Assembly (NCBI GenBank): GCA_921293015.1
Contig: OV121087.1
Location: 11,172,501-11,236,500 of the forward strand
DNA from: Phorcus lineatus
Taxonomy: Eukaryota > Mollusca > Gastropoda > Trochida > Trochidae
Reading direction: 5' to 3'
Length of the DNA stretch: 64,000 nucleotides
The notes below the pieces were generated by a model. The model ran no database searches, had not been told where the DNA came from, and saw nothing but the letters and a program-made list of their open reading frames with translations. The translations under genes were made by a program, and so were the position numbers. This document shows, piece after piece, positions 1 to 64,000 of the stretch. The number at the start of each line of letters is the position of its first letter. Positions within the stretch are counted from its first letter, which is position 1.

Positions 1-32
1 AGGATTCCTGCAGAACTACACCAAGTCACATC

Positions 33-973
33 ATGAAGGTGAGTGTCAACTTAAAGAAAACTTTGACCTACGCTAACTTTGAGCTAACATTTGTGGAATG
101 ATAATTTAGCAAACAAGATTTATTGGTCTAACAAACTTAAATATTTCAATAGAATAGCATGCTTTTTAAATGAAATTGATTTGATTCATTCCAGTTCTCT
201 TTATCAAATAATCATGTCACTTTAGTACATTTGATTAACAAACCTTTGTTGTTATCTACATAAACAGTGCATATGTTATCAACAACATAAATCACCAAAG
301 GTTATTATAATTAATATTACATATAGATTTTATAAACATTCGGATGATGTACAAAAACCTTTTATATGCTATATTCTTTAACTTTCATGGATTAAAATTC
401 CTATCTTGCTTTGAGCAACTTGATGAGTCTCTGCAAGTAACGTTTAGAATATATTCCAATGGCATGGTCAAACAAGTTCCAAATTTTTTAGAAGGAAGAT
501 GAGTTGGTTATGCAATACAGACTGATTACAATAGTTTGAAAAGCGATTGAGTAATATTGATTAGACGAGTTAATGTAGTTAGTCTTCATCTTTTTGTACG
601 CAAGCTCTGATTTTTAAAACTACAAAAGCTCAGTTGGCTATACATTCCTTTGAACTGACACTTTCAGGTATATGACCTTAATAAATCGTGAAAATTGTAG
701 CCTTCACAAACTGACATCATCCTTTTCTTGTCGCAGGCCGTTTTCGTTCTCCTCGCAGTTTTCTGCGCATCTGCTTATGCCAGTTACTATGGCGGCAACT
801 ACGGTGGCAACCCAGCCGGAAGCGTTTATGCTTCAGCCGGAAGTAGCTACAACAACGGTGTAGGATATGGTGCCGGTCTTGGAAACGGCGTTGGTTACGG
901 AGGAAACGGTCTTGGTTACAGCGGCTATGGCGGCTATGGTGCAGGCTATGGCGCTGGACTTGGCCGTGGTTGA
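33..973 (+). CDS. Gene 1: secreted Gly/Tyr-rich matrix protein, interrupted by an in-frame TGA
   Basis: Exon 1 carries only ATG AAG (33-38), then a GTGAGT donor. The intron is 39-736 and exon 2 starts at 737 after TCGCAG. The joined N-terminus MKAVFVLLAVFCASAYA is a clear signal peptide, and the mature part begins SYYGGNYGG and is rich in Gly, Tyr, Asn and Ala. The frame stops at TGA 971-973, giving 80 aa. Past it the same frame continues with 29 more Gly/Tyr-rich codons to TAG 1061-1063, matching the style of genes 2 and 3, where the equivalent run [11 protein letters not shown] has a glycine codon. The TGA therefore looks like a GGA-to-TGA nonsense change (or a sequencing error or null allele). 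The 5' UTR (1-32) is nearly identical to that of genes 2/3, so this is their close paralogue; its promoter lies left of the window. AATAAA is at 1095-1100. A structural extracellular role is inferred from composition only. Confidence 0.8.
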
Positions 974-1063
974 TACGGAGGATACGGAAACTATGGTGGA
1001 TACGGAGCTGGACTTGGTGGAGGTCTTGGAGGACGTGGATATGGCAGATACAGTGGACACTAG
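737..1063 (+). other. Gene 1 exon 2 as the open frame would read through the TGA
   Basis: This is the full extent of gene 1 exon-2-like coding sequence. Frame and composition persist on both sides of the TGA at 971-973, and a natural-looking end (GRYSGH, TAG) is reached at 1061-1063, 32 bp before the AATAAA. Genes 2 and 3 also end in Gly-His just before the stop. This supports the distal part as former or alternative coding sequence rather than 3' UTR. Confidence 0.7.
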
Positions 1064-1104
1064 TCATCATCCTGTGAATGTGATATTGATATGTAATAAA
1101 GATA

Positions 1105-2490
1105 TTAAGTAACCTGAACTGTCGTAGTCGTTTTGTGAGATATTCTTCAAAATCGTCTTATACCAAGAGGCATTTTCTATGTACATTCCAACGATAGCAG
1201 CACATTATTATAAAAGAGAGTTTTGAAACAAACTTTCCATTAAAGAATGTTGTTTTAATTTTTAAGCAATATTAATCAATTCTAGACTTTTTATGATCAT
1301 GATAACCTAAAATATATGAATACTTGTTTTTGTATATGTGATAATCAATGCACTTTCTTATTCGTTAATGTTATGCCCAACAACAGATTTCCAATACCAA
1401 CCATTTCCTTAGTCAGTTATGCTATTATAAGGTCCAAGCGAAAAAATTTGAAAGATATTAGATATGACTGATAAATGACATCTTCATATCCCCGATACAC
1501 GATAAGCAGTCTCTCTGTTCTCCTTGAAATCTTTAATGAAAGTACCATTTGGGTGTAGTGAGTGTTTTTATGGAACGTTTCTGCATATACACATTTTATG
1601 AGATTATATACATGTAAAATATAACCATATAACAACCTAATAGCCATAACCACAAAACATGGTAGCATATTATTGTCCAATAAACGGGTCTCATAATGAT
1701 AACTTGTTTACTCTTCGTATTCTTCAGGGTATCATGTAGTAAAAGACACAAATTAATTATTAGAATAAGAAAAAGAATAACGTCTATAAGTCATGTAATA
1801 GCTTCATGAATGTGTATAAATATGAGCCTTTAATACAGTCTAGATCCTCATCCAGCAAGTCTAGCTTTTACTGAAAAGAATATAATAGATGGAGGAGCAT
1901 GAAATCATTAAACTATTTCATAGACTATATTTTAGTCTATGCATGTAAGTAAAAAACATATATATTTTGTATTTTACATCATTGTTATTAACAAAAGTTG
2001 TACTGAGGGGAATGCTTTTATCTTAACTTTTTATAGTACTTTCTCTCACATCTAAGTTTATAAAGCAAAAACATTTGTTAGCAAGAACGATTTAATTTGT
2101 TTTAATACATTCACTTACTTTAGGCGCAAACATTTATTTTAAGCTTTGAATTGTTTAATTTTTCATAAGCAATGACCACGCCAACAAAACGGATAAAAGA
2201 AAAGTGAAACCCTTATTTTGCTAATAGTTAATAAGCTTAACTGCTACATGACATAGGGCGGGAAAATCTTGGTATGAATATTATTTTTCCCCCAAGAAAA
2301 TAGACATTATCTGCAATCATTTATATTAGCAATAGATAAGGCCATATGAATGGAAAGTACATGCATACTTGCATTTGTATTGGTCTGTACATACGACGGG
2401 AAGTCAATACGTTCGTAGATGTGAATATAAAACAAAAGCTATTATTCTAAATTGCGAAACAGATAGAAATCGATTTGGGTCGGATCCAGA
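1105..2490. other. AT-rich intergenic DNA
   Basis: No open frame with coding composition, no two-codon exon with donor, and no repeat structure recognised here. It lies between gene 1 and the mariner relic. Confidence 0.5.
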
Positions 2491-2495
2491 CAGTA

Positions 2496-2520
2496 GGGGG
2501 GGGGGGGGGGGGGGGGGGGG
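2496..2520. repeat. Homopolymer run of 25 G
   Basis: An uninterrupted poly-G tract followed by TGGG, unusual in an AT-rich background and able to form G-quadruplexes in principle. It abuts the 3' end of the mariner relic. Its length is likely unreliable in sequencing. Confidence 0.9.
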
Positions 2521-2532
2521 TGGGTTAAGTTG

Positions 2533-3510
2533 TTAAAAGACACATTGTGTAAACGCAACCTGTGCAATACGACTCTTGTGCACTGGAGCGCTGTCGTGCA
2601 GAAGCATAACTCCAGAAGTCATTGAATCCAAGATATGAATCCACGTTTCATACCCTGAAACCAGACGGGCGTGAAAGTTATCAATATCAATATAGCAGAT
2701 GTTCAAGAGCTAATGACTGGATTCAACTCTCTGGTGTCGATCTTGTGCAAACACCGTTGGCAAGAACACGTGCTCATGAATTATGGTGCGCTTCCATGAG
2801 AAATGCCACATCTGATTTCTCGTCCACCTTCATTATATGATTTTAAAACTAAGTTGTGTAAACATTAGTTCCATCTTGCCCCTGCATTGGCTCCAATTGA
2901 CATAATGAAGTGAAGATACCCTCCAATAGTTTTTAACTAATGTCCAACCTCCAATAGTTTATTCAAGGGTTGCAAATGTTTTGTGGTAAATACATCGGAT
3001 AAGTAAAATAAACACATTATTGTTTAACTTGAAAGCAAAATAAGAAGGTTTTTTAAATGAATTTTAAGTATTTTGACACATAAATATGGCAGTTGTTAGT
3101 GACCTCCAATAGTTACAAGTGACTTAGTTTAAAGTTAGATATGGTCCTCAAATTCTCCAATAGTTTGCCACACAGGCTCGTTCACGGCCTAAAGGCCTTG
3201 GACGAGTCCCTTGTGCCAAACTAATGGAGACTTTTTCGGACCATATCCTACACGGACATGGTTAAGCTGTGGACCCGTGCAACTATATTACCTGTAATGG
3301 GCTTCCTGACCTTGGGTCATTGTCCAAGGAGCTGCAACCCCATTTAAACTCAACTGACCCATTATTCAACTGTAGAATATTGAGGGCTTTCTTTCCCACA
3401 CATTGGCCATACATGTACGTGTATGTATATGTATATCGGTCGCATCCACCCCATATTTCGTGAGAAACTTGATAACCACACGATGCTCAGTATAAGAACA
3501 TTCCATGGTT
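2533..3510 (-). pseudogene. Degenerate mariner-family transposase
   Basis: Read on the minus strand from about 3506, the N-terminus contains HRVVIKFLTKYGVDATDIH followed by MANVWERKPSIFYS. This matches the helix-turn-helix start of mariner transposases (pattern RxVIKFLxKxGxxPxEIH ... SPSYSTV). Further on (about 2640-2760) comes NFHARLVSGYETWIH, the mariner DETWIH catalytic block with the first Asp replaced by Tyr. At about 2560-2615 comes GVMLLHDSAPVHKS, the HDNAPxHKS block with Asn replaced by Ser. Stop codons occur between the blocks, part of the catalytic core is missing, and a foldback element (3140-3245) lies inside. Total span about 975 bp against about 1.0-1.05 kb for an intact mariner gene. 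It is inactive. Confidence 0.75.
3140..3245. repeat. Foldback (hairpin) element, about 50-bp arms
   Basis: The left arm starts ATGGTCCTCAAATTCTCC and the right arm ends in GACTTTTTCGGACCAT; they are imperfect reverse complements for about 50 bp each, meeting at a few-base loop (GGCCTAAAGGCC). Short pieces of the arm (CTCCAATAGTT) recur at about 2915, 2950 and 3100. It looks like a nonautonomous foldback element inserted in the mariner relic. Confidence 0.75.
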
Positions 3511-4221
3511 ACAGGAGGGAGCCTGTGTTCAACAGGATGTAAATCTCCAAAACAATGATCAGGTTGTTTATGTCTATAAACTGTCGTCAGATGGCTTATC
3601 TCAATTATGACATCAACGGTGATGTCTTCAGGGGTGTATGAACTTATTGACTTCCCCTCATACACTGACAGCATTGCATGATACTACATTTGATGGAAGT
3701 AGGGGGAAATTAAAGGAGGTGCGTATCAAGGCAAATATAGAAATAAATTGAAATATTCTTGCATAACTTCAACTCATACTTTCAAATTGATGTTCTGTTG
3801 TGAACTGATATCACTAGTTTCCCATAATTTTCTAGAAAATATAGACAATGACTCATGATATAAAATTAGATCGAATATATTTATAATCACATGTAAGACA
3901 GAGGAGAGCACTTTAGCTTCTTATAAAGCCTATAAAGCCTGTTTGTTGCTTATGCATGCATCGTTCGCTGCAACTGTACATCTTGCACATATGTTAAGAG
4001 GCATACAGCTGTGAATCCATGACCATGTTAATCTTTTTGTTTTTAACCCTTGCTTTTTATTGTCACATACGTAAGATTTTCAAGAGATGTAACTTTTAAA
4101 AAATCGAATTGCGTTTCAAAACGCTCTTCATAAATGGGAGAGGTTATTAAATCAACTCGTTTATGTGGCTACAATAAGTTGCACTTTTAAGATTATAGAA
4201 AAGATTTTCGTTCAAAACATG

Positions 4222-4423
4222 ATTTGCATACATGATTTAATTTTAATCGTTTTAAATCACCTTTAAGTTATCGTTATGAGATACAATTTGAGGAAATCAA
4301 GGAATCCGATTCATAACCGTCTTATGAAGGAACTGCTGAAGTTTCATATTGGACATAAATGTCACTTCACGGAATATATTAGTCGCGTTTAAAAACATAA
4401 TTTGCATAAATGATGTGACGTAA
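4222..4423 (+). promoter_or_regulatory. Gene 2 upstream region with two octamer motifs and a CRE-like site
   Basis: Two ATTTGCAT octamers (reverse complement of ATGCAAAT, the classical POU-domain site) lie at 4222-4229 and 4400-4407 in otherwise similar local contexts. TGACGTAA (CRE/bZIP-like) lies at 4416-4423, about 80 bp before the TATA box. All three are preserved in copy B (8787-8794, 8965-8972, 8981-8988). Binding is inferred from motif match only. Confidence 0.4.
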
Positions 4424-4500
4424 TGTTTCTTAAATGTGTTCACCATGAGATTTTATCAAATCGTCTTGTGAGGCAACTGTTTAATAATGGAGAGAAGTTG

Positions 4501-4507
4501 TATATAA
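4501..4507 (+). promoter_or_regulatory. TATA box of gene 2
   Basis: TATATAA followed by GGG, 65 bp upstream of the ATG. The transcript probably starts about 30 bp downstream, near TGTCCTCACAGGATTCC. Confidence 0.85.
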
Positions 4508-4565
4508 GGGCAGAGGTTTATCAGTGTCCTCACAGGATTCCTGCAGACCTACACCAAGTCACATC

Positions 4566-6128
4566 ATGAAGGTGAGTTTATTCCAAACTTACTTTATCTG
4601 AAGTTATTTTCCCATTTTTATGTTATTCTTTCTTCCAAAACATTAATTACAATTAATCATTTTGATGTAGCAGTACCTTATCTTAATTACATTGATTACA
4701 TTTATATATCGATAAAATGTAGCAAAAGCGTATTCAACGCATTCTCTCCTAACAGAGGTAGCTCCGTTATAAATTCCTATACAACCTCTGTCTTAATACG
4801 ATGGTTTCTCTACGAAGGAGAACTGTAATCTCATATATCTTCAAAGTTGTTGTAAGAGAGTGTAGTGTAAAACAATCATATAAACAAAACATTTACAGGA
4901 AAATGTCAATTTGAAAATAAGAAAAAGTTATACATCAGTTATAAGACATTAATTTTGAAAAATCATAAACGAAAAAAAAATTATGCTTATTTCAAAAATC
5001 TTTTGCACATTTTACAATATTTTACAATTATTAATAAATTGATGTTCAATGAATAAATAAGAAAATCTACAGGCAAAGATGTCCAAATAAATTAAAAACT
5101 CCCTTTCAATCTACATTCAACGAAGACATTTTGAAATTTTAATCAAGATAATATTTTTGAAAATAGCAATGTTTATAATGTTTCGCTCTATAGGAATTTA
5201 CATTTTTGGATAAAAATACTGATTACATAATATTTCAGGGAATTTCGGAAAGTCATTTCACTTTTTGTTCACATGTGTTCATATGATGATGATAATAGGA
5301 ACTACTATATTGTAAAAGCAATCATTTTAGATATTATTTTAGATATGATATCAAGTTATCAGTTGATCTCTCTCAGTGCGCCAAAGGTAAATAAACTTAG
5401 AGTTTGAATTTCCCAACCCATACTGAGACACGATACGAAAGACAAACTTGGACATAAGATTTTACCCAAAAATGCCTATGTTATCCAAACGTGAAAAGGA
5501 GAGCATGTAAAGGGGTATATCTGTGCTGACAAATATGTCAGCTTAGGCAATAACCAGGGTGATGATATTCCTATAGCGACTTGAGCAGAGATTTGGTGGA
5601 TTATAAGTACGCTCTATGAATTGATTTATATATTTGTAAATGATAATCTTTCCATCATAATAGAATAACGGATTTAAATCTCTGAATACTACACAATCAT
5701 CTCTCTTGTTACAGGCCGTGTTCGCACTCCTCGCAGTGTTCTGCGCATCTGCTTATGCCGGTTACCGTGGCGGCTATTATGGCGGCCGTGGCGGTGTTGG
5801 CGGCGTTGGCGGCGTTGGCGGAATTGGCGGCATTGGTGGCATTGGCGGCCTTGGTGGCCTCGGTGGAAACAGAGGCGGTCACCTAGGCGGAGGTGCTTAC
5901 GCTGCCGCTGGAAGCTTAGGTGGAGGATATGGTTCCGGTCTTGGTAATGGAGGATATGGCGGATACAACGGAGCCGGTCTTGGTCGCGGCGGATACGGAG
6001 GATACGGCAGTTACGGCGGAATCGGAGGAGGAGTCGGCGGAGGTATCGTCGGACGTGGTGTTGGCGGACGAGGGGTTGGCGGACGGGGATATGGCGGATA
6101 TGGTGGATACGGTGGATATGGACACTAA
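4566..6128 (+). CDS. Gene 2: secreted Gly-rich (GGVGG/GGYGGYG) matrix protein, 139 aa
   Basis: Exon 1 is ATG AAG (4566-4571), the intron is 4572-5714 (GTGAGT...TTACAG), and exon 2 is 5715-6128. The start is set by the TATA box 65 bp upstream and the two-codon exon shared by every gene in the cluster. The signal peptide MKAVFALLAVFCASAYA is followed by GYRGGYYGGRGG. Next comes a Gly-Val/Ile/Leu-Gly stretch (GGVGGVGGIGGIGG, about residues 27-52), an Ala-containing linker (GGGAYAAAGSLGGGYGSG), and a GGYGGYG C-terminus ending GYGH. There are no Cys in the mature protein, no TM segment after the signal and no acidic residues, so it is basic and presumably extracellular. Composition recalls shematrin-type shell matrix proteins, but Gly-rich proteins converge, so homology is not claimed. 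Overlapping AATAAA signals are at 6159-6164 and 6164-6169. Exon 2 is identical to that of gene 3. Confidence 0.93.
4738..4840 (+). repeat. Dispersed short repeat in gene 2 intron (copy 1)
   Basis: The segment around GGTAGCTCCGTTATAAATTC, followed by ATACAACCTCTGTCTTAAT, recurs at 9303-9405 (through the duplication) and in diverged form at 19790-19895, far from any duplicated gene. This makes it an independent dispersed element of about 100 bp. No TIRs or Pol III boxes recognised. Confidence 0.6.
5715..6128 (+). other. Gene 2 exon 2
   Basis: This is the main coding exon, starting in phase 0 after TTACAG. It is markedly GC-rich against the AT-rich flanks. It carries everything from residue 3 of the signal peptide to the stop TAA (6126-6128). 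Confidence 0.9.
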
Positions 6129-6779
6129 AGCATATCCCATACCTGTAACTTATCATGAAATAAAATAAAGAAGCATGCATAAATACTAGACTTTCAAGTG
6201 TTTCTCATGTCATAAAGACGAAAATGAGTTATCATATCTTTTAAAGGGCATTTATACAAATCTACAGAGATTAGACATTGAAGAATGGTATAATTCATTT
6301 GGGTTACAACAGTTATTACTTTGTTTGGGAATAACAAAACCAGGCTCTAGTATGTTGTCAGACCATATTTGGTCAAGTAAGTTTTGTATGCTCGGTTTTC
6401 AAAGTATATTTCTTCTCGTCACCCGGCGTCAATTTGAAATAAATCTTAAAATTACAAAAAAGTAGTTTTATCATGTTTGGAACCGTAGACTAGTGATTTA
6501 AGTATTACTTTAAGATCTATATATTGTTTGAAAGTAAAACTAGTCATTTCTTTTATTCAAGATTGACACATATGTCGCGAATGAGAGATGAGATACCATG
6601 ATATAGTGTGCAACGTATTAAACAGCTACAGTAGTACAGTACAGTATTGGTAGAAAGGGGTGAGACAGTAATTAGTTTGTGCAAATGAGAAGTCAATCTG
6701 ACATTAGCCAAACTAGAAGTAATCAAACTGGCATAACCGTAGTGAATTCTGGTTATAGGCCTTGTAGGGTGACGTAACA

Positions 6780-6797
6780 GAGAGAGAGAGAGAGAGC
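6780..6797. repeat. (GA)n microsatellite
   Basis: A short GA run following GTAACA. A near-equal run is present in copy B near 11342. Confidence 0.8.
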
Positions 6798-6924
6798 TGT
6801 TTGGTCAGGTTTCACAAACACACAGTTATGTAACAATCTAGTCTTATTAAAATCGAGAAATAAAAGTTTTGTAATATTGACTAGCGGGATTCTAACGTAC
6901 TCTATCAGGGGCTTTCCTCTCCAA

Positions 6925-7195
6925 AACGGTCTGAAAGCAGCCCCACTTCGCGTACGTGCTTACACCAGTTTAGCGCAGACAAAACCTAGTCATTAGCTGG
7001 CCAATCACATCATCACGTCTAAAATAAGAGTAGCAGCGAAAAAGGTTAACGAATGGTAAACGGGAGTTACTTGCTCCTTCTGATAAGATGCTGATACCAA
7101 AAGTTTTGCCGGAGTCATTGTGATTGGCTACTTGAGATTGCGTCAAAACGTGTGGCTACGAGGGTGCTTTCAGGCCGTCAACTTTTGAACTGATA
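6925..7195. mobile_element. Putative MITE with imperfect terminal inverted repeats
   Basis: The left end has AAACGGTCTGAAAGCAGCCC; the right end (GGGTGCTTTCAGGCCGT) is its imperfect reverse complement. Inner segments with GGCCAATCACATCATC and TGTGATTGGC are also inverted. About 270 bp, no coding capacity. The same element is in copy B at about 11480-11755. Confidence 0.5.
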
Positions 7196-7686
7196 TTCGC
7201 GGAGCACGGTCGATTTTTCTGAGACTGTGTAACCATTATGATATATAACATAACATAAAGCAGGTTAAATGACATTTGCTTTATATAATACATTAGCTGA
7301 AATATCATATCAGTTATACTGAATCAGAAAAAGAAATACATAGGCACATAGCAAAACCCAGTCTTCTTAATTCAAATAGTCTATTACAACAATATCAAAG
7401 ATTGCACAACTAACTTTACTGCAGCCAATCAGAATTAAGTTATCTTTGACTAAAGTAATCTACTTGTTATAAGGATATTTGAAAAGAAACTGCAGAAAAT
7501 ATCCCCTCGATTATTACCCATATGGTAAATCATAAATAGAGACATATATTTCATATGTGCACAAGTGCACAAAATCGTTACACGTTTCGTAAATGTCATA
7601 TGACACAGTTGCTAGGATTATTATCTCTATGTATTTTACATACTGATTACGTAGTAAATAAGACACATCTAAAACCTGCTTCCGGT

Positions 7687-7882
7687 CCTCTTAAAAGGAC
7701 AATCCTAAGGGGAGTATTCTTTGTGGAAACGAAACATGATTATAACATAACCATAAAATGTTACCAATGGTAACTTTTGGGTGTATGTTAACTTACAATC
7801 ATTCAATTATAAAAGACATGTATAAACTCGAATTTCGTTTCCACAATATATAACCTGATAGGACTGTCCTCGTGAAGAGTGT
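7687..7882. mobile_element. Putative foldback/MITE with about 48-bp imperfect inverted repeats
   Basis: The left arm (7687-7734, containing AAAGGACAATCCTAAGG and TTGTGGAAACGAAA) is the imperfect reverse complement of the right arm (about 7832-7882, containing TTTCGTTTCCACAA and GGACTGTCCTCG). Also present in copy B (about 12090-12310) with internal changes. Confidence 0.5.
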
Positions 7883-9065
7883 GCACAACAGACGAGGTGT
7901 CTGTTGTTATTCTGTCCTTGACAGTTAATAATCGAAACATAATTTTATTTTTCCTAAATTTAACAAGATCTGTAGCAGTTATCCCTTATTGTATATATAT
8001 ATGTTTAGGTTTTAAAAATAACATGTTCCAGACTGGTATAACAGTTAATACGAAACAAAATCCTTATTTAGTTTTCTGCTCTCCTTTTTGTTGGGGGATT
8101 TCTGTAACCCTGACTTCTCACTGCCAGAGTTAAAAACCTTTGCTTGAGATTTAAGCTAATTTTTGTTGTCGTTCTGTTATAATTATGAAAAAATGATCTG
8201 TGATTGGATCTAAAAGTGGATGCGTAAATGTTTTCAATTGCTGAAAAAGATAATCTTTTGCCAGGTTCTACAACAACCCACCGATTAGCAATTCACTTAT
8301 TGTTTTCTCTATTGAAATACTGTTGCATAACTTCAACTCATACCTTCAAATTGATGTTCTGTTGTGAACTGATATCACTAGTTTCCCATAATTTTCTAGA
8401 AAAAATTGACAATGACTCATGACATAAAATTAGATCGAATATATTTATAATCACATGTAAGACAGAGGAGATCACTTTAGCTTCTTATAATGCCTATAAA
8501 GCCTGTTTATTGCTTATGCATTCATCGTTCGCTGCAACTGTACATCTTGCACATATGTTAAGAGGCATACAACTGTGAATCCATGACCATGTTAATCTTT
8601 TTGTTTTTTAACCCTTGCTTTTTATTGTCACATACGTAAGATTTTCAAGAGATGTAACTTTTAAAAAATCGAATTGCGTTTCAAAACGCTCTTCATAAAT
8701 AGGAGCGGTTATTAAATCAACTCGTTTATGTGGCTACAATAAGTTGCACTTTTAAGATTATAGAAAAGATTTTCGTTCAAAACATGATTTGCATACATGA
8801 TTTAATTTTAATGGTTTTATATCACCTTTAAGTTATCGTTATGAGGTGCAATTTGAGAAAATTAAGGAATCCGATTCATAACCGTCTTATGAAGGAACTG
8901 CTGAAGTTTCATATTGGACATAAATGTCACTTCACGGAATATATTAGTCGCGTTTAAAAACATAATTTGCATAAATGATGTGACGTAATGTTTCTTAAAT
9001 GTGTTCACCATGAGATTTTATCAAATCGTCTTGTGAGGCAACTGTTTAATAATGGAGAGAAGTTG

Positions 9066-9072
9066 TATATAA
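9066..9072 (+). promoter_or_regulatory. TATA box of gene 3
   Basis: TATATAA, 65 bp upstream of the gene 3 ATG, in a promoter essentially identical to that of gene 2. Confidence 0.85.
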
Positions 9073-9130
9073 GGGCAGAGGTTTATCAGTGTCCTCACAG
9101 GATTCCTGCAGACCTACACCAAGTCACATC

Positions 9131-10692
9131 ATGAAGGTGAGTTTATTCCAAACTTACTTTATCTGAAGTTATTTTCCCATTTTTATGTTATTCTTTCTTC
9201 CAAAACATTAATTACAATTAATCATTTTGATGTAGCAGTACCTTATCTTAATTACATTGATTACATTTATATATCGATAAAATGTAGCAAAAGCGTATTC
9301 AACGCATTCTCTCCTAACAGAGGTAGCTCCGTTATAAATTCCTATACAACCTCTGTCTTAATACGATGGTTTCTCTACGAAGGAGAACTGTAATCTCATA
9401 TATCTTCAAAGTTGTTGTAAGAGAGTGTAGTGTAAAACAATCATATAAACAAAACATTTACAGGAAAATGTCAATTTGAAAATAAGAAAAAGTTATACAT
9501 CAGTTATAAGACATTAATTTTGAAAAATCATAAACGAAAAAAAAATTATGCTTATTTTTAAAATCTTTTGCACATTTTACAATATTTTACAATTATTAAT
9601 AAATTGATGTTCAATGAATAAATAAGAAAATCTACAGGCAAAGATGTCCAAATAAATCAAAAACTCCCTTTCAATCTACATTCAACAAAAAATCTTGACA
9701 TTTTAATCAAGATAATATTTTTGAAAATAGCAATGTTTATAATGTTTCGCTCTATGAGAATTTACATTTTTGAATAAAAATACTGATTACATAATATTTC
9801 AGGGAATTTCGGAAAGTCATTTCACTTTTTGTTCACATGTGTTCATATGATGATGATAATAGGAACTACTATATTGTAAAAGCAATCATTTTAGATATCA
9901 TTTCAGATATGATATCAAGTTATCAGTTGATCTCTCTCAGTGCGCCAAAGGTAAATAAACTTAGAGTTTGAATTTCCCAACCCATACTGAGACACGATAC
10001 GAAAGACAAACTTGGACATAAGATTTTACCCAAAAATGCCTATGTTATCCAAACGTGAAAAGGAGAGCATGTAAAGGGGTATATCTGTGCTGACAAATAT
10101 GTCAGCTTAGGCAATAACCAGGGTGATGATATTCCTATAGCGACTTGAGCAGCGACTTGGTGGATTATAAGTACGCTCTATGAATTGATTTATATATTTG
10201 TAAAGAATAATCTTTCCATCATAATAGAATAACGGATTTAAATCTCTGAATACTACACAATCATCTCTCTTGTTACAGGCCGTGTTCGCACTCCTCGCAG
10301 TGTTCTGCGCATCTGCTTATGCCGGTTACCGTGGCGGCTATTATGGCGGCCGTGGCGGTGTTGGCGGCGTTGGCGGCGTTGGCGGAATTGGCGGCATTGG
10401 TGGCATTGGCGGCCTTGGTGGCCTCGGTGGAAACAGAGGCGGTCACCTAGGCGGAGGTGCTTACGCTGCCGCTGGAAGCTTAGGTGGAGGATATGGTTCC
10501 GGTCTTGGTAATGGAGGATATGGCGGATACAACGGAGCCGGTCTTGGTCGCGGCGGATACGGAGGATACGGCAGTTACGGCGGAATCGGAGGAGGAGTCG
10601 GCGGAGGTATCGTCGGACGTGGTGTTGGCGGACGAGGGGTTGGCGGACGGGGATATGGCGGATATGGTGGATACGGTGGATATGGACACTAA
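9131..10692 (+). CDS. Gene 3: duplicate of gene 2, secreted Gly-rich matrix protein, 139 aa
   Basis: Exon 1 is ATG AAG (9131-9136), the intron is 9137-10278, and exon 2 is 10279-10692. The protein is identical to gene 2, and exon 2 also matches in the alternative reading frames, so the nucleotide sequence is the same. The intron is one base shorter, with a few substitutions. It lies on copy B of the tandem duplication, has the same TATA box and octamer/CRE-like upstream motifs, and the same doubled AATAAA (about 10723-10733). Identity across exon, promoter and most of the intron points to a recent duplication or gene conversion; an assembly duplicate of one locus is possible. If both copies are real they give two doses of the same product. 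Confidence 0.92.
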
Positions 10693-12674
10693 AGCATATC
10701 CCATACCTGTAACTTATCATGAAATAAAATAAAGAAGCATGCATAAATACTAGACTTTCAAGTGTTTCTCATGTCATAAAGACGAAAATGAGTTATCATA
10801 TCTTTTAAAGGGCATTTATACAAATCTACAGAGATTAGACATTGAAGAATGGTATAATTCATTTGGGTTACAACAGTTATTACTTTGTTTGGGAATAACA
10901 AAACCAGGCTCTAGTATGTTGTCAGACCATATTTGGTCAAGTAAGTTTTGTATGCTCGGTTTTCAAAGTATATTTCTTCTCGTCACCCGGCGTCAATTTG
11001 AAATAAATCTTAAAATTACAAAAAAGTAGTTTTATCATGTTTGGAACCGTAGACTAGTGATTTAAGTATTACTTTAAGATCTATATATTGTTTGAAAGTA
11101 AAACTAGTCATTTCTTTTATTCAAGATTGACACATATGTCGCGAATGAGAGATGAGATACCATGATATAGTGTGCAACGTATTAAACAGCTACAGTGGTA
11201 CAGTACAGTATTGGTAGAAAGGGGTGAGACAGTAATTAGTTTGTGCAAATGAGAAGTCAATCTGACATTAGCCAAACTAGAAGTAATCAAACTGGCATAA
11301 CCGTAGTGAATTCTGGTTATAGGCCTTGTAGGGTGACGTAACAGAGAGAGAGAGAGAGCTGTTTGGTCAGGTTTCACAAACACACAGTTATGTAACAATC
11401 TAGTCTTATTAAAATCGAGAAATAAAAGTTTTGTAATATTCACTAGCGGGATTCTAACGTACTCTATCAGGGGCTTTCCTCTCCAAAACGGTCTGAAAGC
11501 AGCCCCACTTCGCGTACGTGCTTACACCAGTTTAGCGCAGACAAAACCTAGTCATTAGCAGGCCAATCACATCATCACGTCTAAAATAAGAGTAGCAGCG
11601 AAAAAGGTTAACGAATGGTAAACGGGAGTTACTTGCTCCTTCTGATAAGATACTGATACCAAAAGTTTTTGCTGGAGCCATTGTGATTGGCTACTTGAGA
11701 TTGCGTCAAAACGTGGGGCTACGAGGGTGCTTTCAGGCCGTCAACTTTTGAACTGATATTTCCAAAACCCAGTCTTCCTAATTCAAATAGTCTATTAAAA
11801 CAATATCAAAGATTGCACAACTAACTTTACTGCAGCCAATCAGAATTAAGTTATCTTTGACTAAAGTAATCTACTTGTTATAAGGATATTTGAAAAGAAA
11901 CTGCAGAAAATATCCCCTCGATTATTACCCTTATGGTAAATCATAAATAGAGACATATATTTCATATGTGCACAAGTGCACAAAATCTGTACACACGCTT
12001 CGTAAATGTGACACAGTTGTTAGGGTTATTTTCTCTATGTATTTTACATACAGATTACGTAGTGAATAAGACACAGCTTAAACCTGCTTCCGGTCCTCCT
12101 AAGGGGGAATATTCCTTGTGGAAACGAAATTCAAGGGGAGCATTCCAGTTTATGCGCGTATGGTATTAGTACATGATTATAACATAACCATAAAATGTTA
12201 CCAATGGTAACTTTTGGGTGTATGTTAACTTACAATTATTCACTTATAAAAGTCATGTATAAACTCGAATTTCGTTTCCACAATATATAACCCGATAGGA
12301 CTGTCCTCGTGAAGAGTGTGCACAACAGACGAGGTATCTGTTGTTATTCTGTCCTTGACAGTTAATAATGTAAACATCAACTTTATTTTTCCTTAATTTA
12401 ACTATATCTGTAGCAGTGATCTCTTATTGTCCTGCCCACGTAACATAATTTTGTAAATATCATGTTTAGGTTTTGAAATTAACATGTTCCAGACTGGTAT
12501 AACAGTTAATACGAAACAAAATCCTTATTTAGTTTTCTGCTCTCCTTTTTGTTGGGAGATTTTCTGTAAGGATAACCCGACTTCTCGCTGCCCGAGTTAA
12601 GAAACATTTGAAAATAATCTTTTACCAGTTTCTACAACAACCCACCGAATAGCAATTCACTTATTGTTTTCTCT

Positions 12675-15560
12675 TTGTGTGGCATCAAACTGAACAGAAA
12701 TAGTATGTTAAAGTTCTCTTTTTTCATGCTGCATGAACTAAATAAAAAGCATTTTGATATCATAATCTATAAGCATCTCAACTTACTGAAATTCTCATAT
12801 TAAAGGAAAGTTAGTCATCTGACTTATCGTTTCTCAACCACATTACCATTTGCGAGGTAAAATGATTTCTTTGATTTGGAGAAACCAAAGATATGTTCAA
12901 GCCTCAAAGACTTGTGTCGCGTATTGTTCAACTTTCACTTACTGTCACATGTTTTTATAGGAACCATTTTGGTTTCTATTCATCCCCGTAATCCTGATTT
13001 GTCATCAAAGGGACACAGAGTCTGTTTCATGATTTTAACGTGACTTTATTAAGAGCTAAAATATCTTATGACCTGGGTTAAGTTAAATTTTCTTCTCGTA
13101 ATTATGATATTTTCATGTTTTCACTGATTGATATTGTTCGGAGTCAAATGCGTAAAATCAAAAACAAAATTGGTTTATCTCCATCCTACCATGATGAGTT
13201 AATTAACTTTTGAATAACATTTCTTTGATGTCGCGGAAGTTCGGGCGTGATGAGGTCAAAGGCGTTTATATTTTAGGTAAGTTTGATGGGTGTTACATAA
13301 ACTAATATTTACGTAAAAAGATAGAGAAGGGAACGCTACGAAACAAGTAGTTGTCAAGAAAACACGAATCATCATTTAAGTGTTTCTTAACACTCATGAC
13401 GTCAGCACAAAACATGACAAATCGTATAGTACTAAATCACCTCCAACAAAATTGCCTATACCGAATTCCTTTAGTTCATCACGTGACCAGCTTTGTTACG
13501 TCTTAACTGCACTTAGCTATGATGTCTCTGTGAAGTATTCGAATGAAAACTATCGTGACCGAGTCTGATAGTCAGTGTGACAAGAAATAAAACCTTTTCT
13601 TTTCCAAATTTGAGGCAAACAAGTCATATGATTGAGTAGCAGTGTGTTTAACATGTTTAAGAGTGAAGAAGTATTTATTGGAAAGTTTGTTTTGTATCTT
13701 TTTTCCAAATAGTTTATCAGACACCAATTAAATAATCCTATCAAGGTTTTAAAACTTCTATTGAATACTATAATTATTTATAGTTTTAGTTTTATTATAA
13801 AAGATAAAGAACATCAAAGACGACGTCACTTATATTTTATGTATGGTTCTTTGAGTTTGAAAAATCTCGATAATTTTGAATTGACTTTTCAAAGTGATTT
13901 CGATAAAGTTTATCTACAAATTGTATCCATGAGGCGAGTCACTGCTATCTTATCACTGTTAAAACAAAACAGCAGCTTTTGATTGAGGCACTAATTAATC
14001 ATTTCCCCTTTTCATTGTGTTAATTGTACATTTTACAGTAAATATACTTATATTTGTAGTTTTCTACAATGTTGCCTCAATATTTGTGCATTTAACAATG
14101 CTTCATATGATTAAAACGCTCAGCATTACCTTGTATATTTGGTATAGAAGACAAAATAATATAAACTGGAGAAAGAAAGGTCAGAAAAATCATGATCCAT
14201 CTTCGATCTGTTACAATGGGATAAACCCACTGAACACCTTTTAGTCAGATGAAGGATCAGTAGTTGAATTACTAAGTACTTACGAACAGGCGGGTACAAA
14301 AGCATCATTTCATACTTGAACATGTCAAACTAAATGCAGAGGTTTGGAAACCTAACTCATACATTTTTCATAAAACACGAGCGATATTATAATGACATTT
14401 TATTCATAACAATCAAAGAACATATAAAATACATGTGTTTTGGAAAATCATATAAAGAAAACTCTTTAAAGAATGTAAGGTTATGCCATTTTCATTTGGT
14501 ACGAAATTACATATAGATTTGTATGAACGTTTCACATTGAATGAAATCGTTCCCTGTTTTCAATGAATTTGTCCTGCTTAAGAAAAAATACCTCTTTTTT
14601 CAATCCGGGGAAACACCAGTATTGTGTAATATACTTGAAAGCAAATCAACTTTAATATTTTCCTAAATAATGAACAAATAGCAATTAACGACTTAGATAC
14701 AAATGGAAAATCTTTTCTTCTAACCAATAAGAGCAGCTTAAGTGAACAAGAAAAACGGATTCGGTAAACTATACTCCCAAACGCAAGTTAAGTGCACTGT
14801 CTTAGTTTTCTGTATAGGGCTTAAACTGTTCTGTTAACAAATATTTAGTTGAATTCCTGAGTCCAGAGACTAGGACACCTTTCAAGTGATTCTCATATTT
14901 ATGTTTATGTTGCATGTGTATCAATATAATTACTGGGTATTAAGATTTTATCAATTTGTATCAATTTTAAAACAAAACTAAAAGAATCACTACAGCAGTT
15001 TTGGCGTGTTATAAACCATAAACGACGTTTACGACAATGAGAATAGAGCTTTTTTCAGTAAATATAGCCATATGGTCAAAAGTAAAATTTCTCCAAAAAA
15101 GTTTAGCACATAGACCGACAAATAAACTTCAAACTATTATCCAGGCAAGTTTGGTTTTAGAAAAACAGCCATAATGTAAGAAGTTTTACCTTTTTCGGTT
15201 TAAGTAATTTGTGGAACTTTATTCTTATATATCATATAAGAATGATCCTTTACACCAGACTAACCAAACGTAATGTTTGAGAAAGACAAATGTTTCACAA
15301 AGTAGCTGAAATGCTCACATAAGCAATTTTGTATCGCCGCACTCTCACTCGTTCTGGTTTATGGTTTTAATGTGCCAATGGATGAGCGAACTGGACGCAT
15401 GGTCATGATCCATGTACACCACCGTGTGGTCATGTTGCCTCCTTAAACGCCATGTTGAATATTTAGAGGCTAGTGTTATTGTTAAATAAAGAGATGCGAG
15501 TTCTAAAATTCACGATCCTATGAATACGTCGGTGGATTTTATGACAATTAATTAATGTTG
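12675..15560. other. AT-rich intergenic DNA
   Basis: No coding-like frame, splice-ready start exon or clear repeat seen between the end of copy B and the gene 4 promoter. The open frames here are short and have AT-rich background composition. Confidence 0.5.
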
Positions 15561-15576
15561 ACCAGTAGACGGGTCC

Positions 15577-15583
15577 TATATAA
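15577..15583 (+). promoter_or_regulatory. TATA box of gene 4
   Basis: TATATAA followed by GGGACTCC, 58 bp upstream of the gene 4 ATG, the shortest TATA-to-ATG spacing in the cluster. Confidence 0.85.
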
Positions 15584-15634
15584 GGGACTCCAAAGATCCT
15601 CACTTCACCGAGGTCCCTCACACCAACCAGCATC

Positions 15635-17004
15635 ATGAAGGTAAGAGATCTATGCTTGTATCCAACATCAGTATTTCTGCTTTAGGAAACGTTTATCATG
15701 CTAAGTGAAGCGTTATTGCAATTTCTTTTAACTTTCGTTCATACTAGCAATTAATAACATCATCATTAGGATAATCATCCTAATCATTATCGTCGTTATG
15801 GTTGAAAAGAAGACACAGTTAACTTTTAAGAAGCTCTCGCTGACGTCCCTAATAACATGTAGTTATTTCAGTCGGTCGTGCTGAATTTGTTTTCAATCAT
15901 TATACACTTTGATTTGTACAAAATACTGTAGTTCCACATGTTGCATTACACAGCTCCTGGGTTGCGATAACCTTGCAAGAAATTGATTCTCTGTTTCCGA
16001 GAGGATTCCGCTTTTACATTCAGTCTTAACAGCACGCTTGATGTCAAGTATAAATTTGTTCATACAGTGCATCCAAACTACTTGGCATTCAAATAATAAT
16101 TTGCAAATAAGATGTATTGAATGGAGGCGCGGTCACTTGTACTTTATATGTGTTCGCGCATAGATTTTCTTTCGGATTTTGAATTAGAAAGATATATGGA
16201 TTGCTTCAGAATTTTATCAAAATTGTCCCGTGGAATCAACTATCAGAAAAGTAAATATGATCTACAATTTATTGATCTGTACACTAGTCATCCCTTATGT
16301 GGACGGAATACTAGAAATTTGAACAATCCAGATAAATCAAATAAGTCAACATTTACATAATTGTAGTTAGAATCTAAGTCTTTATACTTTCACGTATTCA
16401 ACGTTTTTCTTCATGAAATGCAAATTCACAGTTACAAGAGTAAGTCACGTAATCTTCACAGGGGTTGTCTATAGAACATCCCTTCTATGTAACCATTCCC
16501 TTCACCTTTTGATATTGATAAAAATGATAAACAGAATCATGATTCATCTCTATTTTCTCCCGACAGGCTTCTCTTGCTCTCGTCTTTGCCCTCTTCGCCT
16601 GCGCTTACGCTTCCGGTTACTATGGTAACGGCGCCGGTTTCCATGGAGTCGGACACGGATTCGGACTCTTAGGACACGGCGTTGGATTCCTCGGTCATGC
16701 CGGACATGGAGTTGGAGTCCTCGGTCATGGAGTTGGAGTTCTCGGTCATGCCGGACATGGAGTTGGAGTTCTCGGTCATGGAGTTGGATTCCTCGGTCAT
16801 GCCGGACATGGAGTTGGCTTCGGACACGGATATGGTGTCGGACACGGAGTTGGAGCCGGCTACGGATACGGAAACCGTCTTGCCTACGGACGCAGCTACG
16901 GAAGATACGCTGGCCCTTACAACGGTGGATACTACGGACGCGGCAACGGTTACTATGGCAACGGTTACTACGGACGTGGTGCCGGATACCGTGGCTACTA
17001 TTGA
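15635..17004 (+). CDS. Gene 4: secreted Gly/His/Val-rich protein with GVGVL-GHAGHG repeats, 147 aa
   Basis: Exon 1 is ATG AAG (15635-15640), the intron is 15641-16566 (GTAAGA...CGACAG), and exon 2 is 16567-17004. Exon 2 contains no in-frame ATG, GTG or TTG, so start-codon ORF searches miss it; longer shadow frames on both strands obscure it. The signal peptide is MKASLALVFALFACAYA. The mature protein starts SGYYGNGAGFHGVGHG. About residues 35-90 are alternating units of GHGVGVL and GHAGHGVGVL (17-aa double unit, roughly three copies). The C-terminal third switches to Tyr/Arg/Asn-rich [15 protein letters not shown] ending YRGYY. GVGVL periods recall elastomeric repeats and GHG recalls squid beak histidine-rich proteins; this is analogy only. 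AATAAA at 17055-17060. Confidence 0.92.
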
Positions 17005-17060
17005 ACATTTTCAAACGTGTTTGAATCCTTTTGTTTTTCTTAAACTTACTTTACAATAAA

Positions 17061-20000
17061 AAATGAAACTCCAAAACTTTTGTTATTATGTATTCAGTGA
17101 CTGAAACATGCTTATGGGAGGTGTTCAATTATTCATATAGGAAAATATATTAAGCCTAGTACAGAATTAGATTTATTCGCTAAAAGGCATGAGTTCACCA
17201 ATGATATATAGATATATATGATATCATCAATAGGTATTCAGGTTGTGTATTGCAGTTATATATTTGCACCAAATAATAAATTTGTCCATTTTGTTTAACA
17301 GTATGTCAGAGGAGCCGGACACAATGGCTTACTTTTCGTTAATATCTTAATGTTCAAAATTCAAAATAAACATTTCTATAACACGGCTGTTAAGTTTCCG
17401 TTCTGTTTAGACGTCAAATATTGTTTCCCATGGGAATTTTTGGTATAGTTTTACGTTTTGCGATATAACTACTGATTATTTCGCAGTTTAACATAGTACA
17501 TTTAGTTAATTTGCACGTCACATGACATCTAAGAGACTTCATCCGTATTTAGATGCGAAACAACAATGTACTTTACCATTCATCTCAACCATATAAAAAA
17601 AAAAGACTTTATCATATAATTAAGTTTTCTTAAATCATATATTGTAATAAACCCACTGTCACTGTAAAATATAATTGAATTACTTCTTTATGAAATAATT
17701 GCGTTAAATGTTTGCAATATAGTTTACGATGACCCTGCAAGAGAAATAACAGAATGGTTTAGAAATATATCTTTTTTTCGAAGACAAAAGAGTTCGGACT
17801 AATTATGGTATTTATGAGCATGAAACTTTCTTAACATGTTTCAGTGAAAATATTGTTAGAGAATGTTAATAACTTTATAGCAGGGGTTCACATGTGAGGA
17901 AGAAAGCCCAAGAAAGATCGAGGACAAATCTCTAAAAAGTCAATATTTTGAAACCGTTATTACTCAGAACATGGTCGAATTTAATAAGACTGTACATTTA
18001 AGTGCAAATGTCATTTACATGGAAAGTATGAAACATTGTTTGTCTGTTTTACAGCATCAACTGAATGTACTTACATGAAAATGCTGAAGAGTAAATCGCT
18101 GTAAGCCTTCTCATAGAAGGCAATCGTATCAAAACAAGATCATAATTTTAGAACACATAACTATGATATCATTCCAACGAGATAAGCTTTTCATAATAAT
18201 GCATTATGTTGGTGTTTACCTACCAATGGCTGAGATACCATATATTGCGTTGTTTAAGTAACATGAAACCAGTGCCTGTTTATGACCTATTGATATCAAT
18301 CATATCTGTGACATCTTTTTCACAAATTTACAATATGCATTTTCTTACGCCATGGTATATATAAAAACACAAAATTACAATGTCATCTATCTTTTTCGTT
18401 GTATATACTAACATGCATAAAAACTCATAATAGAATGAAAGGGTTCTATTCTCTTTCAAGGATCCTTGTAACATACTTTGATAAGGTCAAATGGTGCGAA
18501 GGAAAACTACATGCAATCACATCTGAAATATTGCTAGAGTACGAATAGTTTGCTTACTTTGAAAACATACTTATACTTCACTAATGGAACCATTTCCCTT
18601 CCATACACAAACATTCTCTCTGTTTTTGTCCAGCAGAAAGCGATATTGTTCCCACCCCATATACATGGTTCCCAAAGTCAATGAAAGATATTTCTCATTA
18701 TATCATTTCTAATCCCATCTGCAAATTGATGTTTTAATTTTCAAATTGCACATAATGTGCTTACAACTATGGAGATGGACACGCTTTTAATATTGTATCA
18801 ATAAATCTTGTTAAGTCAAGGGATTTGATTTTAGTGGCGCTTCATGGAAGGTGTAACTAAGAAGAAGTCTTTTAAAGAGCCACTCCGTGAGTTGTTGGAG
18901 TCATATATGCCAAACTTAATCAATGGTGTCATTTGATCGCTAAGTATCGACTGTTACCAAAGAAAACACATATTAAAGCTTATCGTTTTTTCACAGTGAC
19001 AATATGAAGGTAGAACGTCGCAATTATGATCGAAAACCGAACAGTTGCGCGCGTTAAATAGTCAAACGTAATTTTGGAGACTTATCTAAAACAGCCAGGA
19101 GGACAGTTAGGAGTTGATAGTTTTTGTTAGGTTATAGAACTAGCATACATGTATATTGGACGTGATATCTACACCTCTGTGCATTTATAAGGCTGTTTTT
19201 AGATTTTCATGGAAAACCAGTATTTGTCATATATATGTCTTTTGGCTATGAAAAGTTAAGATGTTTTGATTTTATGTCACCACATATGATATTTAGGTTC
19301 GTATCAAAGGTAAATAAAATGTTATAAATATCACGGATTGGCTCTTTGTGGGCAACAGAAAGGCAAAATTGTTTGGATAACAATGTATTTGTTGTGAAAT
19401 TCACGACGTGTAGGAGTAAATGCTTACGCCTTCATCAGGTGAAGCGTAGGAAATATGAAATGGGTTACATGATATTGTATATGAGTAACCTCTTTCATAT
19501 TCCCATCGTACTATTGACTCTGGTCTTGATCTTGAATATTCTGTTTTAGTAACTGGTCTGCTATGAAAATGCATCGATGCTTGGAACAATATAAGGATAA
19601 TCAACAATATGCGGGGAAAATAGGGGTTATCTATCCCGAGTGGTTGTTGTTATAAATTCTGAGCTTACCGAGGAGTGTATCAAAATAATTCACGAGGAAC
19701 AGATAAACCGTAATTCCTAGATTTGAGTTGGTTATTCTTTTTTTTACCCAAATCATATTTAAGCGGTTTTCATCTAAAGTACCTTGGGGACATTCTCTCC
19801 CAAAAGGGGTAGCTCCGTCATAAATTCATATACAACCTCCGTCTTAATCTCGGGCTTCCTGCAGTTTCCCCTAGCGGGACAATATTGTAACTTAAACTAC
19901 CTGGCTATATTACAGCCAATGAAAACAACGAATGCATAAATAACATATTTGTTGTCAAACAGGCCTGTGCAACGAAACAGTTGCAAAATGAGGCGTTTGA

Positions 20001-21379
20001 GTTCTGTAAAGACGACTCAAAGTGCAAGGTGCATCTTCGAAAAAAGTCTAGCTTTTGGAAAGCTTACGGAAATAACTTAGGCGATTTGAATGATAACTTT
20101 TGAAACGGCGTCGTTGATTGCACAACTAAATTTGATTGCATCAAATCAACGTTCTACATTTCGTGACAGGGCGACGACTCTATCACATACTGGACGGATA
20201 GAAACAATAATTCTCTCATTTCTTAATAGAGTTTGATACTTAAACCATTTGGAATGATGTTCGATGATATTTTTTATTAAAGAGAATATAATTTTCAATA
20301 TTCCACGCTAAAGTCAACTCTGTTTTAATTGAACATGATTTGGTAATGATGACATCAACACGCAACTATTCTTTCCTAACAACTAATGTCTTCTATTCTT
20401 ATGTAACTTCTGTAACAAATATACCACTTTTTGATCTGAGTTTAACCAATTTGATTGGTTTTCAAAGGATCTTTGGCTAAAATTAAGGAGGAAATTGCAG
20501 GAATTTCTCAACTAAAATTTTCAAAAATGGTATATAATTATATAAAGAAAATCAGAAAGAGTGTTGTATCACAGAAAAGGCATACATTTTGTTCAAATTC
20601 ATATTCAGGTGATAACTGGAATGTTTTCTGATACCGACTTTGTTTCAAATGCAAGGTAATCGATCTTAAAATATCAGTAACAATAATCATTATTGTCTCA
20701 TTTAGTCTAATTACAACATGGTAATTGTATAAAGATAAACTGTAAAATCACAAATTATGATATGATTTGTTATTTTGTCTGAATTGAAATCCAATTTTGG
20801 CTGTTAATTATAATACATTATTCCCAAAAGAAAATCCAACGAAATTGTCTCCGGGTCTTTGAAAAGCTTAAAATCTTTTAAATTCAAATGTGCTTTCTTA
20901 TAAAAGATTCGGCCTTTATTTCTTTTTTGTACGTAACTGTCCTTCCTTGTCAAACTTTAAATCTAAGTTTAATTATCACATATTTCCCTACCCCTCCTAA
21001 GTTCTTATGTGACTTACGTACTTTCGTCGAGATTCCATTTTGGTTGAAAAAAATGCATAATCACTGTACTTTTAAGCCATGGAGTAAATTCAGAGATAGT
21101 AAAAATCCTTTCTTTCATGTTTCCCGCTTCACCCCTAAGTTAAAGACGCCATAAAAAGTTACTGCCAGTCCAGAATCAATTAGAGTTGGGTAATGTGTTT
21201 CTAGCTTTGAATTATTGCCATCACACAATGACATGCAAGAGAGGATTATAAAATGAGGCCCCTGAAAAGTTTTTATGATCAGCATCCAAAAGCGTGAGTG
21301 ATGGACGGTGAACTGTTAAACGTCAGCAAAATACAGTCTCTTTATTCAATTTTAAGTAGCAGGGTTTGAAGATGAAGAG
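17061..21379. other. Long AT-rich intergenic region
   Basis: Apart from the dispersed repeat at 19790-19895 nothing was recognised. An ATG AAG followed by GTAGAA at 19004-19009 has no TATA box at the right distance and no matching second exon. Confidence 0.45.
19790..19895 (+). repeat. Dispersed short repeat (diverged copy)
   Basis: Similar to 4738-4840: shared cores are CATTCTCTCC, GGTAGCTCCGTCATAAATTC and TACAACCTCCGTCTTAAT, with weaker similarity over the next 30 bp (GTTTCCCCTAG...ATTGTAACT). Confidence 0.6.
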
Positions 21380-21386
21380 TATATAA
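21380..21386 (+). promoter_or_regulatory. TATA box of gene 5
   Basis: TATATAA followed by GAGGGAAGG, 74 bp upstream of the gene 5 ATG. Confidence 0.85.
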
Positions 21387-21453
21387 GAGGGAAGGTATAG
21401 TTAGTTCAGTACGCTGATCCTCTCCTCAACGTGACCAAACCCATCACATCAAC

Positions 21454-23074
21454 ATGAAGGTAAGATTTATTGAAAGAAATATTCCAATATGATAGTGGAA
21501 GGACAGAGCTTACTTCGTATGGGTTCATTGAGAATATCCTGACTTCTGTGTTGCATTTCACTTTAGTCCAACTATAGGTCAGAAAGTCAGTTCGATTTTC
21601 GAACCTTCGAAATATTATTTCTCATGATTTTGTTACAAAAGTGCTAATACTAGACCAAGTTATTGTGGTCTGTGACGTTACTCTCTAATTGTGTTTTAAA
21701 AAGCTAATACTATTGGTTACATGAATTGGCAAGCGTATTATCTAAGTACATGTAGTGTCCTGTTATGGAGGTAATTATAAACATAGGCGTTATGCCCGGA
21801 AGCATAAATGTTCATAAATGTTTTGTTCATCATCAAACATCAAAGTTAAGAGTGTTTACAAAGTAACTTTTTTGAAAGTAACTCAGTACTTTTCTAACCA
21901 CAAATGATCAAGCGATATGCCGTTTCGAAGCCATTGAGAGTTTATCGTCTCACACGCGAAATGACAATGCCAGAAACGGCACACCTTCTGGCAAACATCC
22001 TTTCATCCAAAAAATGTTATGTTTTATGCATCGCACCACACTTGCTTAATGCATTCCCTGGGTCATATATTTCCGTCTGACCTATGTTAAGCTACAAAAA
22101 TGTTCCTGGTTAACATTAGTATCTCAAGTGTTTTATTCTGCGCCTTTCTGTTTAATGTTCTGGGCAATGCGAGGACGGTAAAATGTAAAATTCTTGGTTT
22201 ATAAACAGGTCGGCCACAACAATCTTGATAAACTTCTAATCAGATACCCCACTGGTAAACAACTGCAATGTATGCTTAAGCCAGGTTTTGTTGTGAAGGC
22301 AGAATCAGGGATAGAGATCATCACTTTTCTCGATTAAGTTCTGTCAAAATCAACATATAGCCAAATGTATGCCCTGCTGCATTGGATTGTGCTTATATCG
22401 CTAATAGATAGCAAATTCCTGTAGATATCTGATATGGTAGGCTAAAGAGTGTGCAAAGAAAAGTTTCATAATGCAACAAGGCGTAATGAATCAATGCAGA
22501 CAAGCGCGTTCATGCCGGGCAAGAGAAGTTGACATGTACATTACGTCATATCGTCTAACTTTTCTGTTTTCAGGTTGCCATCGCTCTTCTTCTGGCCTTC
22601 AGCGCCACTGCTCTTGGTTCAAATATCCTCGGCTACGGAGCCAATGGTGTAGGCTTCGGCTACGGACATGGCCTCGGCTTTGGAGGTCTCGGCCACGGAG
22701 TCGGATACGGACATGGTCTTGGTTTAGGAGTTGGTCTCGGACACGGAGTCGGAGCCGGATACGGACATGGTTTGGGACTTGGAGTCCACGGAGCAGGATA
22801 TGGACATGGTTTCGGACTTGGAGTCCACGGAGCCGGAGCCGGATACGGACATGGTCTTGGTGTAGGAGTTGGTCTCGGACATGGGGTCGGAGCCGGATAC
22901 GGACATGGTTTGGGACTTGGAGTCCACGGAGCAGGATATGGACATGGTTTCGGACTTGGAGTCCACGGAGCCGGATACGGACATGGTCTTGGTTTTGGTG
23001 CCGGACGTGTTGGTTTCGGAAACGGTTACTACGGTAACGGTTACCACGGCAACGGACTCCTCGCCCTCCATTAG
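21454..23074 (+). CDS. Gene 5: secreted Gly/His/Leu-rich [14 protein letters not shown]-repeat protein, 168 aa
   Basis: Exon 1 is ATG AAG (21454-21459), the intron is 21460-22573 (GTAAGA...TTTCAG), and exon 2 is 22574-23074. The signal peptide [17 protein letters not shown] is followed by [14 protein letters not shown]. The body is built of [13 protein letters not shown] and [11 protein letters not shown] units. An internal duplication of 46 codons (138 bp; compare 22748 with 22886) shows recent repeat expansion. The C-terminus changes to [18 protein letters not shown] and ends LLALH, matching the LLAVH/ILAVH ends of genes 6 and 7. Gly alternates with Tyr, His and Leu, and there is no Cys or acidic residue in the mature part. 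It is expected to be secreted and to pack or coacervate as a structural material; function is inferred. AATAAA at 23144-23149. Gene 6 is convergent downstream. Confidence 0.93.
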
Positions 23075-23149
23075 AGCTTGCTATTGAAATCATTTTTGTA
23101 AATATGTGAAAAAACATCTATCACAAAATAAGGTTGCCACTTCAATAAA

Positions 23150-24981
23150 TTTTTCATTTTCTATGTTCGTTTTTTGTATTTCTTGTATTTGGTTTAGTGT
23201 AACATCAGAACCCTCTCCTCAGACTAAGTCAGAACTGGAAAAGAAAAGATGTAGCAAATATAGGCTTGATATGAGGTTTTTTTTTAGATACAAAGATGGA
23301 CCCTAGAAAAGTAATGTATGTACTACACTCACAATTCATATAACTAATATTAATAACATGAATAAGATGTGTTCAAGTATCAGTTTAATACGTTGAATTA
23401 TCTGTTTGCCTTTCAGTACAAAGTATTGTGTATGCATAGCAATAGAATATAGGCTTATACAGTGATAAACGATTATTGACTTCAAGTGAGGTTATTCCAA
23501 TCATTTATCTTAACCGAGTCTGACGTCTTAAAATGTTTTATTATAAGAAATAGGTCTTCAACTACCGTTTCTTTCTTCTCGTTGTTGTGTCGTCTGCCAT
23601 TGTTGATACAGAAGGGACGTAACTCTAATTCCGCACAGTCACAAAGACAAAGCGATGGCTTGACTGAAGGTATGACACGAGAAGTACGGAGTTTAAGGGA
23701 TTTCCGAAAGTTATTTTTATCCGGAGGTGTTAGGATTGTTATATAAGGTAGTTCGGAGGTTTAAGGTGCGCCTCCTACTATCAGATAAAACATGATCTTG
23801 ATGACGTCATCTAATGATATGCAATACTCTCCCACATGTGGATATGTGCTTCTTGTTGCGCTGATCGAATATTCGTCGTATACATTTAGGATGAATATTT
23901 TAAAACATCTAAATATATATCAAATGTGTCGGAACCCATCCATTCCACATCTGTTGGTTCTAAATACAGCGACGACACAAAAATACGTGCCACATTAGAT
24001 TGAGGGTCAGGGTAACTGTAGGGTAATATATTTAGAAAAGGTGTTTCACACGATCATGATATGTCCTATTAAGAGCAACACAAACTAGCCACAGCATTGA
24101 TATTTTTTCTAATTTGCTTTCAGGAATTATTATTGGATAGGGACCATCACTTTTTAACAAAGCAATGCAAGTCGGTTGATCAGTAAAAGTCGTCGTAAAA
24201 TATTTCTAATTTAAAGTACATGGCCAAATCCGTATAGAATGTTCATGTGTCTCCAGAACTGTTCCTTTAACAGTCGTTCTGTGGTTTTATCTCGCTATGT
24301 CTTTCAATCTTGATAATAATACAATAGAGGTAAAACTTGCCATATAGATGGTATCCTTGTTAATGATAAGTTAATCAATTTATTGCATAATGTATATACA
24401 TTTTTAAATGATAATTAAATGGTGTAAAACATTTTTAACAATTAAAAAATTACTGGTCCCTATCATATTCAGGGAAAGTAAGTCAATTCGTGTCCGACAC
24501 ACAATATATATAGAATATGCAGAAAGGGATCAACCAATATAGAGGTGGGGCTTATCAGTTGTCCTGACATCAAAACAAAAGCAAACAGTACACGCCTTTT
24601 TGACCAATAAAGCTCATTTACTAATTTCAATGAGAACGGTTAAGTGTCTTCTGTTTGTTGTTTTTTGGATCAGGAAAGAGTAAAAGAAATACATTTCTAT
24701 GATTTTGAGTTACTGATCCGAACAAAATATCACACAGGTTGACATCGCTTGACAGTAATGCTGTCATGTGACCAAAAGGGCCAATCATAAGGACGGAAAT
24801 AATCCATTCGTTAATAAAACCAAAATCCATCTTGCAAAAAAACAGATGGGGGTGATATCTTCACCAAGGAGCCCCGCTGGTGTAAATATCACTTCCTTAC
24901 ATAGACCAATGATAAAACTATGAAATAGTCTCTTTTCATTACCACTCATATTTTTTGGTCGTAGGTAACAGAACAATCGAT

Positions 24982-24983
<2 letters not shown>
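23150..24983. other. AT-rich intergenic DNA
   Basis: No gene or repeat recognised between the gene 5 poly(A) signal and the AT microsatellite. Confidence 0.45.

Positions 24984-24984
<1 letters not shown>

Positions 24985-25040
<56 letters not shown>
24985..25040. repeat. (AT)28 microsatellite
   Basis: An uninterrupted AT dinucleotide run of 56 bp, which also produces meaningless Tyr-Ile frames on both strands. Confidence 0.97.
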
Positions 25041-25042
<2 letters not shown>

Positions 25043-25230
25043 CAACACTATTTCGTCTGTACTTCTTTATTCATTCACTTCATGAGCCTGATTTTATTCA
25101 CATTCTGATACAGAAGGCTAGAATGCTGTTCAGGTGTTTATTGACATTAAGGGTGTAATCGGTAGCTGTGTTTTATAACATCTATGAGAGAGGAATTGAA
25201 AGTAACAAAAGCATGGTGCTTTTTGTCAAG

Positions 25231-25330
25231 GCGAGGTAGGCGAGCTGGTTAGCTGCTGGTATGGTCAATGCTGCCGGAGGTATTTGACTCTGAGGGTATA
25301 GGTTAAAATCCCACAAGTGACTCGACCCGA
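25231..25330 (+). mobile_element. tRNA-derived SINE-like element (Pol III A/B boxes)
   Basis: GAGCTGGTTAGCTGCTGG resembles a tRNA D-arm/A box, and GGTTAAAATCCCAC, about 65 bp later, resembles a T-arm/B box with the usual TCG changed to AAA. The stretch is GC-richer than its surroundings. It does not fold convincingly into a complete tRNA, so a SINE head or decayed tRNA is more likely than a functional gene. Confidence 0.45.
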
Positions 25331-26262
25331 AAAGGTACAAGATTTTGTACTATTGCAGATAAATGTAGTGCGATGCCGAATGAAACAATGTTACGTTTCT
25401 TCAATATGTAACTGGCATGAATCTCTAGAGGTGATTACACTTTCGATTTTGATGACATTGATCATTGTTTCTAAAGAACGTAATTGAGGTGCAATGGATT
25501 TGAGGCATATTTGACCAAATACATGTTAGATTTAAGATATAATTGACACGTACTTATATTGTATCAAAACAAGTTGTTGTTCGATATATCAACGTTACAC
25601 TTCATATACTCAAGAGACATACATGTATGAAACTAGCAAGTGGTTACTTGATGTAAAGCATCAAACTAAAAGTGCATGTCATCATCGAACGGATATGTTC
25701 AATACTGCAGGTCCACCTGAACTTTTTTACATAATGCAATCAACATTTCACATAAAAAAGATATTATATTTGAGTATGACATACATGTATTAATAATTTC
25801 AGATGATTATACAACGTCACAGATTTATGTAACAATCCATACATCATTTGGTTAAACGTGACTGGCAAATGTAAATGCATTACACCAACAAGGTATATAA
25901 TAGAAGTGCATGTGGCTGCAGGATTCTTACACTTTTGAGATTACGATAAATGCAAATTCAAAAAGATATCAAACCTCAACTAAATAATAATGAGATTCCT
26001 CAAACTATCAAGGTCATTCTTCATCAACTTCAATGGCTTTCGAAAGAAATTTGTAAATCATATTTCAAGCTTCTGAATAATTTAGTTCACAATTATTAAG
26101 ATGGATATAAAAAGCAAAGATTCTAGTTGTAAAGATTCAATTTTACAGTATACCGATCGCGACTATATTTACATGGAGGTCATTTCAGAAAATTAGTGCT
26201 TTGACCATAGATGTGGAATCTTACGGAAGCATCCTAGTGCCACAGTCAAAACTTTTTTATCC

Positions 26263-26453
26263 CCTATTTAGGATATACCATCACATAATTAGGACTTAAT
26301 TGTTGTTTTATTAGACATAACTATCAACTTATAAGGAGAAACTATCTCCTAATTAGAAGATAGTATGTCCTAAATAGTTATCACCTAATTAGGACTTAAT
26401 CATCGCCTAATTAAGACATAACTATCACCTAATTAGGAAATACTATGTCCTAA
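26263..26453. repeat. Degenerate about 22-bp tandem array with palindromic CCTAATTAGG core
   Basis: About eight units of the form CCTAATTAGG followed by an ACATAACTATCA-like spacer, in direct array with variants (CCTATTTAGG, CCTAATTAAG, CCTAAATAG). The core is self-complementary and several units contain TAATTA. It lies about 80 bp beyond the 3' end of gene 6 and is internal to the convergent gene 5/gene 6 interval. Confidence 0.75.
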
Positions 26454-26588
26454 CCTGACCTAAGAACTTTAAAAATATACTTTAACTTGAATAAAAATGA
26501 AATAAGGCTTCCAGGGTATAGTCGTCATATTTTATTGAATAAAAAAGTGCAAAAACCAACACAATATTTACATTGGCATATGATAAGT

Positions 26589-27814
26589 TTAATGAACTGC
26601 AAGGAGTCCAACGCCGTTTCCGTAGTAACCGTTACCATGTCCGAGACCAACACGTCCAGTAACTCCGTATGCGCTTCCAAGTCCGAGGCCGTGTCCATAT
26701 CCGTTGCCGTGAGCTACTCCGAGGCCGAGACCGTGTCCGTATCCGGTGCCATGAGGGACTCCGAGGCCAAGACCATGTCCGTATCCGGCGCCATGAGCGA
26801 CTCCAAGTCCGAGACCGTGTCCGTATCCATTGCCATGAGCGACTCCGAGGCCAAGACCATGTCCGTATCCGGCGCCATGAGCGACTCCGAGGCCAAGACC
26901 ATGTCCGTATCCGGCGCCATGAGCGACTCCACGTCCGAGACCGTGTCGGTATCCATTGCCATGAGCTACTCCAAGTCCGAGACCGTGTCCGTATCCATTG
27001 CCATGAGCGACTCCGAGGCCAAGACCATGTCCGTATCCGGCGCCATGAGCGACTCCAAGTCCGAGACCGTGTCCGTATCCGGCGCCATGAGCGACTCCAA
27101 GTCCGAGACCGTGTCCGTATCCGTTGCCATGAGCTACTCCAAGACCGAGACCATGTCCGTATCCGTATCCAGTGGCATAACCAAGACCACGCCCATAGCC
27201 AGCACCGTGTCCTACTCCGTTAAATCCGTTGCCATAGTATCCACTGCCGAATGCAGAGGCACAGAAAACTAGGAGGAGAGCGATAGTGACCTGAAGGTAG
27301 AACAATTAAAATTATTTTAGTGTTTTCTTTAAAAAAAGGACAAAGTCATCCAAGCGTCTGCGGATTTCAAAATTTATCAGTAGGAGTTAAGAATAGTTAC
27401 AAGTGTCCCGATTGAGAAATTTTATATCCAATGTATAATACAGATGAAGTTTTCATAAGTTCACAATGGGAAATGATCATGATTGAACGAAATCACTGCC
27501 TTAGTTTTTCATTATACTTACAGAGCAATGAATCTAATACCTGGTGACTTTTTAAAGTTTACATCGTGATAACATTGTGATGTCATCAGATTTTTGACTT
27601 CATGAACTCATGATTTGTGTACATGTACTTTATACTTTGTAATACCATTTGCTTGTGATTGTTCAAAAAATTACATTTATAAATTTTTTTTATCTACCAT
27701 CAACTTTTTCGTTAGATATAATTAAACATTTCTTCAATGTCTTGTCAGTCAATGCATGAAGATTGCAACAATGGAATAAATAGTCACTGAAGACAATAAA
27801 GCACGTACCTTCAT
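26589..27814 (-). CDS. Gene 6: secreted [13 protein letters not shown]-repeat protein, 235 aa (minus strand)
   Basis: On the minus strand exon 1 is ATG AAG (27814-27809) with donor GTACGT, the intron is 27808-27291 ending CTTCAG, and exon 2 is 27290-26589. The signal peptide MKVTIALLLVFCASAFG is followed by SGYYGNGFNGVGHGAG. The body is about twelve copies of the 14-residue unit [12 protein letters not shown](A/N)G, encoded by a 42-bp repeat, with only single-residue variants (for example GLGRGVAHG and GVPHGTG). The end is [17 protein letters not shown]. It is the closest relative of gene 7 and shares its C-terminus with gene 5. It is one of two cluster members on the minus strand and diverges from gene 7. 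Poly(A) signal (TTTATT on the plus strand) at 26531-26536. Long open frames on the opposite strand are by-products of the repeat. Confidence 0.94.
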
Positions 27815-27881
27815 TCTTGTATTGGTGGTGACTCAAGGACGAGGATATGACGAGTGTGTAGGTTCTTCCCGAACCGACCTC

Positions 27882-27888
27882 TTATATA
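27882..27888 (-). promoter_or_regulatory. TATA box of gene 6
   Basis: TATATAA on the minus strand, 74 bp upstream of the gene 6 ATG. Confidence 0.85.
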
Positions 27889-27889
27889 T

Positions 27890-30010
27890 CCTAGGTCTCA
27901 GGCTATTCTCATTAAACCTTTAAAAGCCACGAGTTTTACTGCCAGGAGGTCGACTGTCCATTGGCGCTTTGTCAGCACATCATAAACCTGGTCCCATTTC
28001 CCTAATGACTGCATATCTAATAGGGACAACATAAATCTAATGGACACTTCGTTGAAACTCAGTTTTGGCTTTACATTATGCAAGTAACATACTGATAAGC
28101 GCACCACAATCATAATGTCAATCTACTAGAAAACGAAGCGGGAAAATGTTTTGCGAATTTAGAATTCTTATGATTTTAATTGATATGTATATCAATGAAG
28201 GATTAGATCATTACTTATGAATTTAAAACTTACATAGATATATCCCTAATACTATCCCTATGTATATCCCATACGTTTTTGTTGTGAAAATAAAGCCTAT
28301 GAATTAGTATGTTTATAATTTTAGATGTACATCTACAGAAGTGAGAAATGAAGAAATGATTGAACGGAGATAAAATAGATAGTCCGTTATTTTCCAAAAA
28401 GGAAATGGTTCTTATTTTTTTATCAACTGCTAAAAGAAATTTAAACAAGATGCTACATGCGTTTGACTCATTCATTATTTGATTTAAATATGTTGATTTA
28501 AGAGATGTTGAAATAACAATGTTTTTCCTAAATTGGGGATAAATTGTACAAACAACATTCAGATGCTGATTACCGGTAGATAGAACTTTAAAGAAGAGTC
28601 ATGTAGAAAGGATGTAGAATTCTTAATATCTATCAATAATTCTGTGTAATACAATCTTCGATAATATATAACAAATAAGGGCCAAAGTTATTTCACATTA
28701 TATCTTATATATTATTTACGTAATCCCTTTGAGATCACGGCAGTGTAGCAAGGTATACATATATGAAAGCATATGAACACAATTACATGGGCAGCTTGTT
28801 CGAAGATCATCCTTTCGGGAGAAATTATTAAAACTATTGTTTGAAAATATTATAGATAAGAATATTAAGCATTCAAATTGTGTTTTTACATACACACTGA
28901 AGATAAGAAATAGAACTACTTCAATATGACGAGTGCCGTACAGTAACATACGCTCATGGAGATTTACGTTTTTTTCGATTCAACATAACCATTGGTAGGC
29001 ATTTTGAAAGAAGTGATGTATATTCGTCTTTACGATATTTAGTAATGTAGAAATAAGTGTTTTATGTATATTTTATTAGGTATCAAATCAATTGAAATCA
29101 AAAATGGTTTTTATTATCCAGATGTTTAAATTTCAGGAGAATGTATCGTCACGTATCTGGATATAGCTTTTAGACTTTTTGACACGCCGCTAATGGCTGA
29201 AATTTGCCAGAGCGGCGTTAAACAATAACTCACTCATTAGACTTTTTGAAAGGAATCTTAACTACATATCGTTTTTTTTATTGTGAACACTTTTTAATCA
29301 TTCAAGAAAGAGAGATACATGTAGGTTAGTGAACGTCGTTCACTAATACAGAAATCCTTGCTCCAAATTTGTGAAATTTCATCTTCTTTTTTTTCTACTT
29401 TTCAACTATGATTAAGAATAAGAGTAAGAATACAACCTATGATCAGCCTCTGCTTTGATGCGAAGACGCATGATAATACTTACTTAAAAACTTAAACATT
29501 AGATTCGGGTGAATATTCTCTTTTCTATCATTTATATCATTTCAATAAAAAAAACCCTAATATAATCAAATAGGAAATAAAAAATTGTATTTACAGAAAA
29601 ATGAGGATGTTCTATGTCTAAAGTTTCAAAGTAGCCTAAATAACATTTCTAAATATACGATTAAGGGTGATAATGATGTGTGCTCGTTTAGTTCAAATAA
29701 TACGAAGTTAATTTTATTATACAGCAAGATACCTATACCTTTCAATAAGGTTTCCGGCAGTAAATGAGATAACTAATTATGGAGTCAACGTATAATACCA
29801 TTTATGATGGGGCGTAAATGTGATGTAATCGTTTGAACGAGAATGGTTCTTCATAGTAAAACCATAAATATTCAACGGGCCAATTGAAGGAGGCTCATTT
29901 ATGGAAGCTACTGTTGAATGACAAAAGAATATCAATCGGAGCGTTTCATCTAATTCAACTTAACCTTATTTTATTTGCTTTTTGATGAGACTTGGGCTGT
30001 TAGGAATTTG
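27890..30010. other. Divergent intergenic region between genes 6 and 7
   Basis: About 2.1 kb of AT-rich DNA between two divergent TATA promoters. The only structure recognised is the small SINE-tail-like hairpin at 29184-29238. Confidence 0.45.
29184..29238 (+). repeat. SINE-tail-like hairpin (ACGCCGCT...AGCGGCGT plus CACTCA tail)
   Basis: Perfect 8-bp arms ACGCCGCT (29184-29191) and AGCGGCGT (29211-29218) are followed by TAAACAATAACTCACTCA. The GGCGTTAAACAA...CTCACTCA ending resembles the 3' part of SINEs I associate with molluscan genomes. Only the tail appears to be present. Confidence 0.45.
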
Positions 30011-30011
30011 G

Positions 30012-30018
30012 TATAAGA
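30012..30018 (+). promoter_or_regulatory. TATA box of gene 7
   Basis: TATAAGA, 61 bp upstream of the gene 7 ATG; it is less canonical than the other TATATAA boxes. Confidence 0.7.
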
Positions 30019-30072
30019 ATCACACCAGTACTACCTCGGTAGTCTCATTCACTCATTCCCACAAGACTCGCG

Positions 30073-31107
30073 ATGAAGGTAGGAAAATTCGAGCATTTTA
30101 GTGTAGTTAAATTACTATCGGCATATCTATACTTTATCAATGCTAGTGTATTCTCGTGTTTGAATTTACGAACACAAACTTTCGTTGTCCTAATGAAACC
30201 TTATAAGAAACTTGGTATAACTTACATTTGAGTTAATGTAGATAACGATTTTTGTCGGGGTTGAACCTCTTCGTAACGTTTCTAAAGAATCGAAGTGCTT
30301 TAGATAATGTAATGGCCATTGTAGGCTATCTTTCAAAAATAGTTTTTTTTTAACCAAAATTCTACTTTCATTATTTCAACAGATTTAAGATGCCGACACC
30401 CATCAAATATGAAGGTTTATATTTAATCATTTCAGGTCACTATCTCCGTTCTCCTGGCTTTCTGTGCCTCCGCTCTCGGCAGTGGTTACTATGGAAATGG
30501 TTACGGATACAACGGAGTAGGACACGGTAACGGCTACGGCTACGGAGGTCTCGGCTATGGACACGGCGTCGCACATGGTGTCGGCGTTGGCCTTGGCTAC
30601 AGACATGGTCTTGGCCTAGGAGCTGCTCATGGCAATGGATTCGGATACGGACATGGTCTTGGCTTAGGAGTCGCTCATGGCAACGGATATGGACACGGTC
30701 TCGGTCTTGGAGTTGCTCATGGCAACGGTTTAAGTTACGGACATGGGCTTGGCCTTGGAGTCGCTCATGGGAGCGGATACGGACATGGTCTTGGCCTTGG
30801 AGTCGCTCTTGGCACCGGATACGGACACGGTCTCGGTCTTGGAGTTGCTCATGGCAACGGTTTAGGTTACGGACATGGTCTTGGCCATGGAGTCGCTCAC
30901 GGCAACAGTTTAGGATACGGACATGGTCTCGGACACGGTCTTAGCTACGGACGTGGTCTCTACAATGGACATGGTCTCGGAATTAACGGCGTCTACGGTC
31001 ATGGTGTTGCTCACGGCAGTCTTGGACGTGTTGGCTATGGATATGGTGGCTACGGACACGGAAACGGTTATCATGGAAACAGCGTTGGAATCCTTGCTGT
31101 TCATTAG
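30073..31107 (+). CDS. Gene 7: secreted [15 protein letters not shown]-repeat protein, 225 aa
   Basis: Exon 1 is ATG AAG (30073-30078), the intron is 30079-30435 (GTAGGA...TTTCAG; the shortest in the cluster), and exon 2 is 30436-31107. Exon 2 lacks an in-frame ATG, so the gene is invisible to start-codon ORF searches. The signal peptide MKVTISVLLAFCASALG is followed by SGYYGNGYGYNGVGHG. Units of [14 protein letters not shown], 14 or 16 residues long (extra LG or LS before Tyr), run for about eight copies and are more diverged than in gene 6. A Tyr/Arg/Asn region (GRGLYNGHGLGINGVYGHG) and the end GNSVGILAVH follow. Paralogous to gene 6, which it faces head-to-head. AATAAA at 31215-31220. The structural role is inferred from composition. 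Confidence 0.93.
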
Positions 31108-31220
31108 AAAAAACAATTTGGAAAATAATGAGAAAATTTCATCAAATGTGACGATATGAAACTGTTTTTATTCTCGAGTATTTTCATTTTAGCGTGAAAA
31201 CATGAAGCAATAAGAATAAA

Positions 31221-33780
31221 TTCTTTTTATAAAAACTCATTCCATTCATTCGATTTGATGATATTTACCCTTCACAATCAATCTGGTACCCTCCAACATC
31301 TAACTTAGTTTACGAAATTATAGACTGTCGACCGCACTAAAGTTTCTGTGAACTGAGAAATGGAAAAGAAACTAATACATGTTAAACTGACATGCAATGA
31401 AAGGGTTAATCAGAACATTCAACATGACCGATTTCCATTCTTAATTGCGACTATATAGGGCAACCTAATTCAACCGCGATGACAAATTAAAAGTGCCTAT
31501 GATTAGCTAAACGAAAGTCCTTAATTCTAAAAGCTGTGCAGTCGAAATTCTCTTGTTACATCGTTTATCTACGCAAATAATATTTCAAGGTAATATATTC
31601 TGTAGCAGTTACAAACACACTGCACAACGACAGTCTGCGTGAGGTGCTTTGTCTGCCAGCCTTTCAGAAACTTATTCGTAACGATGATACAGCAACATCT
31701 TCTCTGGCGAAGTATAAATTCTTTAATCTCCGTCACTGGCACAGATGTACCTTTCTGCGTTTCGTAATACTGTTGATGGTACCGGTAGTTCTTAAGCGTA
31801 CTGTGTCAGAACTTGATAGTTCAATTAGAAAATCATGAAGGTAGCTACCTATCATTGATGAAAGTTCAGTATAATTAAAGACTTCTGGCACAATGCATCA
31901 CAACTTGCATTAGCCAGTATGATTGAGATGGAGAAGTACTCAAATTATGTCTTGCGGGGGAAGGATTTCAAGTGAATTTTTACATTCTCCTCAATTCTAT
32001 ATATATTGTGAACAGATAAAATATCGATTGTATTCATGGCGTATTAATAATTCGATAAGAGCGTTTTGAATCACCCTTCAAAACAAGAAACGCAAAGGTC
32101 ACTTTTCAATGAATTTATTATTCAACCTTGAGATGCAATATGTCATGTAATTGAAAGGGTAAGTAGGTGCAGTTTGATATGTCTGTAGACAAAGAGTTAA
32201 CCAACACGAGTATGAGTAGGCTATTTGTACATGTGCCTAAGATTTGTTGGGACGTTAACGCGGATGTCATTCATCAGAATTCAATTCTGATATTTATAAA
32301 TGTCATTTAAAGATTTAACATGTATAATGGTGGGTAATCTCCCTCTGTCAGTCAGATATTGACGTCAGTTGACTTTCGATGTCGAGTACCTATTCTTGTC
32401 AAATTCCCGTGTTTAAGTATTAAATCAAATCATTGAGGAAATATTATTGCAATTAAAACAATGGTACCGTCACAAATATTGAATTGAAATTTTCTTACGG
32501 TAAACGGTCTTCTGACACGTTACTTTTCATCCAAAAGAGACGAAATTAGTATTCATTACTAAACCACATTTTTTTCAACAGTTTTTTAGGTTCATGTTTT
32601 TGCGGTTTCATGATTTGACGCTTCTCAAAAGAGGGATGATAACTAGCCTTCTTGGCTGAAAAATGTTTTGTTGGAATTCTATGTCAAAACGTGGATGCAT
32701 TTTGTAGTCTACTTGGTTGTATATAGAGGATGGAGCCTGTGGTTGATCCGGGTGTAGAGATCCCTGTGACATAATGAAGATCCCTTTTCCATGCAATGAG
32801 AAACAGCATATGCCTTTTATGGCTAAAGATAATACATGTGTTTTGCCTACTCTTACTCTCAAGTTGTTGAATTTTTTTCTTAACAAGGTTTTTGTGAAAA
32901 CATCTTTAAATGCTTTTCAAACAAAACAAAAAGTTAAAATAGTACCATTTTGGAACTGTAACTGTAAACAAATATACATCGATGCTTTCATGGAAAAATA
33001 TATTAATGTTGTATCATATTGGATGCTTTTAAACGAGTCCAACATTATCAAAATCTTTTTTGCGTGTGTTTTTTTTAACAGTGTAGTTTGTTGCTATCCG
33101 AGGCTTACGGTTTAAAGACGAGTTGTAGAACAATTGAATAGTGAAAAGACGAACAAACTGACATCGAATAAAAGCGATTATTTGTCATAACTTTTACAAT
33201 TTTGTGTTTTAAAGAACTTTTACATGCCCTCTAAAATTTATAGGTATTAATTATAGGTGATATGAAATATAAATCAAGAGACTTTCCTTCTGTTGTTGTT
33301 ATTTTTATTACCTAGAATTAATGTTATTCGAAAATTATGCTTATGTACTTCATTATAGATTTGATAAAGTTTTTTCTGTAGGTACATGGAGGTTATTCTT
33401 TTCTGAATATAACTTGCAAATAGGCAACTTAACTTGTCTGGCAAAGATCATTCGGCTGTTGGTATGAAGAATGAAGTTAGTATCATCTTTGGTAAATATT
33501 GAAAACTAAAACTGACGTATGTTTCTTGGAATACCATCTCTTCGGTGGGTTTTAGAAATTGTTGCAGGAACAATATTCCAATATAATGTTTCCCTTGGTT
33601 CAATGATTACGAAAACTAATATCATTGATAAAACTTTATAAAAAGTGATAGTGAACGTTTTTCTTTTATCGGTTATCACTGTTCCATTCTTATTTGCATC
33701 ATCATGATCACGAACTTGGCATTGATGTGAATGTATCTTAACACCAAATTAAGACAAAATATATGCCATGAATATATTTT
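31221..33780. other. AT-rich intergenic DNA
   Basis: No supported gene. ATG AAG followed by GTAGCT at 31835-31840 mimics a family first exon, but the only TATA-like site (TATAAAT, 31713-31719) is 122 bp away and no glycine-rich second exon follows. Confidence 0.45.
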
Positions 33781-33826
33781 ATAATTTATTCATACACCTT
33801 CAAATCGCAATTTTCCAATAAATCAA

Positions 33827-35881
33827 TTAATAAAGAGCGATACCATTGTTGCCACGGTTACCACCGTTGACGCCAGCATTTCCGCCACGGAAGTTCTTTC
33901 CTCCATTGTTGAAGTTTCCTTGACTGACTCCATTGAAGCCGTTGTTATTGAAGTTGTTAGTTCCGCTGAAGCCAGTTCCTCCGACTCTGTTGAAGTTACC
34001 GCCGTTGTTGGCGCCGTGGAAACCAGATCCGCTGACGGAATTGAAATTGTTGAAGTTACCGCCGGTCTGTCTGCCGCCATGGATGCTGTTACCATTGGAT
34101 ACACCGTTGATTCTGTTGATTCCAGACCCTCCTGCGCCGTGGAAGTTGTTACCACCGGAAACGCCGTTGAAGTTATTGATTCCAGATCCTCCTGTGCCGT
34201 GGAAGTTGTTACCACCGGAAACGCCGTTGAAGTTATTGATTCCAGATCCTCCTGTGCCGTGGAAGTTGTTACCATTGGATACGCCGTTAAAGCCGTTGAT
34301 TCCAGTTCCACTTGTACCATGGATGTTGTTGGCGTTGTTGAATCCATTGTTGTTAAAGTTGTTTACTCTTCCGCTGTTTCCCCCGATGAAACCGGAACCG
34401 CTGACTCCGTTGACGTTATTGAAGTTACCGCTGACTACACCACCGTTCCTTCCAACACCATGGACGTTGTTGAAGTTACCTCCGACATTACCGCTGATGA
34501 CTCCACTCCTTCCGGCACCATTGAAGTTACCCCCGATGACTCCTCCGTTCCTTCCGACACCATGGGCGTTGTTGAAATTACCGCTGAGGCCTCTGTTTAC
34601 TACGCCACCATTGACGTTGTTGAAGCTACTCCCACCGATAACACCCCCGTTCCTTCCAACACCATGGACGTTGTTGAAACCATTGGAATTCACTCCGCCG
34701 TTGAAGTTGTTTCCGCCTTTGAAGCCCGATCCAGAACCACTGTTAAAGTTGTTGAAGTTTCCTCCATTGTTTCCATGAAAATCATTTACGCCATTGTTAA
34801 AATTATTTCCTTGGAAACCAACGTTGCGGTTGTTAAAGTTACCGCTGACAACGTTGTTTCTGCCATTGAAACCGTTGGTTCTGCCATGGATGCCGTTTGC
34901 ATTGTTGAAGCTGCCTCCACCATTGATAGATGACCCGACGCCCCCGATGCGTCTTTTCCCGCTTCCGCCTCCGATGGAAAGACCGCTACCGCTTATTCTT
35001 CTTCCACCATTGTTACCTCCCTGACTGAAACCATTGTCATATCCACAGTGAGCGACTGCCACGAGACAGACAGCTACGGCAAGACCCAGAACAACCTGTA
35101 AAAAGTATTTCAGTAATGTATAAGAAACAGTAACTTGTTAGTTTCAAGTCTGTTCTTAAAATATGATATATTATTAGTAGAAAGAACAGTTTATTAACTA
35201 CTTTTTAATGTACTTTTTAATTGACATTTGCCTCTATTTGAAAACGTGAGCTTCACTTTGTGTATTACTTCACTGTGTTCCACAAGCTCGGTCTCCCAGA
35301 GTTGAATATCCTTTCATCCTTCTCTTTGAGTTAGCAAGCGAACTGTTAAGTGAATTGGTTTTTGCTTTCTATAACATCTCCTGGCCGATACTTTTAAAAC
35401 CAATCAAGTGGCTTGCTTGAATTGTAACTTAAATTCAGTACCTGGTTATGAGCTGAAAGGGACGATTCAAACCCTATACTTAAAATAATCCCTTGCCTTT
35501 CCATAGGTTATAAGTATCATAACAAGGTTTAAGGGCAGTCAATTTCAATATATATACATGAAATTATACATATATATATATATTTCTTGATATAATGTCC
35601 CACGGGTAATAAGGTCTAGGGTATCGTCACATAATCCCTGGCTAACAGAGGCTGTGTGCCTCTTCAACAACCAAACAAATTGAAAGTTAAGTCAACGGAT
35701 ACAGTTTTGTTTCCCTAGGAATCAAAATCAAAACTCTAAACATACGTTTTTAAATTTGCTAAAATTTTATAAGTATATAACTTGTGAAAAAAGCACCATC
35801 ATAATTAAGTAATTATGGGCTTTTTAAGACAAAAGAGTCTTAAAAAGTCACTTGAAATATAAATTGTATGATTACCTGCAT
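33827..35881 (-). CDS. Gene 8: secreted Asn/Gly-rich repeat protein, 424 aa (minus strand)
   Basis: On the minus strand exon 1 is ATG CAG (35881-35876) with donor GTAATC, the intron is 35875-35096 ending TTACAG, and exon 2 is 35095-33827. The signal peptide MQVVLGLAVAVCLVAVAHC is followed by GYDNGFSQGGNNGG and two basic clusters (GGRRISG, GKRRIGG). The long body contains no Tyr-Gly repeats but FNN, FHGNNGG and VHGVGRNGGV(I/V)GGNFN units, then a 20-residue module running through GSGINNFNGVSGGNNFHGTG. Two of these are encoded by exact 60-bp tandem copies (34141-34200 equals 34201-34260). Asn plus Gly dominate, with Phe, Val, Ser and His. Poly(A) signal (TTTATT on plus) at 33785-33790. It resembles Asn/Gly-rich extracellular matrix proteins in composition; no specific homologue is claimed. 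All-frame openness of the opposite strand is a repeat artefact. Confidence 0.92.
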
Positions 35882-35958
35882 GTTGACAGAGAAAAGGTCG
35901 AAGAATTGTCGGTCGAAGTAGTCGAGTTGGGAGGTGTGGAGAGAGTGGTGTGGCAGGG

Positions 35959-35965
35959 TTATATA
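35959..35965 (-). promoter_or_regulatory. TATA box of gene 8
   Basis: TATATAA on the minus strand, 84 bp upstream of the gene 8 ATG. Confidence 0.8.
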
Positions 35966-35969
35966 CTGA

Positions 35970-37560
35970 GACCATACCTCTCCACGTCACTGCATATTCA
36001 TTAGGCCCTGTTTTACATCTATAGCGACAACATTCAATGGCAATAAATTTATCATACTTGATGAAATTGATGCTAATTTTCAAGTCATTGTTGAACTATA
36101 TTATTAGAATTATCGTCGGAATAATTTAATCAGTGCAGTTTGTTGACATTTTCATTCACTAAGTGATAATAAGGATGTTCGCTTATCATTTCAACAATGT
36201 GTTAATGCCTTTAAGTATCTCTTAACGTTGTCGTGTAACATTAAGGAGATTGTTTTACTGTTGAATTAAATTCGCTAACACCTTTTAATGCTGGTTCCGA
36301 TTTTTAAAACATCGCCGCTTATGTTGTCAATCTCGAGTAGATAAACGTCAGAAAGTCTCTTGATGTAGTGACAGAATAACGCTGCTGGGGATAACAAACT
36401 AATAACTTCTATTCAGTGTAACAGTCGGTGTTCTCAAACAGTTGACAACATAAGCCCTATCTCCTATTTTAATTCTGCAATCAAATTGTATTTAATATAA
36501 ACCGGTATAATGTTTCGTCAATGAGGTATGGTTTCAGTGTTTGTTTGTTGTTGTGTTTACCAATTGGATTACACTTAAAACAGCAGATGGTAAAAATGTT
36601 TCTACTGAATTTGGATAAGATTTTAGGAGCAGAGTATTATAGTATGCAACATATATTATCCTTGGCATCACCTCTCGAAGCCTAAATTACTCATTTTGAT
36701 AAATTTAATAATTTTCTTCCAATTTATAACGGTAAGTTATCGATGCCAATTGATCAGGTGAAATCTACTTTTTCACGAAACCATTTCGAAATATATAGTT
36801 GCTGGAAACGAATATTTTTCAGATTCGTGACATAAGATTCCATCTCTCGATTCTTCTTCTTGTGAAAAAAAATAACATTAATACAGCAAATTAGAACCAC
36901 TCTTGTTGTTCTTTATCCTTTATATCATGTCATTGCTGAAAATTCTTAATATTCATTTGTATATTGTAAACTTCTTGTTGACAGCCTAGGTACTTTGACA
37001 GTATAAACTAATATTGCATATATGTTTTTAATTACATGGATAAAAACATACAAATTAAACTCTAGCGAGTCAATATTATATCTCTTACATATAAGTGCCT
37101 CTAAGTCTGTGTTCAGATTTCTCATATTACTTAAGCCTTTTACTGATCAAAAGAAGTTCATCACTCAGCAGAAACTGCACTGGTAAGTGGACGTTTCCTT
37201 TTAAAGAAAGGACAACCATTGATATAGTTTAAGTGTTTTGAACGAATCGAAGAAGTCTTTTCGTCTTTGGTTGATACTTTTTTAATTGATTTGTCGAGAT
37301 TTTTCTGTTTATAACATTTATAATATTTGGTCGACACTGTTACTGATCATTCATTGAGCTTAGGTATACACTATATTTCATGTGTTTTCACATTTTATCT
37401 TTCAAAAGATAGCAACTGTCACTATTAGAGAGTTTGTTGTAGACATTTTGTCTTGGTTTCATTTATTGTGACAAACATGTGGTAAATATTGAGCGAAACA
37501 CTGACATGAAGTAGCTTCTTACTTAAAATTTATAAATTTAAAATTTCCTGCTTCTTTGTG
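35970..37560. other. AT-rich intergenic DNA
   Basis: Nothing recognised upstream of gene 8 as far as the cysteine-rich frame at 37582. Confidence 0.45.
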
Positions 37561-37581
37561 GTAAAAAATGTAATTTTTTCA

Positions 37582-37884
37582 CTAATCAGTAACTGGTAAA
37601 TACAATATTTGCATTGTCATCAACTTCCTCAGGCGGAAGAGGCAGGATGCGACTACATCATCACCTGCGTCAACAGTCTGACACACGTCGTTCTCCGCCC
37701 CACTGGTATCTCGGCAGGTAGCTATACAGGTAGATAGACACCTGGATATCACTGCACTTGTTGCCTTTGGTCGCCTCTGACCCCTCGCTGGGACACAGAC
37801 GCTACAGCTGTTATTGATATTGGCCAGTAACATGGACATTGTAAATGTCGTAATGACCGCTGACAAAGTACATTTAAATGACAT
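37582..37884 (-). CDS. Candidate small cysteine-rich protein, 100 aa (uncertain)
   Basis: A minus-strand frame from ATG 37884 (MSFKCTLSAVITTFTMSMLL) to TAG 37582. The N-terminus is hydrophobic and could be a signal peptide. The rest has seven Cys spaced C-x2-C-x18-C-x3-C-x3-C-x10-C-x12-C and a basic PARGQRRPK patch. The block is clearly GC-richer than the surrounding DNA, as real exons are here, and TTTATT on the plus strand at 37462-37467 could be its poly(A) signal. Against it: no TATA box, no two-codon first exon, no recognised family. It could instead be an exon of an unfinished model or a plus-strand exon (an acceptor-like TTCCTCAG precedes 37632). Confidence 0.35.
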   Translation of the reverse strand: MSFKCTLSAVITTFTMSMLLANINNSCSVCVPARGQRRPKATSAVISRCLSTCIATCRDTSGAENDVCQTVDAGDDVVASCLFRLRKLMTMQILYLPVTD

Positions 37885-37920
37885 GGAATTGTCGTTAGTA
37901 AAGGATTCGGTAAGTTTCAA

Positions 37921-40010
37921 AGGGAAGGGGTTTCACCTCATGCGGTTTGTGTAACTTATTAATAAATATGTAAAGGGGGGTTCGAACCTACAAGATACAA
38001 TACAAATCCCATTGATTCGCTACTGGTCGAGCGATGATAGCGTGTGAAGTATGGAATTTTTTAAGACATTTGTATTATGAGAGCATACGTCATTGTTTTT
38101 CATTGATAAACGAGGGAACGTTAGTTCTTTTTGAAAACTTTCACCACATGCAAAATATTCCAAATACCTCGATTCATCATTGTGATCGATGTGGATCTTA
38201 ATTCTAAATAAAATCATTATTGCTTTTTCTCCTATCAACGCCGATATCTGATAATTCATAACACACATTAAAGCATTCCTATTTGATGAAGATACATGTG
38301 TCAAAATGAGTATTTTCAAATTTGAATTTTAGATAAAATGGCACACATATTAGCTAACTACATATGTTAAGAAATATATTATGTTTATATTTCATCTTTA
38401 ACTGTGTTCCCGTTATATTTATCATTAACATTGCTACTACAAATCATACACAAACACGGCACATAACGAACCAAATGTACCCATTATAATGGTCATAAGT
38501 GTGTATTTAAACAAGCAATTTATGACGCCTTCATCTTGCAAACAGTTGACGTGGGGAATCACGCCCCTGTTGTTTTATGGTGTGATCTTCACTGCATCTT
38601 GCTGTCTAGTACAATGCATATGGTGTGCCTATCAAAACAAGTATTGTGAAACGGTTGTAACTGTTTGTCTTGAAAAACATTGATACATTTATGGCTTTGT
38701 AAATGAAATTAAATCCCTGAGAATAGCACTACGTGTGGTCTTGAAAAGTGACATATTGTATTCAACCTTTATTTCGACATTTTAATGGATATTTTTCACT
38801 TTTCATAATATTCAAATTTAATAGCATATCTACTTAAATGTCACATATGTTGTTGACTCTGTGTATTTTAGAATTGATTTTGCGCAGCTGTTTAAAGGTC
38901 TGTTCTTACACGCAGATGCAAAAGATACGTCACCTAATTTTCTTAAAAGCCAAAAACATTATACTGCTGCCAGACCTTAAAATTTTTACAAATGTTTACT
39001 TGTAAGATACTGCAAGTGTAAATTGCACTTTTAATAAAACGAAAACTTGGAAAACATCCTTAAAATTGAAAACGACTAAACAACAGACACGAGCGCTTTA
39101 ACTTACTTAGATCATAGTCATAATATTTTTCTTTAACGTTAAAAATAATATACATTTAACGCAAGGTTGATATTGCTTTTGTGCAACTACTTATGAACTA
39201 TATACCGACAATCTAGTTAAAACTAGATGTAATGATAAAGGACTTCGGGCGTATTATATAACAGCTAGTTTTAACTAGATTGATATACCGATCGTGTCGC
39301 ACACGAAATTGACATAAAAAAACCCTTTGCCGTTTAAAACGGTTCGCAAATAACACATCAATTTAAATATAAAAAGGCCGTGATTGAAATGATGACAATA
39401 AATAACTGAATCAGAGACATCATATTAAAAAACAGATTTAACAAAGTTTTTATTTTCGTTTACAGGTAGCAACGTCCGGTCAACTCATACACGTTTCATA
39501 AGAAAGAAGCCATGGTCTAAGTGAATATAAATGAATACAAGATGTCAGCAAAGCCATTAGAACTCAACACTGCCCGTTCAAACACATTGTGATATTACAA
39601 TCAACTTAGTTTTCTAGTTTCAAACAATAGGTTATGGCGAAAAGGAATTTGTTTGTTTGATAACCATTGTAAATTGTCCCCTAAAGTGTTTAGGGATCAT
39701 ACGGATCAGCAATAGACAATTATGTCTCCAAACTCTTACTACTGCAGCATTGTCAAACTTAACACAGATCATCATCCATCTCACGAAGAGTCAACAGAAG
39801 CATATATGAACAGAACAGAAGGACCGATAAATTTTGAAAAATATATACGCCTGGCAGAAATTTATAACATCTAACAATCATATATAAAACATATATAATT
39901 TACAGTGTAAATTACAAAGGCTCCGAAATCCCACTTTCAAAGTACACCCCGCACCATAGCAGACGACGATAAAAATTCAATATTGATGATACCCTTCCAA
40001 ACAAGACAAT
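37921..40010. other. AT-rich intergenic DNA with one short inverted repeat
   Basis: Only the 17-bp inverted repeat at 39210-39281 stands out. Confidence 0.4.
39210..39281. repeat. Perfect 17-bp inverted repeat (hairpin)
   Basis: AATCTAGTTAAAACTAG at 39210-39226 and its exact reverse complement at 39265-39281 are separated by 38 bp. Flanking ATACCG/ATATACCG extends the symmetry in part as a direct repeat. Possibly a small foldback element. Confidence 0.7.
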
Positions 40011-40014
40011 CTCA

Positions 40015-40134
40015 TTAATATCGGCTGAAATCCATCAGTCGTACCTCGTTGCGGCTCTTACCAGGCTTCTGCTCCTTAGCGGTCGTGTAGTTACAACGAG
40101 TGGTTTCTTCGATGAAAACCACCTTTTTTATTTT
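40015..40134 (-). other. Short coding-like patch, possible terminal exon or gene relic
   Basis: The minus-strand frame has no Met start but an unusually protein-like composition: KVVFIEETTRCNYTTAKEQK followed by PGKSRNEVRLMDFSRY and TAA at 40017-40015. The stretch is an island of balanced GC in AT-rich DNA. A TGA precedes it, and the upstream sequence lacks a pyrimidine tract, so a splice acceptor is doubtful. It may be the end of a decayed gene or retrocopy. No family recognised. Confidence 0.25.
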
Positions 40135-40869
40135 TCAACCTTGATTGATATTCTATATTTGCCACTTTTAATGAATCAGAAAGAATATTGTTGGTATGAC
40201 AAACTGATAGCATTCGTCTGATGCTGCTGCATTCCTATTTTAAATCATCATTTCAGTTATATTGATTTGGTCACCCTTTATTCATAACGCAGTACAGACT
40301 TTTGATCAAGTAACGAAGGGTTCTCATTTATACTACAGATACACGAGACAGATTTATTTTATGCTCGGGAAACATATGCTGGCTTTACCCGAAAGAGAAA
40401 GGTTTGAGATTTCTTATTTCTGCATTAATATTACTTGAAGTCATTTAGGTGAAAAAGTTGAACACGACCTTACGTGACATTTGCACTAGGTTAAAATGAT
40501 AATGAAAAACATTCCTCAGTTCAATCTCATTAAAACCGGTAGGAAACAATCGCCCGTACTTCGCCCGTGCATGTGCAAGTGATGTTTTGACCCAAGCTAT
40601 ACTCTTAAAAGTAATAATTCAATTCTGCCAATTCGAATTCGCTGAAACCTAACAACGTACATGTAGGATATCTTCTCAATATTTATATTTATCCATAACC
40701 TCCTCAAGTCCAAGACAAGTCTTAGCCCACTGGTTCGCGCATTTAGACAGTGACGATTTCTCTCGGTTAAAACGTAGTGTATCGTAATGATTGAATCTAG
40801 TTCTGTTGAATTACTTTTTATGGTACATGGACACTATAGCAATATATGAGACAAATGTCGTATACAACA

Positions 40870-40871
<2 letters not shown>

Positions 40872-40947
<76 letters not shown>
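40872..40947. repeat. (AT)38 microsatellite
   Basis: An uninterrupted AT dinucleotide run of 76 bp. Confidence 0.97.
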
Positions 40948-40949
<2 letters not shown>

Positions 40950-41289
40950 GCAATCAATTGTGAAAAGTTATAGATTTTGTGATCCTGTTGAGCTCCTTCC
41001 AAATTCCCTGATCTCATACGGGGAAAATGCGTCGTATGGCTGTAGGCTTAATATTCATGGCTATGTTCACATGTTATTTTTTCAGCCAATAAATGTTTAT
41101 CTGCATTTAGCTTGAATAGACTATCAAGGACTCTTGGACAAGGAAATTTACTCTGGGTTATGCCGCTGTTGCTGGATGCGAGTCGTCTCATTGGCTTTTT
41201 GAATGGTTAGCGATACGAGGCTTTTGGCCAGAAGGATTGGAGTATTATAAGGAGCTCAGCGGAATAGAATACGTCGATGTAGCAGGATG

Positions 41290-42110
41290 AATAAAAACCT
41301 ACTTTAATCTTCTTCTAAGTTAAAAGGCCTAGAAACCTGAAACATTGCATACAGAATAAATAGAAGATGGGAATCATATTGATTGATTCGGAGATCCTGT
41401 GCTCCCCAAACAAAGGCCCTAATTTCTATCATCTTCTCCAAGAGCAAAACGCCTTAAATGTTTATCCATAATAAGGGTCAGAGGTTTACCACGACTTGAA
41501 ACTTAGATTGATTAAAGTTTCAGGGAATTAAAGAGCCTAGAAATCTCAAACCCTGCGTACAGAAACCTTACCTGATGGGAATTTTGAATCATAAATCTTG
41601 TGACCATAGGGAGACAAAGGGCAAGTCCCAAAAAAATCTATTTTTCTCATCTTCCAAAGAAGCAAAAGGAAGTTTGAACGTTGTGTTCAGATGCATAAGC
41701 TAATGGTGATTATAAGTTGAAGATTTTGTGAAGCTGTGATTCGTAATGAGGGCTATATAGCCCACGCATTAAAAAGCTAATTTTATCTTCTTCTCCAGAG
41801 GGACAAGAATTCTTAAACTCATTTACAGACTCCTTAGCTGATCGGAAAGATAATTAAAAGAATTGGTGATCAATTGACCCCTAATAACCACGCCCTGAAA
41901 ACCTATTTTCATAATTCTTTCCAGAAGCAAAAGGCCCAGAAAGCTGAAACCCTAAGCAGACTCTTTAGCTGATTGGGAATATATGATACATATTTGGCTT
42001 AGCTTTCACCCCTAAAGAGGGCCACCTAACCCGCGCCATAATAGCCTATTTTCATCATCGTTTCCAGAATTATAAGACCGGGAAATCTGGAATCTGTTGT
42101 TTCGTAGACA
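41290..42110 (+). repeat. Degenerate satellite-like tandem repeat, part 1
   Basis: At least six degenerate units share ordered blocks. These are a CCTATTTTCATCATCTTCTC-like segment, then AGAAGCAAAAGGCC, then AGAAACCTGAAACCC, then ACAGACTCCTTAGCTGATGG, then a GGTGATC..GTGACC segment. Unit starts are near 41300, 41420, 41633, 41775, 41900 and 42040, so length is irregular (about 120-210 bp). Unit order is preserved, indicating an old tandem array. Confidence 0.65.
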
Positions 42111-42765
42111 TTCTGTTACAGATGAATAGAGAGCAGGTTCTATGGATTCACAACTTCTTTATTGCAGTATTGCGACGTTTCTGTGTCGATACTTATACAC
42201 AGTTGTAAAGCAATTGACATTGGATATCGGATTTTGAGACTGAACATGTTCAAAAATGAGAATAGGTTTGTAAAATTGATGAGTAGGTTGAAGTACAGCG
42301 AGGTTATTAAGTTTATGAAGTGTATAAGGTCGATGTGCATGGTAAATGGTTGTTGTCACAGTACACAATGCATGAGAGGAAGCCAGATGGACAGAGTGAG
42401 TTACTGGTTATTGGTTTTAATTGGATTGGGATAAGTTGATGGTAGGTAATAGCCTTGATCTCGATTCATAGAAGGATTAAAGCGATAAAATTTGATTGAT
42501 TCCAAAAACTTTATAATTTTGTAGTCGTAATGGTTAGGTTCCAGGACTTCGATGTCTTAAAAGGATCGTGCAGTATGGTGTTTTCCTTAATTCTGAGCGG
42601 CAGGGGGCGGAAGATTTCACCTATGTAGAAGTCTCCACATTCGCAGGGAATGCGGTAGACTGAGCCAGCAGGATCTTCTTGAGTGGTTGCTGGATCATGG
42701 AGGCTTGCCTTTGGCTCGATTATGGTTTTGCAGTGATCCTTGTCAGATGCTGTTTATAGTTTATT
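42111..42765 (-). mobile_element. GIY-YIG retroelement 3' fragment (Penelope-like), defective
   Basis: On the minus strand (about 42755 to 42500) an open stretch reads DHCKTIIEPKASLHDPATTQ, then EDPAGSVYRIPCECGDFYIGE, then LRIKE and SKSWNLTITTTK. VYRIPCxC...YIGE...R is the signature of the GIY-YIG endonuclease domain at the end of Penelope-like retroelement polyproteins, and xxSWNxTI resembles its extreme end. The region normally between RIKE and the SW motif is missing, so the domain is internally deleted. Only the 3' end is present. It lies inside the satellite-like array. Confidence 0.6.
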
Positions 42766-42769
42766 GATT

Positions 42770-42960
42770 TGGTGTCCCCTCATAAGGGCGACAGGGCAAG
42801 GCCCTAAGCACTTATTTTCATTTTCCTTTATAGAAGTAAAAGGCATATAGGTAGTAAGTTGACACCCCGTGTACTCCTTAGCTAATGTAATTATTAGTTA
42901 TATATATATTGGTGATCCTGTGACCATTTCTTAGTTGTTGAGGTGATGTTGGGTTTCGAG
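42770..42960 (+). repeat. Degenerate satellite-like tandem repeat, part 2
   Basis: This continues the blocks of 41290-42110 after the retroelement fragment: TTATTTTCATTTTCC, AGAAGTAAAAGGC, GTACTCCTTAGCTAATG and GGTGATCCTGTGACC. Confidence 0.6.
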
Positions 42961-43159
42961 AGTATTTAACTTACATAATTTCTGCTCGTATTATTTATCA
43001 GGGAGAAGGCCGGCAACATCATTGTTGCTATGCATTGCGATGAAAGCTGCGAACATTGCCTGGAACTAATTAACCATGGGTCGAACTGCACTGAAATTCA
43101 GAGCAGCATAGCACCTGCACTTGCTGCGTGCAGTACAAACCGCTTCTGCAGACAAAGTT

Positions 43160-43230
43160 GCTTGGTACCTAGCGGCATTCAAACGAGGGTCTCTAACGCG
43201 CTAACAACTGCTCTATCCAACCCCCGTTAC
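43160..43230 (-). mobile_element. tRNA-derived SINE-like fragment (minus strand)
   Basis: The reverse strand reads GATAGAGCAGTTGTTAGCGC (A-box/D-arm-like) and then CCTCGTTTGAATGCC (B-box/T-arm-like). This is typical of a SINE head; no complete tRNA fold is evident. Confidence 0.45.
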
Positions 43231-43549
43231 TATTTGTATAATAACCGTTAGATAGCCTGATGAGTTACAGAGCCAATGGCTCTATTTTAATTTCAACTTC
43301 TAAATGATATAAACTTAGATATTTTGCAATTTAAGTTCAAAATTTATTGAAATGTTTGACATAATGGGTGATTTCACATTGAAAGCACTGACTGGTTCAG
43401 TTTGTATATCCTTTGGAGTAGGATGGATAATGCTTCAAATTTACTATCATTAATGGGTAAGAGTATCTATGATGTCTCTTATACAGAATTTTACTTTAAA
43501 GAATACATAGCGGAAGACTGATTTATAAGCCTTTCATTCCTTTTCATAG

Positions 43550-44540
43550 CCAACCTAAGACTGTCAACAAGTTTATACCCTGTTTCGGAAGTTGAATAAT
43601 GACTGCTAACAAGTTAAAGTCCTGGCCCTGTTAGGAAAGTTTGATAAGGTCTGCTCACACGTAAATATTCTGTGGGAAAGTTAAATCATGACTGGTCACA
43701 AATTGGTACCCTATTGGGATAGTTAAATCATGACTGGTCACAAATTGGTACCCTATTTGGATAGTTAAATCATGACTGGTCACAAATTGGTACCCTATTG
43801 GGATAGTTGAATCATGACTGGTCACAAATTGGTACCCTATTGGGATAGTTGAATCATGACTGGTCACAAATTGGTACCCTATTGGGATAGTTGAATCATG
43901 ACTGGTAACAAGTTAATACCCTGTTGGTGAAGTTGAAACATGACTGGTACAAAGTTAATACCCTGTTGAGTAATTTGAAACCATGACTGGTAACAAGTTA
44001 ATACCATGTTTGGTAATTTGAATCATGACTGGTAACAAGTTAATACCCTGTTTGGGAAGTCGAAACATAACTTTTTACAAGTCAATATTCTGTTGGGAAA
44101 ATTTAAAGATGTCTGCTAACAAGTTGATACCCTGCTGGGAAAGTTGAATCATGACTGGTACTAAGTTAATACCGTATTGAGTAATTTGAAACCATGACTG
44201 GTAACAAGTTAATACCATGTTTGGTAATTTGAATAATGACTGGTGACAAGTACTAGTTAAAACCCTGTTTGGGAAGTCGAAAAATTACTATCTACAAGTC
44301 AATATTCTGTTGGGAATATAAAAGATGTCTGCTAACAAGTTAATACCCTGCTGGGAAAGTTGAATCATGACTTTTACAAAGTTAATACCTTATTTGGAAA
44401 TTTGAATCATAACTGGTAACAAGTTGGTTACCCTGTTGGGGAAGTTTAATCATGTCTGCTAACAAGTCAATATTCTGTTTGGATAGTTGAATCATGTCTG
44501 TTAACATCTTAATATCCGATTGCGGAAGTTAAATCATGAC
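43550..44540. repeat. Minisatellite with about 42-bp unit
   Basis: Unit: GAATCATGACTGGTCACAAA then TTGGTACCCTATTGGGATAGTT. Roughly 20 units run across almost 1 kb. The most homogeneous units are at about 43680-43900 and flanking ones drift (TGACTGCTAACAAGTTAATACCCTG). Because 42 is divisible by three, a minus-strand frame stays open with a 14-residue repeat; nothing supports its expression. Confidence 0.9.
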
Positions 44541-44822
44541 ATGGATAGAGCACTAGAATTCCAAAAGATATTTATGAACGTTCATACGTTAATCATAAAA
44601 AATATTATTTCCTACAAAGGCAATCATATCGGGGTTCATATTTTTCATACGATGCCCTAGGGCAACATATCACTTTTTCATTGTGACGTCACGCAAAAAA
44701 CAATGCTATGACGTCGTGTTCCAAATGCACCTATGCCTATGCTTGGATGTTGATTTTGATTAGTTTCTTTGATTTCTCGACTTAATAATAATAATAATCA
44801 GAATATCATATTCGTGTCCATG

Positions 44823-44945
44823 ATATGAGTGTCCAATACATACCATGTTTACGACACTCTTGCCTTAATATCAGTATATCCCTCGCTCTCGCTCGCTAAA
44901 TACTAATATTAAGCACTAAACATAGTATGTATTGGACACTCATAT
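44823..44945. repeat. Foldback element with near-perfect 29-bp outer arms
   Basis: The left arm ATATGAGTGTCCAATACATA..CATGTTTA matches the reverse complement of the right arm TAAACATAGTATGTATTGGA..ATAT at 28 of 29 positions. A second, inner inverted pair (CCTTAATATCAGTAT / ATACTAATATTAAG) extends it, leaving a CTCGCTCTCGCTCGC loop. Whole element about 123 bp. Confidence 0.8.
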
Positions 44946-46510
44946 AATATCCTCTATATAATATAACATACACTAACATTAGGTTTAATTAGAGCTTTCT
45001 TATCCTTCATGTAAAAAAAATAATGTCAGAATTCAGTCATTTATACCTATTTTTGCAAACTTAACATTTCTAAAATGTTTTGCAATTCAAAGTAATGAAT
45101 TCGCTTATATTGCTTAAGCTTTATTTAGCTTCGTTTTGTTTTTGTGTTGTTTTGATTAAACAAAAACAATACTCACAAATGATTTAGATTAACAACGTTA
45201 ATGAGTATCCTTATAGTATTATGTATCTTAGTATTCAGCGATTCTATCCAGTACATAATTCGATTGTTAAAAGTGGATACTTATAAAGACGAAGGACAAC
45301 AATTATTTTACTAGCGCTTCAGATTTCTGCAATGTGGATACATATAGAAAATGTGGCCGAATCACCCTTACAATGTATCTGGAGCTTGTGACTCTTGTTT
45401 CAAAACGTAAATAAATTTCATAATTTAAATTTACAAAAATGTTAAACCTTCTTTATTTTCATTTTATATGGTATTAAAAAAACCTCAATTGTCGCAAAAC
45501 TTTTAAGTTAAACATGTATTATAATATCAACTTGTTTCATCTTGAGAATGACATATTCTTTGTGTTTTTCATGCATCCTACATGTTGTAAGTATTTAGAT
45601 TTTACGTGATCCAGATGGAAAATCATAGTTTTGTTAAGGACATTTCTTTCTTTTAATTTCTAGCAAGCTACAAGTGATTGGTTTTGTAATATGAAATATA
45701 TGACTCTAGCACTGTTTGTTGTCTTTTTTCAGTTTGAGAATTAAAAATATTCTAATTTGGTTTTGCGTTTTCCTCACTAATTCTTAACTCAAGGGTGAAT
45801 TTCATATAAAAACTAACTAATTGTATTATGAAAATGAAGTAATTTAATCATCCCATATTATCTAGGTTCGTGGCTCTGTTTGAGAAGTCTAGCTTATTTA
45901 GTTGCTGTCATAAAATATGACGACGATAGCTTTCTTGACAAATTTTTATATCACATAATACCTCAATACCTCACGTTATAAATATTTTACTTCTTGATTT
46001 AGTCAATACGTTTGCAATGTGAACCAAAAGTGATTATGTGAACATTAATATGTTTATTATTATCTTGTGTAAAAAACGATAGGTAATAATCGAAAAAAAA
46101 AATCAGATATAAACCCTCAATAGACTGGGGCCAATGGAAATTACTAACAAAAGAGCATTCTTTTTTGTAACTGGTATCGATTCCTCTTTTTTACTACTAG
46201 GTAAACAGAAATGAAAACAAATAAATGCCTTATTTTTTATTTAAGACTTTTGATAGGAAATTGCATTTGCTATAATGTGCAGTGTTCGATAGTTAGATTT
46301 ATCCCCGATGCATATGCGATAGTGTAATATAATTGCTACAATGAGGCAACTAATATGTAAGGCCATAAAAAACAGCGATATGTAAATTGTAACCAATGAA
46401 AGGATTTAGTATTTAGCTGATGCGTTTTATTTGATGATCGTGAATGAAGGAGTGCTAATTTTGGCTGTCTGAGGAGTAATTGAGTTAGTCTTCCGTGCAG
46501 ATTAATACTC
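44946..46510. other. AT-rich intergenic DNA upstream of gene 9
   Basis: Nothing recognised. Confidence 0.45.
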
Positions 46511-46518
46511 ATGTGCGT

Positions 46519-46526
46519 ATATATAT
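46519..46526 (+). promoter_or_regulatory. TATA box of gene 9
   Basis: TATATATA, 84 bp upstream of the gene 9 ATG, the same distance as in gene 8. Confidence 0.65.
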
Positions 46527-46602
46527 CTGAGGCTGTAGGGAATGTATTACACGCTTCAGTTAACGCGGGTCGAACAGAAGCACGAGTGACTCTCATCAAG
46601 CT

Positions 46603-48282
46603 ATGAAGGTAAGGAGAAGTTCATTTTCGTATGATTATGTTAAAGAATATTCTTATTTTTTATGTTTCATAATATCCTTATAAACATATTTTGCTGTTGT
46701 TTAAGAAATCATATATATTGATATATTTCATCGTAAATCATTAAATAAAATTAAGATTTTTGGGGCATATTATTTATTTTCTCGCTTGCGAAAGATGAGC
46801 ATTTAACAGAATCAGAATTAATCAAGTAACAGTTTAACAGTTTTGCGTCTTACAACGGTAATATGCATATTAGTTTCAATGATGTTTTAAGGATTATAAA
46901 TGAGGTCAATAGATTGTTGGCCAGATGTTAACATTCAAGGGATTTCGGGTTTCGTTTCACTAAATTTTGTGTAGGTAAACGAACCGAGGAAGAAAATTTT
47001 TGAAATCATACAGCATGTCATTCAAAAGAGAAGAAAACATGATTTCCCCGTGAAAATGGAAAGATTTGTGTAAAGATTAAATAAAATATCACATTGAGAA
47101 GCTAATGATTTGCAAGAAAAGACAGAGAAAAAGTATTATCTAAAGTTGGATTTATCCAAATTTGATAACCCATCACATGGCTCAAGTTGAGCTAGTTCAG
47201 ATAACTTTAGTCTCTGTTTTCTATCGTTTCAGGTCCTTCCAATATTCATCTGTCTATGTGCCGTATCGTGGGCGAAGTCAGTCCCGTATTACGGTGGAGT
47301 AAGCCACAACAAAGCACGTCTTGGTAGTGATCTGGGTGTAAGCAACGTCCGTCAACACATCCATCCTTTCAAAGGAGATGACTATGGACATAATTTTGGT
47401 CTTGCAGGAAATCTCTTCGGTAACACTGTGGACGGAAAGCATGGTCCCGCTACTGGAAAGAACCTTCATCTTCTAGGATTAGGACATACTAATTATCGGC
47501 TAGGAGACAACGGTGTAAACAAGCATGGTTTCGGTCCCCAAGCAGGCGGACAGTATGGATTTGACAGTAACCCCGTCGGAAAGGGCAACTATGGATTGGG
47601 ACCATTCGGTGGAAACAACGGTTTCGGACATTTCAAAAATGGTAAGACAAAGGTGGTGTATGGTGGTCCAGTACACAACCTTAACGGCGTAAACGGCTAT
47701 ACCGGAGCAGGAAACGGATACAACTCCGGAAATGGTTATCAGGGAACAGGACATGCCAGAAACCCTTATAGCGGTGGCAACGTTTACAACAACGGAAACA
47801 CAAGAAACGGTTATCCAAAAGCAGGTTATGCCGGAAATGGCTACAATGGCGTTGGGCACATTGGGAATGACTATAATGTACATGTAGCTCCGCATGGCGG
47901 AAACGGAAGAAATCCCGTACGTGGGTTTTACGGAGCCGTCAAAAAGATAGATCCAAGTAACGGCGGTTACAACAGTCAAGTGTCAAGTCAGGGTTCACCC
48001 GGATACTTCGGAACGGACGGGAAGGTGTTCGACGGGTTGCTCAGCAATGTCGGCAACCACGGACCCAGCTTACCTAACGGCAACGGAAGTCACAAAAACG
48101 CCGGACTCGAAGGTACGGCTCACAAAAACAGTCACGACCTCTTCAAGAATTACGGAACTGGAAGTGATTTCGGTTTAAGAGGCGAAGACTCCTTCCACAA
48201 TCTTGGCCTTGGCCTGCGCTCAGGATCTGGAAAATTAAATGTCCTTGGTACATCATTCAATGGGTTTAATGTTAAAGGTTGA
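46603..48282 (+). CDS. Gene 9: secreted Gly/Asn-rich protein, low repeat content, 351 aa
   Basis: Exon 1 is ATG AAG (46603-46608), the intron is 46609-47232 (GTAAGG...TTTCAG), and exon 2 is 47233-48282. The signal peptide MKVLPIFICLCAVSWA is followed by KSVPYYGGVSHNKARLGSDL. The protein differs from its neighbours. Residues about 20-140 are a complex Gly/His/Lys/Leu region (GDDYGHNFGLAGNLFGN, NLHLLGLGHTNYRLGDNG). The middle is NGYNSGNGYQGTGHARN-like with Tyr and Asn. The last third holds varied segments (VRGFYGAVKKIDPSNGGYNS, SHDLFKNYGTGSDFGLRGED), ending NVLGTSFNGFNVKG. No mature Cys. It has more Lys, Asp and His than the others, so it may be a distinct matrix component. The in-frame GTG at 47428 is not the start; the TATA/two-codon exon decides it. 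AATAAA at 48335-48340. No family recognised. Confidence 0.9.
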
Positions 48283-48340
48283 TGACGTTCTCTACAAAGA
48301 AGTCATGTTTTCCGATGCAGTGTTATTTGATTGAAATAAA

Positions 48341-51300
48341 CATATCATATTAATTGTTCATTTCTCGTTTCAATATTTCATTGCACAATAAATATGAGCG
48401 AATGTGATTGGACAGTGTTGTCATTAAAACAGAGATTTGTTAGCATGAATAAAGAAAATTGGGCAGTATCTAAGCAAAGTATTGTGTTTTCATTCTTTCG
48501 TTTTATATCTCTAAGGCAGGCAAATCTTTAAAAAACAATTTAGAAAATATGTTACAGGAAAGTTTTACAAAAATATCAATTATACTTAACCAAATGATTG
48601 TCAAAAACGTCCTTTACTACTAGTTTTGAAACAAATTCTAATGACCACAGTTGAGTTTTACAAAATTTTATAACACATAAATGTCCATTCAAGGTACACG
48701 TGAAACACAATTATATATAGACATATTTTTCATTATACAAATACAGTGTGTTCTCCTTCCACCAATAACAGTGGATACTTTAGTTTAACAAATAAGTTAA
48801 ATAAGTACGTGGATTGCAGCATATGACAAAAAATTCATTGATAGACAGATTAATAGATACATTACAGCTGAACTATTGAACATCAATGAACATTATTTTG
48901 GTAAACTGTGTGATGTCGTATCCATCTTATTATATAACAAAGTTAAGAATATGAAATTAACATGGAAAGTCAGAAAGTGATAGACATGGTGATGACGGCA
49001 CACTTTCAGTTAACATTAACGGTAGATTGAATTTTAAGAACACACTGCTCTTAAATCTTTTCCCTAATGAAGGGTGTCAGGATTTGAATTGTTTATCCAT
49101 ACAAAATCTACTCATATGCTTGATCAATAAATATGTTAAATCCTAAAATTTCTAAAAATGTAAATAAACTTTTGAGAATATGACTGTCACGACTCGAACA
49201 TGCACCTCGAGTTTAGAAAATTCAAATTCAAATTCAAATTCAAAGTTCAAATTCTCTTTCCCTCTTTATCTTTCATATCATATTTTGTGCATATACTTAT
49301 ATAAAATGATTAGTAAAGGGAAGATATAATTGGTATATATAAGTAAATATAAATTTCTCATTTTTGAAAAAGATCACGAAACCCAACCTGTAGACATTCT
49401 TAAAATGTGTGTCTAAAGCAATGGAGAGTGTTCTGAGCAAAATTTTGCTAAAGGGTATTGAGGTCATGTGCAAATTGTGCTGGCAAATTGAAAGCACCAG
49501 AGACGTTTGAGAATATAAATTAAGATAAAAGAGATGCTATTCAAAAATCTCATATGTGTTAATATTTGATGTGCCTGCAGTAACGAAAAAGCTCTGTTAA
49601 AATAATTTTTGAAACTGTGAAAAAAGTACTTAAGAGACTAAGAAATATAAAGTTTTGTCAAAGATATTATTTTCAAGCTTTGCAAGCAAAAGGTAACTTC
49701 CGAATTAATGCAAATTGAAGAAAATGGAATTTTAACTTGAACTGCAACTTTACTATTAAGATGTGACAGAAAGTCATTGTACGATAAAAAACATATAGAA
49801 CACCTTTGGGTTTTTTTTGCATCGACCATATCCTTCGTTTAAAGTGAAAAATAAATTCCAGCCGGTCCACATTTATAAAAGACAGATAAAATATGTCTGT
49901 TTACGAGTTTCCTTCAAAATGGCATGTACTGTTGAAGACTTCTGTAGTTAACTATCAAACACCTTTAACTATAAAATGTGAAGCGATGTTATTATTATCT
50001 AATCACTTTTGCCTTCATATGTAGCAGTAATAATCGAACGAGATTTTTTCGTCCACAATTTCTCAAAGTGCAAATAATGTCTCAATAAAAAACTCAGCCA
50101 CTCTGGACAATACATACATTTAAATCATTCTGAAAAGAACTGAGTTTCGGCCCCCACCATGATTTCAGGTTTTAAAAAAACATGACAGATATGAACAAAT
50201 GTGTAAGTTTTAAAAACTATTTGTATGATAAAGGTAAAAATAAGTGCCTTTGGAATTTAAGACATATTACACTTGCTTCATGAAGAAGAGTAATTCTTTG
50301 TACGATTTTCAACAATAGTTTAAATGTTGTGATAGGAAGATTATATATTAGTAGCAGAACCCACGTCAGACAGACCTTACAAATTCATTAAATCTTCCTT
50401 CACTAACTGGAAACTATCTTTCAACTGACAGCGCTCGTCGATTATGCTTTTACAATGTCTTTATGGCATCTTTAAATTCAGTAGATAGATAAAGCTTTTT
50501 TTGCTTAACTTGGCTGGCAGTGTAAAATTTCGATATGGTCAATTTGTGAATGAAAGATTGAGCAGAGATGGTTTAACTCCCTTCGTGGATTTATAGGATT
50601 GCCAGTTCTCTCACCTTCTCTATAAATTCCTTTTCTACAATATTTTTAATAAATAATCAGACGATGGTAAAACCATGATTCCATCTCTCATCCTTGTCAT
50701 TGTTTCTAAAAAAAGCTCACCAGGATACCTATTTCAAGCTTGCCATGAACGAGTTATATGAAATGGTATGCTGAACGTTAAACCTGCTATGACAGGAATT
50801 GCTTGGAGATCATCCCTCTCAATGAGCATGTAAATTAAATGTGTGATGGTCATGTTTATTGATGACCTTCACAATTACAGGTTTACACAAATATTTATGT
50901 AGAAAATACACCAATAAACAACTGGCAACAACAATAACAAGATACACTAAAATAAAACTGGAATTTGGGAACACTCGGACATTCATGTAGTAGCCAGTCT
51001 TTGATCGAATGCAACGGCCTCGAACCTTTGGCAAAGCCGTTTCAAATTAAATGTGTAAATGCAAGTGTCCTAATTTCGGGCAGACAGTGTATGATTTTAT
51101 TTGATTAAATTTCAATCTTAAAAGTAATGCTTTTGAAAAAAGTGAAATTGAAAGAAGTCACTTTGATGAAAATGATTTGGAAAGACTATCATAAAGCAAA
51201 AACTTTGAATACAAATTTCATTTGATGGAATGATAGTTTGATGAAATATTGGCTTTTTGAATGATTTCTTTTTTCATGTCTGTCGGCAATTTTGTTTAAA

Positions 51301-52270
51301 AACTTTTAAATCAAGTGAGGTAAGACAATTAATTTGCATAGCTTAACCGATCATCTTACGTTTGTCTTGCAATTCGAAAAATAATTTGTTTTTGTTTTAT
51401 TATGAAAGAATTGTTGGACGAATATTGACTTTGGTTTAACATTGTTAATGAAATGCTATATTTGATTGTGAAATAATACATATTTCAAATAAATATCGAC
51501 TTTAACGACAGGATTAGATACACTTCGGTCCCGAATTATTTTGATGATGTAAAATCGGGATGTCATTTCTTAAGATTTATAAAACGACATTTCACATAAA
51601 TCAGATTTGATCTGTTTCTCCCTAAAGTACCTAATCATTCAACTCAACAGTGGCTAGAAAGAGCGATCAGCGTTTTGTAATTGAAAAAGATCAAAGTCTT
51701 TGAACTTCAAATTCTAGTCTGCAAAAAGGCACGCACTGACCATAAATCCACGTGTTCAGAAAATACGAATGCTTATACTAACGTCAGCATGTAAAGACTA
51801 CATTAAAGCCAATGAATATACCTATAAAACAAACGTTTCTCGTAACATTTAAATTAATTCGAAAATCTTTCCACATACTGAACCGTGTACCGCGTGAGGT
51901 TATTCTTTTATTCATATGTATTTTAGCTGAACAATCATGATAATGCATTATTTATCCACAGATAGATTTCTCAAACCTTGAAACACACAGCCCTTCAAGT
52001 ACAAACATTTAAATACGGAAGCGTGATCTAACTTTATTGCCATAATTAAGTTTAAATGCGAGTGGTTCGAGCAACGGCATATTTTGTCTGAGAAGGGCAA
52101 CACGAATTTTTTTATTGGCCTATTAGAAAGTTCACACACTCATATATGGACGCTTATATTGGAGAAGCATGATCAAATCGTTCGTTAACAGAGGAAATTG
52201 ACAATAAAAAAAGTTCAGAATTGGACAGTAAGCAAATTTCGAATATTTATTGTTGAGTTTTCAAGAGACA
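48341..52270. other. AT-rich intergenic region
   Basis: About 3.9 kb without a supported gene. A short ATTCAA-type hexamer microsatellite sits at 49218-49255. A 55-residue minus-strand frame near 50983-50819 with one hydrophobic segment has no other support. Confidence 0.45.
49218..49255. repeat. Hexanucleotide (ATTCAA)n microsatellite
   Basis: About five to six ATTCAA units with one interruption. Confidence 0.85.
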
Positions 52271-52277
52271 TTTGAGA

Positions 52278-52284
52278 TATATAA
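52278..52284 (+). promoter_or_regulatory. TATA box of gene 10
   Basis: TATATAA followed by GGCTGAC, 69 bp upstream of the gene 10 ATG. Confidence 0.85.
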
Positions 52285-52346
52285 GGCTGACTTTTTCTTG
52301 ACCTCTTCACTTGACCATTTTGTCCTGTCTCCTCTAAAATCCAGCC

Positions 52347-53353
52347 ATGAAGGTGAGTCTATTGTAAAGAAGTGAACGAGTGTTTCAGTTTCTTTTCCTA
52401 TAAGGATGACTATATATAACTTCAAGTTGCAATAGGAGGTTGTCGTGTGAAATATCAATTCAAAATAGGAGAAGAATAACACAGTTAAACAACTTGATCC
52501 AAATATCTTTTTGACTTACATCTACTATATGTGTTTATTGTTTCAACATTATGCATCTTTTTCAAATGTATTTCCTAAGGCTTGTAAAAGGTCAAATGTC
52601 TATTGGGAGGATCTTCTCTTTTCATTTTACCCAGAATATTAATAAGGAAAAGACCTCGTATTTCATATTTTCATGAATTACTTCTCTGTTAAAATATACA
52701 AATTGAAGTCCGTATTTCTGTAGGGATGAAATATATCTTAACGATAACGCTATCTGAAACGTTGGAATGCATCAAAAGAGTGTCGAAAAGGAGTAGAGAC
52801 CGCCAGTAAAGCAAGACATGCATATTGACTACATCACCACTTCAAAGTCTAATCATAAATTGTTACCATACAGCCTTGAAATTTCATGCATATAATCTGT
52901 ATGTCTTCACAGGTAGCTATCCTCTTCCTCGCCGGTCTCGCCTGTGCCTACGCCTCTTACTACGGCGGTAACAACAACGCCGCACGCGCTTCCGCCGGAT
53001 ACAACGGAGCCCATGCCGCCGCAAGAAGCGGAAATGGTTACGGAAACGTAGGCTACGGACATGGCTACGGAAATGGCAACAGTGCCAGAGCTGGTGCCAG
53101 CCACGGACACGCCTACGCTGCCGCTAACGCCAACAACAACGGCTATGGACATGGTTATGGACATGGCTATGGACATGGTTACGGTCATGGTTACGGAAAC
53201 GGCTATAGTAATGGTTACTATGGCAATGGCTACGGAAACGGTTACGGAAACGGCTACTACGGACATGGTCATGGAAATGGTTACGGACATGGCTACTACG
53301 GAAATGGCTACAACAACGGATATGGCAACAGCTATGGCCATCATGTCTATTGA
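52347..53353 (+). CDS. Gene 10: secreted Gly/Tyr/Asn/His-rich ([14 protein letters not shown]) protein, 148 aa
   Basis: Exon 1 is ATG AAG (52347-52352), the intron is 52353-52912 (GTGAGT...TCACAG), and exon 2 is 52913-53353. The signal peptide MKVAILFLAGLACAYA is followed by SYYGGNNNAARASAGYNG. The N-terminal half of the mature protein is Ala/Asn/Ser-rich with a few Arg (AHAAARSGNGYGN, SARAGASHGHAYAAANANNN). The C-terminal half is a simple [18 protein letters not shown] array, where almost every second residue is Gly and the others are Tyr, His or Asn, ending GNSYGHHVY. It has no Leu/Val body repeats, unlike genes 4-7. The very high Tyr content fits tyrosine-based cross-linking or DOPA chemistry, which is inference. 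AATAAA at 53386-53391. Confidence 0.93.
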
Positions 53354-53391
53354 ACATTGTAAAACCCTTTTCAGCGCTTTAATGAAATAAA

Positions 53392-55236
53392 ACTGAAGAT
53401 AGTAGGAAAACATTGGATTGTTTGATGTCATTTTTAATGATCACTCCTTAAAATCTTAATTTCGGGTTAAAGAACGGAAATGTTCATATGAATTTTACAT
53501 TCTTCCAATTGTAAACTTCTACAAACCATGAGCTTACCTTGATTCATAAACTCGATGAACGTATTCCCGGGTTACAAATGAAATCGACACGTCAGGTATT
53601 CCTTCGCAAACACCCAGGGCTGACGTTTCGATACATATATCATGTTGCACCTAGTTGAAACCTCCAACGCAGAATACTTTGTCTATCAAATGGTATCAGA
53701 TGGTTTTAGTTCTACATATCTCCTACGATAAGGTTGCGACGGGACAAAACTCATATGATAATTGATGTACGAAATTTCTATCAATGACATGTGTTTATTT
53801 TGCATTTGTGATTGAGCTTAACGCAAAGCACCAATAGTGCTGGAAATATATATCAGCTCGGGGGAACTTCAACGTTTGCGACAATAGTCACTTCAAAAAT
53901 ACAATAAGCTTACGACATAAAAACAACTGACAAACCAATCACAATGAAAGAAAACCCCATCTACAATAAGCTTTTACTTATATAAACTGACATTTATATA
54001 AGACGTTTTTTGCCACTTATTCATCTATGTCATCAAATGGACAACCGCCACGCGGAGAAACAAAAAGAATGTTATTTTGCTATCCAGCTGATACCATTTA
54101 TATATTTTTATGCGTATAATAAATTTATTGTTAATCATTTTGCAATTTTATTCACGGCAGTTTCCATGAATTCTTACGTTAAAAGTAAGTTAACCGGGCT
54201 AATAATTATTTAATTTTCACATCTAGAAATATGTTAAACGAAATTTTGTACGCAAGTTGGAATTGAACAAACTGGTAGCAAGGGGAGATTAGCGATAGGT
54301 TCATTGTTGTAAATCTTCAGTTGCTTCAAAATCCTCCAAGTTATCCAATCATTGAGACTGTAATTTCATAACGAGTCAAATTGTTTGACCGTGTTTTCCT
54401 TTACTACCAAATGCAGCCGTTGGGACTTTTTCATCTTCCAAATACCATCTATTGTAAGCAGATGGTATGTTAAAAGGGTTGCGCAGATTTAACTTTTTTC
54501 TTTACCATAGAGCATATCTATTATTATGTGAAATATGCTTATATGTGAATTTACACACTTTTGTAATACTGCACCAAAAACGAACGTACAAGCGAGGAGT
54601 ATTTCATTGTCATTTATTTACTATGCTTCCATATCTAAAGCTGATTTTTCAACTTAAATATTCAAATCTTTAGATAAAGCCGGAAACATAATTATATAGT
54701 TGTTTCTTGGGGTTGGCATTTTGTTTGAAAGACACTAATGATGTTTCGTCGTTACCCCGTTCTTCATATGAGCAAAAGTACAAAATGTGTATGTTTCTAT
54801 CAAAGACTCGACTATGATAGATAGAAAATCATATGCGGATGTTACATATATGTTTCTAAGACACATATACATTAACAATGAAACCATTCATATTTCAAGA
54901 TAAACATCCAAGTCTTTTTCCCATCTAATGCAATTTTATAAACAGTAAGGGAAAATACACATGCTCATGTCAATAAGTATAAGTATAAGTATATGTTAAG
55001 TATATTTGCTTATGGGTAATTGTTCTTTCGTACAACCTCTTGAGGTAAATTTATCAAAATGTAGATGTAATAAATTTTTTATTTCATGATTTCTTTGTTG
55101 TGATTTTACAAAATACACTTGCATTCTAGAAAAGCTACCCTGCTTCTAAAGGTAACTTTATTAATCTATATTACATATTGTTATAACGATACATTTGCGA
55201 TATATGGCTAACTGAAGGAGCGTCCTTGCAAAGTGC
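53392..55236. other. AT-rich intergenic DNA
   Basis: Nothing recognised between the gene 10 poly(A) signal and the duplicated upstream block of gene 11. Confidence 0.45.
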
Positions 55237-55713
55237 AAATCCCCCTTGCAGACACTAAACAAACATTGTGTGCTATGACAAAAAGAAAACGTCTTTATTA
55301 CGTATGCCTTTGTGCACACAGAGCAGAGCAAAGGAATCCCGGACTTAATGCACAAACAAACGAGTTTGATGCATTTTCAATTTCATTTTATGATAGTTTC
55401 AACTTATGAAAAATTGTGATTGTGCACAATATGGTTTTAAAGGGCGATATTCTGCTTATTTGTCATCACCTCAATAGATTCTGCTCACGTTATAAAAGTT
55501 TCAATAAAATAAGTTATTGCATAAAAATATTTAAAAAATGGTATTGTGGGATTGTCAATATATAACATTTTATTATCAGCCATGATTGTGGTAATTACCC
55601 TTTTTAAGACAAATTAATTGTAATTGAAATTCAGTAAATACTTATATAAGATCTGACTAGAGCTGTGTTGACACATTGGTTATCCAGTATCCACTCAAGA
55701 CTCCAACATGCAG
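55237..55713 (+). repeat. Upstream block of gene 11 duplicated at gene 12
   Basis: Segments of 55237-55380 (for example GCCTTTGTGCAC, GAGCAGAG, TTGATGCATTTTCAATTTC) and the promoter/5' UTR 55621-55713 recur in the same order at 60419-60570 and 60768-60865. The gene 11/12 duplication therefore included several hundred bases of upstream DNA. Confidence 0.6.
55643..55649 (+). promoter_or_regulatory. TATA box of gene 11
   Basis: TATATAAGATCTGACT, 65 bp upstream of the ATG. The surrounding 100 bp is closely similar to the gene 12 promoter. Confidence 0.85.
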
Positions 55714-56902
55714 GTAAGTTTAAATCGTTTGTAAATGTAATTCAGTCAATTCATTATATGATTCGATGTTTGTAACAAATGAGAAACATCTTTATAGATA
55801 TTTGAAAATATATTGCGTCAAATGCACTTCTTCGATCAAGATATGTGAATGGCAAAAATTTGCTTATGCATCATTTGCTTATTCCAGTTACTCGGCAATG
55901 TTCGTTGAAATAATGACATATCATAGTATTTTTTTTAGATTTCGATGCTTTACACATGAGCATTCTATGGTATACATTAGTATTTCATTCAACGTTAACT
56001 GTAATAATTGAAAACCTTTCAACGCTGCAATCGGAGTGGTCAACAAGTTAAACATGTTGATTTGGATGAAGCTACATTAATTTAACCTCACATTGTAGTT
56101 TTTGCTTACAGTCCTAACGTATTCTGAAACAACATTGCTGTCTTCCATGCTTGCATAATTTTGATACATGTATCTTCCTCCTTAGGCTATCGTTCTCCTT
56201 GCTGCCCTCTGTGCAACTGCCCTTGCTAGTGGGGGATATGGCGGATATGGCCATGGTAATGGTGGAGGCCATGGGGTCGTAGTGTACGTAGACTCCGTGC
56301 ATGGCGCTCGCGGTCTTGGTGGTAATAGAGGTCTTGGCGGCTACGGCGGCTACGGAGGGTACGGAAACGGAGGATACGGACTAGGAGGAGGGTATGGACG
56401 CGGTGGTTATGGAGGCTATGGAGGCTATGGGGGATACGGCGGATATGGTCATGGTGGGAATGCAGGACTTGGTTTGGGAGGTCATGGCGGTCTTGTCGGA
56501 CATGGCGGTCTCGGGGGACATGGCGGTCTTGGAGGACATGGCGGTCTTGTCGGACATGGTGGTCTTGGTGGACATGGTGGTCTTGTCGGACACGGCGGTC
56601 TTGGGGGACATGGTGGTCTTGGAGGACATGGCGGTCTTGGGGGACATGGTCGTCTTGTCGGACACGGCGGTCTCGGGGGACATGGCAGTCTTGGAGGACA
56701 TGGCGGTCTTGTCGGACATGGTGGTCTTGGGGGACACGGCGGACTTGGTGGCTTTGGAGGCTACGGCCATGGCGGTCTCGGAGGCCTTGGTGGTTTTGGA
56801 GGCAATGGAGGTTTTGGACATGGCGGTCACGGGGGCTACGGTTCATCTGCTGTTGTCGCTGTCGCCGGCGGTAACGGAGGCTATGGACATGGAGGTCATT
56901 AA
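55708..56902 (+). CDS. Gene 11: secreted [15 protein letters not shown]-repeat protein with VVVYVDS motif, 240 aa
   Basis: Exon 1 is ATG CAG (55708-55713), the intron is 55714-56185 (GTAAGT...CTTAG), and exon 2 is 56186-56902. The signal peptide [16 protein letters not shown] (no basic n-region residue) is followed by [16 protein letters not shown], then [15 protein letters not shown], an isolated beta-prone motif also present in gene 12. [18 protein letters not shown] region precedes about sixteen 6-residue [12 protein letters not shown] units (18-bp DNA repeat). A Gly-Phe/Gly-Tyr section and the conserved end [19 protein letters not shown] follow. The repeat block is much longer than in gene 12, showing repeat-number change after duplication. 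AATAAA at 56932-56937. Secreted structural role inferred. Confidence 0.93.
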
Positions 56903-56939
56903 ACAACGCTGTCTTTTCTCACCATGAATTTAATAAATA

Positions 56940-59900
56940 ACCATTGTAAAATTTGTTTTTGTTTTTGTTTCTGTTATGCTTACTGGAAATAGTAAATTAA
57001 TAAAGTGTTTGAACTAATAAGTAAAATTGACATGTTAACATACAAATACGTAATAAGAAGTAGTTTTCCTAAGATAAATTTTTATGGACATCTAATGGTT
57101 ATCAACAACTGTAGAGTCATGTTTGCAATTTTGCAAGTCATCAAAATAAACAGTAGTTTCACATCGGTAAGCAGGTTATTTGAATTGTATGTTATTCTCA
57201 ATGATGTTGAAATAATTATATATTTTAATTCAAGGGACTGGATCATTTCTATATAGCAAACGTCCAATCATTTCTATATAGCAAACGTCCAATAGATTAT
57301 ATTTGCCTTTTTCAATACAGTAAGAATAGTTTTACAACGTTCAGCAAGTTGATGAGATGAAAAACACTGTTAGAGCTGGAAGATAACAATTTACATTGAG
57401 AGCCTTGAAGTAGTACTATTAGTAACTTTTTACGCGCATTAAGGTTTACCATATTAAGTAAATACATGTGTGCAATTGTAGCTGTCCCGTTGAAGATACC
57501 GCCGTTTGATAAATCTACAATGTTATAACACATTGTGTCATAAATAGCGTGCTGATTGACACAATATTTAAGTATGACATCACATTGTTAGCGGCGCAGT
57601 AGAGGGTGGTGGTCTCGGCGATTTTCAATATTTTCTATTTCTATTATATATAATATTCTGCGAGTAATTAGTGAAATACGAAACTCAATCCCGTTAAATT
57701 ACATTTTAATAAAACTTGTGAATGATATCGGTTAATTACCAAACCAGTCATTTGTGATCGTTACATGAAAATGTAATTAAACGGGACGTCGTTAAGTTAT
57801 ATCTGTCATGTTTGATATCAACTACATGTAGGACAGAACTTAAAGCGGACATAAGAGTTACATGGACATATAATTCCTCTTAGCAAATTGAGAATACACC
57901 TTAGTAATATACCATTTTTGATTGTGGTAAGTGTTAACGCTTATATAATCAGATGATTTTATAATTAGGCCCGCTTCACATTCGAACACTTTTATTTTAT
58001 GGCATAAGGGCTTTGACATAAATAGAATGTAACATCGCATTTATACCAACATAACATCATTAGAACATTGCATTTTTACCAATTGTACACACTCAGTTGG
58101 CAATCTCTCTTTCAATATATAAGGTCTGCATATAAGTGCATGTAAGTGTTATTAGAGAAGAACGTGAAATTCTGCAATGACTTTCAGCGCAGTACAACCC
58201 ATGGTTTACTTACGCCTGCCGATGCTCGCAGGTTTCACGATAATGCATAACCACCTGAGTGCTGCGGGCTTTCTTTCTGCAATTATACTACCAGCCGTGA
58301 TATAAGTCAAATACTCTTGAAAGCGGAGTTAACTCCATATAAACTCATCTCATCTCTGGAGAAGAACAGTCCAATACAGTCCAATGACCCTATGGCCTAT
58401 ATTTTAGTTCTGAAAAAAAAAGACTTTGAGAACTGAATTTCAACTCGTAATACCAAAAACATGAAATAACAATTTATAATTTCATTTGCAGAAGGTTTGT
58501 ACATAACGCGTGATATTCAAGGCCTTGAGTTCTTCTTAAACACGAACAAAAATAAAATTACACATAGCCCACTAGTCAGTGTACAACATTTTTGCTTTTT
58601 AAATCTTTTTTTGGTATTCTCTTGAAGAAGATGAAAGATGATAAATTGAGTTTGGTCAGCTTTTAACATTTGAAAACAAAGCGTGTGTTTTCACGTGTTA
58701 ATTTCGAGTTCGGGTGATTTTGTTCCCCCTGATGAAAGATACAGGTGTCAGGTCATTTCGAGAATCAAAAGCCACAGAAAAAGTAGAAATTTTGTTTCCA
58801 GACTTCTTGTTAAGTAGTAAATGCTGATGATCTATATATTTGTGACTCCATGACTTACAAAGGAAGTAATTAACCATAGAAGTGACGAGACATTACTACA
58901 AGTGCCACAGAACAGCAAATTGTGTTCGTTCAAATTAATAGGCAATGTAGTTGACTCTTTGACAAAATACATTTATGGGAACTTCTCCTGAAATCATGAA
59001 ATATGACAATTATGCGCGGTGTCGTGTGGTTAATTATAAAGTCAACTCTATTTCAAAAGATGTTTTGAATCATTTAAACAAATCTTGAATTGAGAACATG
59101 ACGTTATATTGCAGCTGGAAACACAAGTATCTATCCATGGTGGAATAAAACTTAAAAATTTATGTACTAAAACGGAAGATGATTTTATTTCGTTTTTATC
59201 AGCATTGACGCTCATGCAATCAAAGTTCGTCTTGACTTGAGTCCGCATTTTTGGAATAACCCTCATTAGCATATCACATGACATTAAAAATGGCTACCTT
59301 TTTGAAACAATTAAAGCTATCAAACTTCAGGACTCGTAGTTATTAAAATCAGGAGTTTCGGTGAAGCTAATTGTTTCTCGAAAGTATTATCTTGTTATCA
59401 ACGCAGTTATGAAGATGATAAGATGCGTAAATTGTTATGTTTTTCCCCCCAAAAAACAAAGTAACGCGAGTTGTCAAGTATGAACACATGATGTATGACT
59501 GCATATTTTTTCTGCATCCATCGAGAAATCGTTGCATTGTTTTGATGGTTTTTCTTCAGAATCGCAGAAAAACGTGTACCATAATTATATCGCCATATTA
59601 CCCTTATTGCCTCTCTTATTTACAAGCAAATTAAATGACTTGCGAGAATCAATAACAGCATTATGCGAATGAAAGGTCCTTTTAATTTTCGGATTTTTGC
59701 TTCAATCTCAAATATTTTTATTGGCTGAAAAATTAGAAGCTACTTAAAGCAACGTTTAACCATTCGTCCGCGGAACGAAACATATCCCGTGACAGATATG
59801 AGGGTATTTTAATAGTTCTGCAGATACAGTTCCACTGATGTAGCAAGATGTTACACCTATTAAAGTGCGAGCGTATCTTATCATATATGTCAACATACAT

Positions 59901-60418
59901 GTACATGTATACATATGTTTGTTTTCTTAAAAAAAGGATTAAGCTTGAGGAGGGTTAGAGCTTATCGACTTTTGAGGGCATCAAAAACTCGAATTTGATT
60001 GATACATGATGATATAAAAATCATAAAAATGTTATATAGTAAATACATATTGCAATTTAGGTCAATTCATTTCATAATTAAAGATCCATGTTGATTTTAA
60101 CTATGAAGTGAAGGATTTGGGCTATTTTTCACGCTTTTAAGTAAAATAAACTTATACAAATTACTCATCCAAATACATTTACTCATTAGTTATTGATTTA
60201 TCAAACGAACTCTTGAAAACGTGCACATTTGCTTCCAATGTAAAGTCACGCTCTTGTATTTCTTAGTAATAAAATGTCTTAATGTCAAATCTTCCTTATC
60301 CTCCGTGGTAAATTGTATTGTTGCTCTGTTGATCTGTATATTCAGAATGAACAGATGAGATATACAGCTTATTAAAGGAGTGTTCATGCTAAATGCATAT
60401 CCATTGTTCTGAACTAAT
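56940..60418. other. AT-rich intergenic DNA between genes 11 and 12
   Basis: Holds only a 25-bp tandem duplication (57243-57292); no supported gene. Confidence 0.45.
57243..57292. repeat. Exact 25-bp tandem duplication
   Basis: The unit beginning TCATTTCTATATAGCAAACG and ending TCCAA occurs twice in a row without a mismatch. Confidence 0.95.
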
Positions 60419-60794
60419 AATAGAGTCGCATGACACAACATAAACAGCGTCTTCACTATGGGCGCCTTTGTGCACTATGAGCAGAGTTGATGTGTATGCA
60501 CCCCTGACTCAATGCATACATAAGTGTATTTGTTGCATTCTCATTTTTATTTTACGATCTCTTTATCTAATAAAAAATGCTTTTTGCCGAATAAGCTCTA
60601 ATAAACGACAGTCCGATTATTTTATTATCATATTTTTTCTTCTTTTTGTCTTAAGGTTTTAAACGAAAGAGAAATAGCATATGAGATTTACATTGAAAAT
60701 GATGAGTCGTCCACCGCTATCAGTTTAATACCAGCAATGAAAATATTCATGTCCATTTCAACTAATTATTGCTAATTGAAATTCAGGTAGCTCT

Positions 60795-60801
60795 TATATA
60801 A
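60795..60801 (+). promoter_or_regulatory. TATA box of gene 12
   Basis: TATATAAGATCTGACT, 65 bp upstream of the ATG, the same as gene 11 in sequence and spacing. Confidence 0.85.
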
Positions 60802-60859
60802 GATCTGACTGGTGAAGAATCGACACATTGGTTACACTGTATCCTCTGAAGACTCCAAC

Positions 60860-62186
60860 ATGCCGGTAAGTTATGATTAGCTTGAGTATTTTGTAAATGT
60901 TCTATGATTTAGGTAACAAAGACGAGTGAAAGATTGCTTCCAACTACCGTATCGAGAATCAGTGTATTAAGAAAAGATCATAATGTTTCTCCACTAGGGT
61001 ACACAGATTATAGTCTGCGTAGGTTAGATTAAGATCTTGATTAATTTATTGAAATTGAATCGAGAAAAATTTTACATTCCTCAAATTAATCATCATAGAA
61101 ATTATAACCTGAAATAAGAGAGGTTACTGTCAATCATCCGACGTAATCTTCAGGATGCATTTTTGGACATATTCCGATCTGTATGAAATATGTCTCTTGG
61201 GTAAAGACAGCTTGTAGCACCCAATTTTGAATTTGATTTTATGTGACATTATGTTTACGGAATATTTCTGGTTATTTATAAAGGTTAAGCAATAGTGACG
61301 TGTATTATTATCTTACGATCATGGTTCTATCATATACTATTACAATATTTGAGTTTTTAACATGTCTTCATGTCTTGTATTGCTGAAATCGACCTAATAG
61401 TATTGAAAGCTTTTTACACAGATTGTTACATTGTAAAAACTTTTCGATATATCAAAACAACCAAAAGTTTTGTAGAAAGAATTGAAAATGTGATTCGATA
61501 TTATTTTAAATTACCCTAACAACACACAGATTTACATTTTAAAAACTTTAGACTTGTGTTTAACCTATATTTCAACTGCTATTCCTACATTTTGAATACA
61601 TGTATCTCTTTCTTAGGCTATCGTACTCCTAGCTGCCCTCTGTGCAACTGCCCTTGCTAGTGGCAACTATGGCGGATATGGTGTTGGTAATGGCCACGGT
61701 CACGGTGGAAGTCGTGGTGGACACGCCGTCGTAGTGTACGTAGATTCCGCTCGTGGCCCCATCGTAGGTCATGGAGGTCATGTTCTTGGTGGTAACAGAG
61801 GTCTTGGCGGATATGGTGGCAACGGAAATGGCGGCTATGGAGGCTACGGAAACGGCGGTTACGGACTAGGAGGCTACGGAGGTTACGGCAATGGTGGTTA
61901 TGGAGGCTACGGAGGATATGGTCATGGTGGAAATGCAGGACTTGGTATCGGAGGTCTCGGAGGTCTTGGAGGTCTCGGAGGTCGTGGCGGTCTTGGTCAT
62001 GGCGGTCTTGGTGGACATGGAGGTCTTGGTGGATACGGTGGCTACGGCGGTTATGGCGGTCTCGGAGGCCTCGGTGGTTTCGGAGGTAACGGAGGTCTTG
62101 GACATGGCGTTCACGGCGGCCACGGTTCATCCGCTGTTGTCGCTGTTGCCGGCGGTAACGGAGGCTATGGACATGGAGGTCATTAA
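60860..62186 (+). CDS. Gene 12: paralogue of gene 11, secreted Gly-rich protein with VVVYVDS motif, 191 aa
   Basis: Exon 1 is ATG CCG (60860-60865), the intron is 60866-61616 (GTAAGT...CTTAG), and exon 2 is 61617-62186. The second codon is CCG (Pro) where gene 11 has CAG (Gln), so the last base triplet before the donor changed from CAG to CCG. The signal peptide [16 protein letters not shown] is otherwise identical to that of gene 11. The mature part has [37 protein letters not shown] units, a [11 protein letters not shown] region and the same end [19 protein letters not shown]. The GGHGGL block is short (about three units). At the position of gene 11's AATAAA the sequence is altered; the best remaining poly(A) signal is ATTAAA at 62212-62217. 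A tandem duplicate of gene 11. Confidence 0.9.
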
Positions 62187-62219
62187 AGAACACTGTCTTT
62201 CCACACTATGAATTAAAGA

Positions 62220-64000
62220 AATAACCATTGTAAAATATGTTTTTGTTGTCGTTGAATATGATTATGATGATTAACGATTTCATAATGTTAGTCGTCTCGG
62301 AGGAAATCATTAATTTCATTTGAGTATTCAAAACGTCACCCGTTTAGATATTCGTTGCGGTTTCCAACCTTCTTACCTGCTTGGGTTGTGAGATTATGTC
62401 CATATGAACAAAATACAAGACCGTTAATGCATTCATTCTCTATCATCTTAGAATACCAATCAAGTAAGCAAAAATAAAGCATCCTTGAAGAAAGGTTTCA
62501 TTATATATAACAACGGTTACATTCACATTTTTTAAATTAAACAATAATATTTATTCTGACAGATAATGAAACAGATGTGTATTTCAAATGTCATTTATGT
62601 ATATTTCTAGGTAACATTACATACATACACGTGTAAACTTCTATGACAGTCTTTGTCATTAAATTTCAACCAATCTCATTGAAATAAAAGCATTCTCTAC
62701 GAGATTCCGTCAGATCATTGATCAGTGTGAAATAACCACTCAATGTAGGACAAAGAAAAAATCAATGATTTGGTTTTAATGAGATTTGTCTTCAACATAA
62801 ATGCATTATAACATCGAACTACAAAAACAGAGCCAATGATCCAGCAAGTCAAAGGGTTTTTATGTAAAACGATTAACTTAAAATGTTTGAGCTTGAGAAG
62901 CAAATCTTACTCAAAATGTCCAAATTAGGAATCATTAGCAAAATGGTCTATACATTCATGTACGATTAGCGGTCATATAGAATATGTATATTGCCTGGGA
63001 GATTGATAAGCAGTGACATGTCAATTTCAGCAAATAATGTCATAATGTCATAAATGGACTATATCGAATCATACTATATGATTAAATATCTGCATGAAAA
63101 TATCAAACACTAAAGGCAACTCATGATGATACATTGGGACAAAAAGGGATGCTGGTCCTTCACATGCCACAAACAAAAGTTGTTCGGCTGAATCCATGCT
63201 TGGTCAAATAAGTATGAAGATGTACGATGTCCTGGTCGAAGAAAACGTCGATGGCAACTGAAATGGTGATGAAAATATTCAACGTTTACTAATGAATGAC
63301 CATACGATTCATAGACTGGGTAAGTTGCAGTAGCGAGTTAAAAGGTTTCAGTACAATCAGTACATCTGATCGCAAGCACAACAATCTATCAAATCACAAT
63401 CTAGCTCAATTTTAAGCTGATCAAGCGTAAAAAAAATATAACTTTTGAAGTAGTGAAAGTTGATTGTCAGATATTCTGATGGTTTTAAAGGGGATCGTAT
63501 GGTGTGGTATATAGTTATCGGTACATACTATGCCTCACTTATAATACAATTTTGCCGAACAAATATGACGAAGAAACGATAAAACTGAAAAAGGTGTGAT
63601 GTTTGACTTGAACAAATCGTAAATGCACACATCAGCTTTTGTCATATAACTGTGGGGTTCGGTTTCTTCAGTACTCATATTTTGTGTCCTCAAACCTCTG
63701 AACTATTTGTTGGTATGATGGGGGGCGGGGTATGACGAAAGAATGCTTATGATTTGTAATAAGACTCGGTACTTATCAATGACCCCTTGTTCTTAAGGTT
63801 TTGATGCTCTTAATACGAGCAAGAAATATTTTAGATTCATGCTATAAAAATACATTTTCATATATGGAGCGAAAAGGATAACATCAGGTACAAATGAACA
63901 TACTCAGCTACGTTATATAAATACAACATTTGTATATACATGAAACATGTACTGTTGTATGAATTTCTGTCAGTAGTCATAATATCCTTTTATGTGTAAA
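62220..64000. other. AT-rich DNA downstream of gene 12
   Basis: No gene, first exon with donor, or repeat recognised to the end of the window. Confidence 0.45.

What the first reader, a model, noticed from the sequence alone, without database searches (positions are those of the whole stretch)
33..62186. Twelve-gene cluster of secreted Gly-rich proteins, each starting with a two-codon first coding exon
Every gene has ATG plus one codon (AAG in nine, CAG in two, CCG in one), a phase-0 intron of 357-1143 bp, then one exon with the rest of the signal peptide and the whole mature protein. In the eleven genes with a visible promoter, a TATA box lies 58-84 bp before the ATG. Mature sequences have diverged into at least five repeat types, yet the start architecture is unchanged. 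This suggests one ancestral gene and exon-2 repertoire change behind a constant promoter/first-exon module. The product class (extracellular structural material of a shell-, byssus-, beak- or jaw-forming tissue) is inferred.
Basis: partly seen in the sequence, partly recalled or inferred. Interest (0 to 1): 0.75.

Follow-up and report, generated by a model that had tools for sequence, protein, structure and literature searches.

The report
Tandem cluster of glycine-rich secreted genes
A row of twelve similar-looking, probably animal genes for secreted, glycine-rich, repeat-built structural proteins; the shared gene layout is real, but clusters of this sort are already known from shell- and sheath-making animals.

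Summary
A TATA-type motif starts 58-85 bp before the ATG in 11 of 11 testable genes. Forty simulated windows gave no complete signature. Two of six genes tested show clear coding constraint.

The interpretation needs correcting. DNA similarity lies mostly at the signal-peptide start of exon 2, not in a constant promoter/first-exon module: the last 57 bases before the ATG align in 4 of 55 pairs, introns in 1 of 66. Whole-gene duplication plus repeat turnover inside exon 2 fits better. Common ancestry is well supported for 8 of 12 genes; g04, g08, g09 and g10 rest mainly on architecture. g01 is cut short by an in-frame stop; g02/g03 are a 98.6% tandem duplicate.

Closest systems read about: shematrin clusters of pearl oyster and Hydractinia. 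The organism was not identified and expression not tested. New member of a known kind.

The parts
33..973 (+). g01: exon 1 33-38 (ATG AAG), exon 2 737-973; in-frame TGA 971-973; frame continues Gly-rich to a second stop ending at 1063; promoter outside window
4566..6128 (+). g02: exon 1 4566-4571 (ATG AAG), exon 2 5715-6128, 139 aa, GGx/GGY repeats; TATATAAG at -65
9131..10692 (+). g03: exon 1 9131-9136, exon 2 10279-10692; protein identical to g02; TATATAAG at -65
3747..12677 (.). 4.56 kb tandem duplication carrying g02 and g03 (3747-8314 and 8311-12677)
15635..17004 (+). g04: exon 1 15635-15640 (ATG AAG), exon 2 16567-17004, 147 aa, GHGVGxLGHA repeats; TATATAAG at -58
21454..23074 (+). g05: exon 1 21454-21459 (ATG AAG), exon 2 22574-23074, 168 aa, [10 protein letters not shown] repeats; TATATAAG at -74
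26589..27814 (-). g06: exon 1 27814-27809 (ATG AAG), exon 2 27290-26589, 235 aa, 14-residue [14 protein letters not shown] repeats; TATATAAG at -74
   Evidence: coding constraint
30073..31107 (+). g07: exon 1 30073-30078 (ATG AAG), exon 2 30436-31107, 225 aa, same repeat class as g06; GTATAAGA at -62
33827..35881 (-). g08: exon 1 35881-35876 (ATG CAG), exon 2 35095-33827, 424 aa, Asn/Gly-rich FNN/GVGRNGG repeats; TATATAAC at -84
46603..48282 (+). g09: exon 1 46603-46608 (ATG AAG), exon 2 47233-48282, 351 aa; TATATATA at -85 and TATATATC at -83
52347..53353 (+). g10: exon 1 52347-52352 (ATG AAG), exon 2 52913-53353, 148 aa, GYGNGYYGHG repeats; TATATAAG at -69
55708..56902 (+). g11: exon 1 55708-55713 (ATG CAG), exon 2 56186-56902, 240 aa, [12 protein letters not shown] repeats; TATATAAG at -65
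   Evidence: coding constraint
60860..62186 (+). g12: exon 1 60860-60865 (ATG CCG), exon 2 61617-62186, 191 aa, paralogue of g11; TATATAAG at -65

Best explanation
This is a tandem cluster of eukaryotic, probably animal, genes for secreted, repetitive Gly-rich structural proteins (the repetitive low-complexity-domain class that includes shematrins). Each gene has a TATA promoter and a small ATG-carrying exon; splicing joins the start codon to the signal peptide and mature chain, and the product is secreted into an extracellular material. The cluster grew mainly by whole-gene tandem duplication. The repeats inside exon 2 then expanded, contracted and changed by slippage and point mutation, while the signal peptide, the intron position and the TATA spacing were kept. 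Shown: gene layout, coding constraint in two genes, duplication with uneven divergence in g02/g03, homology of eight genes. Inferred: kingdom, expression, secretion, tissue, and assembly through Gly, Tyr and His side chains. A molluscan shell, byssus or periostracum-like matrix is the likeliest setting; a cnidarian chitinous sheath or another cuticle is possible.
For: 12 of 12 structures confirmed. Chance control: 0 of 40 simulated windows. Spliced start needed in 11 of 12. pN/pS among repeat units in the coding frame 0.21 (g06, 12 units) and 0.20 (g11, 15 units), against 1.14-4.64 in the other two frames of those genes. Mature Gly 24-57%, Tyr up to 20%, His up to 12%, Cys printed as 0.00 in all 12. 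Whole-gene homology of pairs: g02/g03 3183 bp at 98.7%; g11/g12 from about -530 into the 3' flank except the intron body. Signal-peptide DNA is the most widely shared part (38 of 66 pairs; 23 of 66 with the codon-shuffled control). Ten of 12 proteins end in His or Tyr; 6 of 8 representatives that I picked do, P = 0.0003 by composition, but the test was framed after seeing the ends. Known parallels, from passages only: tandem shematrin genes in Pinctada (PMC4759782), a shematrin-like cluster in Hydractinia (PMC11876637), slippage of such domains (PMC4897951).
Against: No search against an animal sequence collection was possible, so a link to named shell proteins is by composition and layout only. 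0 of 12 products reach a Pfam cut-off (g06 has one sub-threshold keratin-associated match, 18.5 bits against 21.1). g04, g08, g09 and g10 are not clearly homologous to the others by signal peptide, and C-terminal similarity falls from 27 of 66 pairs with base shuffles to 5 of 66 with codon shuffles. pN/pS does not discriminate well in the four other genes tried: g04 0.69 (frame +2 also 0.69), g05 0.77 (others 0.98, 0.92), g08 0.53 (others 0.91, 1.07), g10 0.57 (frame +2 also 0.57). Six of 12 products do not stand out from shuffled composition in shematrin-type XGnX motifs. Pinctada shematrins, as I recall, end in a basic RKKKY-like tail, which no product here has.
Confidence: 0.78

Rival explanations
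1. One reading: a constant promoter plus first-exon module, with exon 2 replaced or swapped behind it through the first intron.
For: TATA spacing and the two-codon exon are constant; the intron separates them from the repeats.
Against: The last 57 bases before the ATG align in only 4 of 55 pairs and introns in 1 of 66, whereas exon-2 signal-peptide DNA aligns in 38 of 66. In g11/g12 promoter and exon 2 are both homologous.
Confidence: 0.07
2. The cluster is partly a mosaic: g08, g09 and g10 (perhaps g04) are separate secreted genes with an independently similar start structure, beside a true duplicated family. This does not exclude the best explanation for the other genes.
For: Their signal-peptide DNA does not exceed codon-shuffled controls, apart from one pair, g09-g12; g08 and g09 have unlike compositions.
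Against: The same phase-0 intron after codon 2, similar TATA spacing and the same locus. g08 and g10 end in Tyr like other members, but g09 does not. With base shuffles some pairs exceed z 3, such as g04-g08, g06-g08 and g06-g10. Such short stretches carry little signal.
Confidence: 0.3
3. The material is not a mollusc shell or byssus but another extracellular one: cnidarian chitinous sheath, annelid jaw, cephalopod beak, arthropod or nematode cuticle, or even a plant-type Gly-rich cell wall.
For: The organism is unknown. A shematrin-like cluster occurs in Hydractinia. A signal-peptide exon of 55 bp, a 1593-bp intron and a repeat exon are described for an Ascaris epicuticlin gene. His reaches 12%. 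Gly-rich proteins of plant cell walls are recalled, not tested.
Against: Window G+C of 35.5% (base counts) and the Gly/Tyr/Leu/Val repeats fit several phyla. No known cuticle domain was found. Nothing here favours one alternative strongly.
Confidence: 0.4
4. g02/g03 is an assembly artefact (both haplotypes placed in tandem), so the true count is eleven.
For: 98.6% identity over 3.45 kb and identical proteins; such values are usual between haplotypes of marine invertebrates (recalled).
Against: Divergence is uneven: none over runs of 990 and 694 bp, 6-12% with indels toward the far end; 0 of 20000 random placements of the 42 mismatches gave runs that long. That suits an older duplication with gene conversion, though haplotypes could also vary so.
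Confidence: 0.35

Closest known systems
Shematrin family of Pinctada pearl oysters (PMC4759782, PMC4897951; passages)
   Same: Gly-rich, repeat-built structural proteins; tandemly arranged genes (five in two scaffolds); [quoted passage not shown]
   Different: No basic C-terminal tail (recalled shematrin feature); His up to 12% here; the exon structure of shematrins was not found in the passages read, so the two-codon exon could not be compared.
Shematrin-like / Prisilkin-like cluster of Hydractinia (PMC11876637; passages)
   Same: A cluster of 9 genes plus a nearby one of 8; 7 of those 9 with a predicted signal peptide; Gly singlet/duplet repeats; poor alignments.
   Different: I saw no exon structure there ('exon' 0 occurrences, 'intron' 1 whose passage was not shown). 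Here only 6 of 12 products lie 4.6 or more XGnX motifs above the shuffled mean.
Ascaris epicuticlin gene Asu-epic-1 (PMC9612446; passages)
   Same: Short first exon, one long intron, single repeat exon; repeat number varies, slippage proposed.
   Different: Exon 1 (55 bp) codes for the signal peptide instead of two codons; repeats are 49-51 aa with Tyr motifs such as GYR.
Insect cuticular proteins of honeybee (PMC3766229; passages)
   Same: Clustered genes, first exon relatively small in 14 of 24; for two of them GGY motifs, signal peptide and no Cys in the mature chain.
   Different: No known cuticle or other Pfam domain here; His-rich 14-residue repeats in g06 and g07.

Membership tests
Shematrin family | N-terminal signal peptide and secreted Gly-rich mature chain | tested here: met
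   Hydrophobic N terminus followed by a Gly-rich chain (24-57%) in 12 of 12, by direct reading; no signal-peptide predictor was run, so secretion is inferred.
Shematrin family | XGnX repeats (X = I, L, V, Y; n 1-4) | tested here: inconclusive
   Observed against shuffled mean: g02 16/9.8, g03 16/9.6, g05 14/9.4, g06 26/12.0, g07 25/12.7, g12 18/10.2; g01 4/3.0, g09 6/3.9; g04 5/6.9, g08 1/2.7, g10 1/2.8, g11 12/13.3. No spread was computed.
Shematrin family | Basic C-terminal tail of RKKKY type (recalled) | tested here: not met
   0 of 12 have it; 10 of 12 end in His or Tyr.
Shematrin family | Sequence homology to a named shematrin | not testable with these tools
   No animal protein collection on hand; Pfam gave no model above cut-off.
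Shematrin family | Mantle expression or presence in shell | not testable with these tools
   No expression or proteome data; organism unknown.
Secreted RLCD structural proteins in tandem clusters (functional class) | Tandem paralogues with a conserved secretion signal and variable low-complexity repeats | tested here: met
   for 8 of 12 genes linked by signal-peptide DNA; the other four not shown.
Arthropod cuticular proteins | R&R / chitin-binding or other known cuticle domain | tested here: not met
   No Pfam cut-off reached for 12 of 12 products (9 whole, exon-2 parts of g03, g06, g12).

The most novel reading that the evidence does not exclude
The intron after codon 2 is itself the conserved device. 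Every gene except perhaps g10 must splice to join a start codon to its signal peptide, and reading on from the ATG through unspliced RNA gives only a 6-52 residue peptide (not tested for a secretion signal). Codon 2 (AAG/CAG) then serves both as the donor-site end and as the n-region of the signal peptide. Splicing would thus gate secretion, and possibly boost transcription, of very abundant, aggregation-prone matrix proteins, with nearly all other non-coding sequence free to change.
Probability: 0.1. Interest if true: 0.6.

Novelty: new member of a known kind. Interest (0 to 1): 0.33.

Why it matters
It gives a compact, readable example of how repeat-built secreted structural proteins may diversify: fixed intron position, TATA spacing and signal peptide, with fast repeat change confined to one exon. 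The signature (TATA 58-85 bp before ATG-NNN|GT, then a hydrophobic ORF) had no complete chance match in 40 simulated windows, so it could help to find such genes where BLAST fails on low-complexity sequence, a problem stated in the Hydractinia paper.

Tried and rejected
Organism: not identified, and even the kingdom is inferred. Rfam gave 0 matches (whole window at gathering scores; 42700-43700 at E 1) and ARAGORN found no tRNA. Pfam on 10 ORFs that I picked from those outside the genes gave one match each for 3 of them, all below cut-off. A PDB sequence search with g05 alone found nothing. Motif text search in papers: 0 papers; two further searches for His-rich/byssus/radula links gave 1 and 0 papers, nothing used.

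Exon swapping was rejected on the alignment pattern. Alternative intronless starts were rejected for 11 of 12 genes; g10 has upstream in-frame ATGs in its exon-2 frame, so an intronless start cannot be ruled out there. Start exons lying elsewhere cannot be excluded without RNA. Structure prediction was not attempted: a low-complexity chain without a deep alignment would give a poor model. A search for initiator-like motifs after the TATA boxes was inconclusive: TCAST in 7 of 11, at varying distances.

Literature on a two-codon first exon: searches (full text of the held library; two returned 0 papers, 12 listed 20 of 2,202) showed no title or abstract start about a Gly-rich matrix gene with it. 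Beyond the listings only passages of the cited papers were seen. This is weak evidence of absence: most subscription papers are not held, among them the 2013 pearl-oyster paper on shematrin/KRMP evolution and the Prisilkin-39 paper. Passages of PMC5597905 ('shematrin' 0 occurrences) and PMC7853314 added nothing except a reference that led to PMC4897951.
Full report
WHAT WAS CHECKED. Every model has ATG plus one codon, a GT...AG intron of 357-1143 bp in phase 0, and one further exon. Codon 2 is AAG in nine, CAG in two and CCG in one. The TATA-type motif starts 58-85 bp before the ATG in 11 of 11 genes whose upstream DNA is in the window; 8 of 11 read exactly TATATAAG, and g07 has only GTATAAGA. 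TATATAAG occurs 19 times in the window on both strands, so 11 copies lie elsewhere.

MORE THAN CHANCE. Forty simulated windows (first-order Markov) gave a mean of 0.175 sites with ATG-NNN-GTRRG and a TATA motif, and none with a hydrophobic exon-2 ORF as well. The real window gave 9 complete signatures under that donor rule; g06 and g08 have looser donors, and one further site (41036) had no ORF. In 11 of 12 genes the exon-2 frame meets a stop upstream before any ATG, and no exon 2 has a Met in its first 40 residues, so a spliced start is required; g10 is the exception with upstream in-frame ATGs. Poly-A signals start within 121 nt of the first stop in 12 of 12, without a chance control. Among tandem repeat units the coding frame shows pN/pS of 0.21 (g06) and 0.20 (g11) against 1.14-4.64 in the other frames. 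g04, g05, g08 and g10 gave 0.69, 0.77, 0.53 and 0.57, which discriminate weakly (g08) or not (g04, g05, g10); the other six genes were not tested this way.

WHY CODON 2 IS AAG OR CAG. The usual donor consensus MAG|GTRAGT (recalled) ends an exon in AAG or CAG. Codon 2 is the end of exon 1, so it may be held by splicing as well as by the n-region of a signal peptide. g12 with CCG is the closest paralogue of g11 with CAG and keeps GTAAGT.

WHERE THE HOMOLOGY LIES. Pairwise alignment z-scores (60 base shuffles) above 3: exon-2 signal-peptide DNA 38 of 66 pairs, last 60 coding bases 27 of 66, 120 bases before the ATG with TATA 12 of 55, last 57 bases before the ATG 4 of 55 (in g04 and g07 these still hold part of the TATA motif), distal promoter 3 of 55, intron start and middle 1 of 66 each, 3' flank 2 of 66. 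Base shuffles flatter coding DNA. With the stricter codon-order shuffle, 23 of 66 signal-peptide pairs reach z 3, linking g01, g02, g03, g05, g06, g07, g11 and g12; g09 links only to g12, and g04, g08, g10 have none. The C-terminal signal falls to 5 of 66 pairs (g02-g03, g05-g06, g05-g07, g06-g07, g11-g12) under codon shuffling. A constant TATA spacing and intron position therefore coexist with mostly unalignable promoters and introns. This is what whole-gene duplication followed by drift of non-coding DNA gives; it is not what a conserved promoter/exon-1 module with swapped exon 2 would give.

RECENT EVENTS. g02 and g03 lie in a 4.56-kb tandem duplication (3747-8314 and 8311-12677), 98.6% identical over the first 3.45 kb and 88-94% in the pieces beyond. 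Two stretches are free of mismatches: 4299-4992 (promoter, exon 1 and the intron start) and 5643-6632 (exon 2 and some 500 bp after it). Random placement of the 42 mismatches never gave runs that long in 20000 trials. Gene conversion is the simplest reading; haplotypes placed in tandem by the assembler remain possible. g01 carries a TGA at 971-973, after which the frame runs on Gly-rich for 29 codons to an ending in His, a stop and a poly-A signal 31 nt further: a nonsense allele, a decaying copy, or a sequence error.

PROTEINS. Mature chains are 24-57% Gly, with Tyr up to 20%, His up to 12%, Asn up to 26% (g08), and Cys printed as 0.00 in all 12. Ten of 12 end in His or Tyr; six of eight representatives that I picked do, with a chance of 0.0003 from composition, a test framed after seeing the ends. 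None reaches a Pfam cut-off (9 whole products; exon-2 parts of g03, g06 and g12; g06 has one sub-threshold keratin-associated match). g05, the only one searched, has no PDB relative by sequence. XGnX motifs exceed the shuffled mean by 4.6 or more in 6 of 12.

WHAT IT MOST LIKELY IS. A tandem array of secreted structural-matrix genes. Steps shown: gene layout, coding constraint in two genes, duplication, homology of eight genes. Steps inferred: kingdom, transcription from the TATA boxes, secretion, assembly through Gly-rich flexible chains with Tyr and His side chains for cross-linking or metal binding, and the tissue. The closest systems read about are five shematrin genes in two scaffolds of Pinctada fucata (PMC4759782, passages) and a shematrin/prisilkin-like cluster in Hydractinia, 9 genes with 8 more nearby, 7 of 9 with a predicted signal peptide, and poorly alignable (PMC11876637, passages). 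[quoted passage not shown] Three Perna viridis transcripts are listed with a best match to shematrin-like protein 2 (PMC6641155, passages). A 55-bp signal-peptide exon before an intron and a repeat exon is described for Ascaris epicuticlin (PMC9612446, passages), and relatively small first exons for 14 of 24 honeybee cuticle genes (PMC3766229, passages).

LIMITS. The window's own genome could not be searched, no animal sequence collection is on hand, and no expression data exist here. Whether an intron after codon 2 is rare or common in this genome is unknown, and this decides how special the start architecture is.

VERDICT. Observation confirmed; interpretation half right. Ordinary in kind, a good example in detail: interest 0.33.

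Noticed in passing
window 971-1063 (+): In-frame TGA cuts g01 short; the frame stays Gly-rich for 29 more codons and ends in His before a second stop and a poly-A signal.
   Followed up: partly
window 3747-12677: 4.56-kb tandem duplication with two long mismatch-free stretches around promoter/exon 1 and exon 2, suggesting gene conversion or an assembly doubling.
   Followed up: partly
window 43673-44540: A 42-bp minisatellite of about 20 copies with no ORF of 90 aa or more over it; the same unit length as the coding repeat of g06, but a different sequence.
   Followed up: no
window about 43100-43250 (-): By eye, a tRNA-like A-box/B-box stretch that may be a SINE head; Rfam at E 1 found nothing.
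   Followed up: partly
window 4740-4797 and 19791-19848: A 58-bp stretch of the g02 intron (also in g03 at 9305-9362) recurs at 90% identity in the region between g04 and g05.
   Followed up: no
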